Origin: a virus
Length of the DNA: 64,000 nucleotides
Reading direction: 5' to 3' (one strand)
Virus record (IMG/VR): IMGVR_UViG_3300010397_000042
Location: 25,012 to 89,011 of that record
Positions 1-64,000 of this stretch are shown here, one piece after another. The notes beneath the pieces were generated by a model, which saw only the letters and a list, made by a program, of their open reading frames with translations, was not told the DNA's origin and made no database searches. Positions within the stretch are counted from its first letter, which is position 1. The number at the start of each line of letters is the position of its first letter. Made by a program: the position numbers and the translations under genes.

Positions 1-251
1 CTGAGTGGCAGGCTGAGTACGAGGCCGACCTAGCCAACGGTATCCCAAAGGAGCTGGCTCGAGGAGGAATGCCTGTCGAGCATTACACTCGCATGCGGGC
101 CAGTGCCAACCTCCGCAATTGGCTTTCATTTCTCACGCTACGACAGGATCCGGCAGCGCAATGGGAAATCAGACAATACGCCAATGCGCTAAACGAAGAC
201 ATCCTCTCCACTTCCTTCCCTCGTACCTTATCCCTCTTCAACAAGGTGTAA
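1..251 (+). CDS. thyX: Flavin-dependent thymidylate synthase ThyX, C-terminal part
   Basis: The frame is open from the left edge (codons begin at base 3) to TAA at 249-251; the N-terminal part lies outside the window. ThyX makes dTMP from dUMP using FAD, NADPH and methylene-tetrahydrofolate. Visible family features are the HYTRMRASANLRNWLSFL stretch and the LRQDPAAQWEIRQYA segment, which match the conserved C-terminal substrate-binding region. An internal ATG at 69 would begin a shorter frame, but the reading frame and similarity continue upstream, so it is not the real start. The reductase gene starts at the next base after the stop. Confidence 0.9.
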   Translation, partial: EWQAEYEADLANGIPKELARGGMPVEHYTRMRASANLRNWLSFLTLRQDPAAQWEIRQYANALNEDILSTSFPRTLSLFNKV

Positions 252-2156
252 ATGCTTAGTCGTGACTTCCTCGCTCCATACTACAAAGCTGGCGACCCGT
301 TTCCCGATCTCCTTGCCCGATCAACCTACAAGGGAAAATACCAACGACCGGAAGACACATGTTGGACTGACACTATTAGAAGGGTCGTCCTTGGGAACGT
401 GGCACTCGATCCTGAAGTCACAACTCGCGAAGCCGAGTTCCTTTTCGATCTATTTTGGAGGGGGTACGCTCTTCCACCAGGTCGAGGGCTTTGGACTGGT
501 GGAGTTCCAGGTATCCCTGTAGACGCTCGCTACAACTGCCACTACGGCACGCTTCGCAGCATCGACGACTGGTGCTGGGCGGCCAACATGCTGATGTGCG
601 GTGGCGGTGTTGGCATCGGCTTGCAGCACATCGACGAGCTTCCTCGAGTCCAGTATGCGCGAAATGCGCGTCTCTATATCTTGTGCTCGAAGTCTCATCC
701 GAACGAGGGTGAGGTTGTGCCCGATGAACTCATCTACGACCGCGATAATGTGGAGTGGGTTGTCGTTGAAGATTCGCGCTTGGGTTGGGTAGAAGCGCTG
801 AGGTCGGTGCTTACTGCTGCCTTTGAAGGTCGAAGCATCGTCGTCAACGTCAGCTCCATCCGTCAGCGAGGAGCGCTGATCAAGACGTTCGGTGGGATTG
901 CTTGCGGTCCGGCACCGCTTGCGACGCTACTCCGAGAAGTCTGGACCATCGTTCGAAGTGCTGTAGGTCACAAGCTAACTAGCGTTGACTGTCTGGACAT
1001 CACGAATCACATCGGAGTGTGTATCAAGAGCGGCAACGTTAGGCGTTCCGCGCTGATCGTCCTCGGTAACGCCGACGATTGGGAATTCCGTCAGGCTAAG
1101 CAGGACTGGAAGGCGGTGACAACACACCGCCATTCCAGCAACAACTCGATCGTATTCGAGCACGAATGGCAGATCGATAACTTCAATTGGACCGACCTCA
1201 TTGAGGATAACGCGGTATTTGGTGAACCAGGGATCTTGAACCTCTGGAAGATCCGCAAGACGGACCCGGGCGTCGAAGGCGTCAATCCATGCGGTGAAAT
1301 CCCGCTTTACGATCGCGAGGCGTGCTGCCTCTCTGAGATCTATCCAGCGAAGTTCTTGAATCGCGGTAACGATATCGCGAGGATATTCAAAGCTGTAACT
1401 CGGTACACGATGCGACAGCGGCTCGAGCCGATGAGTGACCGTCGTGCGAACCTGGTTCGCGTAGCCAACATGCGGATCGGTGTCGGACTAGGCGGCATCT
1501 GCGATTTCGACTGGTGTGCGGACGATCTCACCTACTTCCGAAAGATCGTACAGAACGAGAGTATCGCCTACGCGAACGAGCTCGGGTGCATGTACCCCAT
1601 CGCAACTACGACGGTGAAGCCGAGCGGTACGATCAGTCTGCTGAACGGGAGCTCGCCAGGCATTCACGCTCCATTTGCACCGTATTACCTCCGGCGCACC
1701 AGGATTAGCGTCAACGAGCCGATGGCTCAGGCTTTGGTTCAGGCGGGCGTTCCCTACGAGCAATGCATCTACGACAGCACCGGTAACACGCTGGTGTTCT
1801 CGTTTCCGATGAAGTCGGAAGCGTACGTCACTCAGCAAGATCAGACCATCTTGGACCAGATCGGACGTCAAGTCGTCGTCCAGAAGAATTGGGCCGATAA
1901 CTCCGTTAGCTCAACAGTGTCATTCCATGAGGACGAGAAAACGGAGCTGGCTAGGATGCTCGCGTTCTACGCGAAGGACTTGAAGTCAATCAGCTGCCTA
2001 CCGGTCAAACACGGATACGAGCAACCACCGTACCAGGCCATCGAAGAGAGCGAATACGATTTCATGATGTCTGGAATCGATGGCAACCATCCTCTCACGC
2101 TGGGTGGGGAACTTGACACGATGGAATGTGAGAACGGCGTTTGTCCTATCAAATAG
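252..2156 (+). CDS. nrdJ: Adenosylcobalamin-dependent (class II) ribonucleotide reductase, monomeric RTPR type
   Basis: 634 residues. It reduces ribonucleotides to deoxyribonucleotides with coenzyme B12 as radical source, without oxygen or a second subunit. The NPCGEIPL motif around residue 344 holds the expected thiyl-radical Cys346; Cys96 (YNCHYGTL) and Cys357 fit the active-site disulfide pair; the tail ends CENGVCPIK, with Cys626 and Cys631 spaced like the redox-shuttling pair of the Lactobacillus enzyme. Other marks are GGGVGIGLQ near residue 115 and TTVKPSGTISLL near 455. ATG 252 abuts the thyX stop, so the two are probably cotranscribed for dNTP supply. Somewhat shorter than the roughly 740-residue bacterial RTPR. 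Confidence 0.93.
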   Translation: MLSRDFLAPYYKAGDPFPDLLARSTYKGKYQRPEDTCWTDTIRRVVLGNVALDPEVTTREAEFLFDLFWRGYALPPGRGLWTGGVPGIPVDARYNCHYGTLRSIDDWCWAANMLMCGGGVGIGLQHIDELPRVQYARNARLYILCSKSHPNEGEVVPDELIYDRDNVEWVVVEDSRLGWVEALRSVLTAAFEGRSIVVNVSSIRQRGALIKTFGGIACGPAPLATLLREVWTIVRSAVGHKLTSVDCLDITNHIGVCIKSGNVRRSALIVLGNADDWEFRQAKQDWKAVTTHRHSSNNSIVFEHEWQIDNFNWTDLIEDNAVFGEPGILNLWKIRKTDPGVEGVNPCGEIPLYDREACCLSEIYPAKFLNRGNDIARIFKAVTRYTMRQRLEPMSDRRANLVRVANMRIGVGLGGICDFDWCADDLTYFRKIVQNESIAYANELGCMYPIATTTVKPSGTISLLNGSSPGIHAPFAPYYLRRTRISVNEPMAQALVQAGVPYEQCIYDSTGNTLVFSFPMKSEAYVTQQDQTILDQIGRQVVVQKNWADNSVSSTVSFHEDEKTELARMLAFYAKDLKSISCLPVKHGYEQPPYQAIEESEYDFMMSGIDGNHPLTLGGELDTMECENGVCPIK

Positions 2157-2170
2157 TGCTATACTCTGAG
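2157..2170 (+). promoter_or_regulatory. Extended -10 promoter with fused ACTCTGAG operator core
   Basis: TGCTATACTCTGAG: TGn-extended -10 (TATACT 2160-2165) overlapping the core ACTCTGAG that recurs across the window. No good -35 at the right distance. It sits in the 24-base gap between the reductase stop and the RNA ligase start. Confidence 0.55.
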
Positions 2171-2180
2171 TGAGGTGACA

Positions 2181-3254
2181 ATGTCAGAATTCAAGATTCA
2201 AGTCGTGCGTCTGGGCAAGATCGGGAAGCATCCAAATGCAGATACTCTGAGTATTACTCAGGTATTGGGAAACTACCCGGTCGTCCTGAAGTCAGGGACG
2301 TTCCAACCAGGCGATCTCGCGGTTCACATTCCACCGGATTCGCTCGTACCGGTGGACCATCCGGCTTTCAGCTTCTTAGCTAATAAGGCGACTAATGGGT
2401 TCTGTCGGATTCGCTTCAGTAAGATCCGCAACGTACCGAGTTACGGATTCCTGGTTCCGCTGTCGGATGTGACTTTTCCCGAGCAGAGCGGACGAGATCT
2501 ATACGGGCAGGAAATCTACGAAGGCATGGATGTTCAGGAGCTTCTGGGCGTTCAGAAGTACGAACCTGGCCCCTGCTACCAGCTGGGCGGCGAGATCGCT
2601 GGTGAGCACATCAGCCTTCCGCAAGGCGGTGTTGTTCCTCACTACGACATCTTTGGACTCCGCAAGTACGAGCGGCTCTTCGAGGATGGCGAGCGAGTTA
2701 TCGTCACCGAGAAGATTCATGGTTCGAACGGTCGGTGGATCTTCCTGAATGACGAGCTCTACTGCGGGTCTCGTACCCGGTTCCGTCGCGACTCGGTTTG
2801 GAATCGCATGGCGGAGAAGTACGACCTCAAGGCGACCCTGGAGATGGTCCCGGGGATTGTTCTTTACGGTGAAGTCTATGGTAGCAAGATCCAAGATCTG
2901 ACCTACGGCATCGACGATCAGCGCGTTGTGTTCTTCGACATCTACGACACGCGCACCGGTACTTGGTGGGACTCCGATCGGTTCCGCATCTTCTGTCGCG
3001 CGTTCAATCTGCCAGCGGTACCGGTTCTGTACGACGGTCCATTCGAGCTCGACAGGATGTACGAGTACGCCGAAGGCGGCTCGATTCTTCACATGGACAA
3101 TTACGCAGCGCGAAAGCCCGGCTGCGCAGGCAACTTCCACGTGCGAGAGGGCATTGTCGTCAGGCCTGCCGAGGAGCGGTGGGATCAGCGATTGGGACGC
3201 GTGTTCTTGAAGCTTCCCGGGGAAGGTTACCTCCTCCGAAAGCAAGCAGCGTGA
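2181..3254 (+). CDS. RNA ligase, DRB0094/Deinococcus Rnl-like family
   Basis: About 357 residues. ATP-dependent RNA ligase that seals nicks in RNA. An N-terminal OB-like domain (about residues 1-100) precedes the nucleotidyltransferase core: motif I KIHGSN with adenylated Lys about 178, motif III region VLYGEVYG, FFDIYD, motif IV EGIVVR and a terminal motif V-like FLKLPGEGYLLRK. This domain order is that of the DRB0094 family rather than T4 Rnl1. ATG 2181 is preferred over GTG 2175 because TGAGG (2171-2175) lies 5 bases before it. No polynucleotide kinase is visible nearby. Confidence 0.88.
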   Translation: MSEFKIQVVRLGKIGKHPNADTLSITQVLGNYPVVLKSGTFQPGDLAVHIPPDSLVPVDHPAFSFLANKATNGFCRIRFSKIRNVPSYGFLVPLSDVTFPEQSGRDLYGQEIYEGMDVQELLGVQKYEPGPCYQLGGEIAGEHISLPQGGVVPHYDIFGLRKYERLFEDGERVIVTEKIHGSNGRWIFLNDELYCGSRTRFRRDSVWNRMAEKYDLKATLEMVPGIVLYGEVYGSKIQDLTYGIDDQRVVFFDIYDTRTGTWWDSDRFRIFCRAFNLPAVPVLYDGPFELDRMYEYAEGGSILHMDNYAARKPGCAGNFHVREGIVVRPAEERWDQRLGRVFLKLPGEGYLLRKQAA

Positions 3255-3523
3255 ATCGCGATTACTTCTTTCTTGCTTGCGCCAAGGCACTCGGAATCGC
3301 CGGAATGGGCTGCGCCTACGTCGGTTGGATGCAGCTTGGCGCTTTTCTTCTCTTTCTCGATGCGGTGTGTCTTGCGGTCCTCGTGAGCTCCTGCGTCCGG
3401 AGGTTGTTGCTTGAGTACAAGGAGTCACAAGAGACGCAAAGCTCGCGAGTGGATGACAAAGGAGCAAGAGCGACACGAGCAGATCCAGAAAGCTCAGCTC
3501 GAGAGTCATCGCCAGCAGGCTGA
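3251..3523 (+). CDS. Small membrane protein, two predicted TM segments
   Basis: 90 residues from GTG 3251, overlapping the ligase stop (GTGA). Two hydrophobic stretches (about residues 5-25 and 28-47) are followed by a charged cytosolic-type tail rich in Glu, Ser and Arg. No family recognised. Its last third overlaps the next gene in another frame. Confidence 0.6.
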   Translation: MNRDYFFLACAKALGIAGMGCAYVGWMQLGAFLLFLDAVCLAVLVSSCVRRLLLEYKESQETQSSRVDDKGARATRADPESSARESSPAG

Positions 3524-3782
3524 ACGTATCCGACGCGAAGAGCGCGAGAAGTACATCAACGTCGTCTCGCCGGATGACGACAATGTCTGCTGTCCGCTCG
3601 GTAAGCCGGACTCGCTTTACTACAAGGTCGCTGTCAAGCCGGGAATCCCAACCCGGTTTATGAACCGGCACGACTACCGCTTCTATGATGTGAAAGAGCA
3701 TCTCTTTCGAGTCAGGCAGTACGCCCACCGTCTACCAGATGGAACTACAGTCATTTGGTACGGGTTGGAGCACTGCGGTTGA
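3411..3782 (+). CDS. Charged coiled-coil hypothetical protein
   Basis: 123 residues from TTG 3411 with GGAGG at 3399-3403, 7 bases ahead. The first 45 residues are a strongly basic/acidic helix rich in Glu, Gln and Arg; the rest is compact with paired Cys (VCC) and aromatic residues. It overlaps the preceding membrane protein gene by 113 bases, unusual even here; ATG 3453 is the alternative start. Its stop overlaps the helicase start. Function unknown. Confidence 0.6.
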   Translation: MSTRSHKRRKAREWMTKEQERHEQIQKAQLESHRQQAERIRREEREKYINVVSPDDDNVCCPLGKPDSLYYKVAVKPGIPTRFMNRHDYRFYDVKEHLFRVRQYAHRLPDGTTVIWYGLEHCG

Positions 3783-5107
3783 GACTCTGGCCACATCAGG
3801 AAAAAGCCATTTCTATGACCGCAGCTCAATTCCGTCAGGGTAGACGGGCTGTATGCCTAGTGATGCCGACAGGGGCCGGCAAAACCACAACTGCGAGCGC
3901 AATCATCAAGCAGCACCTAAAGAAGAAGCCGGATGGATGTGTTCTATTCTGCGCCCATCGGGAAGAGCTCGTAGCGCAAGCTTACGATGACCTTCTGAGC
4001 TGGGGACTTCTCCCCAGCGTCATCCAGGCCAACCCCGATCCGCTACGCGTTCACAACCCCCATCGTAGGGTTCAGGTGGCATCTACGCAGACCATTCTCA
4101 GTCGAGAGATCTTTCCGAAGATTTCACTGCTGGTACTGGACGAATTTCACCACTACGCGAGCGACAAGTGGGAGGTGTTGGGATCCAAGTACAAGCAGAT
4201 GGGCGTTCCGATCATAGGTCTCACCGCTACTCCGATCCGTGGAGACGGACGTGGGTTCGAAGGATTGGTAGACGAGCTCATATGCCCGATCTCCATGCGC
4301 GAACTCATCGAGCAGGGCTTTCTCGTTCCGTACGAGTTGGTGGTACCGGACAAAACGCTACGTAGTGACCAGATCGTACAGTCACCGGTCGACGCCTACC
4401 TCGAACATGCGAAAGGTCGCAAAGCGATCGTTTTTGCGGGAAACGTCAAAGCCGCTTACGAGTTTGCTAGTCAATTCGAGAATGCGGGGATACGTTCATC
4501 TGTTGTTCATGGAGCCATGGACGCCGGGGAACGGCGTCGGGTTCTTGAAGACTATAAATCGGGGAAAATTCGCGTACTTGCGAATGTCGGCGTTCTCACG
4601 GAAGGATTTGATGACCCTTCGACATCTTGCGTCATCCTTGCACGCGCCATTGGAACGCTGGCCCTCTACCTGCAGATCTGTGGCCGAGCACTTCGTGTAG
4701 CCCCAGGTAAGACCGATGCCATCATCATCGACCTACATGGTAGTTCCAGGGTGCACGGCGAACCTGCCGAGGACCGAGAGTGGACCCTCGAGGGTCGGGG
4801 GATCGTCAAGAAGAACCTGGAGCAACCTACAGAGCGGTTCTGTCCGGTCTGCGGTGTGTACCTCGAATCGGGTGCCGGGAACATCTGTGAACTTTGCGGC
4901 ATCGCCAGGCCCGAAGCGGGCGCCCCAGAGGTGGTTGGAGGTAGGTTGGTCAGGTACGCGCGGAAGCTCCGCGAGTCGCCAGAGATACGTCGTGTTTACT
5001 TTGAAAAGCTCAAAGGAATCGCAAGGGTCAAGGGATACAACAAGTGGCAACCGCATGCGAAGTACAAGGCCATTTATGGGGAGAAACCCCCCCGAGAGTG
5101 GTGGTGA
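3779..5107 (+). CDS. Superfamily 2 DEAD/DEAH-type helicase with C-terminal zinc finger
   Basis: About 442 residues from TTG 3779, coupled to the upstream stop (TTGA), with GGAG at 3767-3770. ATP-driven nucleic-acid translocase. A Q-like RLWPHQEKAI precedes Walker A PTGAGKTT (about residue 30); Walker B is LDEFHH (about 121), motif III GLTATP, motif V TEGFDDP and motif VI QICGRALR. A CPVCG...CELCG four-cysteine zinc finger follows near residue 355. The fold resembles phage UvsW/RAD25-like helicases used in recombination or origin unwinding. The next gene is a nuclease, so a replication or repair pair is plausible. Confidence 0.88.
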   Translation: MRLWPHQEKAISMTAAQFRQGRRAVCLVMPTGAGKTTTASAIIKQHLKKKPDGCVLFCAHREELVAQAYDDLLSWGLLPSVIQANPDPLRVHNPHRRVQVASTQTILSREIFPKISLLVLDEFHHYASDKWEVLGSKYKQMGVPIIGLTATPIRGDGRGFEGLVDELICPISMRELIEQGFLVPYELVVPDKTLRSDQIVQSPVDAYLEHAKGRKAIVFAGNVKAAYEFASQFENAGIRSSVVHGAMDAGERRRVLEDYKSGKIRVLANVGVLTEGFDDPSTSCVILARAIGTLALYLQICGRALRVAPGKTDAIIIDLHGSSRVHGEPAEDREWTLEGRGIVKKNLEQPTERFCPVCGVYLESGAGNICELCGIARPEAGAPEVVGGRLVRYARKLRESPEIRRVYFEKLKGIARVKGYNKWQPHAKYKAIYGEKPPREWW

Positions 5108-5137
5108 CTTTTGCCTCATGAAATAGTCTGGGACAGT

Positions 5138-5166
5138 TTGACACACGCTGTCTCCCATGGTATACT
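5138..5166 (+). promoter_or_regulatory. Sigma-70 type promoter
   Basis: TTGACA (5138-5143), 17-base spacer, TATACT (5161-5166). The spacer begins CACGCTGT, a degraded form of the operator core. The start codon is about 28 bases past the -10, so this mRNA is not leaderless. Confidence 0.7.
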
Positions 5167-5193
5167 TTCTCTATATTCTTCGAATTCCACGGA

Positions 5194-5538
5194 TTGATCT
5201 TGAGAGAAACGATTTTACAAGCAAAAATTCGGGCGGTTCTCTGCCATAGAGACAGCCCATGTAGGTTGTTCAGAAACAATGTCGGAGCACTGCCTGGAGC
5301 GGACGGGAAACCTATCCGTTTCGGTCTAGGAAAGGGGAGTGCTGACTTGATCGGCCTCATCATTCCAACTGGGCAGTTCCTCGCAGTCGAAGTGAAAACG
5401 CCCGTAGGCCGTTTGAGCAAGGAGCAAAAAGCGTGGTTGAGAACGATCAACAAAATGGGCGGAAGAGCATTGGTGATCAGGTCGGTCGAAGAGGCTCGAC
5501 AACTTGTCGAGTCCCTAAAGGTGAAAAAAGCAGCATGA
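5194..5538 (+). CDS. VRR-NUC domain nuclease
   Basis: 114 residues. VRR-NUC proteins are PD-(D/E)XK nucleases, often structure-specific. Visible are GLGKGSADLIG (catalytic Asp), FLAVEVKT (the ExK pair) and KEQKAWL (Gln/Lys), in family order and at family length. TTG 5194 or TTG 5200 can start it; neither has a strong ribosome site. First gene behind the 5138 promoter; together with the upstream helicase it suggests processing of branched DNA. Confidence 0.85.
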   Translation: MILRETILQAKIRAVLCHRDSPCRLFRNNVGALPGADGKPIRFGLGKGSADLIGLIIPTGQFLAVEVKTPVGRLSKEQKAWLRTINKMGGRALVIRSVEEARQLVESLKVKKAA

Positions 5539-5729
5539 ATAACATGGCGATCGCTGATCTGATCGATGATCTCGGGGGTAAGTACTACGACCGAGGTTGC
5601 CAGTGGCTCGTGAAGCTGGACGAGAAAGGCGAGGGAGGCGTCTTTTTGCGAAAGCTAGCGATCAGGATTCTCAATGGCGAAAAGGAGGAACGCGCACTAT
5701 TCGAAATGCTGAAGGAATTGAATGACTGA
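5535..5729 (+). CDS. Small hypothetical protein
   Basis: 64 residues. ATG 5535 overlaps the nuclease stop (ATGA). Acidic N-terminal helix, then a basic/acidic helical C-terminus ending in LKELND. No family recognised; position in a coupled chain argues it is translated. Confidence 0.65.
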   Translation: MNNMAIADLIDDLGGKYYDRGCQWLVKLDEKGEGGVFLRKLAIRILNGEKEERALFEMLKELND

Positions 5730-5871
5730 AGACGAGAAAATTGACTTACTTATCGAGCTCTTCGGATGGGACAACTCGGAGCTCTCCCGATACTCGGCTC
5801 TGAGATTGCTTAGACTGGCACGAAAGGAACCAGTTCCTGCTTATGATGACTTCCTCGTACACCGGTATTGA
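5722..5871 (+). CDS. Small hypothetical protein, 49 residues
   Basis: ATG 5722 overlaps the end of the previous gene and the frame runs to TGA 5869-5871. Begins MTEDEKIDLLIELFGWD; helical, leucine-rich. No family recognised. Overlaps the start of the HTH protein gene. Confidence 0.55.
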   Translation: MTEDEKIDLLIELFGWDNSELSRYSALRLLRLARKEPVPAYDDFLVHRY

Positions 5872-6238
5872 ACAAGCGGAGAGGGCGTTCGGTTGCAAAC
5901 TTAGCTACCGAAAAGAACCGGGTGGCGCGGACCGACTAGACGATCTCGCCCAAGCTTGGATCGATGGCGACCGCAAACGAGTGCGAGAATATGTGCTACA
6001 CTATGAGAAGGAGAAAAGGAGAGGATGGAATACAGGTTCGCGGAACAGCAAGAAGCGCTTAGAGGCGCGACGGACCCGGAGGGTCCTCCGGTTACGGTCT
6101 GGGGGTCTTACAACCCGCCAAATAGCAAAACGGTTGAAGGTGAGTCAAAGGACAGTGTTTCGGATCCTGTCGACCATCCGCGACACTACAACGTGCACCC
6201 CAGCGGTGTTGAGTGCATCACCGTTACCAAGCACATGA
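5843..6238 (+). CDS. Helix-turn-helix DNA-binding protein
   Basis: 131 residues. Residues about 85-112 (LTTRQIAKRLKVSQRTVFRI) form a clear resolvase/HTH_23-type helix-turn-helix, preceded by a very basic stretch. The last 71 codons overlap the DUF3310 gene in another frame. Likely a small regulator or a terminase/transposase-like DNA binder; target unknown. Starts ATG 5843 or 5846. Confidence 0.6.
   Translation: MMTSSYTGIEQAERAFGCKLSYRKEPGGADRLDDLAQAWIDGDRKRVREYVLHYEKEKRRGWNTGSRNSKKRLEARRTRRVLRLRSGGLTTRQIAKRLKVSQRTVFRILSTIRDTTTCTPAVLSASPLPST
5994..6007 (+). promoter_or_regulatory. Extended -10/operator element inside coding sequence
   Basis: TGCTACACTATGAG, a variant of the window-wide element (TGn-extended -10 TACACT plus a core with one change), 18 bases before the DUF3310 start. 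Could give that gene a separate transcript. Confidence 0.35.
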
Positions 6239-6366
6239 ATTTCTGTTTGGGGAACGCGATGAAGTACATTTGGAGGGCTGGCGAGAAGGGTGACGCGATC
6301 GAAGACTTGAAGAAGGCAATTTGGTATTGTCAGTGTGAGATTGATAGACTACAAGGAATAAAATAA
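6025..6366 (+). CDS. DUF3310 family protein
   Basis: 113 residues. The C-terminal two-thirds is a recognisable DUF3310 domain: DPVDHPRHYNVHPSGVECI, then NAMKYIWRAG and a closing helix KKAIWYCQCEI. This family is common in phages, often next to nucleotide-metabolism genes; its biochemical role is not settled. A purine-rich site (AAGGAG...GGAGAGG) lies just before ATG 6025. The first 45 residues lack family similarity and overlap the HTH gene in another frame. Confidence 0.8.
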   Translation: MEYRFAEQQEALRGATDPEGPPVTVWGSYNPPNSKTVEGESKDSVSDPVDHPRHYNVHPSGVECITVTKHMNFCLGNAMKYIWRAGEKGDAIEDLKKAIWYCQCEIDRLQGIK

Positions 6367-6569
6367 TGGCAAAAGCAAAGCGAACGGGTGGTGTGACGTT
6401 GACTCTTACGGGCACTGAGGCTAGCCAGTTGGCTGCGCTCCTCATGCAGCGTTCGGATTGGTTTGAGGAGGGTGAGGAGTTGTTTGAAGACATCTACAAC
6501 GCTCTTCAAGATGGTGCGGAGGTCGAGGAGGGCCACCTTGCGAAGCACTGGTCTGCCGACGACGACTGA
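6366..6569 (+). CDS. Small acidic hypothetical protein
   Basis: 67 residues; ATG 6366 overlaps the previous TAA. Basic N-terminus (MAKAKRTGG) then an acidic helical body. No family recognised. Confidence 0.65.
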   Translation: MAKAKRTGGVTLTLTGTEASQLAALLMQRSDWFEEGEELFEDIYNALQDGAEVEEGHLAKHWSADDD

Positions 6570-6583
6570 TGATACACTCTAAG
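6570..6583 (+). promoter_or_regulatory. Extended -10/operator element
   Basis: TGATACACTCTAAG: TGn-extended -10 TACACT fused to core ACTCTAAG, at the junction of two genes. It immediately precedes the AAGGA ribosome site of the next gene. Confidence 0.5.
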
Positions 6584-6592
6584 GAAACAGAC

Positions 6593-6859
6593 ATGCAGCG
6601 CGTGGCTACGGCGTTCGGAGTTCTTGGGAAGATCCTCAAGGTCAATGGACGCCGCAAGGTGCGCGCTGAGTGCGAGATCAGGATGCGTCTGATTCGGGAC
6701 GATCAGGGTGCAGCTCGATTCGCTCCGATGGAGGATCGCAAGACGCGTCGCGCCATCGCAAGAAGGCTGAACATACCGTTCAGGCCTGTTTACTTCTACA
6801 AAGGATCAGGAGCTCCCGGAGCTCCAAAAACCATCCGGCATGGTATGGCAGGAGGCTAG
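6593..6859 (+). CDS. Small basic hypothetical protein
   Basis: 88 residues from ATG 6593, chosen because AAGGA (6581-6585) is 7 bases upstream; ATG 6569 in the same frame would add eight residues but would read through the operator element. Rich in Arg and Lys. No family recognised. Confidence 0.6.
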   Translation: MQRVATAFGVLGKILKVNGRRKVRAECEIRMRLIRDDQGAARFAPMEDRKTRRAIARRLNIPFRPVYFYKGSGAPGAPKTIRHGMAGG

Positions 6860-6860
6860 C

Positions 6861-7031
6861 GTGTATTACGTTATCACCTACGGGAATCAATATCTTAGCA
6901 AGTTCGGAACGGGTTGGACCTTTTGGTCGCAAGACGAAAAGGAGGCTCGCGTGTTCTCTTCCCTAACGATGGCAGAGGATATTGCGATTCTCGTAGGTGG
7001 TAACATCGAACTACGTTGTGCAGAGGAATAA
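6861..7031 (+). CDS. Small hypothetical protein, paralogue of the next gene
   Basis: 56 residues from GTG 6861 with GGAGG at 6851-6855. Starts with a YYVITYGNQYL beta segment, then a Trp-rich turn and an AR.FSSL helix. The next gene has the same layout (SYVIVDANSNLY, then AARWSTLRGA), so the two look like a tandem duplication. Function unknown. Confidence 0.6.
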   Translation: MYYVITYGNQYLSKFGTGWTFWSQDEKEARVFSSLTMAEDIAILVGGNIELRCAEE

Positions 7032-7226
7032 ATGGAACGATCTTATGTAATCGTAGACGCAAACAGTAATCTGTACTGCGGAATGGATCAATGGGAGCCC
7101 GATCTTTCGTTTGCGGCCCGATGGTCAACACTTCGAGGTGCCTGCCAAGCTCTGGACAGGCTTATCTCCGGTTCTGAGAACGACGCAAGACCTTTTCAAA
7201 TCACTAAGTACGTGCCCAAAGGATGA
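7032..7226 (+). CDS. Small hypothetical protein, paralogue of the previous gene
   Basis: 64 residues; ATG follows directly on the previous TAA, with GAGG inside the upstream coding end. Same strand-turn-helix outline as its neighbour. The stop overlaps the primase start (ATGA). Confidence 0.65.
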   Translation: MERSYVIVDANSNLYCGMDQWEPDLSFAARWSTLRGACQALDRLISGSENDARPFQITKYVPKG

Positions 7227-9532
7227 CAGCTACGGCAAACACCGCTCAAAATACATTCGAAATTCTACAACAATGTGTCCAATACCTCGGAGTGGCCATC
7301 CTTCCGCTTTGGGGTCTGGACAAGGAAGGCAACTGCCTCTGTCCAAAGGGGAAGCAGTGTAAGGAATCGCGTAACGCAGGGAAACATCCGTACTCCAAGC
7401 TCTGTCCGAACGGCGTAAAGAACGCCACTCGCGATCTGTCGATCATCCGTCAATGGGTTCGACAAGCGCCCAACTGCAACTGGGGCATTCGCTGCGGCGA
7501 GCCCATTCCCGATGGGGGCTTTCTAGGTGTGTTCGACTGGGATCCTCGTAATGGGTCTGAGGCGAGTCTTGCTGAGATCCGATCGCGCGGCGACATTCTT
7601 CCCGAGACAGTCACTCAGGTCAGTGGCGGTGGCGGCGGCCACCGCTTGTATCGGTTCCCGAAGTCCCCAGCGAGTCGATCCATCGCTCCTGGGTTGGACT
7701 TCCAGGGTGCGGGTAAGTACATCGTTATCAGCCCAAGTAAGCACTATACAGGCGGTGTTTATCTCTGGGAGCTCGGACAAGGTCCTGGTGAGATCAAGGT
7801 AGCCGATGCTCCCGAGTGGCTGATTACTGGCACTGAAGAGGCTCAGGCGCGTCCAGCAGGCGATGGTGGTACCGCTCGAGAGACGGTTTTAGGCGAGGCG
7901 TTCGCGCTCGCCGGTAGGGCAGGCGCCATCATGCCGACGGGCGAGATGTTCGTCGACTGCCCTCATAGCCATTTGCATTCCGATAGCCGAGGCCGAGGTC
8001 AGGACGCGTCGTGTGTGATTCTACCCCCAGCGGGCGGGTCCCGCTTCGGTGGCTTCAAGTGTCAGCATGGCCATTGCGCGAACCTGAAATGGCAAGACGT
8101 CATCAATAGCTTCACAAAGGAGATCCGTGAAGAGGCGTTCAAGAAGTATCCAAGGCTAGGTGCAGTTCCACCCCCTCCCGAAGGTGCACCGGATCAACCC
8201 GAAGAGGAGCTACCCGAAGACGAGCTCCGCGAGATCAAAGAGCGACTCGCCTTCAAGAACACAACCAAGGGATCGAAGATCATCCAGGACATCATCAACC
8301 TGGTGGTGATCCTGAAGTACGATCCCCGGTGGAAGGATGTTCTCAGGTTCGATGAGTTCTCGCAGGTTCTGAGGTTCACCAAAGAGCCCCCATGGCATCC
8401 CGACGACAAGAGCAAAGACCAGACGGACATCTGGACTGATGCCGACGTTACGCGTCTGGATCTCTGGCTTCGTCGAAACTGGGCCCTCGAGCTCCCGAAC
8501 CAGAAGATCCACGAGTGCGTCTACATCGTGGGCCGCGGAAACAGCATCAATCCTCTGAAGGACTACCTCAACGGTTTGGTCTGGGATGGCCAGCCCAGGA
8601 TCGATCGATGGCTCCCCACATACGCAGGCACCAAAGACACCGCCTACACCCAGAGTGCAGGGCGGAAATGGCTCATTTCGGCAGTGGCTCGAGCCTTGGA
8701 TCCCGGCTGTAAGGTCGACCAGCTGATCATTCTCGAGGGTCCCCAAGGGAAAGGAAAGAGTACTTTACTAAGGACTATTACAACCGGCTCTCCAACGACG
8801 GGAGATGGGCCACATGCCGAGTGGTTCAGCGATACGCCCATCCCGATCGGGGAGAAGGATTCTTATGTTGCTCTAAAGGGTAAGTGGATTATCGAGCTAC
8901 CCGAGCTCGCGAGCTTGAAGAAGGCTGACCTCGATCGCGCCAAGGCATTCTTCTCGGCACCGGTGGACTCGTACCGACCTCCCTACGGTCGGGAGAACGT
9001 GTCGGTCCCTCGTACCGCGGTGTTTGCAGGCACGGTCAACCTAGGTGAGTACCTGAATGACGTCACGGGAGCTAGGCGCTTCGTTCCCGTCTTGTGCGGT
9101 GCAATCGACATCGAAACTCTGGCTGCAGACCGAGATCAGATCTGGGCTGAGGCGGTGCACGTCTATAAGGACTGGGTAGCGCAGGGTCGAAAACAGAGTA
9201 GGTGCCTCTGGTGGCCATCGATGGAAGAGATCCCCATGTATGAGGAAGAGCAGCTACGCCGACAGGTGGCAGGCACTCAGCATCCTTGGACAGAAGCGAT
9301 CGCGCTCTGGTTGATGACCGAGAAGGCCCAGACGATGCTCGAGAAGAACGGTTACCTCACGCTTAGGGAGATCGGCATGCATGCGATCAATCTCAGCGAC
9401 AAGGAATGCGATCACAACACGCTGACAGGAATCGGCGGAGTCATGTCAAGGGAGATGAAATGGACGAAGTTGCAAGTACCGAAGGGCGGAGCGAAAGCGT
9501 GGGGCTACAAACCCCCCACCGCAGGCTCCTAG
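7223..9532 (+). CDS. Primase-polymerase / VapE-type helicase fusion, replication protein
   Basis: 769 residues. The N-terminal part (about 15-210) is a bifunctional primase/polymerase (Prim-Pol) domain: FDWDPRNG at 104-110 carries the two metal-binding aspartates and GGGGGHRLYRF the downstream His motif. A Cys/His-rich stretch follows near 245-290. The C-terminal half (about 400-720) matches virulence-associated protein E/D5-like helicases, with Walker A EGPQGKGKS at about 505-513 and acidic ELPEL near 560. It should synthesise primers and unwind DNA at the fork. Coupled to the upstream gene by ATGA. Confidence 0.88.
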   Translation: MTATANTAQNTFEILQQCVQYLGVAILPLWGLDKEGNCLCPKGKQCKESRNAGKHPYSKLCPNGVKNATRDLSIIRQWVRQAPNCNWGIRCGEPIPDGGFLGVFDWDPRNGSEASLAEIRSRGDILPETVTQVSGGGGGHRLYRFPKSPASRSIAPGLDFQGAGKYIVISPSKHYTGGVYLWELGQGPGEIKVADAPEWLITGTEEAQARPAGDGGTARETVLGEAFALAGRAGAIMPTGEMFVDCPHSHLHSDSRGRGQDASCVILPPAGGSRFGGFKCQHGHCANLKWQDVINSFTKEIREEAFKKYPRLGAVPPPPEGAPDQPEEELPEDELREIKERLAFKNTTKGSKIIQDIINLVVILKYDPRWKDVLRFDEFSQVLRFTKEPPWHPDDKSKDQTDIWTDADVTRLDLWLRRNWALELPNQKIHECVYIVGRGNSINPLKDYLNGLVWDGQPRIDRWLPTYAGTKDTAYTQSAGRKWLISAVARALDPGCKVDQLIILEGPQGKGKSTLLRTITTGSPTTGDGPHAEWFSDTPIPIGEKDSYVALKGKWIIELPELASLKKADLDRAKAFFSAPVDSYRPPYGRENVSVPRTAVFAGTVNLGEYLNDVTGARRFVPVLCGAIDIETLAADRDQIWAEAVHVYKDWVAQGRKQSRCLWWPSMEEIPMYEEEQLRRQVAGTQHPWTEAIALWLMTEKAQTMLEKNGYLTLREIGMHAINLSDKECDHNTLTGIGGVMSREMKWTKLQVPKGGAKAWGYKPPTAGS

Positions 9533-9717
9533 ACCTGCTAGCCGGCTGGGAACAGTATGTTGATTTTATTGGTAGCCCCAACGAAGCGAACGCCATCGCG
9601 GAGCTCTATCAGCAGGCAGGTCGAAAGGAGAACATGACGAGGACGGAGATCTACTTGATGCTCACTGGTCCGATCGTCGACATCCTTTGGACAGGTAAGA
9701 CTAATGGGGGCATCTAA
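9460..9717 (+). CDS. Small hypothetical protein
   Basis: 85 residues from ATG 9460, with AGGGAG at 9449-9454; the frame is open further upstream but only as shadow of the primase gene, which it overlaps by 73 bases. Helical C-terminus with TRTEIYLMLTGPIVDILW. No family recognised. Confidence 0.55.
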   Translation: MDEVASTEGRSESVGLQTPHRRLLDLLAGWEQYVDFIGSPNEANAIAELYQQAGRKENMTRTEIYLMLTGPIVDILWTGKTNGGI

Positions 9718-9847
9718 AGGTAGCAAACGAGAACGCCGAAACGAACTCGAAAAGAAAAAGGAAACGTGCTCCCGATGCCCTCCTCACGACAACGAAAACC
9801 GCGGAAGAAGACCCCGTACCGATCGCCACAAGAACCACCGATCCTAA
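9704..9847 (+). CDS. Small basic Cys/His protein, 47 residues
   Basis: ATG 9704 to TAA 9845-9847. Lys/Arg-rich N-terminus, then CSRCPPHDNEN and GRRPRTDRHKNHR. The Cys-x2-Cys-Pro-x-His followed by an RRPR.DRHK tail resembles short phage proteins often left unnamed; a zinc- or nucleic-acid-binding role is a guess. Overlaps both neighbours in other frames. Confidence 0.6.
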   Translation: MGASKGSKRERRNELEKKKETCSRCPPHDNENRGRRPRTDRHKNHRS

Positions 9848-9966
9848 CACCAGAGGAATGCGAGCGTCTCTTGCAGGAGGGTCTAGAGCTACGCAAAGCG
9901 CTGGAAGAGCGTCTAAACCGTATGACTCGACTCACTGCTGAGGACTGGCATTTCAGGTGTAAGTGA
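9766..9966 (+). CDS. Small hypothetical protein
   Basis: 66 residues from GTG 9766 with AAGGA 6 bases before it. Basic Pro-rich N-terminus, then a Glu/Leu helix (ECERLLQEGLELRKALEER). It overlaps the 47-residue gene by 82 bases; only the C-terminal half is clearly protein-like. Last plus-strand gene of this block; it runs head-on into minus-strand genes. Confidence 0.45.
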   Translation: MLPMPSSRQRKPRKKTPYRSPQEPPILTPEECERLLQEGLELRKALEERLNRMTRLTAEDWHFRCK

Positions 9967-10174
9967 TCGGTTCCTTACAGAGAGCGCAATGATCGTCGCG
10001 GTTCTGTTCGCATGGGACCGCTTCCTTGTCGGTCTCGCATGCTCGGTTCCAAAGTGACTCTGGTATGTGCTCGTCTTGCCAGCAGAAGGCTAATAAGCGC
10101 ATACAATCGAGGCACCCAACGCCAAGCGTCTGGTCGCATACTTCAGTGATCAGACGTTCGTGTTTACAGCTCAT
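9953..10174 (-). CDS. Small Cys-rich (zinc-binding) protein
   Basis: 73 residues with nine Cys arranged as pairs (MSCKHE, GCLDC, CALCKE) and scattered His, as in zinc-ribbon phage proteins. Distal end of the minus-strand block; its stop overlaps the last plus-strand gene by 14 bases. Confidence 0.6.
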   Translation of the reverse strand: MSCKHERLITEVCDQTLGVGCLDCMRLLAFCWQDEHIPESLWNRACETDKEAVPCEQNRDDHCALCKEPITYT

Positions 10175-10458
10175 GGTGGAAACTCAACTCCTACGCAAAA
10201 AGCGCAAGCATCCTCGGTGGGGCAGTACCAGAAATCGCCTAGTTTGCGATTGCAGAGCCTGCACGTGAACTTCAGCTCGCAATAAGGGGCGATGCTAGCG
10301 GATGCCTCAAGGGCATCTAACGCGTCTACTTCTTCCTGGTCTGTTTCCGAGTCGATCTGTTCCTCTGCGATAGCTTCCCCCTCACGTTTCACGAGAGCAC
10401 GGGCGCTCTTGATTCGCGGTTCCGTGTCAAAACTTCGTTTGCTGCCGTAAGGTCTCAC
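10171..10458 (-). CDS. Small protein with C-terminal zinc ribbon
   Basis: 95 residues. Basic N-terminus, acidic middle, then CRLCNRKLGDFWYC and CAFCVGVEF, a four-cysteine zinc ribbon. Coupled by ATGA to the gene below. Function unknown. Confidence 0.65.
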   Translation of the reverse strand: MRPYGSKRSFDTEPRIKSARALVKREGEAIAEEQIDSETDQEEVDALDALEASASIAPYCELKFTCRLCNRKLGDFWYCPTEDACAFCVGVEFPP

Positions 10459-10471
10459 GAGAGCTACGCCT

Positions 10472-10681
10472 TTATTCTCCGTGGGTCGAATCGAGCGGCC
10501 GTTGCCACCAACTCGCTTCGCAGTTCCGACACGTGCGGGCCATCAGGTCGAGATCTGATCGGTAGATGTACCTCACGCTATCTCCACCGCACTTCGGACA
10601 GGTGCACTCCTTTACGAAGGGTGGGTACTTGGGAGGAGGTTGGTCTGCTGGCTTTGCGTTCTGTCTAAAAGGATTCCACAT
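10472..10681 (-). CDS. Small zinc-ribbon protein
   Basis: 69 residues; CTCPKCGG ... RTCRNCEASWW is a typical CxxC...CxxC ribbon. Its ribosome site lies in a leader sequence (GGAGGataagggcGCAGCT) that closely resembles the leader of the gene upstream. Confidence 0.7.
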   Translation of the reverse strand: MWNPFRQNAKPADQPPPKYPPFVKECTCPKCGGDSVRYIYRSDLDLMARTCRNCEASWWQRPLDSTHGE

Positions 10682-10691
10682 AGCTGCGCCC

Positions 10692-10910
10692 TTATCCTCC
10701 GTCGCTCAGTGCTCTGATGGCACACTCGACATCGCAGACGGATCGGATCAACTCACGAGTCGCCAAGTCGAGATCGATGTCCTCGTATGTTCGCTGAGAT
10801 TCAGCGTGCACGAGCGAGTGCGCACCGCGGAGCAGTGTGCAAGCCTGCTTTGCCAGTTCAACGGCCGCATCGATATTCGTCTTCGCGTTCTTCTCGATAC
10901 TGTTCAACAT
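10692..10910 (-). CDS. Small helical hypothetical protein
   Basis: 72 residues from ATG at 10910 (forward 10908-10910), with AGGAGG 7-12 bases before it. The longer frame starting at 11075 is rejected as shadow of the next gene. Alanine-rich helical sequence (EKNAKTNIDAAVELAKQA). No family recognised. Confidence 0.6.
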   Translation of the reverse strand: MLNSIEKNAKTNIDAAVELAKQACTLLRGAHSLVHAESQRTYEDIDLDLATRELIRSVCDVECAIRALSDGG

Positions 10911-10921
10911 AGCTGCGCCTC

Positions 10922-11098
10922 CTAACTCCGTCGCTCCTGGTAACCCAACCGCCCGTCTTCCACACCAGCCTCGTAAGCCTCGCGAAGCTTGGCCTCGACG
11001 TGCTGGCGGTACTTCTCGATACGGGAGGGCCACTGACACCCGCTCGGTACTCCGGGGTGACATCCGACGAGCCATCTTGATTCTAATCTGAAGTCCAT
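10922..11098 (-). CDS. Small hypothetical protein, 58 residues
   Basis: Reads from ATG at 11098 to TAG at 10922-10924 with AGAAGGA ahead of the start. N-terminal RWLVGCHPGVPSGCQWPSR, then a helix ending EAYEAGVEDGRLGYQ, a pattern frequent in small phage proteins. No family recognised. Confidence 0.6.
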   Translation of the reverse strand: MDFRLESRWLVGCHPGVPSGCQWPSRIEKYRQHVEAKLREAYEAGVEDGRLGYQERRS

Positions 11099-11123
11099 GA
11101 TCTTCCTTCTCTCAGCTACGCTC

Positions 11124-11333
11124 CTAACATCCGTGACTTTTCACCCAACGAACGATCGCGGCATTCGAGACGGTCCACCATCGCCGCTTCTTTTCCGGAT
11201 CGAAGAATTCGGTCACAAGACGAACCACTCCCGTCTTGGTTGAGCAGCAGTACAGAGGCGCTCCCAAGGTCTTGGGGTAATGCTTTTGCTCGCACTTCTT
11301 ACACTGGACTTCCAACATCCTGACTTCCCTCAT
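11124..11333 (-). CDS. Small Cys-rich protein
   Basis: 69 residues. CKKCEQKHYP and YCCSTK suggest a metal-binding ribbon followed by a basic tail ending KSHGC. Just upstream of its start is the short hairpin ACGGAG-CTCCGT followed by TAGGTG as ribosome site. Confidence 0.6.
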   Translation of the reverse strand: MREVRMLEVQCKKCEQKHYPKTLGAPLYCCSTKTGVVRLVTEFFDPEKKRRWWTVSNAAIVRWVKSHGC

Positions 11334-11360
11334 CGCACCTACGGAGTGGCGCTCCGTGGG

Positions 11361-11627
11361 TTATCGACAACCCTGACAACCCCGCGGTGTTGTGCACTCG
11401 GATGACGGATGTGTAAAATCGAGTGGTTTTGGTGTGACTGCGTCTCTACGGCGATCCAGTGCTTCATGAAATGCGGCGTTCTTCGCTGCCTCGATCAGAA
11501 GCGCTAGCGCTGATTCGCAAGCCGTTTTCAGGTAGACCTGAGAACATCGTTCGGCTTGTCCTGCCATTTTAGAGATGGTGTCGGACAGTTCGAGAATCTC
11601 GTCGGTTGTTATTTTTTGTTGTTTCAT
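11361..11627 (-). CDS. Small hypothetical protein
   Basis: 88 residues if started at the ATG reading MKQQKITTDE (11627); eight more residues are possible from 11651. Helical alanine-rich middle, Cys-rich tail (CTTPRGCQGCR). No family recognised. Confidence 0.55.
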   Translation of the reverse strand: MKQQKITTDEILELSDTISKMAGQAERCSQVYLKTACESALALLIEAAKNAAFHEALDRRRDAVTPKPLDFTHPSSECTTPRGCQGCR

Positions 11628-11629
11628 GT

Positions 11630-11857
11630 TCAAATCCAGATCGCAAACCACTTACAGCTGATTACTAGGTAGACTCGAGATAGCTCGCCCCATTCAACGT
11701 AACCCCAGCTGATAGGACCCAGGCTTCCGCAGGAGCCTCGAAGGACGCAGCAATCTACCGGTACGTAAACGAACGGCTTTCCCTTCTCGTAGTCGAGATC
11801 GGTGTGGACCTGCCGGTAGGGAGGTCCCGCGATCGATGTTCCGCGACTACCGCTCAT
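11630..11857 (-). CDS. Small hypothetical protein
   Basis: 75 residues from ATG at 11857, overlapping the upstream stop region. Contains CCVLRGSCG and ends in a hydrophobic aromatic stretch (YLVISCKWFAIWI). The longer frame to 12052 is the antisense-like shadow of the neighbouring gene. No family recognised. Confidence 0.5.
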   Translation of the reverse strand: MSGSRGTSIAGPPYRQVHTDLDYEKGKPFVYVPVDCCVLRGSCGSLGPISWGYVEWGELSRVYLVISCKWFAIWI

Positions 11858-12074
11858 GACCGCGTGCTCCGAGCAGATATCGAATTTCCTCGGATCGGGC
11901 TTTCTTGCCAGCCTCGTAGGCTCGCGCGAGCATGCGGAGGATGGTTTCATGCTCGAAAAGCCGGGTAGGGTGAAGGTGAACTCCGGGAGAACAACCGTGA
12001 TATCCAAGTCCGGGACCCCGAAATTCGTACTCTGTACCGATCGCGGTTTCATGTTCTTTTGCTGAATACGTCAT
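11847..12074 (-). CDS. Small hypothetical protein
   Basis: 75 residues from ATG at 12074, which overlaps the stop of the upstream gene (ATGA). Ends with MLARAYEAGKKARSEEIR, an EAYEAG-type helix also present in the 10922-11098 product. No family recognised. Confidence 0.6.
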   Translation of the reverse strand: MTYSAKEHETAIGTEYEFRGPGLGYHGCSPGVHLHPTRLFEHETILRMLARAYEAGKKARSEEIRYLLGARGHER

Positions 12075-12268
12075 AGATAGCTCTTGAGCCAACCCACGGT
12101 GTTTTTCCAACGATACATCTCAGTCATGTCTTCGTGATTGTCGTCTTCCTCAAACAACTTCTTCGAATCGCGATAATACTTAGAAGCATCCGCGATTAGT
12201 AATTTGAGAAACGCCTGCTCTGCAGGTATCGCCTTGTAGCGAATTGCGCGTCGGGACTCATTTTTCAT
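12071..12268 (-). CDS. Small helical hypothetical protein
   Basis: 65 residues, strongly charged helices (MKNESRRAIRYKAIPAEQAF, then an acidic stretch and WKNTVGWLKSYL). No family recognised. Confidence 0.6.
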   Translation of the reverse strand: MKNESRRAIRYKAIPAEQAFLKLLIADASKYYRDSKKLFEEDDNHEDMTEMYRWKNTVGWLKSYL

Positions 12269-12312
12269 GCTGCTTCACCCATGGGACTAGATGTCGTGTT
12301 TTTGGAGCATGG

Positions 12313-12687
12313 TCATCCGCGCCACCCAGGTCTAATCGTGATCGAAACGTGGTTTGGTGCATAATTGTTGAGCAGTTTGAACATGTCGTTTCGGCCAACC
12401 GGATTCATCGTGTGAAGGATGATCTCCTCTGGCCACACATCGTTTTCGACCATCCAAAGCGCGACGTCGTAACCGGTAGGCTCTTTCAGCATCGGTCGAA
12501 TGTCTTCGTATCCGTAGAGGTCAACATGGTCGAATAGGGCTTGATCGTAATGCTCCTCGGCTAGGTCGTGATCGAGTGAGATCGCTTCCACGTCGCCGAT
12601 TCTGAGTTGCTCGATCGCGCCAGCAGCGGTGTAAACACGCTCCCAACCGAACGGAGCCGGTCGGACATCATCCAAGTAGACTTTCAT
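12313..12687 (-). CDS. Cyclic-phosphate-processing receiver-like (cREC) domain protein
   Basis: 124 residues. It begins MKVYLDDVRPAPFGWERVYT and continues with ISLDHDL, GYDVALWM and ILHTMNPVGRNDM, which match the cREC receiver-like domain, a response-regulator fold predicted to act on or bind cyclic phosphates. LDD and DHDL supply the acidic pocket. Role in the phage is unknown; with the Acb2-like and SLOG proteins further right it may bear on nucleotide signalling. ATG overlaps the stop of the gene upstream. Confidence 0.75.
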   Translation of the reverse strand: MKVYLDDVRPAPFGWERVYTAAGAIEQLRIGDVEAISLDHDLAEEHYDQALFDHVDLYGYEDIRPMLKEPTGYDVALWMVENDVWPEEIILHTMNPVGRNDMFKLLNNYAPNHVSITIRPGWRG

Positions 12688-12893
12688 GATTCGAGGGGCA
12701 CCAAGCGAGAATAGGCGCCGAGAATTATTGGGTCGTGCTCACCGCCATTTTTGGCGTCGTACTTCAGGTGATCGTCACCCTCGCAGTGTACAAATCCTTT
12801 GGACACCTTGGCGATCGTGACGATCGAAGCCGTCTCGATGCCGGCGATCGAGAACAACTTCACAACCTTCTGACCCTTCTTGAACTTCTTCAT
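12684..12893 (-). CDS. Small hypothetical protein
   Basis: 69 residues from ATG at 12893 (MKKFKKGQKVVKL), preceded by GGGGAGAAGG and overlapping the glycosyltransferase stop. Beta-rich, possibly SH3/KOW-like, but no family is certain. Confidence 0.6.
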   Translation of the reverse strand: MKKFKKGQKVVKLFSIAGIETASIVTIAKVSKGFVHCEGDDHLKYDAKNGGEHDPIILGAYSRLVPLES

Positions 12894-13987
12894 GCTGCCC
12901 AACCTTCTCCCCATAGGGTTTCAATCTGACCAAACCACTCCGCGTACATCGGTCTAACCGCATCTAGGCTGAAGTTCCGATTTGCGTAATCGGCAATTCG
13001 TTGCCTATCCAAGCCCATCGCCTCAATCACGGCTTGGCATCCTTGTTGTAGGGTCCGGAAGCGACGTCCAACCTGATGATTGATCGTTTCCGTAAACGCA
13101 CCCCAATCGCTGGCGACCACGGGGCAACCCGCCATCATCGCTTCGATGGCGACACCGCCGAATGGCTCGACATACAAGGTCGGCATGAGAACGCACGCGG
13201 CATTGCGTAGGAGCTGAGCTCGCTCGTGCTTGCTCGTAATCTCCCCCAGGTAGCGCACGTTGCCCTCAATGGTGCAACCGTCGCCCTGGATCGGTCCAAG
13301 GGCCTTCTGAGAGCCCCCAGGCCCGGCAATGAGTAGTTTCATTCCCAAGCGGGCAGCGATCTGACCTGCGATGTGAGGTCCCTTCCGAACGGTTACCCTG
13401 CCCAGGTAGAGTAGGTAGGAGTCAGGGTTATCGTTGACCGGTAGGAAATCTGCAGGGTCGAAGTAGTTGGGAATCACCTGATCGTAGGCACGACCGTTTC
13501 GCCACTTGTTCAGACCGTAGACGTGGTGCATCCACGAATAGCTCTCAAAGGCGCATGCGTTGGTGTAGATCCCCTCGTAACCGACACCCCACTCGACGGG
13601 ATAGAGCAACGGAACGGCATCCGAGATCGGTTTCTGCGCGTTACCCCCAATAATAAGGAGGAGATCACGAGTCTGAGCTCGTGCTTGCAACGCCGGGATC
13701 GCGCGAGACGCGAACAGCTGCCAGTAAGACATGTTCGAATCCCATACGAGCGGTGTCGAAACGGTGTTGAATCCGGGACCGAAGTGGAAGGTTCGTTCGC
13801 CTTCCGAGATGCACTCCACATGCTCCGCGTAACCCGAGGTACCGGAAACGTCAGCGCCCGCATAAAGGATAATGGGATAGGAGTTACCCATCATCTTGCA
13901 GAATTTCGCCACTTTCTGGGTGTATGCGCAGCTTAGGAAGCTTTCTGCAACCTGGGTATGCGGGAGAGCCAATAAGTGAAGTTTCAT
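12890..13987 (-). CDS. Glycosyltransferase family 4-like protein
   Basis: 365 residues with a GT-B outline. The C-terminal half carries LLYLGRVTVRKGPHIAGQ, KLLIAGPGG, VRYLGEIT and VEPFGGVAIEAMMAGCPVVASDWGAF, the nucleotide-sugar-binding E-x7-E region of GT4 enzymes. It may modify phage DNA bases, virion proteins or the host surface; the sequence does not say which. The start codon lies 6 bases after the -10 of its own promoter, so the mRNA should be leaderless. Confidence 0.82.
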   Translation of the reverse strand: MKLHLLALPHTQVAESFLSCAYTQKVAKFCKMMGNSYPIILYAGADVSGTSGYAEHVECISEGERTFHFGPGFNTVSTPLVWDSNMSYWQLFASRAIPALQARAQTRDLLLIIGGNAQKPISDAVPLLYPVEWGVGYEGIYTNACAFESYSWMHHVYGLNKWRNGRAYDQVIPNYFDPADFLPVNDNPDSYLLYLGRVTVRKGPHIAGQIAARLGMKLLIAGPGGSQKALGPIQGDGCTIEGNVRYLGEITSKHERAQLLRNAACVLMPTLYVEPFGGVAIEAMMAGCPVVASDWGAFTETINHQVGRRFRTLQQGCQAVIEAMGLDRQRIADYANRNFSLDAVRPMYAEWFGQIETLWGEGWAA

Positions 13988-13992
13988 GACGT

Positions 13993-14021
13993 ACTATAGC
14001 ACGTTATTCAGAGTGTGTCAA
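13993..14021 (-). promoter_or_regulatory. Leaderless-type promoter with operator core
   Basis: Read leftward: TTGACA (14021-14016), spacer of 17 beginning CACTCTGAA, extended -10 TGCTATAGT (-10 at 13998-13993). ATG follows after 5 bases. The -35 contains the TGA stop of the gene upstream. Confidence 0.8.
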
Positions 14022-14194
14022 GCCGCGGCACGAAGTTTTGAGATTTCGTTCAGTTGCTTGTGGGCTAGGTCGCGGTAACGGCGCGATGCCGTTCCGTTGT
14101 TCTTGCCTTGATGGTAGGAGTGTTTTGATCCGCTGTACCAAAGGTGCAGTCGGATCGCTTCGCGGTATTGTTCGATGTAGTATGTTTCGGTCAT
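14018..14194 (-). CDS. Small hypothetical protein, 58 residues
   Basis: ATG at 14194 overlaps the stop of the 153-residue gene; the frame ends at TGA 14018-14020 inside the -35 box of the next promoter. Starts MTETYYIEQYREAIRLHLWY; aromatic and basic. No family recognised. Confidence 0.65.
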   Translation of the reverse strand: MTETYYIEQYREAIRLHLWYSGSKHSYHQGKNNGTASRRYRDLAHKQLNEISKLRAAA

Positions 14195-14652
14195 TGTTCT
14201 AATAGGTACTGTAATGCGAGTCTTATCGGTTCGGGCATGTCTGGAAACTGTTCGCTGTTTACGAGCTGTAAGATCTGACGGTCCGGGATGGTTTGCTTGA
14301 TGCGTTTCAGGGTAGATGCGTTTGCTTTCGCGGCGTGCTCAGGCTTGCCGCCGTCTCTGAGCTCGCGTTGTATGGCCTCCCCTAGGATGAGTAGGGGGCG
14401 CACGTTCTTAGCGAGCGGTCTAGGCACGTCTGGGTTGTCCAGAGGGTTGTCTAGACCTTCAGTGTTACAGAATATTTCGAGTTTTTCGAGAGCATCATCG
14501 GGAAAGGATGCATGTCCGCGAATGGCCTTGGTGAATCCGGAAGTAGGAACGTTCGTCTCAGTCATCATGTCTAGGATCTCAGCTAATCCCTTAGCGGATC
14601 CAGCTGCACGGATAACCGGTAACCACGCGGGATGAACCCCAAGCTTTCTCAT
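14191..14652 (-). CDS. Hypothetical protein
   Basis: 153 residues, mostly helical, with repeated Pro-bounded helices and an Arg/Lys-rich C-terminal half. No catalytic motif seen. ATG overlaps the stop of the 17-residue micropeptide gene. Confidence 0.7.
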   Translation of the reverse strand: MRKLGVHPAWLPVIRAAGSAKGLAEILDMMTETNVPTSGFTKAIRGHASFPDDALEKLEIFCNTEGLDNPLDNPDVPRPLAKNVRPLLILGEAIQRELRDGGKPEHAAKANASTLKRIKQTIPDRQILQLVNSEQFPDMPEPIRLALQYLLEQ

Positions 14653-14702
14653 TTGGATCGGAGTATAGCAATCGCGATGCCGATCAGCAAAGCGAGGGTC
14701 AT
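14649..14702 (-). CDS. Membrane micropeptide, 17 residues
   Basis: Product MTLALLIGIAIAILRSK, a single hydrophobic helix with a basic end. AAAGGAGA lies 8 bases before ATG 14702, and both ends overlap neighbours by ATGA, as for real genes here. One of three such micropeptides in the window. Confidence 0.65.
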   Translation of the reverse strand: MTLALLIGIAIAILRSK

Positions 14703-14896
14703 AGCAGCGTCTCCTTTGGTTGTTTCCGTCCCCCTCCGTACACCCAAGTGAACGACCAGAAACGGGTTGGGGTTTCGATGGCGATCGAGCGTGTATCGAG
14801 CAATCCTGCTTCGCCTGGCCAGTAGGATAGGAACGTACTACCTAGGCCGATCCAATAGTATGGTGATCCATGTTTCTCTCCTCGTCCCCAGTTCAT
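14699..14896 (-). CDS. Small Trp/Tyr-rich hypothetical protein
   Basis: 65 residues with many aromatic and Gly residues (YYWIGLGSTFLSYWPG; FWSFTWVYGGGRK). Possibly membrane-associated. Coupled at both ends. No family recognised. Confidence 0.6.
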   Translation of the reverse strand: MNWGRGEKHGSPYYWIGLGSTFLSYWPGEAGLLDTRSIAIETPTRFWSFTWVYGGGRKQPKETLL

Positions 14897-15180
14897 GCGA
14901 TGGGCCTCCCTTCATCGTCGAACAACTCAGGGATCGGGAGCATGTCGACTAACTCACCTAATACCGTTTCGATTATTTCTCGGGCGCCTAAGGGCGGGTT
15001 ATGGTGCCACTGGATCGACTCGACCAGACGTCGCCTAGCCTGTTCCGGGTTGAGTCCGTCGAGTAGCGTTCCCTTCCCGTCAACCGAGGCGAGAGTGTAG
15101 TAACAACCCCCTAGTTGATCGTTGGCTTCTACCTCAGCGGTGCCCCACGCGTTGATGGTAACTCGGATACTAAATGCCAT
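14893..15180 (-). CDS. Hypothetical protein
   Basis: 95 residues; beta-rich N-terminus (FSIRVTINAWGTAEVEAN), helical C-terminus ending in an acidic loop. No family recognised. Confidence 0.65.
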   Translation of the reverse strand: MAFSIRVTINAWGTAEVEANDQLGGCYYTLASVDGKGTLLDGLNPEQARRRLVESIQWHHNPPLGAREIIETVLGELVDMLPIPELFDDEGRPIA

Positions 15181-15485
15181 TATTGTCCCCTATGTCGTTT
15201 GAACCATTCACAATAGTCGTTTAGTGACATCGAACTGTAATAACTCGGTATGTGCAGCTCGACCGCGATCACGCAATCGTGATAATTCCAGTTGACGGCG
15301 CACATTTCGAGCTCATAGGTGAACGAGCGTTCGAATCCGAGAGGTCCGTCCGGTTTCTCGAATCGGAATACGATCCGGTCCCCTTCGCGTGGCACGTGAT
15401 CGACCAAATAATCACGTACCTTGTAGTTGAGATCCCGGACGTCGAGTTTCGCCTCGTCTAGGTTGGTGTGGAATGTGAGCTTCAT
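15180..15485 (-). CDS. Hypothetical protein
   Basis: 101 residues, acidic and aromatic, beta-rich (RIVFRFEKPDGPLGFERSF). ATG overlaps the upstream TAA. No family recognised. Confidence 0.65.
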   Translation of the reverse strand: MKLTFHTNLDEAKLDVRDLNYKVRDYLVDHVPREGDRIVFRFEKPDGPLGFERSFTYELEMCAVNWNYHDCVIAVELHIPSYYSSMSLNDYCEWFKRHRGQ

Positions 15486-15799
15486 TACTTGCGCATCTCC
15501 TTACTCCAGCTACAGGAATCGAGCGCATAGCTCGCGGCCATGCGTGCACGTTGGCAGGCAGCACGGTGCATTGGTCCGCCGTGGAAGATGGCTAGATCGT
15601 CTGCCGATACGCTTACGCATATGCAAACTTCGGTAGAGGTGCTAATCATTTCCACGTAGGCCGCAGGCACTGCAATTAGAACCGCATCACGGATCTCTTG
15701 TGCGGATCTCTCGGCTAGGGCGCGATCGGCGACCGTACACAATCCGTAGATCCGAACTAAACAACCGTAACGATCACGCGTCCAGGAACAGCCTTTCAT
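15485..15799 (-). CDS. Hypothetical protein with scattered cysteines
   Basis: 104 residues; mixed alpha/beta with central EVCICVSVSADDLAIF. No family recognised. Its ATG overlaps the TGA of the interrupted gene upstream. Confidence 0.6.
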   Translation of the reverse strand: MKGCSWTRDRYGCLVRIYGLCTVADRALAERSAQEIRDAVLIAVPAAYVEMISTSTEVCICVSVSADDLAIFHGGPMHRAACQRARMAASYALDSCSWSKEMRK

Positions 15800-15972
15800 T
15801 CTGCACCTACGATGTGGAAACCTTCGGCAGCAAGTTCGTTTAGGAGTGTGTCACGGTCGCGACGTCATCGGAGCGAATCGCCTGTTTCCGCGTGATAGGC
15901 CTCCCAAACGTGATTTGGAATGGCGCTTGGGGTTCGAAGCTTCTTGACGATAACGGAAGGTTTAGAGCTCAT
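15796..15972 (-). pseudogene. Small gene interrupted by an in-frame TGA
   Basis: From ATG 15972 the frame codes 35 residues (MSSKPSVIVKKLRTPSAIPN and on), hits TGA at 15865-15867, then stays open for 22 more codons (RRDRDTLLNELAAEGFHIVG...) to a TGA at 15796-15798. Both outer ends overlap neighbours by ATGA, as if the original gene spanned the whole stretch. Either a nonsense mutation, stop readthrough or a base error; the 35-residue product may still be made. Confidence 0.55.
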
Positions 15973-16223
15973 TCGGGTAGGTCCGGCGGGAATTCGCATC
16001 TCAGGATGTAATGACGTTTGATGATGAGATCGTGTTCAGTTTGGGCTTCGCTCTGCGATTGGTCGTTCTGTAGACACCCGATGTAGATGCGTTCGGCGTA
16101 GTTGTGGAGTGCTTTATAAGCATCCGAGTAATATGTGTATGGTCCGGCTTTGATCCCACCGTGATGGCCATCGGAGATCACCCAACGGCCAACCCATTCG
16201 AGGATGATGAATCGATCTCTCAC
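15969..16223 (-). CDS. Hypothetical protein, paralogue of 16468-16728
   Basis: 84 residues. Its N-terminal half (FIILEWVGRWVISDGHHGGI, then GPY) repeats the plan of the gene two places upstream (LIVAWNGDWVLPDHDHGGID, GPY). Duplicated family of unknown function. Confidence 0.65.
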   Translation of the reverse strand: MRDRFIILEWVGRWVISDGHHGGIKAGPYTYYSDAYKALHNYAERIYIGCLQNDQSQSEAQTEHDLIIKRHYILRCEFPPDLPE

Positions 16224-16471
16224 GACTGAGCCTCGACGATGCTGTTCTCGAGAGCATCCGAAACGCGGTGGAGTTGCGTCATACCCTTTTCCAGGATCTG
16301 GGTTAGCTTGGGGTTGAGGGCTGGCTTGACCTCAGTGAGGAGGGTCAAGGCGCGTTCAATGTTGCGGTGGGCTTCTTCCTCAACGTCAAGGTAATCCTTA
16401 TCGTCGGTCGTATCGTTGTCGTCGTATTCGTAGTACGACGGGACTTCCAGCTTGTAATGATCGTAACTCAT
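16220..16471 (-). CDS. Acidic helical hypothetical protein
   Basis: 83 residues from ATG at 16471, coupled to the paralogue upstream. Acidic stretch YEYDDNDTTDDKDYLDVEEE followed by two helices. The longer frame to 16585 is shadow. No family recognised. Confidence 0.65.
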   Translation of the reverse strand: MSYDHYKLEVPSYYEYDDNDTTDDKDYLDVEEEAHRNIERALTLLTEVKPALNPKLTQILEKGMTQLHRVSDALENSIVEAQS

Positions 16472-16728
16472 GGTTCCTCTTCTGGAGTGTAGGTGGGCCA
16501 ATCGAGTCGAATGATGGTGTGGTAGGCTAGGAAGATCCGTTTCTCGCGTGCTGCGAATTCGGGGGTATGTCCGTCTCGGATCCAACCTTCCTCGATCGCA
16601 CGTGCGACGGCTTGTAGGTGATCGTTAGCGGTTCCCCAATGCTGGTATGGTCCTGGATCGATTCCGCCATGGTCGTGATCGGGAAGCACCCAATCACCAT
16701 TCCAGGCCACTATGAGCCAACGAGTCAT
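16468..16728 (-). CDS. Hypothetical protein, paralogue of 15969-16223
   Basis: 86 residues; shares the DxHHGGI/DHDHGGID..GPY core with the gene at 15969-16223. ATG overlaps the stop of a membrane micropeptide gene. Confidence 0.65.
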   Translation of the reverse strand: MTRWLIVAWNGDWVLPDHDHGGIDPGPYQHWGTANDHLQAVARAIEEGWIRDGHTPEFAAREKRIFLAYHTIIRLDWPTYTPEEEP

Positions 16729-16805
16729 CGGATGAGGCCCAAGGTGAGTGCTAGTTGCAGACCGACCGAGACGAGCCAGCTGAGGTAGGCGAGCACGTTA
16801 CGCAT
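16725..16805 (-). CDS. Membrane micropeptide, 26 residues
   Basis: ATG at 16805 with GAGGAGGAC ahead, TGA at 16725-16727 overlapping the next ATG. Begins MRNVLAYLSWLVSVGL; one hydrophobic helix. Its start resembles MRTLLAYVGF of the micropeptide at 22420-22479. Confidence 0.65.
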   Translation of the reverse strand: MRNVLAYLSWLVSVGLQLALTLGLIR

Positions 16806-17259
16806 TGCTGTCCTCCTCATTCGCGAGATGTACGTACCATGCGTTCAAAATGACCCCGGCAACTTGCTCGATCGCACATACCTGAATTATTTGAATGTGA
16901 TCCGTAATGTGCGAGCCCGTAGGTGTTTTGGATGGCTCGTAATATCCACTAGCGTTGTCTTCCGCATCGGTAAATAGCGGTGTACGGTGCATGTCGAGGC
17001 CCCACTGCCAGAGATCGTGGGAGTCAATGTCCTTCCGCGTTTCGGCGTAGCCTTGTAGATCGTCGATCACTTCTAGATCCCCTTCGTCAATTGCCTCGCA
17101 TGCGGCCTGGCATTCCGAGTAGATCCAATTTTGGGGTAGCGCACCATCATGGGCGTCTAGAACGGCTTTCATGAGCCAATCGGGACGATTGACCGTCAAG
17201 CCCCAGTAGAATTCCCCGTTACCCTTCGAGTGCTTCATCCAGAAATTTGCGAGCTTCAT
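16798..17259 (-). CDS. Hypothetical protein
   Basis: 153 residues from ATG at 17259 (MKLANFWMKHSK), right after a hairpin whose last arm contains the likely ribosome site TTTAGGTG. Acidic, mixed alpha/beta. No family recognised. GTG 17265 in frame is the less likely start. Confidence 0.65.
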   Translation of the reverse strand: MKLANFWMKHSKGNGEFYWGLTVNRPDWLMKAVLDAHDGALPQNWIYSECQAACEAIDEGDLEVIDDLQGYAETRKDIDSHDLWQWGLDMHRTPLFTDAEDNASGYYEPSKTPTGSHITDHIQIIQVCAIEQVAGVILNAWYVHLANEEDSNA

Positions 17260-17262
17260 GAT

Positions 17263-17301
17263 CACCTAAAGCCCGCATCCCACGTGGGAGCGAGCTAGGT
17301 G
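17263..17301 (-). promoter_or_regulatory. Start-proximal hairpin (element copy 1)
   Basis: Imperfect stem CACCTA.../...TAGGTG enclosing the perfect palindrome TCCCACGTGGGA. It ends 3 bases before the start codon and includes the ribosome site. Similar elements precede the starts at 20602 and 22213. Confidence 0.55.
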
Positions 17302-17305
17302 ATAC

Positions 17306-17536
17306 TTAGCGCCAGCTTGATTCTTGCGCGCCTTCAATACGACTGAGGTTTACGCAAACCTCCCAATCGTCACTAGGTTCGCGTGCCAACAACAGATCAC
17401 CGATCCCGTATCGGTTCGGTAACTCACGCACTACGAACCACTCTCCTTCGAATCCGTCCGGACCGAAGCGACCCGATCCGTTGTAGCGAGACAGGACAGT
17501 GACCTTCAAGCCCTTTTCGTATCGTTCCGTCTTCAT
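17306..17536 (-). CDS. Hypothetical protein
   Basis: 76 residues, beta-rich (KGLKVTVLSRYNGSGRFG), possibly SH3-like. Its ATG lies 6 bases after a TATAGT -10 box, so the transcript should be leaderless. No family recognised. Confidence 0.65.
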   Translation of the reverse strand: MKTERYEKGLKVTVLSRYNGSGRFGPDGFEGEWFVVRELPNRYGIGDLLLAREPSDDWEVCVNLSRIEGAQESSWR

Positions 17537-17542
17537 ACCTAG

Positions 17543-17571
17543 ACTATAGCTCGGACCTCAGAGTCTGTCAA
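17543..17571 (-). promoter_or_regulatory. Leaderless-type promoter with operator core
   Basis: Leftward TTGACA, 17-base spacer starting GACTCTGAGG, TATAGT. ATG 17536 follows after 6 bases. The -35 overlaps the RadC-like gene's TGA. Confidence 0.8.
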
Positions 17572-18038
17572 CCGAGACACGAACGAAATTTCATTTTTTC
17601 TGCAGTGACCACCAAGTGGTCAAGCATCGGGAGGCCCACGAGGTTAGCTGCAATGCCGATCGCGGCGGTGGTTTCGAGATCCTGGCGTGATGGTGTGGGA
17701 TCGTTGTTGGGGTGGTTGTGGATGAGAACGAACGCATCCGCGTGACCGATGAGAACAGCACGCAAGATATCCGGCACTTTCAGACTCGCCGAATGCGCTC
17801 CACCTTGGGAGAGCGTTGTAATGTTCGTGATGTCACCTCCCGAGTTGATGAGGATCGCGATCATGTATTCGATCGGCATGTGGCCAATGAGCTTGTGTCC
17901 GATGAGTGCAGCCTGAGCCGGATCGGAACACCTATCGATAGGGAGCGAAATGGTCTTCTCTTTGACCATTCGCAGGCCGACTTGCTTGATCTTGTACGAT
18001 TTCGTGCCAGCCAAAGATCCAACGTATTGGGAGTTCAT
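17568..18038 (-). CDS. RadC-like JAB-domain protein
   Basis: 156 residues. The JAB/MPN metal motif is complete: H107-x-H109 (HNHPNNDPTPSRQD), Ser117, Asp120, with Glu57 as upstream acid. RadC/JAB proteins are probable metallo-hydrolases; despite its name, RadC's repair role is doubtful, and phage homologues are linked to counter-defence or DNA metabolism in some cases. Start could also be at an internal Met near residue 24. Confidence 0.82.
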   Translation of the reverse strand: MNSQYVGSLAGTKSYKIKQVGLRMVKEKTISLPIDRCSDPAQAALIGHKLIGHMPIEYMIAILINSGGDITNITTLSQGGAHSASLKVPDILRAVLIGHADAFVLIHNHPNNDPTPSRQDLETTAAIGIAANLVGLPMLDHLVVTAEKMKFRSCLG

Positions 18039-18156
18039 GTGTGTCTGATACCTCGTGGAAAACGCCAGCGTGTGGCCATTGTTCGATTAGAACGAATCGT
18101 GATTGCGGTGGGAAATTGTAGTGGTCGTGATTGAGCCTAAAGTGTGAGTGTGACAT
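17932..18156 (-). CDS. Possible small protein overlapping the RadC-like gene
   Basis: 74-residue frame from ATG 18156, adjoining the stop of the ParB-like gene. The first 39 residues (rich in His, Phe, Trp) fill an otherwise empty 98-base gap; the rest overlaps the RadC-like gene in another frame. May be real or a remnant. Confidence 0.35.
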   Translation of the reverse strand: MSHSHFRLNHDHYNFPPQSRFVLIEQWPHAGVFHEVSDTHELPIRWIFGWHEIVQDQASRPANGQREDHFAPYR

Positions 18157-18445
18157 GTTGGGTGGAAACTACCTTCCCAGATCTAGAGTATTCGCGCACG
18201 ATGGCTGATATCTGAGTGTCGCCACGTTCGCGGGCAACGGTTAGACGATGTCTGCCGTCGGTCAAGATCGGCGCTTTGCCGGGCCACACTTCGACTACGA
18301 TCGGGCGCATGGCTTTCCCGGATGCTCGTTCCCCTCGCACGATATCCAGGCTTTCTGGACGCATTCCCGAGTAGTCGATAGTTACCTCACGAATAGATGT
18401 CACCCGTGATTGTGGTGTGCTCGCGCTCGATCCTCTGCCGCCCAT
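18137..18445 (-). CDS. ParB/sulfiredoxin-like domain protein
   Basis: 102 residues from ATG at 18445 (MGGRGSSAS), with GAGAGG 7 bases before. The core RPIVVEVWPGKAPILTDGRHRLTVARERG matches the ParB N-terminal/sulfiredoxin fold, with the DGRHR turn that in ParB binds CTP. No ParB HTH follows, so a partition role is unlikely; small phage versions may be nucleotide-binding enzymes. Confidence 0.65.
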   Translation of the reverse strand: MGGRGSSASTPQSRVTSIREVTIDYSGMRPESLDIVRGERASGKAMRPIVVEVWPGKAPILTDGRHRLTVARERGDTQISAIVREYSRSGKVVSTQHVTLTL

Positions 18446-19070
18446 GATGTAACCTCTCAACGTGTAGTGATGGGTAATACGTAACGTGTGGTGCTAGCCA
18501 TTCGGGTAGCTTGCCCCCAATGCATACGATGCGTGTGGGGTGGAGTGCTGCGCGCATTGCCTCGAAACCCTCGCGATACTCGACAGGGTTGCGGCTCGCG
18601 CCATAGGCGGAAATCGCGATCGTGGAGTCTTGTGGGAGCCCTAGAAAGCAGTATTTCCAGCTTTCAGGATCCGCCCACGAGACCGAAGGGATAACGTGGG
18701 CTCCACGTACCTGTAATGCACGCGCGAGCCAACGTGAGCGGAATACCTGCCATTGCTTCGCAGCTAGAGGCCATTCCGGATAGATCGAAAAATCTGGACT
18801 GCAGATAATACGATCGTTGATCTTATATCGATCGGGAGAGCGCCAAAGTGGCTCGAATCGATAATCATCTGTAAAACAGTGGATGCCCTCGAGAGGAGTA
18901 GCGCGCTTTCGGTCGGGCCAAGCATGCCAACGATTTGGGAGTGTATCATCGTACCTCAAAACGTAGGGGATACCTAATAGATTGTCGCTCGCGTAGTATT
19001 CGCGTAGGTTTAGCGGATCGAAGCGCGCGGTACGTTGGTCAGTATTGATTCTGCGAAGCGGATTAGTCAT
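18387..19070 (-). CDS. DUF4417-like protein
   Basis: 227 residues from ATG at 19070 (MTNPLRRINT). The central part (LLGIPYVLRYDD, IICSPDFSIYPEWPLAAKQW, VIPSVSWADPESWKYCFLGL, IVCIGGKLPEW) fits the DUF4417 family carried by phages and mobile elements, whose activity is unknown. It overlaps the ParB-like gene by 59 bases. Confidence 0.7.
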   Translation of the reverse strand: MTNPLRRINTDQRTARFDPLNLREYYASDNLLGIPYVLRYDDTLPNRWHAWPDRKRATPLEGIHCFTDDYRFEPLWRSPDRYKINDRIICSPDFSIYPEWPLAAKQWQVFRSRWLARALQVRGAHVIPSVSWADPESWKYCFLGLPQDSTIAISAYGASRNPVEYREGFEAMRAALHPTRIVCIGGKLPEWLAPHVTYYPSLHVERLHHGRQRIEREHTTITGDIYS

Positions 19071-19269
19071 CGGGTTGCCCCGTTCGGTAGCAGCCATCGA
19101 GTGTGCAACCCTCGTGACGTGCTTCCAACGCGTGCTCTTCGCAGGCGTACCATTCGGGGTAGTGACGTTGGGAGATCTCAGCTACGGCAGGCTTACCGCA
19201 CGGCACGTAGGTGACGTGGGAACCGCAGTCTTCGTAGGGATCGGTTAGGTTGCGTTGACATGTGTTCAT
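19063..19269 (-). CDS. Small Cys/His-rich protein
   Basis: 68 residues with eight Cys and several His (CGSHVTYVPCGK, YACEEHALEARHEGC), likely zinc-binding. Coupled to neighbours at both ends. Confidence 0.6.
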   Translation of the reverse strand: MNTCQRNLTDPYEDCGSHVTYVPCGKPAVAEISQRHYPEWYACEEHALEARHEGCTLDGCYRTGQPDD

Positions 19270-19568
19270 GATTCCTCTATCAAATCAGCCCAATCGATTC
19301 CTTCGTGGATCAGTTGGGCCGTTTGGGGTTCAAGAATAGTGATCGCATCGAGTAGCAGACCGATAGGACCGCGCGAGTCGACCTTGTGACCACTATATAA
19401 CCATACGATCTTGAGAAGAGTTTGCACCGCGTCATACCGAATCGATGCATTAGTTATTAGTTCGGTCTCGGTCGCCTTCACACGCGCTGCTAACTCGCGT
19501 ACCGCTTTCCTACGATCCACGTCACTAAAGGCGTGGACCATGCATAAAACTTCGTCCGATAGACTCAT
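19266..19568 (-). CDS. Hypothetical helical protein
   Basis: 100 residues, mainly amphipathic helices. Lies between the VWA-like gene and the Cys-rich gene in one coupled chain. No family recognised. Confidence 0.6.
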   Translation of the reverse strand: MSLSDEVLCMVHAFSDVDRRKAVRELAARVKATETELITNASIRYDAVQTLLKIVWLYSGHKVDSRGPIGLLLDAITILEPQTAQLIHEGIDWADLIEES

Positions 19569-20362
19569 GATGCCGCCTTTACTTGGTTGATACGTTCGGC
19601 GATCCAGCGCGTTGGTTCCTTTACGATCGTGTCCGTGAGGTAGACCTCAGGGACGAGCACGTCGGTTGGGAGCATTTCGGTAACCTTGCGTAGGTAGTTG
19701 CGATATTGCTCGGTACCCATCGCGTGATATGAACGAGGCCATGCGCCATAGAAGCCGTATTTCTCAGCGTGGCCGTAGCAGACGTTGCGGGAGAATGACG
19801 GATGTGCGAGCGCGAATGCGGCCGACGAGATGTCCAAGGGTTTGGACTCGACGCGGATAACCTGAAACAGATCCCCGTCATCTCCGCCATTGGTGCAGCA
19901 CATGAGGAACAGATCAACGCCTACTTGGTTGCGCTGGAGCTGTTCCAGGAATCCGAGGATCGTGATCCCGCGCTTCAGCATGACGGATGCGTCGATGCCA
20001 GCTGAGCACGTCATGTCCACGTAGACCGAGACGTGACGTGTGACTTGCTCGGTTCGCTTGCGCTGGCGCATGCACATGGGATTACCCGCGAGGTATGCAG
20101 GCACGCATACGCGCGAGCCGGCGACCGAGGGCATGAACGCGAGCTTCAGAGTCTCGTCACATTCGATGTCCAAGTTTTCGAGGGCTTTCATTGCTTTCGA
20201 GGCGATTTCGATGTCACCCGAAAGGGCGCGCTTACGTGCCTCAGGACCTCGCACATTGAGATCCCACTGAGTGCTAGAACAGCCCTCGATTTGGTCCCAC
20301 GTGCTGCTTTTCTTGCTGGCTTCGAGAAATTCGGCGACGGAATCGAAACGGAGGATCGTCAT
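19565..20362 (-). CDS. Putative VWA-like partner of the AAA+ ATPase
   Basis: 265 residues. The segment HVSVYVDMTCSAGID contains D-x-T-x-S, a variant of the metal-ion-dependent adhesion site of VWA domains, after a beta strand as expected. MoxR-type AAA+ ATPases are commonly encoded beside VWA proteins (CobS/CobT-like pairs), and this gene lies just downstream of one. The assignment rests on motif plus context. Start codon 6 bases after a -10 box: leaderless. Confidence 0.5.
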   Translation of the reverse strand: MTILRFDSVAEFLEASKKSSTWDQIEGCSSTQWDLNVRGPEARKRALSGDIEIASKAMKALENLDIECDETLKLAFMPSVAGSRVCVPAYLAGNPMCMRQRKRTEQVTRHVSVYVDMTCSAGIDASVMLKRGITILGFLEQLQRNQVGVDLFLMCCTNGGDDGDLFQVIRVESKPLDISSAAFALAHPSFSRNVCYGHAEKYGFYGAWPRSYHAMGTEQYRNYLRKVTEMLPTDVLVPEVYLTDTIVKEPTRWIAERINQVKAAS

Positions 20363-20365
20363 GGT

Positions 20366-20602
20366 TTAGGTGTAGCTCGATTCTGAGAGTATGTCAAACG
20401 GTTTTTTGAGAGCGCGCGCCATATCTCGCGCTTCCCACCGTGTGCCGTAGTACCAGAACGATGGGGCCTCCATTTGCGACGATTGCCACTGCACGCACCA
20501 TGCATGCTTGCCGCGTTCGATGTAGCTGCGGTGCGTACGGCTATCCGTGAGAAGGATCCCCCAATGGGATCGTGGATTGATCTTGCGAACAATAGCTTTC
20601 AT
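20366..20602 (-). CDS. Small hypothetical protein containing a promoter in its 3' end
   Basis: 78 residues, basic with several Trp and Tyr. The C-terminal codons (KKPFDILSESSYT) read through the TTGACA-17-TACACC promoter of the VWA-like gene, so gene end and promoter are merged. A second frame (20359-20592) is the shadow. Confidence 0.55.
   Translation of the reverse strand: MKAIVRKINPRSHWGILLTDSRTHRSYIERGKHAWCVQWQSSQMEAPSFWYYGTRWEARDMARALKKPFDILSESSYT
20369..20397 (-). promoter_or_regulatory. Leaderless-type promoter with operator core
   Basis: Leftward TTGACA, 17-base spacer starting TACTCTCAGA, TACACC. ATG 20362 follows after 6 bases. Confidence 0.7.
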
Positions 20603-20604
20603 GA

Positions 20605-20645
20605 TCGCCGAAAGCCCGCGATCCGTTAGGATGCAAGCTAGGGCG
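20605..20645 (-). promoter_or_regulatory. Start-proximal hairpin (element copy 2)
   Basis: Small stem GATCC-gtta-GGAT within a GCCC...GGGC frame, followed by GGGCTTTCGGCGATC and ATG 20602. Resembles GGGCTTTAGGTGATC before ATG 17259. A degraded core (CGACACACTCGGA) lies upstream near 20650-20663. Confidence 0.4.
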
Positions 20646-20664
20646 ATAATATCCGAGTGTGTCG

Positions 20665-21726
20665 TTATGCTGCGCTCTTCACGCTATCCCATTGTTCGGG
20701 AGTCATGGCGCTGGCCATGGTCATCTCCTCAACCGTGCTTTGATCCAGACCTTGGGACAGCAGGTCCGCGCCATCGAACGATGCACGTGGTGTAACGAGC
20801 ACGCGCAACCCCTTGGACATAACAGCCTTGCGGATCGCCTGCACACGCTTAGTCCACGTCATGTTGGGCGCAACAGCCAATTCCAGATCCAGATCGTACG
20901 GCCACGCGACGCGAACGAACCGATCCAGAAACGCGCCGTCCAGCTTGTTTCGGCCCACGTACTCATGGGTAGCGCCATGCCCCCATGTGTTGGCCGCAGC
21001 GATGATCACGCAATCGGGGTGACGCGTAACCATACCATCGGGGAAGGCTGCTACGCCGTTTGCCAAGAGGGCATTGAACGCAACGAGCGCGGTGGGATCG
21101 GATCCGTCGACCTCATCCCACAAGAACACCCCACCATGTTCGTATGCCTCACGCAACATGGTGCGCTTATAGTTCCCGTTCGCGTCAATGAAGCCTAGGA
21201 GAGCGTAGGGATCCGAGACTGCACCCGTGTAGTAGAATTTCAAGCCGAGGGCTTTCGCCACGTTCTCAGCAGCGGTGGTCTTGCCCGATCCTGCAGGACC
21301 TGCAACCCATGCGTTACGCTTGCGCGTGTTGCAAGCGGCGAGCAAGCGGGGAAAATGCTTGTGCTGTAGGCCTACGTCGATCGTGCTCAGATCCGGCCGA
21401 ACCACGTTGATCGTGACGGCCTTGATCGAGCTCATGGCTTGCTGGATTGACTCCAGATCAAGCCGTTCCTCGATCATGGGGTAGAGTACTTCTGCGAGGC
21501 TTTCGAGCGCGTTGGAGTGAGCCTTGGGCGTTTCGGTAGATGAGGTATTGACCTGCATGTTCTCGGACGTTTCACCGCCCCATTTCCCCCTGCGGGTCCA
21601 CGAAATCATATCGCCCGCGTGAATGCGATCCGAGCACAAGTCGCACGGACCATCAAACTTTGCAGGAAACGCGCGCTTGACTGATTTGCCGTTCTTTTCT
21701 TCCCAGCACTTGGCATGAAATGGCAT
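20665..21726 (-). CDS. MoxR/CobS-like AAA+ ATPase with N-terminal zinc motif
   Basis: 353 residues. An N-terminal CDLCSDRIHAGD metal-binding stretch (about 28-39) precedes a AAA+ domain with Walker A GPAGSGKT (143-150), Walker B FLWDEVD (about 201-207), sensor-1 IIAAANTWG and an arginine-finger LDGAFLDRF segment. Dynein-related/MoxR ATPases remodel partner proteins, typically with a VWA protein; a VWA-like gene sits two genes downstream. AGGAGAGA precedes ATG 21726. Confidence 0.85.
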   Translation of the reverse strand: MPFHAKCWEEKNGKSVKRAFPAKFDGPCDLCSDRIHAGDMISWTRRGKWGGETSENMQVNTSSTETPKAHSNALESLAEVLYPMIEERLDLESIQQAMSSIKAVTINVVRPDLSTIDVGLQHKHFPRLLAACNTRKRNAWVAGPAGSGKTTAAENVAKALGLKFYYTGAVSDPYALLGFIDANGNYKRTMLREAYEHGGVFLWDEVDGSDPTALVAFNALLANGVAAFPDGMVTRHPDCVIIAAANTWGHGATHEYVGRNKLDGAFLDRFVRVAWPYDLDLELAVAPNMTWTKRVQAIRKAVMSKGLRVLVTPRASFDGADLLSQGLDQSTVEEMTMASAMTPEQWDSVKSAA

Positions 21727-21768
21727 GGTCTCTCTCCTGTTTTACGTCTGTTCCGACGCTCGTGATTA

Positions 21769-21797
21769 TGTGTAGCGCGAATCTAAGAGTCTGTCAA
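21769..21797 (-). promoter_or_regulatory. Promoter with operator core, leadered
   Basis: Leftward TTGACA, 17-base spacer starting GACTCTTAGA, TACACA. The next start (21726) is 42 bases away with a normal ribosome site, so this is one of the few units that is not leaderless. Confidence 0.7.
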
Positions 21798-21848
21798 TCA
21801 ATTATCTATCGATCGAGGTTACACGTGGGTGCGCGTGTTTCCCTACAT

Positions 21849-21992
21849 TTATTTCACTTGAATCGAACAACACCAACCTGGTTGCCAGCGCCAGTGTGTC
21901 CCGCATACTGGACACGTCCAATTCGGTCCTTTGCGCTTGGTCGTGCAGACATCACACCAACAATCAATCCCGTGTTTGGTTTTACTCATCAT
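21849..21992 (-). CDS. Small zinc-ribbon protein, 47 residues
   Basis: ATG at 21992 overlaps the upstream TGA, with AAAGGA 6 bases before; stop TAA 21849-21851. C-x-C-x2-C and CPVCG give a zinc ribbon (CWCDVC ... TCPVCGTHW). Beyond the stop there is only about 50 bases before the next promoter. Confidence 0.7.
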   Translation of the reverse strand: MMSKTKHGIDCWCDVCTTKRKGPNWTCPVCGTHWRWQPGWCCSIQVK

Positions 21993-22213
21993 GTGCGTTC
22001 CTTTCGGATCACTAGCGAGCCATCGAGTGTCGCGTAGGCGACTCCACGGCAGATCCCGGTCACGTATGGCACGTCACATTTGGCGCCTTGCCAATACACG
22101 TTGCCGTCGATTTGACCTCGAACGTCATCCGTTGAGATCATGCGAATCGCTTGGATCGCTAGATCCATATTGGATAGTTCCGCAAACGACCAAATCAGCG
22201 TGCCTTTACTCAT
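21989..22213 (-). CDS. Small hypothetical protein
   Basis: 74 residues, alpha/beta. Starts MSKGTLIWSFAELS directly after a perfect 13-bp hairpin. No family recognised. Confidence 0.6.
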   Translation of the reverse strand: MSKGTLIWSFAELSNMDLAIQAIRMISTDDVRGQIDGNVYWQGAKCDVPYVTGICRGVAYATLDGSLVIRKERT

Positions 22214-22216
22214 GAC

Positions 22217-22256
22217 GCCCTAAGCCTCGATCCAACGTGGGACCGAGGCTTAGGGC
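22217..22256 (-). promoter_or_regulatory. Start-proximal hairpin (element copy 3)
   Basis: Perfect 13-bp stem (22217-22229 with 22244-22256, GCCCTAAGCCTCG and its complement) and a 14-base loop containing TCCCACGTTGGA, very like the palindrome in copy 1. Ends 3 bases before ATG 22213. No T-run follows, so it is not a plain terminator. Confidence 0.65.
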
Positions 22257-22262
22257 ATGAAT

Positions 22263-22276
22263 CTCTGAGTCTATCA
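22263..22276 (-). promoter_or_regulatory. Extended -10/operator-like element
   Basis: Leftward TGATAGACTCAGAG: TGn-extended -10 TAGACT fused to a core variant. It contains the TGA stop of the gene upstream and lies just before the 13-bp hairpin. Confidence 0.4.
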
Positions 22277-22408
22277 CTCTAGGATGTAGCGAGCTCGACG
22301 TGTGAGCGGTGGACGAGCGATCATGCCGCGGCTCAGCTCAGCGCGAGCACGTGCGATGATGTTGTAAACGGTCGTGAGATCAACGAGGATTTGCTTACTT
22401 GGGTGCAT
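22274..22408 (-). CDS. Small basic protein, 44 residues
   Basis: ATG 22408 with AAGGAGG 6 bases ahead; TGA at 22274-22276. Begins MHPSKQILVDLTTVYNIIAR and has eight Arg. Lies between a micropeptide gene and the hairpin. No family recognised. Confidence 0.65.
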   Translation of the reverse strand: MHPSKQILVDLTTVYNIIARARAELSRGMIARPPLTRRARYILE

Positions 22409-22419
22409 GTGGGCCTCCT

Positions 22420-22479
22420 TCAGATGAAATGGTGTAGGACGATCGCTGCGAAACCAACGTAGGCGAGTAGGGTTCTCAT
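22420..22479 (-). CDS. Membrane micropeptide, 19 residues
   Basis: Product MRTLLAYVGFAAIVLHHFI. ATG overlaps the stop of the zinc-ribbon gene; first start codon after the promoter at 22492-22520, 12 bases past the -10. Shares MR-[NT]-x-LAY with the 26-residue peptide at 16725-16805. Confidence 0.6.
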   Translation of the reverse strand: MRTLLAYVGFAAIVLHHFI

Positions 22480-22682
22480 CGGGGTGTTGGGAGTATGGTG
22501 CTGTTCTCAGAGTCTGTCAATCTGTTTTTATCCGCCAGCGCGACGATCGCGATTGGGTTGTGCATGCGAGCGCGATACCAGCGGATGAAATGCTCATGAC
22601 ACCGCCTGCATTGGAGCACGGTCGGTGTCACCTGATGACCCGTTGCCGGATGCGCAGGTCCGCCGCAGAAAAAACAGCTCAT
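22476..22682 (-). CDS. Small zinc-ribbon protein
   Basis: 68 residues from ATG at 22682 with GGAGG 4 bases upstream. CFFCGGPAHP...CRRCHEHF is a four-Cys ribbon as in HNH-like or recombination helper proteins. Its last codons (NRLTDSENSTILP) run through a promoter. Confidence 0.65.
   Translation of the reverse strand: MSCFFCGGPAHPATGHQVTPTVLQCRRCHEHFIRWYRARMHNPIAIVALADKNRLTDSENSTILPTPR
22492..22520 (-). promoter_or_regulatory. Promoter with operator core, inside a coding end
   Basis: Leftward TTGACA, 17-base spacer starting GACTCTGAGA, CATACT. The micropeptide ATG (22479) follows after 12 bases: a leader of only about 5 bases. Confidence 0.7.
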
Positions 22683-22888
22683 GATACCTCCACATTGAAC
22701 CATGCCGCATCGGTGCTCATGACGCGCGAGATGATGCGGGCGTACTGACTGCGATCCATCTCACGGCCGATCGTGAGTGAGAACATCTCGCACACACGAC
22801 GGGCCGTTGCGATACGAGACTTCGTGGTCTCGATCGTAAACTTGTGTGCACCTTGTGTCGTGAGGATCGTGACGTTCCGGGTAGCCAT
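22679..22888 (-). CDS. Small hypothetical protein
   Basis: 69 residues, beta then basic helix (NVTILTTQGAHKFTIET; ATARRVCEMF). Start codon 6 bases after a -10 box: leaderless. No family recognised. Confidence 0.65.
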   Translation of the reverse strand: MATRNVTILTTQGAHKFTIETTKSRIATARRVCEMFSLTIGREMDRSQYARIISRVMSTDAAWFNVEVS

Positions 22889-22894
22889 GACCAG

Positions 22895-22923
22895 AGTATG
22901 GCCGCTACCTCAGAGTCTGTCAA
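22895..22923 (-). promoter_or_regulatory. Leaderless-type promoter with operator core
   Basis: Leftward TTGACA, 17-base spacer starting GACTCTGAGG, CATACT. ATG 22888 follows after 6 bases. The -35 includes a TGA that ends the upstream frame. Confidence 0.8.
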
Positions 22924-23039
22924 GACTTCACTTGAGAATAGTTCGTACCTGGCGGTACGTATGCCCAAAAATACGTGCCATCCCGGCGTTTGATCTGGAT
23001 CTTGTGCCATCCCAATTGTATTAGTTCGCGTGGTGTTAT
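22920..23039 (-). CDS. Probable small protein with unusual ATA start
   Basis: 39 codons from ATA 23039 (overlapping the upstream TAA as ATAA, with AGGAAA ahead) to TGA 22920-22922. Sequence is protein-like (ITPRELIQLGWHKIQIKRRD, then a WAYVPPG motif) and fills a gap in a coupled chain. No ATG/GTG exists; TTG inside the frame is an alternative start. Confidence 0.4.
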   Translation of the reverse strand: MTPRELIQLGWHKIQIKRRDGTYFWAYVPPGTNYSQVKS

Positions 23040-23269
23040 CTTGATTTTCCTAGGGTTAGATTGTTGCGATTCGTTTCAATTTGAAGCGCGCCCAATTTCG
23101 TGAGTCGTAAGACCACGTGGCCTTGATTCGACGCAACCGAGATCCACCGCTGTTTGATTGCTTCCCAATAGAGAGCGAGCTGGTCAGGCGAGTCAATTCG
23201 AAGCTCAGTGATCACACGTTCGAGCACTGCTATCTGTTGCCGTAGATCGGCTATCGTCTGGCGACTCAT
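23036..23269 (-). CDS. Small helical hypothetical protein
   Basis: 77 residues from ATG at 23269 (MSRQTIADLRQQIAVLERVI), overlapping the stop upstream. N-terminal coiled coil. The longer frame to 23392 is shadow. Confidence 0.6.
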   Translation of the reverse strand: MSRQTIADLRQQIAVLERVITELRIDSPDQLALYWEAIKQRWISVASNQGHVVLRLTKLGALQIETNRNNLTLGKSR

Positions 23270-23571
23270 AGCTCGTCCACCAAAGAGCGGAGATCTTCCT
23301 TGCTCATTTGCTCCAGGATGCGCCGTAGCGTCCGTTTGACACCTGCAACGTACGTAGACCTCCCGTTGTGCATCGATGCCGTGCGGCGCCACGTGCGATC
23401 GTTCGTCTGGTCGGGATCGCGCTCGAGACGAGCTTCCGGGTAGTCCCGGTACCAGCGTTTGAGGTACGGGCCGTATAGACTCTCGTGGTAGTCGAATGCT
23501 GGATGAGTCGTGACCATACGTCCGATGATTTGGAAACCATGCTTGACGAGAAAGTATGTAATGTCTGACAT
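23266..23571 (-). CDS. Hypothetical protein
   Basis: 101 residues; aromatic N-terminal half (ESLYGPYLKRWYRDYPEARL), basic C-terminus. First gene leftward of the divergence region; ATG 7 bases after a -10 box, so leaderless. No family recognised. Confidence 0.65.
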   Translation of the reverse strand: MSDITYFLVKHGFQIIGRMVTTHPAFDYHESLYGPYLKRWYRDYPEARLERDPDQTNDRTWRRTASMHNGRSTYVAGVKRTLRRILEQMSKEDLRSLVDEL

Positions 23572-23578
23572 GACCTAT

Positions 23579-23607
23579 AGTGTAGCAGAAAGCTTGTAGT
23601 ATGTCAA
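23579..23607 (-). promoter_or_regulatory. Leaderless-type promoter, divergent core
   Basis: Leftward TTGACA, 17-base spacer starting TACTACAAGC (weakest core match), extended -10 TGCTACACT. ATG 23571 after 7 bases. Leftmost promoter of the divergence region. Confidence 0.7.
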
Positions 23608-23914
23608 GAGACGGTAGGATACGGGGGTAGTCGAGAGGGGTATCCTCGGGAACTTCAATGATTCCAATGACTCTATACCCTAGAAACCCTAAAACACCCT
23701 AGATTTGAAAAGTCAAAAGATTATTTACGTCACCTAATAGGTTTTGCTATAGACCTATATGCGGAGAGGGTATAGACGGTATCTACAGATTCGTGAATGA
23801 TTTCATAGGCAATTTGACCAAAATCGGAAAACCATAGGGTGTCGAAGGCTTACCGCGCTTTTTTGAGTGATTTCGAGGGCTACCAGAAATCGACACAACT
23901 ATCCCAATCGGTAT
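23608..23914 (+). other. AT-rich non-coding divergence region, candidate origin
   Basis: About 300 bases without a convincing gene, between leftward and rightward promoters. It is visibly richer in A/T than the flanks and holds spaced CCCTA repeats (near 23687-23702: CCCTAGAAACCCTAAAACA, then CCCTAG) plus inverted AGGGT copies (near 23766 and 23833) and several GGTAT/TATAGAC repeats. This is what phage origins with iterons look like, but no initiator site is known. Confidence 0.4.
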
Positions 23915-23943
23915 TGGACACACTCTAAGATCCGATCCATACT
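23915..23943 (+). promoter_or_regulatory. Leaderless-type promoter with operator core
   Basis: TGGACA, 17-base spacer starting CACTCTAAGA, CATACT (23938-23943). ATG 23950 follows after 6 bases. Confidence 0.75.
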
Positions 23944-23949
23944 ATCAGC

Positions 23950-24096
23950 ATGTACACGCTCAACAATCAAAACACGTTCGGCAGCTTCTCTGATGCAATC
24001 GAGGCCTCGCGCGACTTGCGCGACGCTGGTTATCGCGGGGTCATTGTGATCCACGACGAGAATGGCGAAGTCTGTTACTACCACGCCGCGCTGTAA
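23950..24096 (+). CDS. Small hypothetical protein, 48 residues
   Basis: Begins MYTLNNQNTFGSFSDAIEAS, ends in a short strand with two Tyr-His pairs. No ribosome site; the start is at the predicted transcription start. No family recognised. Confidence 0.65.
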   Translation: MYTLNNQNTFGSFSDAIEASRDLRDAGYRGVIVIHDENGEVCYYHAAL

Positions 24097-24111
24097 GGCT
24101 CGACGACATAA

Positions 24112-24150
24112 CCCGCAGGGGATAACCGCTAACGCGGTGTCTCTTGCGGG
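24112..24150 (+). ncRNA. Structured region: nested hairpin
   Basis: CCCGCA/TGCGGG outer stem, a G-U-containing middle stem and the inner ACCGC-taac-GCGGT hairpin form one long helix, 16 bases after the upstream stop codon. A G-rich tail follows. Could end the short upstream transcript or be a small RNA; no T-run is present. Confidence 0.4.
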
Positions 24151-24189
24151 GGCAGGGGGAGCCGCTAAGCACTGCGGGGCGATGAATGC

Positions 24190-24215
24190 GTAGTGTGTTA
24201 GCTAATAACACCTAC
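24190..24215 (+). other. Hairpin
   Basis: GTAG-t-GTGTTA-gctaa-TAACAC-CTAC, a 10-bp stem with one bulge, followed by an AT-rich stretch and the next promoter. Role unknown. Confidence 0.4.
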
Positions 24216-24253
24216 ATCTCTCACTTATTATCAATCATTAGCGCTATTAGACA

Positions 24254-24283
24254 TCGACACACTCTAAGAAATCGAGTCATGCT
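24254..24283 (+). promoter_or_regulatory. Leaderless-type promoter with operator core
   Basis: TCGACA, 18-base spacer starting CACTCTAAGA, CATGCT (24278-24283). ATG 24290 after 6 bases. Confidence 0.65.
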
Positions 24284-24289
24284 CTAGTT

Positions 24290-24487
24290 ATGTACACGGT
24301 CATCATCATCCACGCACCGATCCTCGGTAACTACAGCGCTAGCAACGTGCTCTGCTACGTCCGTTCGCGCAAGGCAGCGGACAAGATGGTGCGCGAGCTT
24401 AGCGCTAAGAACGCGGGCAACGGTTACGTCGCAGGCTACATGTTTTGCGAGGGAAAGCTCGCAAGTACGATTTCTCAGATTTCTTGA
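24290..24487 (+). CDS. Small hypothetical protein
   Basis: 65 residues (MYTVIIIHAPILGNYSASNV start), alpha/beta with a basic middle. Leaderless by position. Second rightward unit of this region. No family recognised. Confidence 0.65.
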   Translation: MYTVIIIHAPILGNYSASNVLCYVRSRKAADKMVRELSAKNAGNGYVAGYMFCEGKLASTISQIS

Positions 24488-24516
24488 TTGACATACTCTG
24501 AGGCCCACGCTATAGT
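24488..24516 (+). promoter_or_regulatory. Leaderless-type promoter with operator core, best consensus
   Basis: TTGACA (24488-24493), 17-base spacer starting TACTCTGAGG, TATAGT (24511-24516). ATG 24523 after 6 bases. Confidence 0.85.
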
Positions 24517-24522
24517 CTACTC

Positions 24523-24681
24523 ATGTTCGACGCCGCAAAAAAGCACGATGCCCGACGCGCCGAAGTCTACGCGCGTTTGCTCGCCGCTACGGCCGCTCTT
24601 GAGGCCTCGATCGCAACGTCCGTCAAGTACGTCAGCACCACGGCCGACACCACGGCCGCCACTGTTCGCCCCTCGCGCTGA
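24523..24681 (+). CDS. Small Ala/Thr-rich protein, 52 residues
   Basis: From ATG 24523 (leaderless) to TGA 24679-24681. Begins MFDAAKKHDARRAEVYARLL, a helix, then a Thr/Ala tail. No family recognised. Confidence 0.65.
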   Translation: MFDAAKKHDARRAEVYARLLAATAALEASIATSVKYVSTTADTTAATVRPSR

Positions 24682-24692
24682 TACACTCTAAG
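24679..24692 (+). promoter_or_regulatory. Extended -10/operator element
   Basis: TGATACACTCTAAG, identical to the element at 6570-6583, overlapping the stop of the upstream gene and 16 bases before ATG 24708. Confidence 0.55.
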
Positions 24693-24707
24693 AAAGGCGA
24701 TAATCCC

Positions 24708-25043
24708 ATGGTCACCCTATCGTTCATTGTACTCGCGCTGTTCCCCATCGTGCTCCCGTCGGTACTTGCCCTCGTTGGGCTCGTCCTGCTCGTGTGCGTC
24801 CCCACGCGCTCGTTTGAGCGTGAGGAGACTGCTCTGTACGTTGCCGAACAAGCGGCACTCTGGTCGGCCGTACGGGACGCGTACAATGCGGATGCGTTAG
24901 AGCTTGGGCTCGCTGTCGTGGAAGCGCAGCACACACCTGTACCTACAGAGCCTACCATGGCGGATGCGCTCTTCGCTGGGATGGCGGTTTACAGTAGGAT
25001 TAGAACTTCTAATGTCACTGTAATCGATGAGTCGAGGGCCTGA
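24708..25043 (+). CDS. Small membrane protein
   Basis: 111 residues. N-terminal long hydrophobic segment (about 4-32) then a soluble helical domain and a short C-terminal tail. AAGAAAGG lies 11 bases before ATG. Last rightward gene before the convergent hairpins. No family recognised. Confidence 0.65.
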   Translation: MVTLSFIVLALFPIVLPSVLALVGLVLLVCVPTRSFEREETALYVAEQAALWSAVRDAYNADALELGLAVVEAQHTPVPTEPTMADALFAGMAVYSRIRTSNVTVIDESRA

Positions 25044-25045
25044 GT

Positions 25046-25105
25046 ATCCCGTTCGGGATGTAGTACACTCGATAGGGATAGCATTAGCGCGATAATCGCT
25101 ATCCC
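25046..25105. terminator. Two stem-loops in a convergent intergenic region
   Basis: ATCCCG-tt-CGGGAT (25046-25059) and GGGATAGC...GCTATCCC (25075-25105). They sit between convergent genes and may end both transcripts, though neither has a clear T-run. The remaining bases to 25248 hold a run of C blocks and no gene. Confidence 0.4.
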
Positions 25106-25248
25106 AACTCGGATATTACGCGATGCGTTATCCGCGCGATATTACTCATGATTTCGCACTGGGGGCCGATACCCCCTCCCCACCCCCCTCGTAGGAACGC
25201 AGGACTGGTCCCCCTACAACAAGAAACGATACTAGCATTAGGTGTAGA

Positions 25249-25431
25249 CTACACCTTATTCCTACGATAATGGCACCCGTCGTGGTCTTTGCACTTCCAT
25301 GTGCCCTCGCCGAAGATCTGTCTCGGGTATGAGTTATTGTCACATAACTCACACGGCCTCAGGTATCCACGCATCCACAAGCAACCCCCACCGAATCCAA
25401 TCAAAGCAAAGATAATAGCTACTAGAAGCAC
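25249..25431 (-). CDS. Small membrane-anchored Cys-rich protein
   Basis: 60 residues from GTG 25431, GGGGA ahead. N-terminal TM helix, then CELC...CKDHDGCHYRR, a likely metal-binding tail. Distal gene behind the lipoprotein. Confidence 0.55.
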   Translation of the reverse strand: MLLVAIIFALIGFGGGCLWMRGYLRPCELCDNNSYPRQIFGEGTWKCKDHDGCHYRRNKV

Positions 25432-25931
25432 TTATTTTCCCCATTCTGACCTGCGTTATCGCAGTGTTCTTTGATCCATCGTTTGTAATACCAAACGCTT
25501 CGATCGAGCTGCAGATACTTCCCGGTGATCGGCACATCAACGAGCTGTCCATCGCAGATCCATGCGCTCTCCGTGCGTCCAACCAGGACCTCGTTCCCAC
25601 GTAGATCATGCCCTACGTGATGCTTGAGGGTCCCAGTACAGTGAGATTTCGCCCACTCGTTCATGCGAACCTCTTCGGCATCGAGCTCGCGTTTTTTATC
25701 GGCTAGCTTCGCCTCGTAGTCGTCGCACTGAGGACACCTCACACGTTTGGCAATGTCGGTCCGAGGTGGCGGATCTGGCTGCGCAGGCGGTGGTCTGTTC
25801 GCAACTTCGATTTGCCGTGCCTGATCAGCCTGCTCAGCAGGAGTTGGAGGTCTCCACGATTTGTCCTCCGCATGACTCGCAGCACATCCCGTCGCTATCA
25901 GTACCAGCCCAAAAAAATAAAATTTTCTCAT
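25422..25931 (-). CDS. Predicted lipoprotein
   Basis: 169 residues. MRKFYFFGLVLIATGC is a signal peptide with lipobox-like ATGC (lipid-attached Cys16). A Pro-rich linker, a CPQC pair and a Glu/Lys coiled coil follow. Exported lipoproteins in phages serve in superinfection exclusion or as Rz1-type spanins; size and lack of an Rz partner here do not favour a spanin. Own leaderless promoter, so regulated separately from the long operon to its right. Confidence 0.65.
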   Translation of the reverse strand: MRKFYFFGLVLIATGCAASHAEDKSWRPPTPAEQADQARQIEVANRPPPAQPDPPPRTDIAKRVRCPQCDDYEAKLADKKRELDAEEVRMNEWAKSHCTGTLKHHVGHDLRGNEVLVGRTESAWICDGQLVDVPITGKYLQLDRSVWYYKRWIKEHCDNAGQNGENKCF

Positions 25932-25937
25932 TTCGGA

Positions 25938-25966
25938 ATGGTAATAATCGAAGAGTGTGTCGTCAA
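25938..25966 (-). promoter_or_regulatory. Leaderless-type promoter, weaker match
   Basis: Leftward TTGACG, 17-base spacer starting ACACACTCTTCG, TACCAT. ATG 25931 after 6 bases. Confidence 0.55.
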
Positions 25967-25970
25967 GAGC

Positions 25971-26507
25971 TCATGTTCGAGGTCCCTGCAGGCTCTCAAG
26001 TGCAACGCGTAGATCCACCTCGCGATCCCTAATGAAGGCAGCTACATACTTGCTCTGAGCAGGATCGTTTCGTTGTGGGTCAGTACACCAATTGATGAGG
26101 CCTCTGGCCGCCACGATGACTCGCCACATCCCATCGATCTTTTTCTGCGCTGCCTGAGGTCCCTTGACACCCAAATCCCGCTCTACGTCTTCCCAACTCA
26201 TTTGTTTATCCTCTGACCATCGGTGTTCGCCATCCGAGTGGTAGTCGAGAAGGTGATTCTTCCCAAAGACGCACTCGTATCCGTTGTAAGTCGCTCCACA
26301 TTGTAAGTCCGGTCGTTCGATCGTGAATGGCGACTTGAATCCCATCTCGCGAGCAATCTCCTCGAGTCGCTCATCGCTGGCATCGATCGCAGGTCCGTGG
26401 ATCTGCTGATACGCGAGCAATCGCTTCGCCGGATTAGGCGATATACACCATCCCAACCGGATGCCGCCAACATCTCCCCACCAGATCAGAGCCGAGTCCT
26501 GCTTCAT
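25971..26507 (-). CDS. Hypothetical protein
   Basis: 178 residues from ATG at 26507 (MKQDSALIWWGDVGG) with GGAGA 4 bases upstream. Alpha/beta with a Cys/His-containing middle (CGATYNGYECVFGKNHLLDYHS) and a helical C-terminus. Distal gene of the long operon. No family recognised. Confidence 0.65.
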   Translation of the reverse strand: MKQDSALIWWGDVGGIRLGWCISPNPAKRLLAYQQIHGPAIDASDERLEEIAREMGFKSPFTIERPDLQCGATYNGYECVFGKNHLLDYHSDGEHRWSEDKQMSWEDVERDLGVKGPQAAQKKIDGMWRVIVAARGLINWCTDPQRNDPAQSKYVAAFIRDREVDLRVALESLQGPRT

Positions 26508-26613
26508 CGAGTCTCCTTTGCGCCGCAGCGCGAGCAGCGGTAGTAGTCGAACGGCCCCAGGAGGAATCCAGCCGCCACAGGTGGCCAAACATCATGCACA
26601 TCCAAGCGATCAT
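26504..26613 (-). pseudogene. Zinc-ribbon microgene split by a one-base shift
   Basis: From ATG 26613 one frame gives MIAWMCMMFGHLWRLDSSW; the -1-shifted frame after the four-G run at 26555-26558 gives GPFDYYRCSRCGAKETR and a TGA overlapping the next ATG. Joined, they make a 36-residue C-x3-GH...CxxC ribbon, a common phage type. Both ends show ATGA coupling. One missing G would explain it: mutation, base error or real frameshifting. Confidence 0.55.
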
Positions 26614-27431
26614 GTGCCCTCCTGCGTTGCCTTGGCCGAGGCTCGCCACGCCTCGAGCGCGTTTGAGAGGACCACGTAGGTCCCGAACCCTACCTGCGTC
26701 TCCCGGATGTCATTCTTCCCGAGGGTCTCGCGGACTCTTTCTGCAACCTCGGCGACCTTCCGGAGCGCGGCGAGCTCGATGTGCAACGCTTCGAGCTTCG
26801 ATGCGTCGCCAGAATTGAGCACCCGGATATCGCCGACCCGGGGGGCCGTGCGATCGAATTCAGCGCAAGGACCATCGCACGGCGTTGCCCTCTCTCGGCG
26901 TCGCAGCGCACGGAAAGTCTCGACGAGATGGTGCTCGATATGGCCGTTGCTCACGTCGCGCTCGACGATGGCCACGCATGCCTCAATGGCGTTGTCCCAC
27001 GTCGCGTCCAGCGATGCAGTCCAGCTCGGCTGCGCCTCGTTGGAGCAATACCCTGGCACATCGCGCCGAAGATTCTCGGGCATGCGACGCCACACGAAGG
27101 GGTCAATCCCTGACCCTACGGGCGGGTCATCGGCGGAGTCCCGCTCATCTACCTGCTCCCAAAACCCGCACTCCTCGGGATGACCTGAGGGGCGATGACA
27201 ACGCCTCAGAAACGGGATATCGGACTGAACGGCGAACGTACCCGTGCACCTCGGTTCGGCGGAGCAAAGCGGGATCCGCTCCCCATCCTCGCTTACATAC
27301 GTGTCTGCAGGTCCTGGTACGATGGCGATAGTTGTCTCGCTCTCTCCTCGTCCTTGAGCAGTATTCACCAGACGGCTTTTCGGCTTTGCCGTGCCATCCT
27401 CATCTAAACGAGCAAACTCATCATTCGACAT
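26610..27431 (-). CDS. Hypothetical protein
   Basis: 273 residues. Acidic N-terminus, several Cys (CSAEPRCTG, RRCHRPSGHPEECGFW), then long helices to the C-terminus. The CxHPSGHPEEC pattern hints at metal binding. No family recognised; largest gene of this block. Confidence 0.7.
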   Translation of the reverse strand: MSNDEFARLDEDGTAKPKSRLVNTAQGRGESETTIAIVPGPADTYVSEDGERIPLCSAEPRCTGTFAVQSDIPFLRRCHRPSGHPEECGFWEQVDERDSADDPPVGSGIDPFVWRRMPENLRRDVPGYCSNEAQPSWTASLDATWDNAIEACVAIVERDVSNGHIEHHLVETFRALRRRERATPCDGPCAEFDRTAPRVGDIRVLNSGDASKLEALHIELAALRKVAEVAERVRETLGKNDIRETQVGFGTYVVLSNALEAWRASAKATQEGT

Positions 27432-27441
27432 AGCTAACTCC

Positions 27442-27897
27442 TTATGCCCATTCGACGTAGTCTGCTTCGAGTTGCGCTAGCGTGCGTGTTTCATCGTTGA
27501 TCCGACGTGTCAGACTAGCGATCGTGCTCTGGATCGATTCACGTCGCTTCTCGAGCACGCTGGGTACCGGCTTACCGAGGTACCGACGGAAGAAATCGGT
27601 AGCCGTGAAGCGCCGTCCATCCATGGTTTCCAGTCCCTCAATACTCTCATTCCGGCCTGAGAAGGATCGAAGTACCCAGCACTGCTTTCCGACCATGTCA
27701 TCGAGCTTGTTCACTCGAAACAGAGCGCAGATCTCTCTGGTCCACTGCTCTCGGAATTCGTTCAGTACATAGCCACCGAAGGCTTGAAAGCACCCTTCGG
27801 TGAGTCTGATTCCGATAAACATGGTATCGAACCGTCCATCGCAGTCGTCATCTTTGATGTAATCGATGGTTCCGTGCTCACGATGTTGCTTTTTCAT
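27442..27897 (-). CDS. Hypothetical protein with C-terminal coiled coil
   Basis: 151 residues; beta-rich N-terminal half, then a coiled coil (about 105-151). ATG overlaps the SLOG gene's stop. No family recognised. Confidence 0.65.
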   Translation of the reverse strand: MKKQHREHGTIDYIKDDDCDGRFDTMFIGIRLTEGCFQAFGGYVLNEFREQWTREICALFRVNKLDDMVGKQCWVLRSFSGRNESIEGLETMDGRRFTATDFFRRYLGKPVPSVLEKRRESIQSTIASLTRRINDETRTLAQLEADYVEWA

Positions 27898-28289
27898 GAT
27901 CCGAACTCCACAAGTCGAACGGGAATGCCCTTCTCTCGAGCCTTCTTGACGGTGTCCATGGTGCCTCCTGTCTTTCCATCCCAGAACGCGAGCACGTAAT
28001 CGACCCCCGAGTTCACCATCTGAGTGTTCCTCATCGGGCCGGCTTTCTTCCCGTAGGTGTTCCAGTCGGCAAGAAAGACCTCCGTTGAGAACCCCATTTC
28101 CTTAGCCACACCGTCGGCAAACATGTCCGCACCGCTCTCCAGTACCTGCTTTCTTCGAACCATCTTGTACTTTCCCTGTCCTCCATGGACGATCGTGACG
28201 CCCTCTTCAGGAAGCGTTTCGAACTCACGCCTCATGACGGGTAGATGCTTCTCGCGGAACGTTCGGGACCCGCAAACAAGTACTCTCAT
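27894..28289 (-). CDS. SLOG/YspA-like (DUF2493-type) nucleotide-binding protein
   Basis: 131 residues, Rossmann-like. MRVLVCGSRTF at the start, VTIVHGGQG as the glycine turn, VFLADWNTYGKKAGPMRN and VLAFWDGKTGGTMDTV are the SLOG/DprA-like nucleotide-binding motifs. SLOG domains bind or process nucleotide-derived ligands and occur in several immune and anti-immune proteins. It is coupled to the gene after the Acb2-like protein. Confidence 0.8.
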   Translation of the reverse strand: MRVLVCGSRTFREKHLPVMRREFETLPEEGVTIVHGGQGKYKMVRRKQVLESGADMFADGVAKEMGFSTEVFLADWNTYGKKAGPMRNTQMVNSGVDYVLAFWDGKTGGTMDTVKKAREKGIPVRLVEFGS

Positions 28290-28519
28290 GCTCGAGCCAG
28301 CCGATCGAAGTGAATTTGAGCCTCATCCAGAGCGAATTTGGCCTTCTTCAACAACTCAACTCGAAGTCGCGCCACTGCTTCCTCAGGCGAATCGGCCACG
28401 ACGACCTTGTGAACTGCCCCAGGAAGCACCGTTCCAGCACTCCACTTGCCCCCGTTGATGCAAAAAGTGACCGTACTCGCCGGAAAAGCATTCAAAATAG
28501 CCCTAATATCGTCGTTCAT
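28286..28519 (-). CDS. Small hypothetical protein
   Basis: 77 residues from ATG at 28519, coupled to the Acb2-like stop. Short beta domain (TVTFCINGGKWSAGTV), then a helix. No family recognised; lies between two predicted nucleotide-binding proteins. Confidence 0.6.
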   Translation of the reverse strand: MNDDIRAILNAFPASTVTFCINGGKWSAGTVLPGAVHKVVVADSPEEAVARLRVELLKKAKFALDEAQIHFDRLARA

Positions 28520-28725
28520 GCTTGGTACTCGGGGCACATCGACATTGCCTTCTTCGCGTAGAAGCAGGCTTCTTCCATCTTCGTTCGACAGAGACTCAGC
28601 TCCCTCGACTCCACGGTAAGAGCTCGTAGAAGTCCTTCCAGCATCAGATCGAACCCTTGTGCGATTTGCTTGGCTCGTTCTTGCCCTTGCTCATTCAACA
28701 TGTGTACTTCAAATTCCTTATTCAT
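28516..28725 (-). CDS. Probable Acb2/Tad1-hairpin type cyclic-nucleotide sponge
   Basis: 69 residues. The C-terminal half (SRELSLCRTKMEEACFYAKK) matches the helical hairpin of the Acb2/Tad1 family (R-E-x-S-L-x-x-T-K-x-E-E-A-x-x-x-A-x-K-A), and the N-terminal helix NEQGQERAKQIAQGFDLML also fits; size is typical. Acb2 binds cyclic di- and trinucleotides made by CBASS and so blocks host defence. Assignment is from remembered family pattern, without alignment. Confidence 0.72.
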   Translation of the reverse strand: MNKEFEVHMLNEQGQERAKQIAQGFDLMLEGLLRALTVESRELSLCRTKMEEACFYAKKAMSMCPEYQA

Positions 28726-28913
28726 TTAGCAGGCACCTCTCCGTTCCCATCACACCAATCGCAGTCAATCCATCCGAAACCCTGACACTCCTCGCACTCC
28801 CCAACCTCTTCGTCGTCAGGATGCGTGTCCGCGTCACCCGAGCCCCCGCAGTTCCAGCAGATGATGGTCCCATCGCCATCGCACTCTGGGCATTCATCGT
28901 AAATCTCGTCCAT
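28722..28913 (-). CDS. Stand-alone DnaJ-type zinc-finger protein
   Basis: 63 residues with four CxxCxGxG-like repeats (CPECDGDG, CWNCGGSG, CEECQGFG, CDWCDGNG), binding two zinc ions in DnaJ. No J domain is present. Such free modules occur in phages and small chaperone-like proteins. Very acidic. Confidence 0.8.
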   Translation of the reverse strand: MDEIYDECPECDGDGTIICWNCGGSGDADTHPDDEEVGECEECQGFGWIDCDWCDGNGEVPAK

Positions 28914-29103
28914 TTCTCATAAGCTCCATAATGTCTTGTTCAAGCTCCCCGATCTTGCGATCTAAAACACGAATAATCCGAGCCAAATCTCGAGATTTGG
29001 GTGGAATCTTGTCGTTCCAAGCAGACTCGATCTCCAATTCCCGTGCTCGCTTGACGATGTCTTCCCAATCCCAGTCATCAACCGGATCCCAACGCTCGGT
29101 CAT
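28894..29103 (-). CDS. Small hypothetical coiled-coil protein
   Basis: 69 residues. Acidic Trp-rich N-terminus (ERWDPVDDWDWEDIV), Arg/Glu helix. Overlaps its neighbour by 20 bases. No family recognised. Confidence 0.6.
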   Translation of the reverse strand: MTERWDPVDDWDWEDIVKRARELEIESAWNDKIPPKSRDLARIIRVLDRKIGELEQDIMELMRNGRDLR

Positions 29104-29498
29104 TCGAAGAACACCGAGGGGGTCGGATTGCCGTTTTGGATCCGAATCCAGCTCAAAAGCTCCCGCTTCCGGTCGCTCCCCAGCGCCGCCTGAAGCAGAA
29201 TCCGCTCCTCATGGGAGCGCACCGGTCGATTGAGATACACAATGACGTGTCGATGTGGGAGTCCGCTTTTGGAAGGAATGGCGCCGTATCCAAACACGTA
29301 TCCAGCTTGGCTCAGTACCGTGTAGTGTCTCAAAAACACCCCGAAGTCCTCTTCCGTATCGATATCGATGAAGAGTTCGTGCTCTGCTGGTTCCACAACC
29401 TGCTGTCCGGCTCCGGCAGCACACACCTTTTGAAAATCCTGACTGAAGTAGTCATCCAACGACGGTGCCTTGCGCACTTCCATGCAGAGTTTAGTCAT
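29100..29498 (-). CDS. Hypothetical protein resembling a small AEP-type domain
   Basis: 132 residues. FIDIDTEEDFG (43-53) looks like motif I (hDhD) of archaeo-eukaryotic primases, and SKSGLPHRHVIVYL (77-90) like motif II (sxH). No zinc motif or helicase. If correct it would be a minimal primase-like nucleotidyltransferase, separate from the 769-residue replicase. Alternatively an unnamed phage family. Confidence 0.5.
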   Translation of the reverse strand: MTKLCMEVRKAPSLDDYFSQDFQKVCAAGAGQQVVEPAEHELFIDIDTEEDFGVFLRHYTVLSQAGYVFGYGAIPSKSGLPHRHVIVYLNRPVRSHEERILLQAALGSDRKRELLSWIRIQNGNPTPSVFFE

Positions 29499-29728
29499 AA
29501 TGTCCTCTTAGCTTTGAGCTTGGTAAGCCGGCATTCCAGATCTGCAATCTGCTTTTCGATCTCACCGCATTTGAAACAAGTCCAGACACCATCTACCTCG
29601 ATTTCCGATTTCGTAGCGTCATCTAGACCCTCCTCGTAAGAACCAATCGCCTTATGTCCACACGAGAGCACGGGAAACCACTGACGTGGCGGCTGATAAT
29701 CGGCCCAGTCTATGATCTTGACCTTCAT
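29495..29728 (-). CDS. Small zinc-binding hypothetical protein
   Basis: 77 residues from ATG at 29728, coupled to the gene upstream. LSCGHK and CFKCGE could bind one zinc; the C-terminus is a coiled coil. The longer frame to 29779 is shadow. Confidence 0.6.
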   Translation of the reverse strand: MKVKIIDWADYQPPRQWFPVLSCGHKAIGSYEEGLDDATKSEIEVDGVWTCFKCGEIEKQIADLECRLTKLKAKRTL

Positions 29729-30087
29729 AGAAAACGCTCCACTCGACGCTGTTCTGGCGTCACTAGATCCCCATACCAAATCTCAACCTCATCGAGTGCC
29801 ACCCAGTGCTCGATTCCGTGAACTGGCACTCGTAATCCAGGCACCTGACTGTGAACATCGTAGGAATGCCCATGGTCGTAGACCCTACGGGTCTCAGTTC
29901 GGATGGAGATCAGTTCGAAGGTTGCGACTCCATTCGGCCATTGCACCATAACGACATCCCCATCCTCGAAGATGAGTCCGTATCGAACGTTGGCCGTCTT
30001 GTCCGGACCCAGCCCGAATCCTGGAAGGGAGAAGTAGATGTTTCCCCAGTCATCATGCCGCTCAAGTTTGATGTATTGATGGCTCAT
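29725..30087 (-). CDS. Hypothetical beta-rich protein
   Basis: 120 residues from ATG at 30087 (MSHQYIKLERHDDWGNIYF). No family recognised. Confidence 0.65.
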   Translation of the reverse strand: MSHQYIKLERHDDWGNIYFSLPGFGLGPDKTANVRYGLIFEDGDVVMVQWPNGVATFELISIRTETRRVYDHGHSYDVHSQVPGLRVPVHGIEHWVALDEVEIWYGDLVTPEQRRVERFL

Positions 30088-30383
30088 CGACCATCCCATC
30101 GGAAGCGTTCCATGACCGTCCTAGCCTTTGAAATGGAACCCCATACGATCAGGTTGTAGACGTCGCTAATGAGTTCCTGCGCTCGCCAACGCATTAGCGC
30201 CAGCTCATCGCGTTCTTTCCGCAGCTCCTCATTCTCAGCCCTCAGAACCTCGAGCTCCTGCTCGTAGGAGGCCTTGATTGACGAAACAGCAGCTCCGGCC
30301 ACCGCTCCAACAGCCTCATTGAGATCCTTCCACGGATCCTGCTGGGGCTGCCTCCAGTTTGAAATCCAATCTCTAATACTCAC
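30084..30383 (-). CDS. Coiled-coil hypothetical protein
   Basis: 99 residues; a long coiled coil (about 38-75, SYEQELEVLRAENEELRKER). No family recognised. Confidence 0.65.
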   Translation of the reverse strand: MSIRDWISNWRQPQQDPWKDLNEAVGAVAGAAVSSIKASYEQELEVLRAENEELRKERDELALMRWRAQELISDVYNLIVWGSISKARTVMERFRWDGR

Positions 30384-30610
30384 GACTGAGATCTCCAGGA
30401 CTGAAGGGCGTCTCGCATGGCCACCAAGTAGGCCTCAACGGCTACGACCTCGGCCTCGAACATCGTCTCACACGGAACCCAGTTTCTCGCCGTCTGTACC
30501 AAGACTCGAGCCTGAGCGAGCTCCTCCGGTGAGGTTCGCCAGAACCTGAACGTGAGCGATAACTCACCCGGTTGCTCGGCGTCATCATCATGCCAATCGA
30601 TCCGAATCAT
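30380..30610 (-). CDS. Small hypothetical protein
   Basis: 76 residues; acidic N-terminus, helical rest. Coupled both sides. Confidence 0.6.
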   Translation of the reverse strand: MIRIDWHDDDAEQPGELSLTFRFWRTSPEELAQARVLVQTARNWVPCETMFEAEVVAVEAYLVAMRDALQSWRSQS

Positions 30611-30825
30611 CGTCCGTATTCTGCCTCCTCGGCAGCTTGTTGGAGTTGCTCACCAAGCATTCGAGCGATGTCGCACGTGAGAGTTTGACCGGTTCCTCCG
30701 ATGCTCAGGTGAACCTGTTTTCCCTCCTCATTCCACGTGAGCTTGATATCTTCGAACATCCAAACAGCGCTTCTTTCCATTGCAGGCACCCTCTCTATTT
30801 CTCCCGGCGTTCGATATGCACTCAT
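30607..30825 (-). CDS. Small hypothetical protein
   Basis: 72 residues; short beta sheet (VHLSIGGTGQTLTCDI) and a C-terminal helix. No family recognised. Confidence 0.6.
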   Translation of the reverse strand: MSAYRTPGEIERVPAMERSAVWMFEDIKLTWNEEGKQVHLSIGGTGQTLTCDIARMLGEQLQQAAEEAEYGR

Positions 30826-31073
30826 AGCTTCAGAACCTCCTCAGCTTCCTCCGCGATGTCGGAGAGCTCGAGGATGATTTCTGCGGCATCATCGCCATGC
30901 CAACTCAGATGGACCAACCTCTCCAGAATCTCTTCCATCGCTTCGTATTTCTCTCGGTTCATTTCGTAGTCCTTATAAAACGGGTCCCCGGAGCCGTAGC
31001 TCCGGGAAATCCCTAATCTGAAGAAGAGAAGAACCCATAAGGCCAAAAGAGAGACATTGAGAACCTTGTCCAC
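30822..31073 (-). CDS. Small membrane-anchored protein
   Basis: 83 residues; N-terminal TM helix (LNVSLLALWVLLFFRLGI), acidic helical C-terminus. Overlaps the next upstream gene by 61 bases. Confidence 0.6.
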   Translation of the reverse strand: MDKVLNVSLLALWVLLFFRLGISRSYGSGDPFYKDYEMNREKYEAMEEILERLVHLSWHGDDAAEIILELSDIAEEAEEVLKL

Positions 31074-31252
31074 GCTTGCATGACCTCGGGACTGGACTTC
31101 AGCCCCTTGAACTGCTCGAGGACTTCAGCTCCCACAAGATTCCAGACATCCTCCCAGGAATCCCATCGTCCCATCATCCAAAGAGGACAGAACCATGTGA
31201 GTACCGACAGTCCGGAATAGAAGAAGATAAGCGAAGCGATAAAGCTAACCAT
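31013..31252 (-). CDS. Small membrane protein
   Basis: 79 residues from ATG at 31252; N-terminal hydrophobic stretch of about 30 residues with many aromatics, then a soluble region and an aromatic tail. No family recognised. Confidence 0.55.
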   Translation of the reverse strand: MVSFIASLIFFYSGLSVLTWFCPLWMMGRWDSWEDVWNLVGAEVLEQFKGLKSSPEVMQAWTRFSMSLFWPYGFFSSSD

Positions 31253-31604
31253 TGATAAGCTCCAACAGGTCACCCATCGCCACGTCACGATCCAAACAAC
31301 GAAACTCGATCTTCAGGCCGTATTCCATCGCCGTTCGAAACGCATACCTCATCCCACCACTCACGCCTCGATCGAGATAGAACGCCACCACGTCGGCAAA
31401 CTCACGCCACGCGAATCCAGCCTGGATGCCCTGCTGTCGCTCATCAAACACCGCGTCATTGAGAATACCCTGTTGCGTGTACAGTAGATGACTCGCAAAC
31501 GGTGCTTCCTTGCGGTTGAGGCAATCCTTCATACACTTTCGAGCGTATGCGACGTTTGCCGTAACCTCGCCCTCATACGGAGATTCGATAACTACCAGCC
31601 GCAC
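31245..31604 (-). CDS. Nucleoside deoxyribosyltransferase-like (SLOG-related) protein
   Basis: 119 residues from GTG 31604 with GGAG 8 bases ahead; the longer frame to 31667 is shadow. LVVIESPYEGEV, NVAYARKCMKDCLNRKEAPFASHLLYTQ and AFYLDRGVSGGMRYAF match an unnamed phage family with a deoxyribosyltransferase/SLOG-like Rossmann fold. Likely binds a nucleotide derivative. Confidence 0.65.
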   Translation of the reverse strand: MRLVVIESPYEGEVTANVAYARKCMKDCLNRKEAPFASHLLYTQQGILNDAVFDERQQGIQAGFAWREFADVVAFYLDRGVSGGMRYAFRTAMEYGLKIEFRCLDRDVAMGDLLELING

Positions 31605-31984
31605 TTCTCGGACTCCTCGATCTCCATGTCCATGAGCTTGCGACAGAACTTGAGATCCGTTGTGCATCTGAAGTCGGTAAACTGACGACGAGCCTCGAAC
31701 TCGGCGACCGGTCCGTCGTCGTAGTGACTCAGGATGACGGCCTGGTTTGCGTTCGCCGTGACGTCGTCGGTAAGCAAGACCTTGCGGATGTCCTCGGCGA
31801 GCTTGAGTACCTGCTCGAGACGAGCCATCTTCTCATCCTCGTTCCAGAGTTCGGAAGTCGCCCAGAGCAACATGTGTCCAAGCTGCTTCTTGAGGATTCG
31901 TGATCTCAAGTCGTGAACTTGCTGATCCTCTTCCAGCTTCAGCAACGCACCCGACCAACCCTCTACGTACTTCGGCTCAGACAT
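31592..31984 (-). CDS. Hypothetical protein
   Basis: 130 residues from ATG at 31984 (MSEPKYVEGWSGALLKLEED), overlapping the stop upstream. Helical. The longer frame to 32095 is shadow. Confidence 0.65.
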   Translation of the reverse strand: MSEPKYVEGWSGALLKLEEDQQVHDLRSRILKKQLGHMLLWATSELWNEDEKMARLEQVLKLAEDIRKVLLTDDVTANANQAVILSHYDDGPVAEFEARRQFTDFRCTTDLKFCRKLMDMEIEESEKCGW

Positions 31985-32369
31985 TCTGCTCCTCCACGAA
32001 CTTCCTAATGTGAGCCGCGACCTCACGAGCGGTCGCATCCTCACCGAGTCGGCCGTCGGCGTAGTTGTTTGGAATGAAGAGCCGCAAGTACTCACTTATT
32101 GAGAGTCCAAAGATCCTCTCTGCGACCTCTACAGCTCCGGAATTCTCGTTGTCTGCCATCCTGGGCATGACTCCTCTGAACTCGTCTGGAACCAGAGTGG
32201 CACCCAGCTTCTGGAACTCTGGCATCGAGCAAGCCCAACCCAGTGCACAAGCGGTGGTCCCGCAACCACCCTCGAACCAGTCATCGGACGCCCAACTCGC
32301 GTAATTGAACCTCTCTGGTGGAAGATCATCCAGAAAGTCAGCCAATCTAAGCAATCGTTCTTTATTCAT
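31977..32369 (-). CDS. Hypothetical protein of a common phage type
   Basis: 130 residues. RLLRLADFLDDLPPERFNYASW and CGTTACALGWACSMPEF resemble a short family seen in many phages (CGTxxCALGWA motif), function unknown. Coupled to the gene above. Confidence 0.65.
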   Translation of the reverse strand: MNKERLLRLADFLDDLPPERFNYASWASDDWFEGGCGTTACALGWACSMPEFQKLGATLVPDEFRGVMPRMADNENSGAVEVAERIFGLSISEYLRLFIPNNYADGRLGEDATAREVAAHIRKFVEEQNV

Positions 32370-32692
32370 TCCCAGCTCCTACACGGTCCACATCGGAACC
32401 CCTCTTTGACCTCGGCAAATTCGTTGTAGTCTCCACATTTGCTGCAAACAGCTCCGTAGACTGGAGGTGCAGCTTTGAACGTTTGAATCGTGGGCACCCC
32501 GAAGCGCCGCCACTTGTAGGCACCCCGCTGGTGATAGGTGATGTAGAAGTCCAACCCATCAAGATTCAACTTGACGTAACTTCCACTTATTTGGGTGACA
32601 GTCCCTTCACCAAGAGGGATACCGCTGTAATCGACCTCAATGATATCGCCTACTATGAGATCCTCAGGACAGTCCCAATCAGTCATCATCAT
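32366..32692 (-). CDS. Hypothetical protein with C-terminal zinc ribbon
   Basis: 106-108 residues from one of three ATG codons at 32686-32692. Beta-rich core, then CSKCGDYNEF...CGPCRSW. The same frame is open and protein-like up to about 32805, so the gene may once have been the 3' end of a longer one (see 32679-32915). Confidence 0.65.
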   Translation of the reverse strand: MMMTDWDCPEDLIVGDIIEVDYSGIPLGEGTVTQISGSYVKLNLDGLDFYITYHQRGAYKWRRFGVPTIQTFKAAPPVYGAVCSKCGDYNEFAEVKEGFRCGPCRSWE

Positions 32693-32915
32693 CTTCCTCA
32701 GGTACACTTGGTAATCCTCGATTAGCTCGCAGGCGTCGGAGAGCTCCATGGGTATTTCGAAATGCGTGGTCTCGACCTGGCCATTCACCAAGATCTCGAA
32801 TTCCACCCTGGAAGTAGACGGCGTTTCGCCAGAACTCACCCTCCAGCCACACAAGTGCATAGTAATCTCCGTCCTCGAATTCATAGTTGCCTTCTCCGAG
32901 ACGCTTCCAGCTCAC
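32679..32915 (-). CDS. Hypothetical protein, possibly frameshifted
   Basis: 78 residues from GTG 32915 (GTGA overlap). The first 36 residues (YEFEDGDYYALVWLEGEFWR and onward to YFQ) are convincing; after the GGG at about 32807 the other frame (VEFEILVNGQVETTHFEIP) looks more natural than this one, which ends in a poly-Asp tail. Confidence 0.45.
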   Translation of the reverse strand: MSWKRLGEGNYEFEDGDYYALVWLEGEFWRNAVYFQGGIRDLGEWPGRDHAFRNTHGALRRLRANRGLPSVPEEDDDD

Positions 32916-33151
32916 TTCTCAACGAGTTCTCCACTCGGCGTCACCTTGAAGTTCGCTCGAATCTTGGCTTCGGGGATAATCGTGTATCCCATCTCGTCTT
33001 CCTCGGTCACATGGTCGATGAGCCCATCGACGTCACCAGGGACCCACTCCGGGTTCTCCTCGAGAAAGTGGTAAACGTCGTCCTCTTCCTCAGCATCGAC
33101 GAAGAAGGTCACTAAGCGCTCCATCACCATATCGACTCGGTAAGTGTTCAT
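32912..33151 (-). CDS. Hypothetical protein, first gene of the long leftward operon
   Basis: 79 residues from ATG at 33151, 7 bases after a TAGAAT -10: leaderless. Acidic (FFVDAEEEDDVYHFLEENPE). The frame open to 33187 would read through the promoter and is rejected. It opens the chain of about 25 genes ending near 25971. Confidence 0.65.
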   Translation of the reverse strand: MNTYRVDMVMERLVTFFVDAEEEDDVYHFLEENPEWVPGDVDGLIDHVTEEDEMGYTIIPEAKIRANFKVTPSGELVEK

Positions 33152-33158
33152 AGTCTGT

Positions 33159-33187
33159 ATTCTAGCACTAAACTCAGAGTGTGTCAA
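33159..33187 (-). promoter_or_regulatory. Leaderless-type promoter of the long operon
   Basis: Leftward TTGACA, 17-base spacer starting CACTCTGAGT, TAGAAT with TGC extension. Perfect core match. Confidence 0.8.
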
Positions 33188-33193
33188 ACGGTT

Positions 33194-33223
33194 TCAAAAG
33201 AAAAGGCGCCACTACCGACGCCT
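33194..33223 (-). terminator. Probable intrinsic terminator of the regulator gene
   Basis: Leftward AGGCG-loop-CGCCT followed by TTTTCTTTT, six bases before the next -35. Separates the regulator transcript from the operon. Confidence 0.65.
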
Positions 33224-33228
33224 GTTCT

Positions 33229-33684
33229 TCAGAGGACGAAGTACCGTCCCTCGATCTTGGTGATCACGCCACGAGACTTGAGCTCATCGAGGGCCGAATA
33301 CAACCGATCGCGGTGTTGCTGGTCGTCGAGCCCGTAGAGCTTACGAACGAGCACACCGTTGTCGATGTGGCCATTGCCCTCTTTGATGGCTTGGATGATG
33401 AGTTTCTGGACACGACTCGAGCCGCGAGGCTTGTTCCTAGGGGGTCCAGCATTACGGATAAGCCCAAGGTTTTCGAGATCGTCCCAAAGATTCAAGGACT
33501 TGATCTCTCGGTTGATGGTGCTGAGGCTAACCTCGAGGGCTTCCGCAGCCTCTTCGCGGTTTCCATCATGCTTCTTCATCGTATCAAGGATGAGCTTTCG
33601 GCGCTCTTCCTCTGTGAATCTGCGTCGCATTCCACTTCCTGCGGGTTCAGATTGGAATTTCTTAGCTCCCGCCCTGTTCTTCAT
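33229..33684 (-). CDS. Fis-like HTH transcription regulator, candidate repressor
   Basis: 151 residues. Residues about 22-70 (KLILDTMKKHDGNREEAAEA, then LEVSLSTINREIK) form a Fis/NtrC-type helix-turn-helix; the C-terminal 60 residues (LIIQAIKEGNGHIDNGVLV, ALDELKSRGVITKIEG) look like a winged helix. Monocistronic, leaderless, behind a core-containing promoter and followed by a terminator. Best candidate for the protein binding the ACTCTGAG elements, but no direct proof. Confidence 0.7.
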   Translation of the reverse strand: MKNRAGAKKFQSEPAGSGMRRRFTEEERRKLILDTMKKHDGNREEAAEALEVSLSTINREIKSLNLWDDLENLGLIRNAGPPRNKPRGSSRVQKLIIQAIKEGNGHIDNGVLVRKLYGLDDQQHRDRLYSALDELKSRGVITKIEGRYFVL

Positions 33685-33691
33685 GAGCTCT

Positions 33692-33719
33692 ATTTTAGGA
33701 CAATTTGAGAGTATGTCAA
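33692..33719 (-). promoter_or_regulatory. Leaderless-type promoter of the regulator gene
   Basis: Leftward TTGACA, 16-base spacer starting TACTCTCAAA, TAAAAT. ATG 33684 after 7 bases. Suggests autoregulation. Confidence 0.75.
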
Positions 33720-33734
33720 TGTCATAGGTGAAAA

Positions 33735-34001
33735 ATGTCTAATCGTGCGAAAGAAGCTCAGAAAAAAGTCATCGAAGAGAAGCTGAAGGAGATGCTGATT
33801 TACTACGCCAGCATCAGCGGTGGGAAGTTCCCAGAGAATATCTGTGAGGATGAGAAGACCTACAAAGGTTTGGTGCTGCGATGGATGGAACCCATCATCC
33901 CGGGCGTCGACAACGTCATTCTGATCGAGGAGTGCTTGGGCGACAATTGGTCACTCCGGTTCGACAGGATTCGGGAGCAGATCAAAATTTTCACTCCGTA
34001 A
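33735..34001 (+). CDS. Hypothetical helical protein
   Basis: 88 residues; basic/acidic N-terminal helix (AKEAQKKVIEEKLKEMLI). AGGTG lies 6 bases before ATG. First gene of the rightward block; its promoter must lie in the short gap facing the regulator gene. No family recognised. Confidence 0.65.
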   Translation: MSNRAKEAQKKVIEEKLKEMLIYYASISGGKFPENICEDEKTYKGLVLRWMEPIIPGVDNVILIEECLGDNWSLRFDRIREQIKIFTP

Positions 34002-34003
34002 TG

Positions 34004-34017
34004 TGCTATACTCTTAG
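34004..34017 (+). promoter_or_regulatory. Extended -10/operator element
   Basis: TGCTATACTCTTAG, near-identical to the element at 2157. The ribosome site AAGG (34020-34023) and GTG 34032 follow. No -35. Confidence 0.55.
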
Positions 34018-34031
34018 AAAAAGGAAATATT

Positions 34032-34703
34032 GTGGTTCAGGTTAGTGACGTCTTAGATTTTTTTGTAACCAGGTACGCGAACGCCCCCTCTGCGATGGGG
34101 GCATCGATGGAAATAGCCGAGAGTAACTTCGGAAAACGTAAAGAAGAAAGGCAGCACCGAAACTCCGATCAGATGGAGGAGGATCCTCCGAAGACGGGTC
34201 CGAACGAAGAGATAGTAGGACAATACATGCGGGTAGGTAACGATTTCGCCCGCGTCGACACGAATCAGGAAGTCCGGATGATGCGGCAAGCAAGAATCTT
34301 GCGCTGCATCCAAGAGTTCCAGAGTACAGCTGAGTTCAAAGACCGGTATGTGGACGGTGCGGCTGTCCTTCGCAAGGAAGCGCGGTTCAAGACGCTGTCC
34401 AAACTGAGGAAGTCAACCGCCTACCCCGAGGGGCTAATAGCGGTGGGCATTCTTCGGGCTTACCAAGAATGGGGGACGCAGAGCGTCGAGCGTGGACTCT
34501 TGGAAGTCTACAATTACCTGAAGAATATTGCACCTGAAAAGGTGCCTCATACCTCGAAGACGCATGCGGATCTGTTGCAGGCCTTCCGCGAGGGCGCCGA
34601 AAAACGAGCTCGGAATGCAGCGTGCGAAGCGTACGCGGATGCGCTCCTGGCCCTTCGAGATCACGTAATCGAGTTCAATCGCGAAGAAGCAAAACGGAAA
34701 TGA
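34032..34703 (+). CDS. Hypothetical protein
   Basis: 223 residues from GTG 34032 with AAGGA 8 bases ahead. Charged, largely helical, with an Arg/Glu-rich middle. No family recognised; possibly early-late regulator by position only. Confidence 0.65.
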   Translation: MVQVSDVLDFFVTRYANAPSAMGASMEIAESNFGKRKEERQHRNSDQMEEDPPKTGPNEEIVGQYMRVGNDFARVDTNQEVRMMRQARILRCIQEFQSTAEFKDRYVDGAAVLRKEARFKTLSKLRKSTAYPEGLIAVGILRAYQEWGTQSVERGLLEVYNYLKNIAPEKVPHTSKTHADLLQAFREGAEKRARNAACEAYADALLALRDHVIEFNREEAKRK

Positions 34704-35665
34704 ATCATCACTTAGCCGACCATCGACATCATCACGAGCTCCAAACCGACAGCACGTTGCATGTCGTCGGAGTCTTGAGCAATCCAGTTCGCTGGCACAC
34801 GCGCTACCGCCTGGCGAGACAGTGGCTTTCTGAGATGGAGAAGCACCCGAACGTGCGGGCCTACATGGTGGAGGCCGCTTTCGGCGATCGCCATCATGAG
34901 GTGACGATGATGGACGATCACTGTCACCTACAATTGAGGACGAACACCGAGATCTGGATCAAAGAAAACATGATCAATCTCGGCGTCCGCTATCTGCTTC
35001 CTCGAGACTGGAAGTACATGGCGTGGGTCGATGCCGACATCACTTTCCGGAATCCGAACTGGGCGCTCGAGACCATCCATCAGTTGCAGCACTGGCCCGT
35101 CGTCCAGCCGTGGCAGCAGTGCTCGGACCTGGGCCCTCACGGAAACGTGATGCAGCTCCATCAGAGCTTCGGCTGGATGCACCAGCAGGAGAAGCCCAAA
35201 AAGAAGCATCCGGACGACTACTACGGATTCGCTCACCCCGGTTACGCGTGGGCGTGTACTCGGAAGTTTTGGGAACAGGCCAATGGTTTGATGGACTTCT
35301 GTATCCTCGGCTCTGCCGACCGTCATATGGCATGGGCGATGATTGGTGACAGTGAGTGGTCGGTGAATTCCGAACTGCGCCCCGGCTACCACCGCCGAGT
35401 GAAGGAGTGGCAAGATCGAGCCGTTCGAATCACCCACAAGCAGGTGGGATTCACCCACGGTCGCATCGAACACAACTTCCATGGCAGTAAAAGCGATCGT
35501 AATTACCAGTCCCGATGGCAGATCCTCATTGACCACAAGTACGATCCGGACACGGACCTGATGTACGACGAGCAGGGCCTCATCTACCTCGCCGGCAAGC
35601 CGGACTTCGAGCAAGCCATCCGTCAGTACAACCGAGCTCGCAATGAGGATAGCGGCGATGAGTGA
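34700..35665 (+). CDS. GT-A type glycosyltransferase-like protein
   Basis: 321 residues from ATG 34700 (MNHHLADHRHHHELQ), coupled to the gene upstream; the frame open to 34622 is shadow. WVDADITFRNPNW holds a D-x-D metal/sugar-nucleotide motif, preceded by a Rossmann-like half. Similar unnamed glycosyltransferases occur in many phages. Target unknown. His-rich N-terminus is odd. Confidence 0.7.
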   Translation: MNHHLADHRHHHELQTDSTLHVVGVLSNPVRWHTRYRLARQWLSEMEKHPNVRAYMVEAAFGDRHHEVTMMDDHCHLQLRTNTEIWIKENMINLGVRYLLPRDWKYMAWVDADITFRNPNWALETIHQLQHWPVVQPWQQCSDLGPHGNVMQLHQSFGWMHQQEKPKKKHPDDYYGFAHPGYAWACTRKFWEQANGLMDFCILGSADRHMAWAMIGDSEWSVNSELRPGYHRRVKEWQDRAVRITHKQVGFTHGRIEHNFHGSKSDRNYQSRWQILIDHKYDPDTDLMYDEQGLIYLAGKPDFEQAIRQYNRARNEDSGDE

Positions 35666-35858
35666 TGCTGTCGTTCCTAGTTACTGTCCTTGTGAGTTTT
35701 GTCGGATACACGGGAGTTTCAATGCCTGCTCTGTACGCGAGATGATCCTCCGGATAACGCAACTCGAGCTCGCCATCAAAGACGCCCTCAAGGCGAACTC
35801 AGTTGCCGAGTGTGCAGCGGCGTTACACATCTTCCGAATCCTGATGGAGGCACCCTGA
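35658..35858 (+). CDS. Small Cys-containing protein
   Basis: 66 residues from ATG 35658 with GAGGA 8 bases upstream. CPCEFCRIHGSFNAC could bind one metal; helical C-terminus. No family recognised. Confidence 0.6.
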   Translation: MSDAVVPSYCPCEFCRIHGSFNACSVREMILRITQLELAIKDALKANSVAECAAALHIFRILMEAP

Positions 35859-36223
35859 AACCCATCAAAGCAGCATGGCTTGCAAAACATCTTGGGATCC
35901 CAGAACGCGCAGTTCGACGGTGGGCCTCACGAGTCGGTAAACAGTTGGACGGTGCCTGGTACGTCTCGATCGACGAGCTCGCGAAGTGTGACGGCATCGG
36001 CGGACTAACTGGAGCCTTACTCCTAATGAACGGTCCGCCCCGGAAGTGGCAGGAGGCGGTGCCGCTGGTGACAGGAGCACTCGGAGTTTCCTCGAGAACC
36101 GTCGAGGAGTGGTGTCAGAATCGACAAGGATTCGCCAAGCGTCTTGGGGACGTTTGGTACATCGATCTGGAAGAGATGAAGGAAAATTGGACCAACGAGG
36201 AAGACTGTGAAACTGCTGGATAA
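35855..36223 (+). CDS. Double helix-turn-helix DNA-binding protein, unusual CTG start
   Basis: About 122 residues. Two tandem excisionase-like HTH units: AAWLAKHLGIPERAVRRWAS with YVSIDELAK, and VTGALGVSSRTVEEWCQN with YIDLEEMKE. The likely start is CTG 35855, overlapping the previous TGA with GGAGG four bases ahead; the frame open to 35699 is shadow of the gene before. May control late transcription or packaging; sits two genes ahead of the terminase. Confidence 0.6.
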   Translation: MKPIKAAWLAKHLGIPERAVRRWASRVGKQLDGAWYVSIDELAKCDGIGGLTGALLLMNGPPRKWQEAVPLVTGALGVSSRTVEEWCQNRQGFAKRLGDVWYIDLEEMKENWTNEEDCETAG

Positions 36224-36283
36224 TATGAGAAGTACCGGTCACTACCGCAACGAAATGTTGCTTATATTATGAGAGGGTAAGAG

Positions 36284-36517
36284 ATGAATATCATTGATCA
36301 GCCCCTCTTCCCGTGGCCACCCGCGACGCCGGTGATTCCGGACTATTCTTGGGTGCTCGGTAAAGCACTCGAACCACAGTCTACCTCGCAGCTTGTGGCT
36401 CAGCTGAAGGCTCGTCGAGACCACATCAAGCGCGAACTAGAGTCACACTCGATGCTACTCAAAGAGCTCGAGTACCTGGAATATCTTCTTGAAAAAGAAG
36501 AACAATTTCACAAGTGA
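36284..36517 (+). CDS. Small hypothetical protein with coiled coil
   Basis: 77 residues; Pro-rich N-terminus, then a coiled coil (LKARRDHIKRELESHSMLLK). GAGAGGG precedes ATG 36284. The 60-base gap upstream includes TTATATTATG, a possible -10. Confidence 0.65.
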   Translation: MNIIDQPLFPWPPATPVIPDYSWVLGKALEPQSTSQLVAQLKARRDHIKRELESHSMLLKELEYLEYLLEKEEQFHK

Positions 36518-37119
36518 AACCTAGTGAATCCCTCAAGGAACAGCGCCCTGCGCTGGTCCATAATGAGGACTTGATGCATGGGTACGACGATCGTACCCCT
36601 CTCGGCCCGCCACCCGCGAAGTACACGGCAGCGGTTCACGAGAAGATTTGTGACGAACTGAAGAAGGGTCAGAGCAAGCGGGCAGCCGCAGCTCGCGCCG
36701 GCATTACCGAGGCCACTCTACATGACTGGCTCAAGCGGGGCCGGGACGGCGATCCTCACCTCTGGCAGTTTGCCGAGGATGTCGAGATTGCCCAGCATCT
36801 GTTCGAGGCAGGAGCGGTGGAAACCATCACCGCAAGTGCTCTGAGTCAGGAACCTGACAAGCAGAGTTCCGAAGATGCGAAGTGGATGCTCGAACGCACA
36901 CGATCTGATGCGTTCTCGAAGCAGGTGAAAACCACCGTTGAAAACCAAATCAGAGACTTCATGATTAGGCTCGAGGCTGCACTCGACGAGCGCACCTTCG
37001 CCAAGGTCCTAGCTGTCTACCTGGGCCAGGCACTGCCGGCCGAGTTGGAAGTAGTAGGGATTCTGCCCGAAAATGGCAGCACGGAAGAGACAGACGAAAA
37101 CGCCGAAGAACTCGGCTGA
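36514..37119 (+). CDS. Terminase small subunit
   Basis: 201 residues from GTG 36514 (GTGA overlap). HTH near residues 50-75 (KKGQSKRAAAARAGITEATL, then HDWLKRGRDGD) is typical of small terminase subunits that bind the packaging site; the rest is helical, as for the oligomerisation region. Next to the large subunit. Confidence 0.82.
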   Translation: MKPSESLKEQRPALVHNEDLMHGYDDRTPLGPPPAKYTAAVHEKICDELKKGQSKRAAAARAGITEATLHDWLKRGRDGDPHLWQFAEDVEIAQHLFEAGAVETITASALSQEPDKQSSEDAKWMLERTRSDAFSKQVKTTVENQIRDFMIRLEAALDERTFAKVLAVYLGQALPAELEVVGILPENGSTEETDENAEELG

Positions 37120-38476
37120 GAGCGCTCTCGCTCGCTACGCAAAAGAAAGATACGCAGCATTACAGGATAAGACGAGAGGGAATCTAGCAGACCTCCCGCT
37201 CTTCGACTTCCTGACGACGACCTCGCCACATCTTTGTCGTCCGGAGCATCTGGTCTCAGTCGTTCCGTACATGGAGGCACTCGACGAGTCGCCTCAGGCC
37301 TTCGCGCTGTCGGCGCCACCGCGGCACGGTAAGAGCGTTCTGGTCAATCATCTCTGCGCTCGGCAGATGATTCGACATCCGGGACTCAAGGTCGCTTACG
37401 GGTGCTACTCTCTCGACCTCGCAGGCTTCAACAGCCTCGAAGTCAAAGACATCCTTATCGCGAACAACGTCGAGCTCGACCGGAACCAGAATTCCAAGGA
37501 AGAGTGGCGACTCGAGAACGGAAGCGTCTTCAAGTGCGTCGCCCCCGGATCAGGCTTCACGGGTCGCGGAGCAGACCTCATCATCATCGATGACCCTTAC
37601 AAGGGTCGAACCGAAGCCGAGTCAGGACGCATCCGAGATGCCACGTGGTCCTGGTTCACCGCCGTCGCTATTACGCGACGTAGTCCTAACGCTTCCGTCA
37701 TAGTCACTCACACTCGATGGACGGTTGACGATCTCATCGGAAAGGTCACCAAAGAACACGGGTGGCCCTACGTGAATCTGCAGGCCATCAATGATCAGAG
37801 CGATGCGCTCTGGCCCAACGAATGGCCGCTCGATAAGCTTCTCGAGATCAAGTCCCTCATCGGTCCTTACGAGTGGCACTCGCTCTACATGGGCGAACCC
37901 AGACCTCGTGGCGGAGCGGTGTTCGGGGATCCCAGTCCTTGCTCAAAGGAAGACTGGCCGACGGCGTTCGACAAGATCGTCATCGGAATCGACTGCGCGT
38001 ACACGAAGAAGACCCACTCAGACTGGTCAGTCGCCGTTGTACTCGGAGTCAAAGACGGTATTCACTACATCCTCGAAGTTGTTCGCAAGCAGTGCGAGGC
38101 TCCCGAGTTCGAGAGCATTCTTCGAGGTCTTCGATTCAAGTACGGCAACCCGCCGATCTACTGGTACGTGGGTGGTCAAGAAAAAGTCATCGCTGACTTC
38201 TTCATCAACCGCGGTGTTCCGGTCAAGGCGATTCCCGCCAAGGACGACAAGTTCGTTCGTGCACAAGCGGTGGCTGCAGCATGGAATGCACACCGTGTAA
38301 TGGTTCCTGCGGAAGACCAGCGATGGAGCCGCGACTTTCTTTCTGAGGTCTTATTGTTCACGGGTCTCGATGACCCTCACGACGACCAGGTTGACGCTCT
38401 CGCTTCGGCCTTCATTCCTTCGGCTTCTAAGCGCGTTGTTCGCGGCAACCTGACGACTCAGCTTCTTTCGTACTGA
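37073..38476 (+). CDS. Terminase large subunit
   Basis: 467 residues. ATPase-nuclease that pumps DNA into the capsid. Walker A-like APPRHGKS (about 80-87), Walker B LIIIDDP (about 169-175), coupling motif VIVTHTRW; nuclease acids in GIDCAYT (about 305) and HDDQVDALASAF. It overlaps the small subunit gene by 47 bases; no clear ribosome site. Confidence 0.92.
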   Translation: MAARKRQTKTPKNSAESALARYAKERYAALQDKTRGNLADLPLFDFLTTTSPHLCRPEHLVSVVPYMEALDESPQAFALSAPPRHGKSVLVNHLCARQMIRHPGLKVAYGCYSLDLAGFNSLEVKDILIANNVELDRNQNSKEEWRLENGSVFKCVAPGSGFTGRGADLIIIDDPYKGRTEAESGRIRDATWSWFTAVAITRRSPNASVIVTHTRWTVDDLIGKVTKEHGWPYVNLQAINDQSDALWPNEWPLDKLLEIKSLIGPYEWHSLYMGEPRPRGGAVFGDPSPCSKEDWPTAFDKIVIGIDCAYTKKTHSDWSVAVVLGVKDGIHYILEVVRKQCEAPEFESILRGLRFKYGNPPIYWYVGGQEKVIADFFINRGVPVKAIPAKDDKFVRAQAVAAAWNAHRVMVPAEDQRWSRDFLSEVLLFTGLDDPHDDQVDALASAFIPSASKRVVRGNLTTQLLSY

Positions 38477-38487
38477 TAGACTCTATG
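38474..38487 (+). promoter_or_regulatory. Operator-like element at the portal start
   Basis: TGATAGACTCTATG: same pattern as 24679 and 6570, with the terminase TGA at its left end and the portal ATG at its right end. As a promoter it would start downstream of the ATG, so an operator role or chance is more likely. Confidence 0.35.
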
Positions 38488-40086
38488 AAACTTGGAACAT
38501 TAGATCAGAAGCATAGCTCCTATGATGCTGATCGCTGGTGCCAAGTAGAGGCTCTTGCGAAGGGTGGCAAGAAGTTCCGAGAACATATCGGCTGCTTTCT
38601 TCCGCAGAACCCTGTCGAGCCGGAAGAGATCTACTTCCAACGACGATCGCAGGCTCACTACCGATCGTACATGGGAAGTATTATCAACCTGTATGTAGGT
38701 TGGCTCTTTGCTTCCTCGTTTAGCGTCAAGCCCTACGAGCGTGGAACCGAGACTCCCGTCGCGGAAGTCGACAAGTTCTACGGCTTCTTTCAAGAAGACG
38801 TGGGTAACGAGACTCAGCTCAATGCGTTCATGCAGGAGCGCTTTCGAGGCGCCCTGACGAATCACAAATCGTACTGGCTGATCGAGTTGCCCAGCAACGA
38901 TGGTCAAGAAGCTGAGGATGCTGCGGACTACGAGCTTCGTGGTCTTGGTCGAGCAACTCTCAAGGCGATTGAACGCCATGAGATGTACGACTGGCAGGAA
39001 AACGAAGAGGGCGAGCTCCAGTGGGCAATCATCCATACGTGTTACGACGTACGCGAAAACTGGGCAGCTGATCGCGACACAACGGTCGAAACTTGGCGTG
39101 TCTACGATGACACTTACGTCTACACGTTCCAGCTGACATACAAGAAGGATGAGCGCCCGAAGGACGAGAATTTCGAAGTCCCTCAGGTCGGGGAGCCAGC
39201 AACTCACGGATTCAAGCGAGTCCCCATCGTCTGCATGCACATCCCGATGGAACTCACCATCGGCGAAGCGACATTCGATACTCAACTCGAGCATTTTCGA
39301 ATCGACAACGCGCTCTCCTGGTTGATTCGGCGTACCTGTTACGCACAACCGGTCTTCAACCTAGCCGACGGTGACGCACCCCCAAGGATGGGTGCTGGCT
39401 ACGCCATCTTGCTAGGCCCTGACGACAAGATTGGTTGGACGTCTCCCCCCGTTGCTCCATTCGATGTTCTTCAGAGCAACCTCGATAACAAGAGAGATGA
39501 GATCTACCGCATCGTCCACCAGATGGCTCAGGGGATGGACAACAACGCGGAGACGGTAGGACGTTCGGCAGACAGCAAAGAGATCGATGCTGCGGCCACA
39601 CGAATCATGCTCAACACGTACGGTGGATTCGTTAGCAAGACTATCGAAGAAACCTACGAGTTGATTAGCGAAGCACGCGGTGAGAAGAACTACGAATGGA
39701 GCGTAGAAGGCTTCTCCGGATACGACACAGCAACGGTGTCGACCCTCATCGCGAACGCAGGTCTCGCACGAGAGTTGGGAATTCCTAGCCAGACATTCCA
39801 AAAAGAGTTGTGTACGAAAGTAGCACTGGCGCTTCATCCCGAAGCTGACCAGCGCGTCAAGGACACCATCCGAGACGAGATCAACAACGCTAAGTTTGTC
39901 GTGAGTAGTACTCCGGCGAGCTCGCTGTTGGACGACGCTCAAACCGCGAAGGCTGAACTTGATCGAGCGAAGGCTGCCTCCGAGCCAGTCAAAGCCAAAG
40001 CGGCAATGACTACGGCTAATGCGTCTATGACGACGGCAAAGAAGCCTACGCCCAAGCCCGCATCACGACCTGGATCTCCCAGGTAA
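38485..40086 (+). CDS. Portal protein
   Basis: 533 residues. Follows the terminase and resembles DUF4055-like portal proteins (YFQRRSQAHYRSYMGSIINL, WSVEGFSGYD, ATRIMLNTYGGFVSKTIEET). Forms the dodecameric ring at the capsid vertex. Long Lys/Ala/Thr-rich C-terminal tail (about 480-533). No ribosome site precedes ATG 38485. Confidence 0.85.
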   Translation: MKLGTLDQKHSSYDADRWCQVEALAKGGKKFREHIGCFLPQNPVEPEEIYFQRRSQAHYRSYMGSIINLYVGWLFASSFSVKPYERGTETPVAEVDKFYGFFQEDVGNETQLNAFMQERFRGALTNHKSYWLIELPSNDGQEAEDAADYELRGLGRATLKAIERHEMYDWQENEEGELQWAIIHTCYDVRENWAADRDTTVETWRVYDDTYVYTFQLTYKKDERPKDENFEVPQVGEPATHGFKRVPIVCMHIPMELTIGEATFDTQLEHFRIDNALSWLIRRTCYAQPVFNLADGDAPPRMGAGYAILLGPDDKIGWTSPPVAPFDVLQSNLDNKRDEIYRIVHQMAQGMDNNAETVGRSADSKEIDAAATRIMLNTYGGFVSKTIEETYELISEARGEKNYEWSVEGFSGYDTATVSTLIANAGLARELGIPSQTFQKELCTKVALALHPEADQRVKDTIRDEINNAKFVVSSTPASSLLDDAQTAKAELDRAKAASEPVKAKAAMTTANASMTTAKKPTPKPASRPGSPR

Positions 40087-40110
40087 AACCAGCACACGGC
40101 GCACTGGTTT
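40086..40110 (+). terminator. Hairpin after the portal gene
   Basis: AAACCAG...CTGGTTT, 7-bp stem, 11-base loop, no T-run. Possible attenuator or mRNA processing site. Confidence 0.35.
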
Positions 40111-40165
40111 CAAAGCGCTGCACCTCAATCGGTAGTCCACGGCGGACAACCGAAAAGGAGTTCAC

Positions 40166-40894
40166 ATGCCGAACGAGAACGACGACGGCTCGCAGAATCC
40201 GTCAGAACCTAGATACGTTACCGAAGATCAAATCGGTAATATCGTAAACTCCGCTCTTACTGCACGCTTTCCAAAGCTGCTTGGTCCGGCACTCGATGCT
40301 GCGCTCAAGCCGATTCTGGACAAGCTGAGTGCCCCTCCGCCAGCACCTCCGTCTGATGACGAGGGAACGACGAAGAAGGGAAAGCAAAACCCCGAGCTTC
40401 TTGCCATGGCGCAGAAACTCGAGGAGATGCAAAAGGAACTGAAAGTACGCGACGAACGCGTAGCCGCGGCCGAAAAGAAAGGTCGTGAAGACAAGGCATT
40501 TGCAGATTTGCGTGCCGGTCTCGAAGGCAAGGTTCGACCCGAGCTGCTTGGCATGCTCGTCGAAAACCTCTTTCACGTTCAGAAGCGAGTCGAATTCGAC
40601 GACCAGGGAACACCGCTCTTCAAGACGAGTCGAGTGCCGTATACCGGCGCAGACCCCGAAGAGTTGAGACTTCCTCTCGGTGCTGGAGTCGAGGACTTCC
40701 TCAAGAGCGAAGCCGCCAAACCATTTTTGCCCGCACCTAATCCTGGTGCTGGAGCAGGCCCACTTCCGAAACGCGGTCCATCTCCCAATCCGGGGGGAAC
40801 CGACTTTTCAAAACCCGCCACGACCGAAGCCGAAAAGACTCGTCGCGCAATGGAGCGCGAACGAATCGCAAAAGAACGACTCGGTCAACGATAA
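40166..40894 (+). CDS. Capsid scaffolding protein
   Basis: 242 residues between portal and capsid. Coiled coil at about 80-125 (MAQKLEEMQKELKVRDERVA), Pro/Gly-rich C-terminus, basic end: classic scaffold composition. AAAAGGAG precedes ATG 40166. No protease domain seen. Confidence 0.75.
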   Translation: MPNENDDGSQNPSEPRYVTEDQIGNIVNSALTARFPKLLGPALDAALKPILDKLSAPPPAPPSDDEGTTKKGKQNPELLAMAQKLEEMQKELKVRDERVAAAEKKGREDKAFADLRAGLEGKVRPELLGMLVENLFHVQKRVEFDDQGTPLFKTSRVPYTGADPEELRLPLGAGVEDFLKSEAAKPFLPAPNPGAGAGPLPKRGPSPNPGGTDFSKPATTEAEKTRRAMERERIAKERLGQR

Positions 40895-40897
40895 TTC

Positions 40898-40912
40898 GGG
40901 GTCTCAAACCCC
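40898..40912 (+). other. Hairpin before the capsid gene
   Basis: GGGGT-ctcaa-ACCCC; a second palindrome CCCATATGGG follows at 40921-40930. They sit in the 55-base gap before the capsid gene, which has no recognisable ribosome site. Confidence 0.4.
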
Positions 40913-40949
40913 ATAACAACACCCATATGGGGATTACCTAACTTATAAA

Positions 40950-41984
40950 ATGAGTACTGATTCCGTTACCACGCTTTCTTTGGTTACGCTCGCCCAGGAG
41001 TACCGCGGCGATGTCGTCAAGCAGATCAACCGTACCTGTGCGTCTCTGCGGATGCTCCGGATCGTTCCCGGTGCCGGCAAGAACATTGCCTGGGCACCCG
41101 AGGGCGACGGTGCGCTCGCTGAGAACTACAACGAGGGTGACGACGCTGAGAACTTCGCGCAGGACTCGCAGGCAGCTGCGTATCTTCCGTGGGGACTCTA
41201 TCGGTCGAACATCCACATCACGTCGCTCGCGATGGACGGTGCCGTCACGACGATGACGCCAGAGGGCAACCGCCAGCTCTGGGCGCGCGCGGTCACGAAC
41301 AACTCCGCGAAGCTCGCTAGCAAGATCAACTTGGAGTGCTTCGTGGGCCCCGGTACCGGGACGCGCATGGCGGGTCTCGAGGTTGCCATCGCTGACGACA
41401 ACACGTACGCCACGATGGACCGCACCAGCACGGACCCCGACCTGTCGTACTTCCAGTCGACGGTTGTGGATCCCGGTTCGGACACGCAGATCAGCTTCAA
41501 GCTGATTCGTGACGACCTCCGCAAGATCTTCGAGAAGTGCGGTATGCAGCCTGACATGGCGCCATGCAGTCCGGCGGTCTTCGCCGAGATTGGTGCGCTG
41601 TTCGATAACACGCGGCGTCAGGTTCAGTCGGTGACTGGTCCGCGCGGCGAGATCACGCTCGACTTCGGCTTCCAGGCTCTCGAGGTTGACGGCTGCGTCT
41701 TCTATCGCGACAAGGACTGCACGGCGAAAGCGGTTTACTACCTCAACAGCGCGCATGTTGAGATCCAGTACCTCCCGAGCGCATCGCAAGCGATGCTGAT
41801 CGAGGCGGCTGGTGGTGAGGTCACGGCGGACGACGGCTTCGGCTCGGTTCCCCTCGGCTTCAAGTACGAGATGCTCGCAAAGACGGGCCCCTCCGAGAAG
41901 GCTGAGATCCTCTGGACGGGTAACCTCGTGGTTGACCGCCCGAACACCTGCGGCAAGCGCCTTCACGTTGCGGTGGCGAGCTAA
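40950..41984 (+). CDS. Major capsid protein
   Basis: 344 residues; HK97-fold capsid by position and composition: starts TTLSLVTLAQEYRGDVV, spine and P-domain with many Ala/Val, and closing LWTGNLVVDRPNTCGK. Codon use is visibly G/C-ending and strongly biased, as for a highly expressed gene. No Shine-Dalgarno before ATG 40950 (sequence ACTTATAAA). Confidence 0.85.
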   Translation: MSTDSVTTLSLVTLAQEYRGDVVKQINRTCASLRMLRIVPGAGKNIAWAPEGDGALAENYNEGDDAENFAQDSQAAAYLPWGLYRSNIHITSLAMDGAVTTMTPEGNRQLWARAVTNNSAKLASKINLECFVGPGTGTRMAGLEVAIADDNTYATMDRTSTDPDLSYFQSTVVDPGSDTQISFKLIRDDLRKIFEKCGMQPDMAPCSPAVFAEIGALFDNTRRQVQSVTGPRGEITLDFGFQALEVDGCVFYRDKDCTAKAVYYLNSAHVEIQYLPSASQAMLIEAAGGEVTADDGFGSVPLGFKYEMLAKTGPSEKAEILWTGNLVVDRPNTCGKRLHVAVAS

Positions 41985-41989
41985 TTCAC

Positions 41990-42568
41990 ATGGCAACTGT
42001 TATCCGTAACACTGCGCCCGAGCTGACTCAGCTTGCGGACGCACACAATCAGATGAAGGACAGCCTCGTCGCGGAACTCCGCGGTGTGCTGACCGACCTC
42101 GCCGCCGTTGCAGCAGACGGTGATGTCAACGTAACGACGACCTTCACCGCCTTCGGGTCGCACAACGACAAGAGCGAAGTTCTTGTCACTGGCGACGACG
42201 CAGACGGTGGTGCTGAGGACGACGGCCTCCAAGGCTGCATCGACCTCGCGAATGAGCTCAAGGCTGTCTACAACTTCCATGTTGCAGACACGCTGGCCCA
42301 CAAGGTCGCCGGTTCTCCGGTGACCACGGCAAAGGCACACGACCTCGATACGGTGAAGACGCTCGCGGCTGCGATCCGTACAGCATACGAGGCACATCGT
42401 CAGTCGACGACTTACCACTATGTGGCGGACTCGACGAACACGATCTCGGCTTCCTCGACGTCGACGCTCGCTGATGTGGTCACTCTCGTGAACGAGCTCA
42501 AGGCAGATCTCAATGCTCACATGGGCTCAGGTCCAACCATGAAGTCCATTCGATTGGTGGGTGCCTAA
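41990..42568 (+). CDS. Probable capsid decoration / head fibre-like protein
   Basis: 192 residues with three repeats of a helix type: LANELKAVYNFHVADTLAHK, IRTAYEAHRQSTTYHYVADS, VNELKADLNAHMGSGP. Ends IRLVGA. Such ELKADLNAHxxS repeats occur in structural proteins after the capsid gene in related phages. Role inferred from position. Confidence 0.6.
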   Translation: MATVIRNTAPELTQLADAHNQMKDSLVAELRGVLTDLAAVAADGDVNVTTTFTAFGSHNDKSEVLVTGDDADGGAEDDGLQGCIDLANELKAVYNFHVADTLAHKVAGSPVTTAKAHDLDTVKTLAAAIRTAYEAHRQSTTYHYVADSTNTISASSTSTLADVVTLVNELKADLNAHMGSGPTMKSIRLVGA

Positions 42569-42783
42569 TGGATAACCAAGCTCGTCTCGACTTCATCTTC
42601 GACGCGGTCGATGCTCTCGAACTCGAGGAAGATGAGAAGACCGCCCTGATGTACGTTCTGAGCTCGATCCCGAGTGTCTCGATCGACGTCGATGGTGTGA
42701 TGTCGTTCACCGACGCTGCCATCGCGGTCTGTCCCGACCTCTCGTCGACGTCCCAGACCATGCCCATCTTCACAGGCGGTTGA
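42568..42783 (+). CDS. Small acidic protein
   Basis: 71 residues, helical (FIFDAVDALELEEDEKTALM). Starts at the base where the previous stop ends; its own stop is inside the -35 of the HNH promoter. May be a head protein. Confidence 0.6.
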   Translation: MDNQARLDFIFDAVDALELEEDEKTALMYVLSSIPSVSIDVDGVMSFTDAAIAVCPDLSSTSQTMPIFTGG

Positions 42784-42808
42784 CACACTCTGAGTAACGG
42801 GTTATACT
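42780..42808 (+). promoter_or_regulatory. Leaderless-type promoter with operator core
   Basis: TTGACA (42780-42785), 17-base spacer starting CACTCTGAGT, TATACT (42803-42808). GTG 42815 follows after 6 bases. Only early-type promoter inside the structural region. Confidence 0.85.
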
Positions 42809-42814
42809 TATAGT

Positions 42815-43432
42815 GTGACCCTTACCTGTCCTATTTGTAGTGCTCAATTTGAGCGTGGCTTCAAAGCCTATCGCCAAAAATATTGTTGTCGATGTGGTCC
42901 TAAAAAGCGTGCCATCGATGAGTCTTGTTATCATCAAACTCATCGACAAGAAGCAAACCTAAGGGCGACTCAATGGCGAGACGCTAATCCAGAACGCTAC
43001 AAAACTGGACAAAAAGATTACTATCTGCGTTCAAAAGGCACGATAGCGGAACGTGCCCGTGAATGGCAGAGACACGAAAGAAATTGGGCAGGCAATCTTT
43101 GCAAGAATGCCAAATCAAGATCGAAGCGTGACAACTGTCCCTTCGATCTTGACCCTGAATTTCTAAGACAACTGTTTGAGAATCAAAATGGTATTTGTTA
43201 CTGGACCGGATTGCGGATGGTCCCTTCGAGGGAACCCAATGGTCCATGCAAGCCATCGATTGACAAACTGTCTCCAGAACATGGTTACACAAAAGGAAAT
43301 ATCGTACTAACCACGTGGTTCGCTAATCGAGCCCGAAATAATCTTCCGGTTGAGCAATTCCGCTCGCTTCTCCGGGAGCTTAGAGGGGCACTAGCAAATC
43401 ATGTTTACAGAGATGGAGAAGGCCCAAATTAG
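42815..43432 (+). CDS. HNH homing endonuclease-like protein
   Basis: 205 residues from a leaderless GTG. N-terminal zinc ribbon CPICSAQF...CCRCG, charged linker, then an HNH-like core: FENQNGICYWTG, PSIDKLSPEHGYTKGNI and VLTTWFANRARNNL. The DNA is A/T-richer than its neighbours and interrupts the head gene order, so this looks like a mobile freestanding endonuclease that cuts related phage genomes. Confidence 0.82.
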   Translation: MTLTCPICSAQFERGFKAYRQKYCCRCGPKKRAIDESCYHQTHRQEANLRATQWRDANPERYKTGQKDYYLRSKGTIAERAREWQRHERNWAGNLCKNAKSRSKRDNCPFDLDPEFLRQLFENQNGICYWTGLRMVPSREPNGPCKPSIDKLSPEHGYTKGNIVLTTWFANRARNNLPVEQFRSLLRELRGALANHVYRDGEGPN

Positions 43433-43802
43433 GCTATATTTGGGATATCCTGATCATTTTAGATATCGCCACACGCGACTCGAAAGCGTGCTTACCCGAC
43501 TCTCTCCCGAGTCGGAAGTTCTGGTTCAGAAGGCACTTGAAAATCTCGCTACAATCGAGAGTACGCTTCTCACCGCCGGTGGAGACGAAGCAGGCGTCAA
43601 ACGAGTCGATGAGATCTGGTTTGACAACGGCTGGCGACGAGCATCCGAGATCCGAAAGTCCGGACGAATGTACGTCACCAGAATCAGCATTATCACCGGT
43701 GTCCCAATCTACTCAGACGTCTTCGGACGGTCGGGATACCTCGGTGACAGTTTCACCAACGGCGGTTCGCGATACGGCGATGGATTCTTTGGCCTTGGAT
43801 GA
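43401..43802 (+). CDS. Head-completion/adaptor-like protein
   Basis: 133 residues; MEKAQIRLYLGYPDHFRYRH start and a Gly/Phe-rich end. Sits where head-tail adaptors lie. Overlaps the HNH gene by 32 bases, so the endonuclease arrived very near this gene's start. Confidence 0.6.
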   Translation: MFTEMEKAQIRLYLGYPDHFRYRHTRLESVLTRLSPESEVLVQKALENLATIESTLLTAGGDEAGVKRVDEIWFDNGWRRASEIRKSGRMYVTRISIITGVPIYSDVFGRSGYLGDSFTNGGSRYGDGFFGLG

Positions 43803-44239
43803 GCATTCGAACATCTCTGATCAAACTGGTAGATCGCTATCGAGCACTCACCGGACCTGACCATTTCGACCTTCGAACGAATCAGCTCACAATCCGCACT
43901 CGTAGATGGAGCGGTGGTCAGGTCGAGCTCGGCGATCCTATCGATTCCGATCTCGTCCTTCCTGCGATTTATCCGGTTAGGTATCTGACAGCCCATGAGT
44001 TGCGAACCGCTGCTGGTCGTTATGAGCTTGTCGATATTCTTGTTGATCACATCACTCCTTCGGATGGCAACGGCACGGGTTACACGCAAGAGCAACTCTA
44101 CCCGACGGTAACAGATAACGGGACCGAGATTATCTACATCCTGACCGGAACCCATGCAGGTGAATACCGATGCATGGATATCCGGACTTATCGGCCGTTT
44201 ACGTACCAGCTCGTCATTCGTCGTAGAGACCTCTCGTGA
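43799..44239 (+). CDS. Head-tail connector-like protein
   Basis: 146 residues, beta-rich; ATGA overlap upstream, GTGA downstream. Length and position fit a head-closure (stopper) protein; no decisive motif. Confidence 0.6.
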   Translation: MSIRTSLIKLVDRYRALTGPDHFDLRTNQLTIRTRRWSGGQVELGDPIDSDLVLPAIYPVRYLTAHELRTAAGRYELVDILVDHITPSDGNGTGYTQEQLYPTVTDNGTEIIYILTGTHAGEYRCMDIRTYRPFTYQLVIRRRDLS

Positions 44240-44844
44240 GCGAAAATAATATTCGCTGCACTCTTGAGGAACTTCCGAAACTGATTCAACAGCGTCTAGA
44301 CAACATTCAAAAGGCGGTGAATGTTGGGATGCGCTGGACAGCCGAGGATGCTGTTCCAATTGTTTCCGAAGCAGCTCCTAAAGCGTTTGGAGATCTTCGG
44401 GACTCGGTTCACGCGGTCCCGGGAGCTGTCCCAAAGCTTGTAGTCGATGCTCCACATGCAGCGGCCGTTGAGGTTGGTAGCTCTCCGCACACACCGGATA
44501 TCGAAGCTCTGATCGCTTGGGTGAAGCTTCGAGGTATGCAGTACCAGCGCGGACTGAACAAGATCAGTTCTCGTCGAGATGGGCCGACTACAAAGTATCA
44601 AGCGGCCAAAATAGGACGACAGCTCAACGCGAAAGTCATCAGGGCTTTCAATCTGGACGGAGTCGGTCCTGGCGGCGGTAAGGGACGTGTAAGTCCGATC
44701 GACGCGCCAACGGAATTAGCTCTCGAGATTGCCCATGCCATAGAAACCTATGGCACTCCGCCACACTGGTTCGTCCGAGGTTCATTACCTGCAATTGCGA
44801 AGATTCTCGATCGCGACATTCGTAAAGCACTGAAAGCCCTGTAA
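44236..44844 (+). CDS. HK97 gp10-like tail-completion protein
   Basis: 202 residues. The VDAPHAAAVEVGSSPHTP segment near residue 75 is the hallmark of HK97-gp10-like proteins. GTG start coupled to the upstream stop. Confidence 0.75.
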   Translation: MSENNIRCTLEELPKLIQQRLDNIQKAVNVGMRWTAEDAVPIVSEAAPKAFGDLRDSVHAVPGAVPKLVVDAPHAAAVEVGSSPHTPDIEALIAWVKLRGMQYQRGLNKISSRRDGPTTKYQAAKIGRQLNAKVIRAFNLDGVGPGGGKGRVSPIDAPTELALEIAHAIETYGTPPHWFVRGSLPAIAKILDRDIRKALKAL

Positions 44845-45485
44845 TGGCGGATCTTAGAGTTTCAATCCAGCAGGCAGGTGCCAACGCTCTCGCGACCTTT
44901 CTTACTACGAAACTGTCGTCAGATATCGTAATTGAATCGCGGTGGCCTTCTCCCGATAGGGTCAAGCCTTCTAAGATCATTACGATCTACCCTGCAGGTC
45001 GTCGAGTCGATACTCCGATCGATCTCCGAATCATTAGTAAGGAGAACGTTGGTGATCATGACGTGAGCGCAGTATGGCAGCTTGCAGCTTGTAAGCAGCC
45101 ATTTCAGATGGACGTCTGGGCCACTGCTGACGTTCTGCGCGATGACATGATGGCTCAGCTAGATGATGCACTTCATTCTGGCGAGTCTTCTCTTGGCGGA
45201 CTGTTTGCTCCTACGCCTGTAGGCATCGGAAGCCTTCTTCGTCTCGGAGATGGTTGGGAGAATGCAGGCACCATCGCGGACTTCGTATTCGAAGAACCGG
45301 ACTACATCATTGAATCAGATGCGGTCGGTCGATCCGTGTATCGCGCTCTGTTCAAAGGCAATGCCTACTTCATGCTGACGGTGACCACGCAAACGGCACG
45401 TCAGAAGGTTATCAACTTCAATCTTCGGCTTTCCGAAACGGACGAGATGTCTGATTTCGGCACTTACTCAACTCCTGAGGCTTAG
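44844..45485 (+). CDS. Tail terminator-like protein
   Basis: 213 residues directly before the sheath gene; alpha/beta with WQLAACKQPFQMDVWATADV. Position and length suit the terminator that ends the tail tube. Confidence 0.6.
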   Translation: MADLRVSIQQAGANALATFLTTKLSSDIVIESRWPSPDRVKPSKIITIYPAGRRVDTPIDLRIISKENVGDHDVSAVWQLAACKQPFQMDVWATADVLRDDMMAQLDDALHSGESSLGGLFAPTPVGIGSLLRLGDGWENAGTIADFVFEEPDYIIESDAVGRSVYRALFKGNAYFMLTVTTQTARQKVINFNLRLSETDEMSDFGTYSTPEA

Positions 45486-45488
45486 AGA

Positions 45489-46973
45489 ATGTCGCTTTTC
45501 ATCACGTCCACCGCGCAAGCAACGCGGCACGCAGTGTATGCGATCGAGCGGAACCCCCCGGCGACCATTAGGGCGACGGGTGCAACGCAGGTCGCCATCG
45601 TCGAGCAGTTCCCGTGGGGACCCGATGGTGAGGTCTACGCGATCGAATCGATCAGGGACTTCATCGACAAGTTCGCTACCGGCGGCATGGATCGCACTGG
45701 CCCGGGCTACATGTCCGTTATCGGCAAGGCATGGCCGGTTCTGAAGGTCGTCCGCGTTCTCGGTGACGACGCTGCGAAGGCAGTGGCAACTGTCGACAAT
45801 CTTGGTCTCGAGCTGAAGTACAAGGGCGTGGCCGGTAACGATGTCACGTGGACGGTCGAAGACGCATCGGACGGTGACTCGAACCACTTCAACCTGACGA
45901 TCTCGCTCTCGAGTACCTTCGGTACGACCCAGGACAAGTTTTCAAACCTCAATTACTCCGGTACCGGGGACGACAGCGTTCCAACTTTCACCGGAACGAA
46001 ATTGCTTGGTGCTATCACCAAGAGCGCCGACGGTCGGCCTTCGAATGGAACCGGCTCGTTTGGCACCGGCTCGGATGGGACGATCACTTCGAGCGAGTAT
46101 GTTGGAACGCAGGGCTCTGCAGATGTCGGTGTCGCTCTTCTGGAAACGGATAGGGCTATCGACCTTATTCTAACGGGCGACCCGGGCGACTCGCTTCGCG
46201 CTGCGGTGAACACCGGTCTCGCGGCTCACGCAGACTACACGACGGACCGAATCGCCTTCATCAACGGTGATAGCGACTTCGATGGCGCGGATGTGCGATC
46301 GGATGTGTCGGACTATAGAAGCCTCCGAGTCTGTTACATCGACGTCTGGGCATACCAGCGCGACGACGTTGACGGGACCGAGCGGTTGGTTGCTCCGGCT
46401 ACGTTCGCTGCTTCGGCCGCAGCAAACTTGTCGCCTTCGACGAGCTTCTCGTGGAAGAGCACCACCGTCCAGCGTCTGTTGAGCTCGATCTCGCGTCTCG
46501 CCGCTGCACGCGGCGACGGTGCGTACCTCAACGAACAGCAAGGCATCTGCACCCTCCAGCGCGAGGACAACGGCGGGTTCACGTTCGAGGCAGCGGTCGT
46601 TACGGCGGCTCCTCAAGCTCCGAGCAAGCGTCTCTACAAGCGCACACGAATGGGACACTACATCGCCAAGGCGGTGGTTCAGTCCCTGCGTGAGTACGTC
46701 GACAGCCCGAACGTGGCGTTCAACCAGCAAGATGAAATCCTGGCGGTGTCGCACTTCCTGGATGGCCTCAAGCGAAACGCTTCGACGGATCCGAACAACC
46801 TCCCACACATCGTCGATTTCGGAATGCGTCCAGTGGGCGACTTCAACACGTTCGACAGCATTGCAGACGGCGCATTCACGATCGCCTCGGATGTCCAGAT
46901 CTCGAGCGACCAGGAAAAGATCTTCTTCAGCCTGCAGATTGGCACCAACGTCCGAATCCAGACGACGCTCTAA
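45489..46973 (+). CDS. Tail sheath protein
   Basis: 494 residues. Contractile sheath subunit: RATGATQVAIVEQFPWGPDG near the start, an inserted Gly/Thr-rich domain, and a conserved C-terminal region with TVQRLLSSISRLAA and LNEQQGICTLQREDN. This establishes the contractile tail. Confidence 0.92.
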   Translation: MSLFITSTAQATRHAVYAIERNPPATIRATGATQVAIVEQFPWGPDGEVYAIESIRDFIDKFATGGMDRTGPGYMSVIGKAWPVLKVVRVLGDDAAKAVATVDNLGLELKYKGVAGNDVTWTVEDASDGDSNHFNLTISLSSTFGTTQDKFSNLNYSGTGDDSVPTFTGTKLLGAITKSADGRPSNGTGSFGTGSDGTITSSEYVGTQGSADVGVALLETDRAIDLILTGDPGDSLRAAVNTGLAAHADYTTDRIAFINGDSDFDGADVRSDVSDYRSLRVCYIDVWAYQRDDVDGTERLVAPATFAASAAANLSPSTSFSWKSTTVQRLLSSISRLAAARGDGAYLNEQQGICTLQREDNGGFTFEAAVVTAAPQAPSKRLYKRTRMGHYIAKAVVQSLREYVDSPNVAFNQQDEILAVSHFLDGLKRNASTDPNNLPHIVDFGMRPVGDFNTFDSIADGAFTIASDVQISSDQEKIFFSLQIGTNVRIQTTL

Positions 46974-46982
46974 AGGACTACG

Positions 46983-47747
46983 ATGGCTAATAAATCAGCA
47001 GTCGTCAAAACCAGTATCGACTACGTCTCTCCTTCGGGGGTCGCGTCGAAGTGGCCGACCACTACTCCACATTCGGTTACGTGTGCCTATCAAGCGAGCG
47101 TATACGGATCGCTTGACGTCCCCGATAGCGAAGCTGCGGACACGAGGCATGACGTACCATTCGGAGACATCTCTGCTGCGACCGGCTTTGTGGTTGTGAA
47201 CCGCACCGGCCAAGAGCTGAAGATGATCATCAACGGTGAGGAAGCCACGGATGAAGAGACTCCGGAGCTTACTGCACTTCAAACTGCGATCACGAACGAA
47301 GACAGCGCAGTTACTGCGCTCGATGGCGCCGTAACGACGCTCCACACTGCGGTGAGTAATATCGATTCGACTCTGACTACGCAGCTCGGAATTCTCAACG
47401 CGTTCGACAACATGGACAACATCGACGACATTATCGCTGCGATTGCAACTGCAAGCACGGCGATTGGCACGGTGCAAACCGCGCTCACGACCGATGATAC
47501 AGCTGTCGACACGGAGGGCCTCCTGACTGCTACGACTGCGCTCGACGATGCGGAAGCAGCGTTGCAGGCTCCGTTGTTCGGTCTCGAATCGCCATCTACG
47601 CACATGATTCCGATCGGAGGCTCCATGAGCTTCTCCGCTCCGGATGTCGCTTCTACGAAGAAGATCTCCAAGCTCTGGTTCCGAACGACTGCGGAACAGT
47701 CGGGTGAAGGTCTCATCGAATTCATTCTCTTCGGGGACCCGGTCTAA
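46983..47747 (+). CDS. Structural protein of unknown role
   Basis: 254 residues. A long helical section with repeated ALxTAIxTxDSAVTALDGAV type heptads (about 98-185) between two beta parts; ends IEFILFGDPV. AAGGA precedes ATG. Between sheath and tube, so probably a virion component. Confidence 0.6.
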   Translation: MANKSAVVKTSIDYVSPSGVASKWPTTTPHSVTCAYQASVYGSLDVPDSEAADTRHDVPFGDISAATGFVVVNRTGQELKMIINGEEATDEETPELTALQTAITNEDSAVTALDGAVTTLHTAVSNIDSTLTTQLGILNAFDNMDNIDDIIAAIATASTAIGTVQTALTTDDTAVDTEGLLTATTALDDAEAALQAPLFGLESPSTHMIPIGGSMSFSAPDVASTKKISKLWFRTTAEQSGEGLIEFILFGDPV

Positions 47748-48157
47748 TGTCCGACTCATCCGATAGGGCTCTTGTCCAAGCTGCTCGCGTCAGGCCTCCA
47801 CGCCGAGGTCAGGTTGCGGCGCTTGAAGTAGACGGAACAGCTCGCGCCTACGATCTCACCGGTCTCTCGATCGGTGGGGCAGATGAGACCACGTCCGTAC
47901 ACGTCTTTCTCGCTCTCCAAGCGGATGGTGGAGCGATCTACTACTATTTCGCCGATTCGGATGAGACCGTCGATCTCGATGAGAGTGATGTCATCTCCGC
48001 AGGCGATCCCCTTGTCTGGTCCAACGCTCAATGCGCAATGATCGCGAACGGGGCTGTTCATGAGCTCATGATCGAACGCAACAAGGACGTCTTCCTTGTT
48101 GTGAAGACGACGAGCTCGGCCACTCTGCGAGTCTTCGCGGCATCGGACGTTCTCTAA
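47747..48157 (+). CDS. Structural protein of unknown role
   Basis: 136 residues, beta-rich (VHVFLALQADGGAIYYYF). Coupled by TAATG on both sides to the genes around it. Confidence 0.6.
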   Translation: MSDSSDRALVQAARVRPPRRGQVAALEVDGTARAYDLTGLSIGGADETTSVHVFLALQADGGAIYYYFADSDETVDLDESDVISAGDPLVWSNAQCAMIANGAVHELMIERNKDVFLVVKTTSSATLRVFAASDVL

Positions 48158-49068
48158 TGCCTCGCGGGTTCGGAAGTAGTAACGGTGGTGCCTCGGGCAC
48201 TCCCGGTACAAACGGTAAGACTGTCAGGAACGGCAGCGGTGTGCCCGACAATGGGATGGGCGCCAACGGCGACTTCTACATCGACGTCGACGTCTACGAC
48301 ATCTACGGGCCGAAGACTGATGACGATTGGGGCACTGCCACCACTCTGATCGGTCCGACCGGGTTGACTGGAACCAGCATTCTGTCTGGATCGGTTGCTC
48401 CTGGGGCTGAAGATGGAAATGACGGTGACTTCTGGATTGATGTCACCGAGTCTGATCTGTACGGCCCCAAAACCTCCGGGTCATGGCCTCCGCCAGTCAG
48501 TTTGATTGGTCCGCAGGGTGATCCTGGAGACAACGGAACGAACGGCACCGACGGGAAGACTGTCCTCAGCGGCGACGGCCCGCCTGCAGACGAACTCGGT
48601 CAAGACGGCGACTTCTACGTTGACACAACCAACTGGATCTTCTGGGGTCCCAAGGCGAGTGGAACGTGGGCCGAGGTTCCTACCGTTCCGATTACACCGG
48701 TGAGTGTGGAGTCGGAATTGGTATCCGACGAAACGACGACCAGCACGGACTTCGCCGAACTCATCTCCGTTACGCTCACTACGATTGCCGATGCACTGGA
48801 CGTCTTCGCTACGTTCAGCGGTCGAGTCGATACCGGCGACGTCGGTAAGTTTCGACTGACGTTGGATGGCGACCCCGTCGCGAACGGCGGAGCAGCTCTA
48901 ACCGGAATCTCCTCCGGTGCTCTTTGCAAACGTCTGGGTGGACTCGCCCCAGGCGAACACACCATCGCTCTTGAATGGGGCAGTACCTCAGGCGACGGAG
49001 TCCATATCGCTCCGGCTGCTCACGTTGGTACCGAGCACGCAACTCTTCTTGTGAAACCTTCGAATTAG
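48157..49068 (+). CDS. Collagen-like fibre protein with threefold repeat
   Basis: 303 residues. Gly-rich start, then three ~50-residue repeats ending in GDFYID...YGPK, GDFWID...YGPK and GDFYVD...WGPK with short GPTGLTG/GPQGDPG collagen-like links; C-terminal about 130 residues form a beta-sandwich. A trimeric fibre or appendage encoded oddly between sheath and tube genes. Confidence 0.7.
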   Translation: MPRGFGSSNGGASGTPGTNGKTVRNGSGVPDNGMGANGDFYIDVDVYDIYGPKTDDDWGTATTLIGPTGLTGTSILSGSVAPGAEDGNDGDFWIDVTESDLYGPKTSGSWPPPVSLIGPQGDPGDNGTNGTDGKTVLSGDGPPADELGQDGDFYVDTTNWIFWGPKASGTWAEVPTVPITPVSVESELVSDETTTSTDFAELISVTLTTIADALDVFATFSGRVDTGDVGKFRLTLDGDPVANGGAALTGISSGALCKRLGGLAPGEHTIALEWGSTSGDGVHIAPAAHVGTEHATLLVKPSN

Positions 49069-49080
49069 GAACTTCCTTAG

Positions 49081-49521
49081 ATGTCGGCGAACATTCCGTT
49101 TTTCCGCGGCCAAAACGCGGTCCTCAAGCTTTATCAGGAAAACAAACCAATCTACATCGCGTGCAAGACGTGGGACGTCGATGAGAACGCCACGGATATT
49201 GCAGACGGTGTGAATGGTGAGAACCGCGATCGTCTTGACAAGGTCACGAACTACTTCACGGTAACCGTGCATATCTTCCAGACCGATCAGTCGGTTGTGG
49301 AGAAGTACATGGAAGCGCAGGAAGAGGACGACAACGCGAATCTTCCCAAGGTCCAAACCGGTGCGATTCAGATTCATCACCGCGATGGAACGCGCGCTTG
49401 CTACTTGCTCAGCGAGATGAAGGTCGGTCCGATGAAGATCACCATGTCGTCGCGTCAAGAGGCGGTCATGCTGCAGCTCAAGCTGCGCTTCCGCTACTTC
49501 AAGAGCATCCCGAGCATCTGA
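49081..49521 (+). CDS. Tail tube protein
   Basis: 146 residues, beta-rich, right after the sheath region and before the tail chaperone, as expected for the inner tube. KVTNYFTVTVHIFQTDQSVV fits tube beta hairpins. Confidence 0.8.
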   Translation: MSANIPFFRGQNAVLKLYQENKPIYIACKTWDVDENATDIADGVNGENRDRLDKVTNYFTVTVHIFQTDQSVVEKYMEAQEEDDNANLPKVQTGAIQIHHRDGTRACYLLSEMKVGPMKITMSSRQEAVMLQLKLRFRYFKSIPSI

Positions 49522-49523
49522 AA

Positions 49524-49538
49524 CGACACACTCTGAGG
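49524..49538 (+). promoter_or_regulatory. Operator-like element overlapping the ribosome site
   Basis: CGACACACTCTGAGG, perfect core; its end is part of GAGGAGG, the ribosome site of the tail chaperone gene. No -10 fits, so it may act as an operator only. Confidence 0.4.
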
Positions 49539-49546
49539 AGGAATGA

Positions 49547-49933
49547 TTGCTTACACAGTACCATTTGAAAGGTAAAGGCTTCTCTGGGCGAGCAGTTCGC
49601 GTTCGCGAACTTGACCCTCTCGATGTCGAAAAGAATCTGACGGCAGCAGCAAAGACTGTTGGTGCAAATGCCACCGTAATTGAGCTCAAAAAGACTGAGT
49701 GGCGTAATGGCGTGAAGTTGATGATCGCCGAGCTCAGTGAGCCATGTGAAGATCCGCTTGCAGCCAATGTAAAGTGGAAGAAGGTCGATCTGGCAACTCT
49801 CGAGGACCTCGGATCACTCTTCAAGGTCAAGGATGTCCTCGCTCTCGAGCAGATCTACCGAGAGAGTTATGAGGTCACCCAGACCGACCTCGATGCCATC
49901 ACGGGAAAAGCCCTACCGGTTGCCGAGGGCTGA
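49547..49933 (+). CDS. Tail assembly chaperone, unshifted product
   Basis: 128 residues from TTG 49547, GGAGG (49537-49541) 5 bases before. ATG 49543 in another frame gives only ten residues and is rejected. Position before the tape measure fits the G protein of lambda. GGGAAAA at 49903-49909 permits a -1 shift. Confidence 0.8.
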   Translation: MLTQYHLKGKGFSGRAVRVRELDPLDVEKNLTAAAKTVGANATVIELKKTEWRNGVKLMIAELSEPCEDPLAANVKWKKVDLATLEDLGSLFKVKDVLALEQIYRESYEVTQTDLDAITGKALPVAEG

Positions 49934-50118
49934 GCTCGGTATACTGGGAGATCACGTGGAATAAGATTCAGCGATACGCATACATCTGTAGATTCGGACG
50001 CCAGAGTCTTTGCGAATTGCTGGGACGTCGACCCAGTGCACTCGAACTAGCATTATTTGAAGAAGCCATAGCGCAGCTTCTTGAGAAGGAATACGCGCCG
50101 ATCCCCCAAGAGGACTGA
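49547..50118 (+). CDS. Tail assembly chaperone, -1 frameshift fusion product
   Basis: About 190 residues. At GGGAAAA (49903-49909; codons GGA AAA) ribosomes can slip -1; the new frame reads on from SPTGCRGLSSVYWEITWNKI to EYAPIPQED and TGA 50116-50118. This is the classic G/GT arrangement (lambda uses GGGAAAG). The downstream frame has no start codon of its own, which explains why it is missed as a gene. Confidence 0.82.
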
Positions 50119-50121
50119 CAT

Positions 50122-50153
50122 AGCCCACTCGTAACCACCCGAGTGGGCTTTTC
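50122..50153 (+). terminator. Intrinsic terminator
   Basis: AGCCCACTCG / CGAGTGGGCT, perfect 10-bp stem, 8-base loop, then TTTT. Best terminator of the window, 4 bases past the chaperone fusion stop. Confidence 0.85.
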
Positions 50154-50166
50154 GTGCGTTTATTAG

Positions 50167-51369
50167 ATGTCCGACGAAATCATCATCCCGAAAGCCGACG
50201 TAGTCATTACGGAGGTTCTCGAAAAGCTGTACGAGCTACGGCCTAACGCGTTTCGGCACTGCAATTACCGCACGGGTGTGTATTGGCATCCCATCCAGGG
50301 CTATCGCGCTCAGGTGGCCAAGATGCTCCAACGCCTAGCTGATCTTGCAGGCGCTCGTAGGTTGAAGACATCAACAGGTACTGATCTTCTCGAGTACGTC
50401 GCAAGTGAGTTCGGAGCGCTTCCTGCCACGAACCCCACGTTCGCCGAAGGTACCGTCACCCTGGGGCGTACCGATCTTACCAAGCCCCTCTTAGGCGGTG
50501 TATACCCGAAAGGGACCAAGGTTACGCGAGAACAGTACACCGATCTCGGTGTCACGTTCCCGGCGACCGAGTACGAAACACTCACCGATGCTCACCTCGA
50601 GTTCGGTTCAGAAGTCACGGTTACAGTTCCTATCCGAGCTTCGAGGACGGGCCCCGACGCCAATGCGCCGATTCTGATTGGTTCCGATCCGAGCTCGCAT
50701 CTCCAGGTTCCCAACATTATCGAGGGCGCCGGAGTTGTTGCTTATGAAGCAGGTGGCGGAGCGGACAAGCCGGAAGATCCCTTCGTCCGCATCTTCGCTC
50801 AGATCTTCGCGGCAGGGCAGTTCGGTCCGACATCAGCTGCATCCAAGTACGGTGCTCTGAACGCAGCCGGCGTCCGAGACTTCCTGGTTTACGATCACGT
50901 GTCAACCGGCACTCAGACGATTCTCGTTGCAGATGGCAACTGGGGCTCGAGTGCTCGTTGGGCAGGTCTGGTTCAGAAGAGCATCTACGACAACGACCTC
51001 GTTGGCTTCGGCTGTAAGGTTGGTGTCTTCAAGCTTCGTAATCGAGTCATCACTGTAGACGCTACGGTGGCTCTTCGAGATGGAACCTTCCTCGCCGAGA
51101 CCACGGACATCGATCAAGCCATCCAGGCAGCGGTGCGATCGTACTTCGATGACCGACAGGACTGGAATATCTGGAACGAACTGTCGCTCCGAGGCACCAT
51201 CTCTAAAGCACACTCTAAAGTCTATTCGTGTCCTTCAGTAACGGTGAAGGATTCGGCTACTGGATCTGCGTTGAGTGAAATCATCACTCCTGATTACACC
51301 GCCGAACAAGTTCACTTTCTTCTCGCATCTAACGCAATGCGAATCACTTACGTAGGACCCTCGCCCTAA
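50167..51369 (+). CDS. Baseplate J-like protein 1
   Basis: 400 residues. Organisation of gpJ/gp47-like baseplate wedge proteins: VAKMLQRLADLAGARRLKTS, TGTDLLEYVASEFG, EVTVTVPIRASRTGPDAN, then an alternating domain. No ribosome site is visible after the terminator. Two J-like proteins in one phage is unusual (see 57942). Confidence 0.72.
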   Translation: MSDEIIIPKADVVITEVLEKLYELRPNAFRHCNYRTGVYWHPIQGYRAQVAKMLQRLADLAGARRLKTSTGTDLLEYVASEFGALPATNPTFAEGTVTLGRTDLTKPLLGGVYPKGTKVTREQYTDLGVTFPATEYETLTDAHLEFGSEVTVTVPIRASRTGPDANAPILIGSDPSSHLQVPNIIEGAGVVAYEAGGGADKPEDPFVRIFAQIFAAGQFGPTSAASKYGALNAAGVRDFLVYDHVSTGTQTILVADGNWGSSARWAGLVQKSIYDNDLVGFGCKVGVFKLRNRVITVDATVALRDGTFLAETTDIDQAIQAAVRSYFDDRQDWNIWNELSLRGTISKAHSKVYSCPSVTVKDSATGSALSEIITPDYTAEQVHFLLASNAMRITYVGPSP

Positions 51370-53234
51370 TGGCTGACGTAACCTATTCAGTCGAAGTTGA
51401 ATTCTTGCAGAAGGGTGGCCTCAATGCGCCAGCTGCAAGCATCGCAGACCTGAAGAGTAAAACAGACGGCTGGATGTCGTCGATGATGAGCAGCACCCAG
51501 TCGTGGGCTGGGTCATTCAATAGCGCGTTGGATTCCATTGGTGGGAAGGTATTCGATGTTGGCGCTAAGGCAACTATGGCCTTTACAGGCGCTCTCGCTG
51601 TCGGCTTAGGCGCTGCGGTCAAAGAGTCATTTCGTCTCAATGAGGAAATGGAAAACACCGCGCTTTCCATTGCTGCCATTGCTAGTGCCAACGGCACGGT
51701 TGCGAACTTCGGCGGTGGAATGCGCATCGCGGGCGATGTCATAAAGGAGATGCGTGCCGATGCAGCCAAGCTACCCGGTACGTTTCAAGACCTGAGCCAC
51801 ATCATGGCGACCATCTCTTCTGCTACGGCGCAACAGGGGATCGGTATGCACGGCACTGAGAAGATGGCTGCCGACATCATGATGGCGAGCCAGATTCTTG
51901 GCGTTCGAAATGAAGTTGCAGCGCGGGAAGCCGCGATGATTCTCGAGGGTAATGCACGGCACTCGATGCCGTTCTTCAACCGACTCGGGATGGAGATGTC
52001 GCCGAAGGATCTGAACGCTTTAGCTCCCGAGAAACGTTTGGAGAAGATGCGTGAAGCTCTCGCCAGACTCAACACTCCGGAGATGCGCGACGCGGCTGCA
52101 AACAACTGGCAGGGCGTTACGACGACTGCAATCGACAATATCCGATTGGCTATTACGCTTGTTGGGGGACCCCTCTTCCAGTCGGTGAAGGAAACCATCA
52201 AAGCCTTCAACGGTCTGGGAAAAGACGAAGGCGCCAAAGAGCACCTTCGAGACATCGGTATTGCGTTCGGTCAACATCTCGACAACGCGTTCCATCAAGG
52301 TATCGACGCCATCAAGCATTGGTACCCCATTGTTCAGACCTTCGGTCAGAACCTCTACCATCACATCGTAACCGCTTTCACCTCGGTACAGCCCATCATC
52401 CAGTCGATTCTCGGGCACATCGAGAACTTTATGCTCGACCCGAAGGGGATCGACAAGCTTCTCGAAGTAGCTCGAATCATGATCGGACTTCGACTCGGAG
52501 GAGCAGTTGTCGAGAAGGGCGCTGGAATAGCTGGCAGCTTGCTACCCGCCTTGGGCGGGACAGGTGGTGCAGGAGCCGCCGTCGCCGCTGCTGCTGGTCC
52601 CGCTGCTGCTGCGGTTGGAGGACTTGCGTTCGCAGCCTATGGAGCGTTCGACATCCTTACGGACAGCAGCAACAGGTTCCATGGCGTTGCTATGGAGCTG
52701 GCGAGGAACATCGAATTTCACTCGAAGGAAACTGTAAGCCAGTTCTCCAAACTCGGGGATGCGCTGATGCCTCTGGTTGACCTACTGGGGTTGGGCTTGC
52801 TCCAAGCGGTTCGAGAGATCATTCCATTTTTTGAAGCACTGGGTTGGGCTGCCAATTCACTTGTCGAAGGTTTTCACTCGGCTACAAACGCCGGTATTGC
52901 CTTCGGTGAATGGGTTCGAGAAAAGGTCGGACTTGGCAAGAAGCTAGACGACAATTCTCAGATGAAGTGGGACACCATCGACACCGTAGGTTACGGCGGC
53001 GTAGGTAGCGATCTAGGTATTGCGGTGAAGTCACTCGATACGACCATCACCGCTGAGAAGGAACGCAATCGCAAGATCCCTCAGCACACTACGCACATCA
53101 ACAAGGTTGAGATCAAGGTCGAAGGAAACCAAGACCCGAACCGCGTTGCTCGTAAGACCGTCGACTTCGTCGCAGACCTTGCACGTCATCCCAAGATCGC
53201 TGGCAACAGCGGCGTACCGAACTTTCAACGCTAA
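51369..53234 (+). CDS. Tape measure protein
   Basis: 621 residues, helical with long hydrophobic segments (about 65-85 and 395-435) and Ala/Gly-rich stretches. Sets tail length; a short one, suggesting a tail in the 90-100 nm range by the usual 0.15 nm per residue rule. Follows the chaperone pair as normal. Confidence 0.85.
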   Translation: MADVTYSVEVEFLQKGGLNAPAASIADLKSKTDGWMSSMMSSTQSWAGSFNSALDSIGGKVFDVGAKATMAFTGALAVGLGAAVKESFRLNEEMENTALSIAAIASANGTVANFGGGMRIAGDVIKEMRADAAKLPGTFQDLSHIMATISSATAQQGIGMHGTEKMAADIMMASQILGVRNEVAAREAAMILEGNARHSMPFFNRLGMEMSPKDLNALAPEKRLEKMREALARLNTPEMRDAAANNWQGVTTTAIDNIRLAITLVGGPLFQSVKETIKAFNGLGKDEGAKEHLRDIGIAFGQHLDNAFHQGIDAIKHWYPIVQTFGQNLYHHIVTAFTSVQPIIQSILGHIENFMLDPKGIDKLLEVARIMIGLRLGGAVVEKGAGIAGSLLPALGGTGGAGAAVAAAAGPAAAAVGGLAFAAYGAFDILTDSSNRFHGVAMELARNIEFHSKETVSQFSKLGDALMPLVDLLGLGLLQAVREIIPFFEALGWAANSLVEGFHSATNAGIAFGEWVREKVGLGKKLDDNSQMKWDTIDTVGYGGVGSDLGIAVKSLDTTITAEKERNRKIPQHTTHINKVEIKVEGNQDPNRVARKTVDFVADLARHPKIAGNSGVPNFQR

Positions 53235-54289
53235 TGGCAGTAAAGCCTAACCCCGTCGGACAGAAATGGACTTTCGTACAACTCGAAGGTCCTCCTGGCG
53301 ATCGTCGAATGCTTGAGCTCGACGGGTGGAATGCGCCTTTCGGTCGACCTCGCAAAGAGCCCGTCATCAAGGAAACCATCAAGTCGCGTATCCAAACGAC
53401 TAGGTATCCTGGTGCCTCACTCCAAACTCGTCACGCGTTTGGAACGAACTTCGAATCCACTGAACTCAAAGGGCGGTGGATGACGAAGGCGACCGGTCAG
53501 ACTGCTGTTCAGATTGCGGACAACTGGATTCAGTTCGTACAGGATGAACGAACGTGTCGTATCGCCTGGGGAACGATCGTCAGTTACACCGGCTACATCG
53601 AGGAGCTGGAGCTAGCACGCGAGAGCGAACACGAGATCGCCTGGAAGATGAAACTCCAGATCGATACTCGAGACGATCTTAGAAATCGCTCTCCTATCAA
53701 ACCATCCCGTCAGCCCATCGAAGACATTGCAGCCCTTCAAACCTGGGTCAATTTCTCCGAGAAGCAACGGAAAGATCTCGAAGAGAACATCGAACCGGAC
53801 TTCTTCGATCAGCTTGACGGCATCATGGCTGAGTTGAACAAGCCCTCTGCCGAGCTTGCAAAACTCGTCGGGCGAGTCGACGACATCCACAAAGCAACGT
53901 TCTCGGCACTGCAACACTTCCGCGGTGCGATCACTGGAATCCGAACGTCCCTCTTGCAGCTTCGCGAGATCGTCGTGAACACCGGTGTTGATGTAGCGAT
54001 GCTCATTCGCACGGCCGAGAGTGATATCGCATGGGTGAAGTATCAATACAACATTGAGAACCAGGTCAACATCACCTTAGATCAGCTTGCCATTCAAGAC
54101 CGACAAGCTGAGCTCCGTCAGAAGACGATCGCTACGAAATTCGTGACGGCAAAGGAAGGCGATACCTGGGAGAGCATCAGCACTCGAGCCACGGGCTCTC
54201 CAGGTAAGGCCGGAGAGATCCGCAGTCTGAACGGAGCTCGTTACGGCGAGAAGCCCACCCCAGGCGAAGACTACCTAGTGAACGGATGA
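53234..54289 (+). CDS. LysM-containing baseplate protein (gp53-like)
   Basis: 351 residues. N-terminal DUF-like beta domain (WTFVQLEGPPGDRRMLELDG), a central helical part and a C-terminal LysM-like module (AKEGDTWESISTRATGSPGK). Baseplate wedge proteins with LysM follow the tape measure in many contractile phages. Confidence 0.75.
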   Translation: MAVKPNPVGQKWTFVQLEGPPGDRRMLELDGWNAPFGRPRKEPVIKETIKSRIQTTRYPGASLQTRHAFGTNFESTELKGRWMTKATGQTAVQIADNWIQFVQDERTCRIAWGTIVSYTGYIEELELARESEHEIAWKMKLQIDTRDDLRNRSPIKPSRQPIEDIAALQTWVNFSEKQRKDLEENIEPDFFDQLDGIMAELNKPSAELAKLVGRVDDIHKATFSALQHFRGAITGIRTSLLQLREIVVNTGVDVAMLIRTAESDIAWVKYQYNIENQVNITLDQLAIQDRQAELRQKTIATKFVTAKEGDTWESISTRATGSPGKAGEIRSLNGARYGEKPTPGEDYLVNG

Positions 54290-55689
54290 CGTATAAGCCG
54301 CGTGCACGAGTACAGATAAATACTCTCAAGGGTGGGAGTCGAACCGAAGGCGTTACGATCGAGATAATCCCTATCGAACTGCGGTGGAGGAAAAACAACC
54401 ATCACATCGCAGACGAATTGGACATCACCATCGATTGGGCGATGTCCGGAATTGATCCGCGAATCATCAAGAACGCCCGCGTGTCGATGTACCTCTGGGA
54501 TGCAAACCAGGATGGCGAAGAGCCGGATCCTGACAAGCATCTCAGGTTTACCGGGATGGTTGTAACTGCGCATCGGCGCTTGAGTGAATCAGGATGGGTC
54601 GTCGAGCTGAAGTGTCACGACCACACCACCCTGTTCATCCACAACAAGCCGCTGCGCACCGCTGGAATGCCGGAATGGACGGACTCACTCAAGACCATCT
54701 GGACGCGCATCTGCGACAACACGGGTTGGAAAGATCCTAAGAACGGTAAGATCCTTTCTAGCGTCGAGGCTCTGAAGGATCAGCTGAAGTTCATTCCTGA
54801 GGAGTTGGGATCGACTCCGCTAGGAAAGCTAGCTCCCTCGCGATTTGGTCGAGTTGGAAAACCTACCCCCAAGCGAGGGGCGAGCTCCTGGGATGTTTGG
54901 CGATGGTGCGTCGAGTGTCTCGGCCTGATCACGTATATCGAGAAGGATACGTGTGTTGTAACCACGACGACCGAGCACTACACCGCTAAGACAGCTGCTC
55001 GCATGCTGTATGGACACAACATCCATACCTTCGAGGAGAGTGCCGATTGTGAGATGGCTACGAAGGGCATTCTTCTGAAGTCCTTCGATCATAACACAGG
55101 ACGCGTTATCGAAGCACACTGGCCGCCCCCTGGCGACGAGCGGTTGAAGCAGAGACGAGCCGCGGTGGGCAAGAAGTCAGATGGCGGCACCACCGTAACT
55201 GCGAACGAGCAGTCGGGCGATTACGACGAGTTCAACATGTACTCGATCCAAGACCAAGCAGCCTTGGATAACTTTGCTCAATACGCGTATGAGGAACGGT
55301 CGCGTCAGGAAGTCAAGGGCTCGTTCCATACATCAGAGATGATTGTCCAGGATAAGGACAATAACGATATCGATATACTTTCCCTCCGAGCCGGCGACGC
55401 AATCGCTATCGAGATGGAAGTCGACATCAACCGCGACTTGCTGATGGCTCTTCCGGATGAGGATCAGCGAGCTGATTTCCTAGTCGATAAGTACGGCTAC
55501 GCTCAAAGCGTTGCAACTCTCATTGCTCAGAACCTGAACGCCAATCAGTTGGACGTCATTATATATCACATCGAAACCATGGATGTGGAACTCAAGCCGG
55601 AAGTCTTCAATATAGAGATCAAGTTCCACAACCTGATCACGCTCGATGACAACGGCGGCGTCAAATCGGGGTTCTCAGACAAAGTATGA
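54286..55689 (+). CDS. Baseplate hub protein (gpD/gp27-like)
   Basis: 467 residues. Starts MTYKPRARVQINTLKG; NNHHIADELDITIDW and the later FHTSEMIVQDKDNNDIDILS fit hub proteins. Lies directly before the spike gene, as D before V in P2. No lysozyme domain seen. Confidence 0.75.
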   Translation: MTYKPRARVQINTLKGGSRTEGVTIEIIPIELRWRKNNHHIADELDITIDWAMSGIDPRIIKNARVSMYLWDANQDGEEPDPDKHLRFTGMVVTAHRRLSESGWVVELKCHDHTTLFIHNKPLRTAGMPEWTDSLKTIWTRICDNTGWKDPKNGKILSSVEALKDQLKFIPEELGSTPLGKLAPSRFGRVGKPTPKRGASSWDVWRWCVECLGLITYIEKDTCVVTTTTEHYTAKTAARMLYGHNIHTFEESADCEMATKGILLKSFDHNTGRVIEAHWPPPGDERLKQRRAAVGKKSDGGTTVTANEQSGDYDEFNMYSIQDQAALDNFAQYAYEERSRQEVKGSFHTSEMIVQDKDNNDIDILSLRAGDAIAIEMEVDINRDLLMALPDEDQRADFLVDKYGYAQSVATLIAQNLNANQLDVIIYHIETMDVELKPEVFNIEIKFHNLITLDDNGGVKSGFSDKV

Positions 55690-56474
55690 TCCCGAACGCA
55701 TCCAACAATTTCGCCCCTGAAAGCTCGGGCGCTCAGATCGTAACCGGTACTGTCGGCTGGGAAGGTGACGCCGAGTTCGTTGATTTCGGTACGGACGAAA
55801 ACAAGGGCTACACGTTCGTCAAGGTCCAGCTCTTCGACGGGATGCGAGACACCACGAAGCCGCTGACTCCCGAACTAGGCCAAGGGACGAAGATCATCTG
55901 TCATCTGTCCGGCAGTCTTTTTCGTATTCCGAAGAAGGGCACTCGAGTCTTCGTTGCCATCCCAGATGGTATGGAGAACGTTACCGGAGCAGGTGTTATC
56001 TTCGCGACAATCGAGAAGAGTCCGACGTCTCAGTTCGCCAAGGATCGCGTCGTCGTCGACTATGGATCCGATGTTCACGTAGTGATTCGAGGTAAGAGCG
56101 TAGCGCTGCAAAGCACAGAGAATGACTTCGTATCTGTTGGAACACCGCGATCGGGGGGAGCTGCCGGAGTTACTATCTCTTGTAGTTCTGGAACCGGCGC
56201 TGTTTTTCAAGCCAAGGTTGCAAGCCTCTTCGTTGCAAGCGGTGGAGCTGCAAAGACCTGTCTACAGATGACCGACTCACACGTCGAATGCATGTCTGAT
56301 TCCGGCGGCATGTGGAAACTCGATGGTGACTTCTACACTCTTGGAGCGAATGTCACCCTCGCTGGCGGTGCAGTGTATCTCGGAAAGACTCCCAATGCAG
56401 CGTCACCAGCTCTTTGGGGTCCAACCGGTATCGCCGGTGTGGCTTCTACCTCTGTCTTTATCTCACCAATCTAG
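55686..56474 (+). CDS. Baseplate spike protein (gpV/gp5 OB-fold)
   Basis: 262 residues. N-terminal OB domain (QIVTGTVGWEGDAEFVDFG, GTKIICHLSGSLFRIPKKGT), then beta-helix-like GG/TV repeats. Central spike punctures the envelope. Confidence 0.78.
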   Translation: MIPNASNNFAPESSGAQIVTGTVGWEGDAEFVDFGTDENKGYTFVKVQLFDGMRDTTKPLTPELGQGTKIICHLSGSLFRIPKKGTRVFVAIPDGMENVTGAGVIFATIEKSPTSQFAKDRVVVDYGSDVHVVIRGKSVALQSTENDFVSVGTPRSGGAAGVTISCSSGTGAVFQAKVASLFVASGGAAKTCLQMTDSHVECMSDSGGMWKLDGDFYTLGANVTLAGGAVYLGKTPNAASPALWGPTGIAGVASTSVFISPI

Positions 56475-57073
56475 TGCCGCTCGCTGGTAGTGCCCTCGTC
56501 CTCAGTGCAGCTATGATTATAGCTGGCGGTATCACGGACCCGGTTGCGATTCCGTATGTGAACAGCTTGGGAAACGCGATTGCGACATGGATGGTCTCAA
56601 ACACCATCGTGGAGAACATTCCTCCGACAATGATAGCCGCGGGCTCCGGCGTGAGCGGATTCGGGAACATCGATTTTACAGGTGGCGCTGGAGCGGGTGA
56701 TTCATTCGGAGCTGCCATGGCAGCTTCAATTCCTGCTGTTGATACTCCGGGTATTGCCAAATGGAAAGCCATCGGCAACGCACTCGTCGATCACATGAAG
56801 TCGAAAGGTTTCATCAACCCGACAACATTTGTAGCCAATCCATTAGGTGGTGCCGTAACAGGAACTGGCTTGATCGCATTCACATCCATGACCTTCAGTC
56901 CAACCATAGGAAGCGTGGTTTTTCCAATCTTCGACACGGCGGGTTACGCAAGCATGGCATCTATCGGATCAACCATTCTAACTCACATTGCAGCCAACGC
57001 CTTGGTGAACAGCCTCGGCTTCACGAGTCCATCAGGCGGTGGACCTCTAGTTGGCGTCAGCACAATTGCTTAG
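56474..57073 (+). CDS. Internally repeated hydrophobic structural protein
   Basis: 199 residues from GTG 56474 overlapping the previous TAG. Three related units: PYVNSLGNAIATWMVSNTIV, GIAKWKAIGNALVDHMKSKG, GYASMASIGSTILTHIAANA, each with a Phe-rich beta link. Weakly hydrophobic. Function unknown; baseplate by position. Confidence 0.6.
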   Translation: MPLAGSALVLSAAMIIAGGITDPVAIPYVNSLGNAIATWMVSNTIVENIPPTMIAAGSGVSGFGNIDFTGGAGAGDSFGAAMAASIPAVDTPGIAKWKAIGNALVDHMKSKGFINPTTFVANPLGGAVTGTGLIAFTSMTFSPTIGSVVFPIFDTAGYASMASIGSTILTHIAANALVNSLGFTSPSGGGPLVGVSTIA

Positions 57074-57081
57074 GTGACTTT

Positions 57082-57207
57082 ATGGCATCGCGCTGCAACT
57101 TTCCCAGCTTCAATTTCAGTTTTGCACTTCCGGGGTTCCCCGGATTTAGTCTTCCTTCAATCCCGACGTTTTCGTTGGCATTCAGTCTTCCATGTCCTCT
57201 TGACTGA
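57082..57207 (+). CDS. Small Phe/Pro-rich baseplate tip peptide
   Basis: 41 residues: NFPSFNFSFALPGFPGFSLP and on to SLPCPLD. Alternating Phe/Pro and the PCPLD end recur in phages just after the spike gene. Too short for most gene callers; starts 11 bases after the upstream stop. May cap the spike. Confidence 0.6.
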   Translation: MASRCNFPSFNFSFALPGFPGFSLPSIPTFSLAFSLPCPLD

Positions 57208-57219
57208 CTTAGCTTAGCT

Positions 57220-57945
57220 TTGAGTATTCTTCTTCAATCGGTAGTAATCCGCCATGAACAGCGGATCCGTCTTATCTTTACGAACACCTTGGATGCAGGT
57301 GCGTTCGGTGCGCCAGCGCCTGCCTATTACACGGTAACGTGTAATACGGGAGGCGGTGTTGATCCCGACGTACAAGCTGCGTTCGTTGTTCCAAACAGTC
57401 CTACGGTTGTCGAGCTCGGACTGCAGAACCCGCTCGTCAAAGGCGCACTGTACACGGTCAAGGCTGAAGGCGTACCAGCAACCGACGCATCAACTACGGC
57501 ATCCGGAACCCAGCTCCAATTCCGTTGGGCCATCACCGCTCCAAAAACAAACGTCGAAGTAACAATCTCCGACCGAAAGCGTCTTCTCTACGGAGTGGAC
57601 ATCATTTGGAACGGCGAAGATTTTCAAGAAGCGGCCAATGGCGACTTGGATCAGATTGATGGTCCCGCCAATGTATCGAAGGCGTTGAATCGCGCAGTGG
57701 AGTCGAATGGTGTCCCGTGGGATCCGACATACGGTGCGAAGTCGCGAGAACACGTGGACAGCCCTTCCGTTCTAGGTGGCACTCTGAAGGGTTCAATCTC
57801 CTCGCAGATCCTCAAAGACCCGCGTGTCCAATCGGTGAAGATGAGCCATCTCATCGAGGATGAGAAGACATTCATCTTTGCGGACCCCGTTCTCATTTCG
57901 GGTGAGTCCGTCGAACAAGTTTCCATCTCGGTCCCGAACCAATGA
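57220..57945 (+). CDS. Baseplate wedge gp25-like protein
   Basis: 241 residues from TTG 57220. The N-terminal half is an Ig-like beta domain (YYTVTCNTGGGVDPDVQAAF); the C-terminal half (DLDQIDGPANVSKALNRAVE, LKGSISSQILKDPRVQSVKM) matches the gp25/W family wedge. Fusion of an Ig-like domain to gp25 is not standard. Confidence 0.7.
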   Translation: MSILLQSVVIRHEQRIRLIFTNTLDAGAFGAPAPAYYTVTCNTGGGVDPDVQAAFVVPNSPTVVELGLQNPLVKGALYTVKAEGVPATDASTTASGTQLQFRWAITAPKTNVEVTISDRKRLLYGVDIIWNGEDFQEAANGDLDQIDGPANVSKALNRAVESNGVPWDPTYGAKSREHVDSPSVLGGTLKGSISSQILKDPRVQSVKMSHLIEDEKTFIFADPVLISGESVEQVSISVPNQ

Positions 57946-59066
57946 TCGCAGAACCTTCAATCCAAGACATGATCGACGTTGCTTCGAAGTCGATTCGAGG
58001 TGAGAAGGAGAAGAACGCCGACTTTCAGCGTGGCTCTGATTACGAAGCTCTGACGGGGCCATGTGCGATCATCTGGACTCGAGAAGCTGCTCGAGACACT
58101 GACCTATTCAACTCGGTCAACTTCCATTCCGCAGACGGTGAAGACCTCACCGACATGGTGTTCTTTCGTTATGCGAAAGAGCGAATCATGGACACGCACG
58201 GACAGGGTTCGGTCCGCCTGACTCGTTCGACTGCAGGAGTTGCAGAGACAATCTGGTCCGGGACACACTTCACGGTACTGGGATCTCAACCCCGGACGTA
58301 TCGAGTAACGGAAGATACTCCCGTTGGGTCCACTGTAACAGCGGTGGAAATTCCAATCGAAGCTGTCGACGTCGGCTCGGGGGTGGCTATCTCTACAGTC
58401 GATGTCAGGATCGACGATGAACTCGAAGATCCGAACTGGCGAGTGAGTAATCTCGAATGCCGGAACGGTACAGTATTCGAAAAGTCTGAGGCGTTTCGAA
58501 CGCGAATCCGCGCGGAACAGGTCAACGAACGCCCGGGTCAAAGCGCTTTTATTATCCAGACCTGTAAAGATGCTGGTGCTGGTCAGGTCATCTTGTTTCG
58601 CAGTGACTACGCGGGAGACTCCTACGACTACGGACTAAACGTCTGCTACGTCGGCGACCTGGGATTCTCTGGGTCCGATGAGTTAGTAAGAGACTGCGCC
58701 ATCGCCCTCTGGGGAGGACGAGTTCTAGGAGATAACCTCCAAGTTCTCCCGATGGCTCGAGTCGAACTCGACATCATCGCTGATGTACATCTACGAGCCG
58801 CACCAGCTCAGTTTGACCTTGAGCGTTTCAAGCGAATTCAGATCGCTTCACTACAACACTACCTGAACGGGAAGTCTGGACGCTTTGCCTACTCCATGGA
58901 CGGACTCATCGGCGCTCTCGCGGTGCATGTCCCGGAGGTTCAGCGAGTCAACATCACGACTCCTAGTGTGGGGGCTGATGTTGTTTACGGTGCTTACAAA
59001 AACTTCCCCGATGTCTTGAATCGCTACGTGATGGGTCAAGTCACGCTTCGTTACCTGGGTCCGTAA
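57942..59066 (+). CDS. Baseplate J-like protein 2
   Basis: 374 residues. GSVRLTRSTAGVAETIWSGT, VEIPIEAVDVGSGVAISTVD and ILFRSDYAGDS fit gpJ/gp47. Coupled to the gp25-like gene by ATGA, the normal W-J neighbour pair, so this is the likelier orthodox J. Confidence 0.8.
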   Translation: MIAEPSIQDMIDVASKSIRGEKEKNADFQRGSDYEALTGPCAIIWTREAARDTDLFNSVNFHSADGEDLTDMVFFRYAKERIMDTHGQGSVRLTRSTAGVAETIWSGTHFTVLGSQPRTYRVTEDTPVGSTVTAVEIPIEAVDVGSGVAISTVDVRIDDELEDPNWRVSNLECRNGTVFEKSEAFRTRIRAEQVNERPGQSAFIIQTCKDAGAGQVILFRSDYAGDSYDYGLNVCYVGDLGFSGSDELVRDCAIALWGGRVLGDNLQVLPMARVELDIIADVHLRAAPAQFDLERFKRIQIASLQHYLNGKSGRFAYSMDGLIGALAVHVPEVQRVNITTPSVGADVVYGAYKNFPDVLNRYVMGQVTLRYLGP

Positions 59067-59854
59067 TGCCTCTTCTTCCATTACCTGAAGGTGACTCCCA
59101 CCTGATTGGTGGCGACGTTCCTGTCAATACAGCTGAGGACGTTCTTGTAGAGTTCTCTCGGCCTCATCGGAATCCAGCAGCCGCGCCCGTGCGCGATGCT
59201 TTTGCAGCCGCTTTCGCCGAGGGGTTCAAGAAGTATCAAAACATCGCATCTCGAGCGACGGCGCAAACCAATCCGCTCACGGCAACGGGGGACTACCTCA
59301 AAGCATTTGCTGAAGAGCGGGGTATCGTTCCGAAGTTTGAAGAGACCGAGGAGTCACTTCGAGAAAGACTCTTTTCAGCCCCCGCGATTGTCACGCCGCA
59401 AGCCATCGTTGATCAGATCAATGAGATCTTGGCTCCCTATTCCAACGGGACGTGTCGCATTGCCGAGATCGAAATGGATGGCTGGTTCGTTCATGACGGG
59501 ACGGCGACGTGGGATTCGTTCGTTGGTGCGTCTCCCGAGTACCCCGATCGCTACTACGACTACCTACCCGATCTGGATCCCGGTGGTGCGATCCCGTCGT
59601 GGGGCTACCTTCGAAGCTTCCTGATTCGCATTCCACCGCTAGAGCAGAACGACGAAACCATCTCGTATGTTCTGAACGACTCGGACGATGGACTCTTCGT
59701 CGATAACGGTACGAGTCTCTATCCGTCCTTCTTTCTCTTCACAAACCCCCAGCTATCCGAAGATCTCTACAACCAAATCATCGGTCTGGTGGACAACATC
59801 AAAGGGCAGGGGATGACGTACACCTTGCTCGTCGATCCCTCTCTTATTCCTTGA
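59066..59854 (+). CDS. Baseplate protein, gpI-like by position
   Basis: 262 residues after the J-like gene. LKAFAEERGIVPKFEETEES and LRERLFSAPAIVTPQAIVDQ correspond to the typical 'enter the loop' helix of tail protein I-type proteins. Links J to the fibres. Confidence 0.65.
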   Translation: MPLLPLPEGDSHLIGGDVPVNTAEDVLVEFSRPHRNPAAAPVRDAFAAAFAEGFKKYQNIASRATAQTNPLTATGDYLKAFAEERGIVPKFEETEESLRERLFSAPAIVTPQAIVDQINEILAPYSNGTCRIAEIEMDGWFVHDGTATWDSFVGASPEYPDRYYDYLPDLDPGGAIPSWGYLRSFLIRIPPLEQNDETISYVLNDSDDGLFVDNGTSLYPSFFLFTNPQLSEDLYNQIIGLVDNIKGQGMTYTLLVDPSLIP

Positions 59855-59861
59855 GTGTGTT

Positions 59862-61178
59862 ATGGCCGAAGAACGATTTCAACTGACTTACAACGGACAG
59901 CAGGTTCAGGAGCAAGACCTGGATCTTTTGGGTACGACCTCGGGTCTCGCCGACGATCGAGTGTTCGCCGAGCTCCTCCGAATGACCCCCTACGACGGGA
60001 GCACCGTTCTGAAGGGCGTACTTCCATTTGGACATCAGAGCTCTGCAAACGATGGTATCGTGATGCCGAGTGGTGCTGATGGCAGCGTGGTCATCAATCC
60101 GTTCCGGGCGGTGGTAGGACCCCGAACGGCGGTGGGTGACGATCCTAAGGAGAACTGGAGGGACATCCGGTCGGCAATTGCTGTCGGGTCTACAACGCTT
60201 TCGCAGGTGTTGGCGATCTCTGCGAACAGCTCGGGCGATCCGCGATGGGATCTTGTCTACGCATCAGTCTCAGTTGAGACGAACGGACCCAGCGTCACGC
60301 GCAAGGTGAAAGATCCCACCACTGGTGTCGTTACATCGACGTCTGTTCCCGAATCTCAGATCACAACGGTTTCTGTTTCGGTCCAGCCTGGAACTGCGTC
60401 TTCGACGCCTGAATTCGCCGACCCCCCGACGGATGCAGGTGGTGTGTATTACATTCCGCTAGCGTACGTTCGGGTTCCCGACGGGTTCAATGGGACGTCG
60501 ACAGTCGGTTTGACGGATATCGCAACTCAGGCACCAGTGCTTTCGCTCGCCCGAGCAACTGGTGGAAAGAGCATTCGACCTGCTTCTTCGAACAATAGTG
60601 TTTCGACGACGCAGCAACATAGCTGGGGATCGACGGGCACGCGACGCAAGGTTTTGCTCCCACGCGACATGACCGGTGGAGAGACGTTGCTCTTGGCGAT
60701 GGACTTGAAGAGCAACACTGTCGGCGACCATAGCCATCTCGATGGCGATGTTCTCGATGAGGGTAACTGGGCTGGTCGTATCTGTAAGTGGCATTGTGTC
60801 TTCGCGACCGGAGCCGGTACGGCCTCCTTCTTCCCATTCTCGAGTGTTTATTTCGACATCCTCGCAGGCGATGGTTCGCCGTTGTTTCAGTCTTACGGTG
60901 CATTCTATGACGGCAACGACAATCCTCCCACTTGGGGCATCGGAGATACTCTCCAACCGTATCGACCAGGTGGCTTGAGCGCTAACAACTGGTCATACCC
61001 CGTCAACTTGGCGAACCAAAGCGGTGACGGTAACGCACCCGGTCTGAATGCCGACGTGTCGATTATTTGCGATCACGACGACGACGGGAAGCTCAAGCTT
61101 CACATCGCAGGTGGGGGCAACCCGAAGGCTCTCATCTTCTTGTGGCTGGAATTCTCCGGTCCTTACACGAACCTCTAA
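59862..61178 (+). CDS. Tail fibre/baseplate protein
   Basis: 438 residues, beta-rich with Thr/Ser linkers; FGHQSSANDGIVMPSGADGS early and ADVSIICDHDDDGKLKLHIA late. Similar to N-terminal fibre connectors. Follows the gpI-like gene. Confidence 0.6.
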   Translation: MAEERFQLTYNGQQVQEQDLDLLGTTSGLADDRVFAELLRMTPYDGSTVLKGVLPFGHQSSANDGIVMPSGADGSVVINPFRAVVGPRTAVGDDPKENWRDIRSAIAVGSTTLSQVLAISANSSGDPRWDLVYASVSVETNGPSVTRKVKDPTTGVVTSTSVPESQITTVSVSVQPGTASSTPEFADPPTDAGGVYYIPLAYVRVPDGFNGTSTVGLTDIATQAPVLSLARATGGKSIRPASSNNSVSTTQQHSWGSTGTRRKVLLPRDMTGGETLLLAMDLKSNTVGDHSHLDGDVLDEGNWAGRICKWHCVFATGAGTASFFPFSSVYFDILAGDGSPLFQSYGAFYDGNDNPPTWGIGDTLQPYRPGGLSANNWSYPVNLANQSGDGNAPGLNADVSIICDHDDDGKLKLHIAGGGNPKALIFLWLEFSGPYTNL

Positions 61179-61192
61179 TAATAGACTCTTAG
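61179..61192 (+). promoter_or_regulatory. Operator-like element before the fibre gene
   Basis: TAATAGACTCTTAG, core variant in the 19-base gap ahead of ATG 61198, which has no ribosome site. Confidence 0.35.
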
Positions 61193-61197
61193 ATTAG

Positions 61198-63681
61198 ATG
61201 CCTACTCATCTTGGAGACGATCTCGAGGTCGATCCACCGTTGACGATGGACGCGAACTACAGGTTCGGTCCTGTAGATCGACGGCTTATCGACGACCAGA
61301 TCCGAGAAATTCAGAAACAGCTCGTCCGTGCCCTCCTCAAGGGCAAGATGGGGACTTACCAGACTCTCGATTTCGGGTCTGTAGCGGTTCAACCGGGACA
61401 GGTTGTCTGCCTCGCAAGCACCAGATTCGGCACCGTTACGCTTGTCACACCGGAGGCCATTGCCAACGCCAAAGGACACAGCGGCCTCGTCATCGTTGGT
61501 GCCTCTCCTGGGGGACGTGTGTTCGTCGCCCATCAGGGTATCATTCCACCCGAGCTCACGCTCTTCGCGTCTGGCTCATCCGGTTATGCGCGTGTCGACA
61601 CATCGACGGGCTACCTCGAGCACGTATCGAGCCTCCTGGATACCGACATCGCGATCGGTACGATCGACAACGCTGGTTATCTTCAGCTCGGCATTCCGTT
61701 CGGAACTGCCTTCGAACTCACCGAAGGACTGACCGGCGGTGCAGACACGCAGCTCCTCTTCAACAACGATGGCACTGAAGACGGATGTGCCTCGCTTATC
61801 TACAACAAGGCGACAGAGACGGCGACATTCGTTGAGCCAATCATCACCGATCCCACGGTGACAGATGGAACGTTCGATAACCCGGCGGTAACGGACGGTA
61901 CGTTCGACGACCCAACGGTCACCGATGGAGATTTCACCACTCCAACTATTCATGACCCGACGGTCAGCGATGGCGATTTCGATGGCGTTCCCGTCTTCGA
62001 TACGGACTACAACGAGTTCGTACCTCAAGGCTCCTCGGGAACGAACGGAATAGCCTTTACTCAGACGAACAAGCTCGAGACGACGACCACGACGGCGGAT
62101 CAGCATCTCGCTGAGTACACGATCGACGACTCCTACGGCGATTGCTTTGTCACGCTAACGGTCGAGGTCGGATCCTCGTTCATCGGCGATGGCGTGTGCG
62201 GTGGCAAGTACCCGCTAGCGGCCACGTTCTCCCGACGATCTGGGACGATGGCCCTCGTTTCCAACACCGACTTCACGGACGACACCCTGGCGAAGGGTCA
62301 AGTGCTGACGCACCCAACCCTAGCGGTTGTCGACCACGACACCATCGCCCTGCAGGTCACGGGACCTGACGTCACTTGTGAATGGCTCGCCTCAGCGCAT
62401 CTGCAGATTGTCCCGGCCCCTACGTCCGACGTTCTCTATGACTTCGACTTCACGTCGCTGTCCATGGGGTTCTACAGCGCCACGAGCTTCCTGAACCGGA
62501 CAGGCCTGACGTTCTCTCGATCCGTCGACCCCGGAGGCACGGTTCAGACTTCGGCCACGACCATCATCGACGGTGGTTCGGCAAACCAGGCAGCGATCGG
62601 CAACCTAGGATCGACTCTTGCCAAGCGCGGACTCGTCCTCCAGACGAACACCTACAACTGGGTCGTCGACACTGGCTCGAACAACGTTCGCAATTTCGGC
62701 GCGGGCACGGGTTCCGTTTGGCAGGCGGGATCGGGTCACACCGAATCGTGGCCGAGCGACTCACCAAACCAGTCCAACTCCGGTGGCACGTTGGTCGGCT
62801 GCTCAAGCGGCGGCTGGGGCAACTACATCGACTGGGGTGCAGACAACAACGGCTCGCAGACCTGGAGCGTCTGGCAGAAGAAGAACACGTCGGACATCCA
62901 GATGGGCTGGCACGACGCTGCTGGCACCGCCTTCACCGGCTGGGAGGTGACTACTGGTTCGGCAACTACATGGAACCGTTACCAGCTGTCGCGCCTCTCC
63001 GGCAACCGCCGCTACTACGACGTTACGGACGGCCGCAACCTAACGGCCACCGCCACCGGCGGGCAAACGGCGCGGGCACGAAGCGTCTACGCGGACTGCG
63101 CGCAGCTTGAGGATGGCCCGAACCCAACGGAAGCCATCGTGGGCCTGGGTGGCGCACGCGGAGCCGATCTCCTGTCCCGAGCCACGGGTTCGAGCTTCAT
63201 CTCGTCGACTGGTCAGTTCCGGTTCTACGCCAAGTTCAGCCCCAAGCACGCGACGACGCAGCACGTGTACTGGCGAAGGTCCAGCTCCGACGCGAACACG
63301 GCGACGGCCTGGTACCTCTGGAGCTGGGGCGGCGCGGGCACGAGCTACGCGAAGATCAAGGACAGCGACAAGAAGCTGTACTGCAAGGTCCAGGGCGGGA
63401 CAGAGTACGTCTCCACTAACGCGATCAGCTGGGCCTACAACGATACGGTGGAGATCTACATCGCTGTCGGCAACAACGTTGCGAGCAAGGCGAAGTACCG
63501 CATCAACGGCGGCAGTTGGACGGACATGGTGCTCTCGACCGTGCCCGATGTACCAAACCCAGCCTCCGGAGCGATCCGCCTCTTCTCGGACGACTCTACG
63601 GCCACCGGGGACGCAGGCTCACTGCAGTCGTGGGTTCACCGCGTCACGGTGATGGACACCGCTCACTACCCGGGGACTTGA
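61198..63681 (+). CDS. Tail fibre protein
   Basis: 827 residues. N-terminal attachment-type region, then tandem VTDGTFDNPA / VTDGTFDDPT / VTDGDFTTPT / VSDGDFDGVP repeats (about 218-265), and a C-terminal lectin-like beta domain with many Trp/Asn (NNGSQTWSVWQKKNTSD). The likely receptor-binding protein. Confidence 0.75.
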   Translation: MPTHLGDDLEVDPPLTMDANYRFGPVDRRLIDDQIREIQKQLVRALLKGKMGTYQTLDFGSVAVQPGQVVCLASTRFGTVTLVTPEAIANAKGHSGLVIVGASPGGRVFVAHQGIIPPELTLFASGSSGYARVDTSTGYLEHVSSLLDTDIAIGTIDNAGYLQLGIPFGTAFELTEGLTGGADTQLLFNNDGTEDGCASLIYNKATETATFVEPIITDPTVTDGTFDNPAVTDGTFDDPTVTDGDFTTPTIHDPTVSDGDFDGVPVFDTDYNEFVPQGSSGTNGIAFTQTNKLETTTTTADQHLAEYTIDDSYGDCFVTLTVEVGSSFIGDGVCGGKYPLAATFSRRSGTMALVSNTDFTDDTLAKGQVLTHPTLAVVDHDTIALQVTGPDVTCEWLASAHLQIVPAPTSDVLYDFDFTSLSMGFYSATSFLNRTGLTFSRSVDPGGTVQTSATTIIDGGSANQAAIGNLGSTLAKRGLVLQTNTYNWVVDTGSNNVRNFGAGTGSVWQAGSGHTESWPSDSPNQSNSGGTLVGCSSGGWGNYIDWGADNNGSQTWSVWQKKNTSDIQMGWHDAAGTAFTGWEVTTGSATTWNRYQLSRLSGNRRYYDVTDGRNLTATATGGQTARARSVYADCAQLEDGPNPTEAIVGLGGARGADLLSRATGSSFISSTGQFRFYAKFSPKHATTQHVYWRRSSSDANTATAWYLWSWGGAGTSYAKIKDSDKKLYCKVQGGTEYVSTNAISWAYNDTVEIYIAVGNNVASKAKYRINGGSWTDMVLSTVPDVPNPASGAIRLFSDDSTATGDAGSLQSWVHRVTVMDTAHYPGT

Positions 63682-63682
63682 C

Positions 63683-64000
63683 ATGCCCTACCATCTTGGA
63701 GCGCCGTTTCCAAACCCGTTGTTTGAGGTCACCGCGTCGCTTGCCGATCTCAACTGGCGTCTGGCCTTCACCGGTCCGGATGTTAGCGGTCACTGTACGT
63801 GCACCCCAACGTTCCAGACTCAGGCCACCATGGGCGGTCGCGCGGGCACCAGCTATGACGTTACCTTTCACTTCCAGGGTGTAGTCGAGCAGAAGACGTA
63901 TACGGGAGGGACGCGGGACGGTTATTGGCAGGTCGGCGGAGCGCCTGCAGCCGACCCGTTCAACGTCTACATGCTGTCGGTATCCAGTCCGGCGCAGAAG
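63683..64000 (+). CDS. Fibre-region protein, cut by the window edge
   Basis: 106 codons from ATG 63683 without a stop (MPYHLGAPFPNPLFEVTASL start). Beta-rich, continues the fibre cluster; GGGGA lies 6 bases before the start. Product unknown. Confidence 0.55.
   Translation, partial: MPYHLGAPFPNPLFEVTASLADLNWRLAFTGPDVSGHCTCTPTFQTQATMGGRAGTSYDVTFHFQGVVEQKTYTGGTRDGYWQVGGAPAADPFNVYMLSVSSPAQK

What the first reader, a model, noticed from the sequence alone, without database searches (positions are those of the whole stretch)
13993..42808. A phage-wide regulon of leaderless promoters with an operator built into the spacer
Fifteen promoters (5138, 13993, 17543, 20369, 21769, 22492, 22895, 23579, 23915, 24254, 24488, 25938, 33159, 33692, 42780) share TTGACA (or close), a 16-18 base spacer usually beginning [CTG]ACTCT[GACT]A, and TATACT/TATAGT/TACACT-like -10. 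At twelve the start codon is 6-7 bases past the -10, exactly where transcription should begin, and no ribosome site exists. The exceptions are 5138, 21769 and 22492. The core is a small dyad, ACTC-T-GAGT, suggesting a repressor site between the polymerase contacts, like dispersed stoperators but tied to start points. Leaderless starts on this scale in one phage are remarkable.
Basis: partly seen in the sequence, partly recalled or inferred. Interest (0 to 1): 0.92.

Follow-up and report, generated by a model that had tools for sequence, protein, structure and literature searches.

The report
Phage operator promoters, mostly leaderless
This phage appears to control many of its genes through about twenty near-identical promoters that have one shared, direction-specific binding site built into them and often start transcription right at the start codon; it closely resembles the repressor-"stoperator" control of Cluster A mycobacteriophages, but with a different site and, apparently, an unrelated regulator.

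Summary
All 15 listed promoters exist. The other 25 kb of this 89-kb phage add at least five more promoters of the same design, these with Shine-Dalgarno leaders, so the shared feature is the site and not leaderlessness.

The site is a 15-bp asymmetric element, TTGACA-N-ACTCTNAG, running from the -35 into the spacer. It is not the ACTC-T-GAGT dyad proposed.

This is the anatomy of the repressor/stoperator system of Cluster A mycobacteriophages, whose sites (CTTGACATCCACC) have the same layout. No homologue of their repressor was found. The best local candidate regulator is a 151-aa helix-turn-helix protein (window 33229-33684, minus), itself made from one of these promoters.

Leaderless starts probably reflect the host: the likely host phylum shows a -10 peak 6 bases before ATG. 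Leaderless phage genes are known elsewhere (phiYS40, Corndog). Verdict: real; a new variant of a known kind; regulator and mechanism inferred.

The parts
13993..14021 (-). class I operator promoter TTGACA-cACTCTGAA-TATAGT; leaderless ATG at 13987 (glycosyltransferase gene 12890-13987)
   Evidence: PF00534
17543..17571 (-). class I operator promoter; leaderless ATG at 17536 (ORF 17306-17536)
20369..20397 (-). class I operator promoter; leaderless ATG at 20362 (ORF 19565-20362); -10 is TACACC
21769..21797 (-). class I operator promoter, not leaderless: 42 nt to the ATG of an AAA ATPase gene (20665-21726) that has a Shine-Dalgarno
22492..22520 (-). class I operator promoter without a nearby start codon
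22895..22923 (-). class I operator promoter; leaderless ATG at 22888
23579..23607 (-). class I promoter with variant element ACTACAAG; leaderless ATG at 23571
23915..23943 (+). class I operator promoter; leaderless ATG at 23950
24254..24283 (+). class I operator promoter (TCGACA, 18-bp spacer, CATGCT); leaderless ATG at 24290
24488..24516 (+). class I operator promoter; leaderless ATG at 24523
25938..25966 (-). TTGACG-N17-TACCAT promoter with the element displaced 3 bases downstream; leaderless ATG at 25931
   Evidence: sequence
33159..33187 (-). class I operator promoter; leaderless ATG at 33151 (ORF 32912-33151)
33692..33719 (-). class I operator promoter (16-bp spacer, TAAAAT) of the candidate regulator gene; leaderless ATG at 33684
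42780..42808 (+). class I operator promoter; leaderless GTG at 42815
5138..5166 (+). strong promoter with a degenerate element (ACGCTGTC), not leaderless; upstream of a VRR_NUC-domain ORF (5194-5538)
2156..2170 (+). class II site GTGCTATACTCTGAG, 10 nt before the start of the RNA ligase gene, at the ribonucleotide reductase stop
5993..6007 (+). class II site GTGCTACACTATGAG, 17 nt before ATG
6341..6355 (+). class II site TTGATAGACTACAAG, 10 nt before ATG
6569..6583 (+). class II site ATGATACACTCTAAG, 9 nt before ATG
24678..24692 (+). class II site CTGATACACTCTAAG, 15 nt before ATG of ORF 24708-25043; carries the stop of the upstream leaderless gene
34003..34017 (+). class II site GTGCTATACTCTTAG, 14 nt before GTG
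38473..38487 (+). class II site CTGATAGACTCTATG spanning the terminase stop and the portal start codon
49523..49537 (+). class II site ACGACACACTCTGAG, 9 nt before TTG
61178..61192 (+). class II site ATAATAGACTCTTAG, 5 nt before ATG
33229..33684 (-). candidate regulator, 151 aa: N-terminal Fis-type helix-turn-helix (HTH_8, E 1.2e-6) and a possible second, winged-helix-like C-terminal region (weak)
   Evidence: no homologue
35810..36223 (+). second candidate regulator, 137 aa with two HTH-like stretches (HTH_17 E 2.3e-7; HTH_28 E 3.9e-5)

Best explanation
The phage has a repressor/operator regulon. A phage-encoded protein, probably the 151-aa helix-turn-helix protein at window 33229-33684, binds a 15-bp asymmetric site (TTGACA-N-ACTCTNAG) that covers the -35 and the first half of the spacer. 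Bound there it blocks host sigma-70-type RNA polymerase at about twenty promoters, including its own (negative autoregulation). At the nine copies lying between genes it may also stop elongating polymerase, or block weak internal promoters, as stoperators do. Where the -10 lies 5-7 bases from the start codon the transcript begins at the start codon and is translated leaderless, using a capacity the host probably already has. SHOWN by sequence: the sites, geometry, orientation, absent Shine-Dalgarno and enrichment. INFERRED: that a protein binds, that it represses, which protein it is, that the mRNAs are leaderless, and the lysogeny or temporal role.
For: The element is as conserved as the -35 while flanking spacer bases are not. 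The promoters are already near consensus, so an activator is not needed. Nearly all promoters with a perfect TTGACA and a good -10 carry the element or a degenerate form; the one doubtful match without it is at genome 44266. There are 29 hits at score 12 or more against 2.9 shuffled. Nine promoter-less copies sit 5-17 nt before starts or across a gene junction, all co-oriented with transcription; of 23 non-promoter hits, 9 lie 4-20 nt before a same-strand start against 1.3% expected (P about 1e-11). Cluster A phages Superchunk and Deano show the same layout: CTTGACATCCACC / CTTGACATCGCAC a few bases before ATG, and TTGACATCGCACAGTCCATCAGC-TAGAGT promoters. Cluster A sites are 13-14 bp, asymmetric, oriented with transcription, 20-34 per genome, intergenic or overlapping gene ends, and bound by one monomer with two DNA-binding domains. 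The phage encodes a tyrosine integrase. The candidate regulator has an N-terminal HTH and is transcribed from an operator promoter at the divergent junction. A relative (G004) has two promoters sharing bases just after TTGACA and a leaderless XRE-type HTH gene between them.
Against: No binding or expression data exist. The candidate has no homologue in phages, IMG/VR or PDB beyond its HTH. Its C-terminal winged helix is only a weak match (TrmB E 0.0085), and the structure model is poor (pLDDT 50). No close relative of the phage was found, so conservation of the sites across genomes could not be tested. Class II sites differ from class I in the TTGACA half (position 4 is T instead of C in 8 of 9), unlike Cluster A stoperators, which keep TTGACA.
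Confidence: 0.6

Rival explanations
1. The element is an activator or co-factor box: a phage protein that contacts sigma region 4 binds ACTCTNAG next to the -35 and switches these promoters on at one stage of infection, rather than repressing them.
For: The element is fixed in register with the -35 in nearly all class I sites; some -10s are weak (CATACT, TACACC, CATGCT).
Against: The -35 is essentially perfect consensus and most -10s are good, unlike activator-dependent promoters. Nine copies have no -35/-10 pair. The site lies downstream of the -35, not upstream where activators usually sit.
Confidence: 0.15
2. Class II copies are promoters too: extended -10 elements (TGNTANACT) on whose 3' end the same operator core is laid, so one regulator controls both -35/-10 and extended -10 promoters. 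(This concerns class II only and is compatible with the best explanation for class I.)
For: Position 4 of the element is C in class I but T in 8 of 9 class II sites (Fisher P 3e-5), which makes TANACT; 7 of 9 have TG at the extended -10 position; none has a -35.
Against: The Shine-Dalgarno would then lie at the very 5' end of a roughly 10-nt leader, and one site (CACACT) lacks the -10 T. Cluster A stoperators occupy the same kind of place without being promoters.
Confidence: 0.3
3. Class II copies act on translation, like the start-associated sequences (SAS) of Cluster K mycobacteriophages.
For: They sit 5-17 nt before start codons and can merge with the Shine-Dalgarno (AAGGA); SAS sites lie 3-7 bp before starts.
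Against: The same core lies upstream of the transcription start in class I promoters, where it is not in the RNA; so a DNA-level role is simpler.
Confidence: 0.08
4. The element is only an extended, strong -35 context spread by duplication of promoter cassettes, with no dedicated regulator.
For: Promoter cassettes can multiply in phages; many downstream genes are small orphans.
Against: Flanking and rear-spacer bases are not conserved, so recent duplication is unlikely. In IMG/VR the TTGACA-ACTCTNAG-TANANT combination (31 stretches) is no commoner than one with a scrambled core (41), so the core is not a general feature of phage promoters. Promoter-less copies exist.
Confidence: 0.1

Closest known systems
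Repressor/stoperator system of Cluster A actinobacteriophages (L5, Bxb1, Superchunk, Deano; Cluster CA Rasputin)
   Same: Many short asymmetric sites containing TTGACA plus about 7 specific bases, oriented with transcription, in promoters and at short gene junctions just before starts; operator promoters with TTGACA-N17-TAGNGT.
   Different: Different specific half (N-ACTCTNAG against TCCACC/TCGCAC); most sites here are full promoters and mostly leaderless; the promoter-less sites lose TTGACA; no homologue of the Cluster A repressor found.
Streptomyces phage R4 repressor-stoperator system
   Same: One repressor acting at an early promoter and at many intergenic sites.
   Different: Site and repressor not compared here.
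Cluster K start-associated sequences (SAS/ESAS)
   Same: Short asymmetric repeats immediately before start codons, one orientation.
   Different: SAS contain the Shine-Dalgarno, are thought to act in translation and are not part of -35/-10 promoters.
Leaderless phage transcription: Thermus phage phiYS40; predicted PL1, PR2 and PL2 of Cluster O phage Corndog
   Same: Several phage genes transcribed from the start codon.
   Different: No shared operator in the spacer is described there; Corndog's 17-bp repeats are palindromes not tied to starts.
Repeated intergenic motifs of E. coli phage TLS and Nostoc phages A-1/N-1
   Same: Repeated motifs between genes, compared by their authors with stoperators outside Actinobacteria.
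   Different: Different sequences; function untested; not reported as tied to leaderless starts in the passages read.

Membership tests
Cluster A repressor/stoperator system | About 20-34 copies of a short (13-14 bp) asymmetric site per genome | tested here: met
   about 20 promoter sites plus 9 junction sites of a 15-bp asymmetric element; 29 hits at score 12 or more against 2.9 shuffled
[quoted passage not shown]
   class I by promoter direction; 9 of 9 class II with the + strand genes
Cluster A repressor/stoperator system | Sites intergenic or overlapping gene ends, and also in early promoters | tested here: met
   compare Superchunk and Deano
Cluster A repressor/stoperator system | Conserved TGTCAA(G) (= (C)TTGACA) half in all sites | tested here: not met
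   met in class I; the nine class II sites mostly read TGATA/TGCTA instead
Cluster A repressor/stoperator system | Homologue of the immunity repressor (HTH plus stoperator domain) | tested here: not met
   tblastn of Superchunk gp78 and Deano gp67 against the phage: no significant hit; phmmer with the candidate: none; no PDB match to such a repressor
Cluster A repressor/stoperator system | Repressor binding blocks initiation and elongation | not testable with these tools
   needs binding and reporter experiments
Cluster A repressor/stoperator system | Temperate phage with integration or partition functions | tested here: met
   tyrosine integrase, phrog_1 E 5e-27, PF00589 E 2.6e-7
Leaderless (5'-UTR-less) genes | -10 element 5-9 nt before the start codon and no Shine-Dalgarno | tested here: met
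   12 genes
Leaderless (5'-UTR-less) genes | Mapped transcription start at the first base of the start codon | not testable with these tools
   needs dRNA-seq or Cappable-seq
Cluster K start-associated sequences | Sites contain the Shine-Dalgarno and lie 3-7 bp before starts | tested here: not met
   distances here are 5-17 nt and the core does not contain AGGAG

The most novel reading that the evidence does not exclude
A repressor/stoperator immunity system arose independently, or was carried, outside the actinobacteriophages, in a temperate phage of a Myxococcota-like host. It uses an unrelated, possibly two-domain DNA-binding protein, and its operators are mostly complete leaderless promoters, so one protein sets initiation, and perhaps elongation, for some thirty genes.
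Probability: 0.33. Interest if true: 0.68.

Novelty: new variant of a known kind. Interest (0 to 1): 0.52.

Why it matters
If right, it shows that dispersed, direction-specific repressor sites built around the -35 are a general phage solution and not a peculiarity of Cluster A mycobacteriophages. It also shows that a phage can couple such control to leaderless translation. Because the sites are many and clear, the regulator could be found by one pull-down, and leaderless initiation in a little-studied host phylum could be tested directly.

Tried and rejected
Dyad core: rejected, position 12 of the element is variable. General phage promoter feature: rejected, the scrambled-core control gave 41 stretches against 31 (the reversed pattern gave 7). 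Conservation in relatives: terminase relatives in IMG/VR and in bacterial genomes (mostly 25-45% identity) lack the element, so conservation could not be tested. -35 upstream of class II sites: none. Structure of the candidate regulator: low confidence, not used. Cluster A repressor homology: none. Megablast of 12 kb to phage records: no match. Accession look-ups for L5, Che12 and Bxb1 failed; Superchunk and Deano were used instead. Gene calls are from a home-made caller, so some starts may be wrong; the leaderless tests used mechanical ORFs.
Full report
WHAT IS THERE. The window is bases 25012-89011 of an 89,011-base virus record; the remaining 25 kb were fetched. The twelve called leaderless have ATG or GTG 5-7 nt past the -10; the exceptions are 5138, 21769 and 22492, as stated. 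The rest of the genome adds at least five further promoters of the same design (genome coordinates 7462, 15662, 17816, 18023, 22260), upstream of recombination genes (Sak4-like, exonuclease, SSB), a phosphoesterase-like gene and small unknown genes. All five have a Shine-Dalgarno-like sequence before their start. So the operator is the common feature, and leaderlessness belongs to the 12 promoters in window 14-43 kb.

IS IT MORE THAN CHANCE. Across 19 aligned sites the columns TTGACA, A-C-T-C-T and A-G carry 1.1-1.9 bits each, the rear half of the spacer almost none until the -10. The 15-mer matrix gives 29 hits at score 12 or more, against 2.9 in shuffled sequence. Eleven of 18 well-phased sites have a start codon opening an ORF of at least 40 codons at the leaderless position, against 4.7% at random positions (P about 6e-11); pairing to the anti-Shine-Dalgarno upstream of those starts averages -1.5 kcal/mol, against -5.2 for all called genes and -3.0 for random positions. 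The proposed dyad ACTC-T-GAGT fails: the G after the centre is present in 11 of 19 and the final T in 5 of 19.

A SECOND CLASS. Nine more copies lie on the plus strand at gene junctions, 5-17 nt before starts (eight) or across the terminase/portal junction (one), always pointing with transcription: window 2156, 5993, 6341, 6569, 24678, 34003, 38473, 49523, 61178. None has a convincing -35 at promoter distance. Their TTGACA half reads TGATA or TGCTA in most, with C to T at position 4 in 8 of 9 (Fisher P 3e-5). This could be relaxed selection where no -35 is needed, or an extended -10 (TGNTANACT). Both readings are kept.

NEIGHBOURHOOD AND REGULATOR. The phage has a tyrosine integrase, so it is probably temperate. 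Two proteins have helix-turn-helix matches and could read the site. One is the 151-aa product of the leaderless gene at 33229-33684 (HTH_8 E 1.2e-6; a C-terminal stretch weakly like TrmB, E 0.0085). The other is the 137-aa product at 35810-36223 (HTH_17 E 2.3e-7, HTH_28 E 3.9e-5) just before the terminase genes. The first is preferred because it is made from an operator promoter at the divergent junction between the leftward accessory region and the rightward structural operon. It has no homologue in phages, IMG/VR or the PDB beyond the HTH, and only a weak plasmid match to a sigma-54 regulator, and its single-sequence model is poor.

HOST AND LEADERLESSNESS. The phage carries a complete tmRNA with tag ANDNAIPELQAAA. 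Chromosomal tmRNAs of the phylum of the best cellular terminase hit (a deltaproteobacterium MAG) often carry ANDNAIALAA-type tags, and three of eleven such genomes hold a 40-45% terminase relative. In one of these genomes (G062, 800 kb sampled) TANNNT is enriched 6 nt before ATG (18 against 4.1 per position) and to a lesser degree at 7-9 nt, the signature of leaderless genes. So leaderless initiation is probably ordinary in the host lineage. Promoters in two distant relatives also have a start 6 nt after the -10, one of them an XRE-type HTH gene. Calling the phylum Myxococcota is inference from the MAG's title and genome size.

HOW IT LIKELY WORKS. A protein bound to TTGACA-N-ACTCTNAG covers the -35 and must exclude sigma region 4; this explains why an otherwise near-consensus promoter carries eight extra conserved positions. 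The site is asymmetric and copies recur at gene junctions in the direction of transcription. This is the arrangement of Cluster A phages, where one repressor monomer with two DNA-binding domains recognises an asymmetric 13-mer and acts both at promoters and, at stoperators, on elongating polymerase. I checked the geometry in two Cluster A genomes: Superchunk CTTGACATCCACC and Deano CTTGACATCGCAC occur a few bases before start codons, and Deano has TTGACATCGCACAGTCCATCAGC-TAGAGT, the same -35 + specific bases + 17-bp promoter layout.

KNOWN OR NEW. It works like a stoperator system but is not filed as a member: no Cluster A repressor homologue was found, and the promoter-less sites lack TTGACA. 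Leaderless phage genes are known from phiYS40 and predicted in Corndog. Authors have compared repeated motifs in non-actinobacterial phages with stoperators before, and Streptomyces phage R4 has such a system. What is unusual here is the combination: most sites are whole promoters, most of these are leaderless, and the phage probably infects a different phylum. No relative carrying the same element was found; in IMG/VR it is no commoner than a scrambled control (31 against 41 stretches). The case therefore rests on one genome, whose internal repetition is its evidence.

Noticed in passing
L002:14701-15044 (minus; genome 14701-15044, outside the window): The phage carries a complete tmRNA gene (Rfam 103.5 bits) with tag ANDNAIPELQAAA. 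It shares ANDNAI with chromosomal tags of the probable host phylum (ANDNAIALAA) but ends PELQAAA instead of ALAA, so it may mark host proteins differently. It lies close to the integrase gene.
   Followed up: partly
L002:14400-14650: Two stretches beside the tmRNA look like tRNA genes by eye (GGTTCGA-like arms) but ARAGORN and Rfam did not call them; they may be decayed or unusual.
   Followed up: no
L002:12913-14154 (minus): Tyrosine integrase next to the tmRNA; tmRNA genes are common integration sites, so the attachment site may lie here.
   Followed up: no
window 252-2156: B12-dependent ribonucleotide reductase; nearest phage relatives are a Manatee Spring phage (33%) and Thermus phages P23-45/P74-26 (32%), ahead of Cluster A mycobacteriophages.
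   Followed up: partly
whole genome, e.g. CGAGCTCG: The palindrome CGAGCTCG occurs 58 times (both strands counted) against 8.4 expected, and CACCGC-type words are also strongly over-represented; cause unknown.
   Followed up: no
L196:7139-7429 (relative G004): A distant relative has divergent promoters, one of which shares its bases just after TTGACA with a third promoter (TTGACATTNNAAGGGG-like), and a leaderless XRE-type HTH gene: possibly the same design with another operator.
   Followed up: partly
window, A2 protein set: One small protein of the early region matches the Acb2/Tad1 hairpin domain (E 1.9e-6), which suggests an anti-defence cyclic-nucleotide sponge.
   Followed up: no

What the first reader, a model, noticed from the sequence alone, without database searches (positions are those of the whole stretch)
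27894..31604. Cluster of nucleotide-signal proteins beside the Acb2-like gene
Within 3.7 kb lie a SLOG/YspA-like protein (27894), the Acb2-like protein (28516), an AEP-like protein (29100) and a deoxyribosyltransferase/SLOG-like protein (31245), all in one coupled operon. SLOG domains bind NAD/ADPR-type or cyclic signals in several immune systems, so the small unknowns between them (28286, 28894, 29495-30825) are good candidates for new counter-defence genes.
Basis: inference. Interest (0 to 1): 0.7.

Follow-up and report, generated by a model that had tools for sequence, protein, structure and literature searches.

The report
Phage early operon with signal sponge
A soil phage carries, in an ordinary operon of small early genes, a member of a known family of proteins that soak up bacterial alarm molecules, but the genes around it do not form a recurring anti-immunity cluster.

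Summary
The four named genes are real. 27894-28289(-) is a YspA/YAcAr-type SLOG protein. 28516-28725(-) is an Acb2-family protein. 31245-31604(-) is DUF7768, which resembles nucleoside deoxyribosyltransferases. 29100-29498(-) belongs to an apparently undescribed family of small phage proteins with primase-like (AEP) motifs; I collected 34 members.

The Acb2 call is the strong one. Its predicted fold superposes on solved "Acb2 homolog 43" (9ptq; Z 9.4, 1.0 Å over 64 residues). That homolog was solved with 3'cADPR, a Thoeris signal. The likeliest function is therefore a nucleotide sponge, against Thoeris at least as plausibly as CBASS.

The wider reading, a nucleotide-signal cluster whose small unknowns are counter-defence genes, is not supported. 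In 50 Acb2-bearing virus records, SLOG and DUF7768 genes are no commoner than in 47 controls (2/50 vs 2/47; 1/50 vs 1/47). Only one of 61 Acb2 loci has a SLOG within 5 kb. Relatives of the AEP-like gene lie near DNA polymerase in 6 of 34 loci, and cultured-phage SLOG genes are often annotated as DprA-like. A strong terminator-like hairpin separates DUF7768 from the rest. The operon is mosaic, with one good counter-defence gene.

The parts
28516..28725 (-). Acb2-family nucleotide-signal sponge (69 aa)
   Evidence: PF24729 over cut-off; 77 IMG/VR relatives; 52-member profile hits PDB 9ptq 'Acb2 homolog 43' E 1.9e-15; AF2 pLDDT 95.9; VIA Z 9.4, rmsd 1.0 over 64 residues to 9ptq, solved with 3'cADPR
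27894..28289 (-). YspA/YAcAr-type SLOG protein (131 aa) with an insertion of about 13 residues before the GAD motif
   Evidence: PF10686 31.5 bits vs cut-off 28.2; phrog_289 E 2e-22; 1178 cultured phages carry relatives; motifs in alignment A5
29100..29498 (-). small AEP-like protein (132 aa) of an apparently undescribed phage family
   Evidence: 34-member alignment with invariant D45, D47, S76, H84; AF2 pLDDT 91 with an RRM-like beta-alpha-beta-beta-alpha fold; weak Prim-Pol and LigD Prim-Pol matches of members; profile comparison with phage Prim-Pol domains aligns D-x-D and (S)G..H in register, E 0.005
31245..31604 (-). DUF7768 protein, nucleoside-deoxyribosyltransferase-like (GTG start at 31604)
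   Evidence: PF24963 E 6e-28; phrog_355 E 4e-20; start matched to homologues
28286..28519 (-). small unknown protein between Acb2-like and SLOG (77 aa from ATG 28519)
   Evidence: ATGA overlaps on both sides; no family match above cut-off
28722..28913 (-). zinc-ribbon protein with four CxxC-type motifs (DnaJ/anti-TRAP-like)
   Evidence: anti-TRAP PF15777 E 1e-5 and DnaJ_CXXCXGXG E 6e-5, both below curated cut-offs; NF058604 below cut-off
28894..29103 (-). small unknown protein (69 aa)
   Evidence: no family match above cut-off
30963..31012 (-). terminator- or attenuator-like hairpin in the one clear gap of the cluster
   Evidence: -25 kcal/mol, z -3.9, 1 of 200 shuffles as stable
33159..33187 (-). 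sigma-70-like promoter TTGACA-17-TAGAAT with TG before the -10, upstream of the operon
   Evidence: 11 of 12 consensus positions; a consensus match only

Best explanation
This is an ordinary phage early/accessory operon of small genes with one clear counter-defence gene. The 69-residue Acb2-family protein most likely folds as a helical hairpin, assembles into an oligomer, and sequesters a nucleotide alarm signal during infection, so that the host effector is never switched on. Because its nearest solved relative was crystallised with 3'cADPR, a TIR-derived (Thoeris) signal is at least as likely a ligand as CBASS cyclic di- or trinucleotides. The SLOG, DUF7768 and AEP-like genes are separate acquisitions with nucleotide-binding or replication roles, not parts of one immune-evasion system. 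Shown here: family membership, fold, and lack of neighbourhood association. Inferred: ligand, assembly and anti-defence effect.
For: Pfam Acb2_Tad1_hairpin above cut-off. Profile match to PDB 9ptq, E 5e-11 with 5 sequences and 1.9e-15 with 52. AF2 pLDDT 95.9, short N-terminal helix plus two long antiparallel helices, as described for Acb2 (PMC12043709). VIA: 9ptq Z 9.4, rmsd 1.0 over 64 residues; T4 Vs.4 with cGAMP Z 6.6; Acb2 8h2x/8h2j Z 6.4/6.3. Neighbours not associated: SLOG 2/50 vs 2/47 controls, DUF7768 1/50 vs 1/47, both Fisher p = 1. Closest Acb2 loci share no other operon gene. The AEP-like family is near DNA polymerase in 6 of 34 loci.
Against: No ligand or oligomer could be tested. 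The match to the canonical Acb2 of T4 is weak in sequence (E 0.5). Z values of 6 to 7 for helical hairpins may be unspecific; only 9ptq stands out. One Acb2 phage (L025) does carry a SLOG 1.1 kb upstream of its Acb2 gene, so some pairing cannot be excluded. The association test can only rule out rates above about 14% for SLOG and 11% for DUF7768.
Confidence: 0.72

Rival explanations
1. Dedicated counter-signalling island: the Acb2-like sponge, the SLOG (as decoy or hydrolase of cADPR-type signals) and DUF7768 act together against NAD/ADPR-based immunity, and the small unknowns are further anti-defence genes.
For: All three families are nucleotide or ADPR-related. 3'cADPR is the ligand in 9ptq, and SLOG domains of Thoeris effectors sense such signals. 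Iyer and colleagues predict that viral SLOG domains degrade or sense cADPR-like signals (PMC9503650). Anti-CBASS genes are said to lie in anti-defence islands (PMC11722364). L025 has a SLOG 1.1 kb from its Acb2 gene.
Against: No enrichment of SLOG or DUF7768 in Acb2 phages. Terminator-like hairpin between DUF7768 and the rest. No Macro, NADAR or Nudix gene, the SLOG partners reported in PMC9503650, appears among the operon proteins scanned.
Confidence: 0.12
2. The SLOG gene is a DprA-like ssDNA/nucleotide-binding protein of the phage DNA-processing machinery and has nothing to do with immunity; the AEP-like protein is a replication or repair accessory.
For: Relatives in cultured phages are often annotated DprA-like; in Mycobacterium phage Bowtie the relative lies between MazG and endonuclease VII/primase genes. 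AEP-like relatives lie near family-A DNA polymerase in 6 of 34 loci and a primase/helicase-like gene in 3. Five of 34 end in PF, three with an SSB-like DIPF tip.
Against: The annotations are names, not tests. SLOG subfamilies differ widely in ligand. The window protein itself has no SSB-like tail.
Confidence: 0.45
3. The Acb2-like protein has lost or changed ligand and is no longer a sponge.
For: Sequence divergence from T4 Acb2. The position aligned with the T4 base-stacking Phe82 (PMC12657218) is not aromatic here, though the alignment is weak.
Against: Strong conservation over 52 relatives, with F5, L10, G14, R41, T48, E51, F55 and K59 invariant; near-perfect superposition on the ligand-bound homolog 43.
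Confidence: 0.15

Closest known systems
Acb2 homolog 43 (PDB 9ptq, in complex with 3'cADPR)
   Same: Same fold (Z 9.4, rmsd 1.0 over 64 residues, 34% identity), same RE.S...TK.EEA.F.A.KA core
   Different: About two thirds of residues differ; ligand contacts could not be compared; the source paper is not held
Acb2 of phages T4 (Vs.4, 7uq2) and PaP2 (8h2j)
   Same: Short N-terminal helix plus helical hairpin; Z 6.3-6.6
   Different: Only a weak sequence match for T4 (E 0.5) and none for 8h2j; the window protein is about 20 residues shorter
Tad1
   Same: Shares the hairpin Pfam family PF24729
   Different: No N-terminal beta-sheet here (Tad1 description in PMC12043709)
YAcAr/YspA SLOG proteins of cultured phages (e.g. 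Mycobacterium phage Bowtie gp64)
   Same: 38% identity over 98% of the protein, core motifs shared
   Different: Insertion of about 13 residues between the HGG and GAD motifs here
Prim-Pol / archaeo-eukaryotic primase (AEP) domains, including the window's own primase-helicase at 7223-9532
   Same: D-x-D and (S)G..H motifs in the same order and register
   Different: Stand-alone 105-190 residues, no N-terminal extension or C-terminal helicase part; own LQA.LGSD..RE signature; no significant match to a solved AEP fold

Membership tests
Acb2 sponge family | matches the Acb2/Tad1 hairpin family above its curated cut-off | tested here: met
   PF24729 28.1 bits vs 27
[quoted passage not shown]
   AF2 pLDDT 95.9, helices 12-35 and 41-62; 9ptq Z 9.4, rmsd 1.0
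Acb2 sponge family | ligand-contact residues (e.g. aromatic residues that stack on the base) | tested here: inconclusive
   contacts of 9ptq not available; the alignment to T4 Acb2 is too weak to place them
Acb2 sponge family | hexamer that binds nucleotide immune signals | not testable with these tools
   needs purified protein
Tad1 | N-terminal antiparallel beta-sheet before the hairpin | tested here: not met
   no such sheet in the 69-residue model; Tad1 description from PMC12043709
YAcAr (YspA-like) SLOG | matches PF10686 above its curated cut-off, with GSR, HGG, GAD, DW..YGK.AG..RN and GT motifs | tested here: met
   31.5 bits vs 28.2; alignment A5
YAcAr (YspA-like) SLOG | binds or cleaves ADPR-type signals | not testable with these tools
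   predicted in PMC9503650, not shown for this clade
Nucleoside 2-deoxyribosyltransferase / DUF7768 | matches DUF7768 above its curated cut-off | tested here: met
   97.4 bits vs 26
Nucleoside 2-deoxyribosyltransferase / DUF7768 | catalytic glutamate of true deoxyribosyltransferases | tested here: inconclusive
   the D.G.S.GM motif of the aligned members shows no conserved Glu at the place I would expect from memory; no structural alignment was made
AEP (Prim-Pol) | motif I hhDhD | tested here: met
   D45 and D47 invariant in 34 members and not part of the search pattern
AEP (Prim-Pol) | motif II with Ser and His on the next hairpin | tested here: met
   S76 and H84 invariant, not part of the search pattern; in register with Prim-Pol
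AEP (Prim-Pol) | motif III aspartate | tested here: inconclusive
   D109 is invariant but was fixed by the search pattern
AEP (Prim-Pol) | AEP fold | tested here: inconclusive
   confident RRM-like model, but Foldseek gives only generic ferredoxin-like matches, with the LigD polymerase domain at rank 25, E 0.17

The most novel reading that the evidence does not exclude
The Acb2-like protein and the SLOG form a two-part anti-Thoeris device: the first sequesters 3'cADPR, the second binds or cleaves the same signal. (Independently, the AEP-like gene belongs to an undescribed, widespread family of stand-alone minimal AEP proteins in phages, which I hold more likely than not.)
Probability: 0.1. Interest if true: 0.65.

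Novelty: new member of a known kind. Interest (0 to 1): 0.38.

Why it matters
It places a divergent environmental branch of the Acb2 family, almost absent from cultured phages, next to a structure solved with a Thoeris signal, so ligand choice across the family becomes directly testable. It also shows that reading counter-defence function from the neighbours of an Acb2 gene would mislead here, and it brings out an uncharacterised family of small AEP-like phage proteins.

Tried and rejected
Close relatives of the whole region: none by megablast in cultured phages; terminase relatives are at most 40% identical, so direct synteny could not be tested and family co-occurrence was used instead. The AEP-like protein alone found no relatives by tblastn or scan; a weak hit in Acinetobacter phages ran antisense to the annotated gene and was dropped as chance. 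A scan with a degenerate motif (LQA.LGSD..RE.L) solved this; conservation of those motif positions is therefore by construction and is not used as evidence. Pfam YAcAr alone missed the SLOG next to Acb2 in L025 (below cut-off), so I rebuilt a profile and repeated the test. SLOG in AEP-like phages, 3/31 vs 1/47, is not significant (p 0.3) and none lies within 5 kb. The fold match of the AEP-like model to archaeal-virus proteins (BFVD E 1e-4) was not followed. The preprint that appears to describe Acb2 homologues (Hadary 2025) is not held; its link to 9ptq is my guess.
Full report
What the window is. It is 64 kb of an 89,011-base IMG/VR virus record. It carries terminase, portal and tail sheath genes, so it is a contractile-tailed phage, with ribonucleotide reductase, RNA ligase, helicase and a primase-helicase. 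It has no close relative in cultured phages over the 8 kb searched, and terminase relatives are at most 40% identical.

The genes named in the finding exist. On the minus strand, from about 33187 down to 26610, lies a run of small genes, mostly joined by 4-base ATGA overlaps. A strong sigma-70-like promoter lies at 33187-33159 and another at 33719-33692. One clear break exists: 31012-30963 holds a hairpin of -25 kcal/mol (z -3.9) followed by GUUUUAU. It separates the DUF7768 gene and its neighbour at 31013 from the AEP-like, Acb2-like and SLOG genes, so they may not be one transcript.

The Acb2-like gene. Pfam PF24729 is matched just above its cut-off, but the family evidence is much stronger than that score. 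IMG/VR has 77 relatives. A profile of 52 sequences matches PDB 9ptq, 'Acb2 homolog 43', at E 1.9e-15. The AlphaFold2 model has pLDDT 95.9. VIA-align gives 9ptq Z 9.4 with rmsd 1.0 over 64 residues, well above T4 Vs.4 with cGAMP (6.6) and Acb2 8h2x and 8h2j (6.4, 6.3). The 9ptq title says it was solved with 3'cADPR, a Thoeris signal. I infer, but cannot show, that the window protein is a sponge, and that a cADPR-type ligand is at least as likely as a CBASS ligand. This branch is almost absent from cultured phages: the window protein found none, and a query with relative L019 found only Streptomyces phage Zuko.

The SLOG gene. It is a YAcAr protein by Pfam with the core motifs and an insertion of about 13 residues. 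Relatives occur in 1178 of 50,697 cultured-phage records, many annotated DprA-like; in Mycobacterium phage Bowtie the relative lies beside MazG, endonuclease VII and primase genes. Published analysis predicts that viral SLOG domains degrade or sense cADPR-like signals (PMC9503650), but that is a prediction.

DUF7768. It matches PF24963 and a nucleoside deoxyribosyltransferase PHROG strongly. Its D.G.S.GM motif is conserved. Whether it is an active enzyme is open.

The AEP-like gene. By itself it has no family match and no tblastn relative. A scan of IMG/VR for its C-terminal motif gave 39 stretches, nearly all coding for proteins of the same kind. In a 34-member alignment D45, D47, S76 and H84 are invariant although they were not in the search pattern. 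Two members match Prim-Pol weakly and one matches LigD Prim-Pol at E 0.003. Profile comparison with eleven phage Prim-Pol domains aligns D-x-D and (S)G..H in register, E 0.005. The model is confident (pLDDT 91) and RRM-like, but fold matches in PDB are generic. Within 5 kb, family-A DNA polymerase recurs in 6 of 34 loci and a primase/helicase-like gene in 3. Five members end in PF, three of them in an SSB-like DIPF tip. I read this as a replication or repair accessory built on an AEP-like core.

Is the neighbourhood conserved? I compared 50 Acb2-bearing virus records (2.47 Mb) with 47 control records (2.45 Mb; mostly fetched by an arbitrary 15-base word, plus five distant terminase relatives of this phage). 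With Pfam, YAcAr above cut-off is 0/50 vs 1/47 and DUF7768 1/50 vs 1/47. The own genome served as a positive control for YAcAr. With a SLOG profile made here the numbers are 2/50 vs 2/47, Fisher p = 1. Comparing window proteins with all ORFs around 61 Acb2 genes found one SLOG nearby (L025, 1.1 kb) and two relatives of the 31977 gene in L006. The four closest Acb2 loci share nothing else. Of 31 AEP-like phages, one has Acb2, 22 kb away. So the grouping looks like chance gathering in an accessory-gene operon. The test cannot exclude a modest association.

Judgement. One strong counter-defence gene of a known kind, one apparently undescribed small family probably of replication type, and no support for a counter-signalling island.

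Noticed in passing
window 29100-29498(-); relatives L175-L213: Widespread, apparently unnamed family of 105-190 aa phage proteins with DxD...SKSG..H...LQA.LGSD..RE...PTLFFE; three of 34 members end in an SSB-like DIPF tail (DDDIPF in L213).
   Followed up: partly
window 28722-28913(-): Small cysteine-rich protein with four CxxC-type motifs, resembling the DnaJ zinc region and anti-TRAP, below curated cut-offs.
   Followed up: no
window 30963-31012(-): Very stable hairpin (-25 kcal/mol) in the one clear gap inside the gene cluster, possibly a terminator or attenuator.
   Followed up: partly
window 31977-32369(-); L006: Protein with a CGTTACALGWA motif (phrog_889); two relatives lie 3 to 5 kb from the Acb2 gene of another phage (L006).
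   Followed up: no
L025 4878-5324: The one Acb2 phage found with a SLOG gene 1.1 kb upstream of its Acb2 gene.
   Followed up: partly
L197 and L198, contig IMGVR_UViG_3300035445_000042: Both contig ends carry the same AEP-like sequence, which suggests terminal redundancy of that contig rather than two genes.
   Followed up: no
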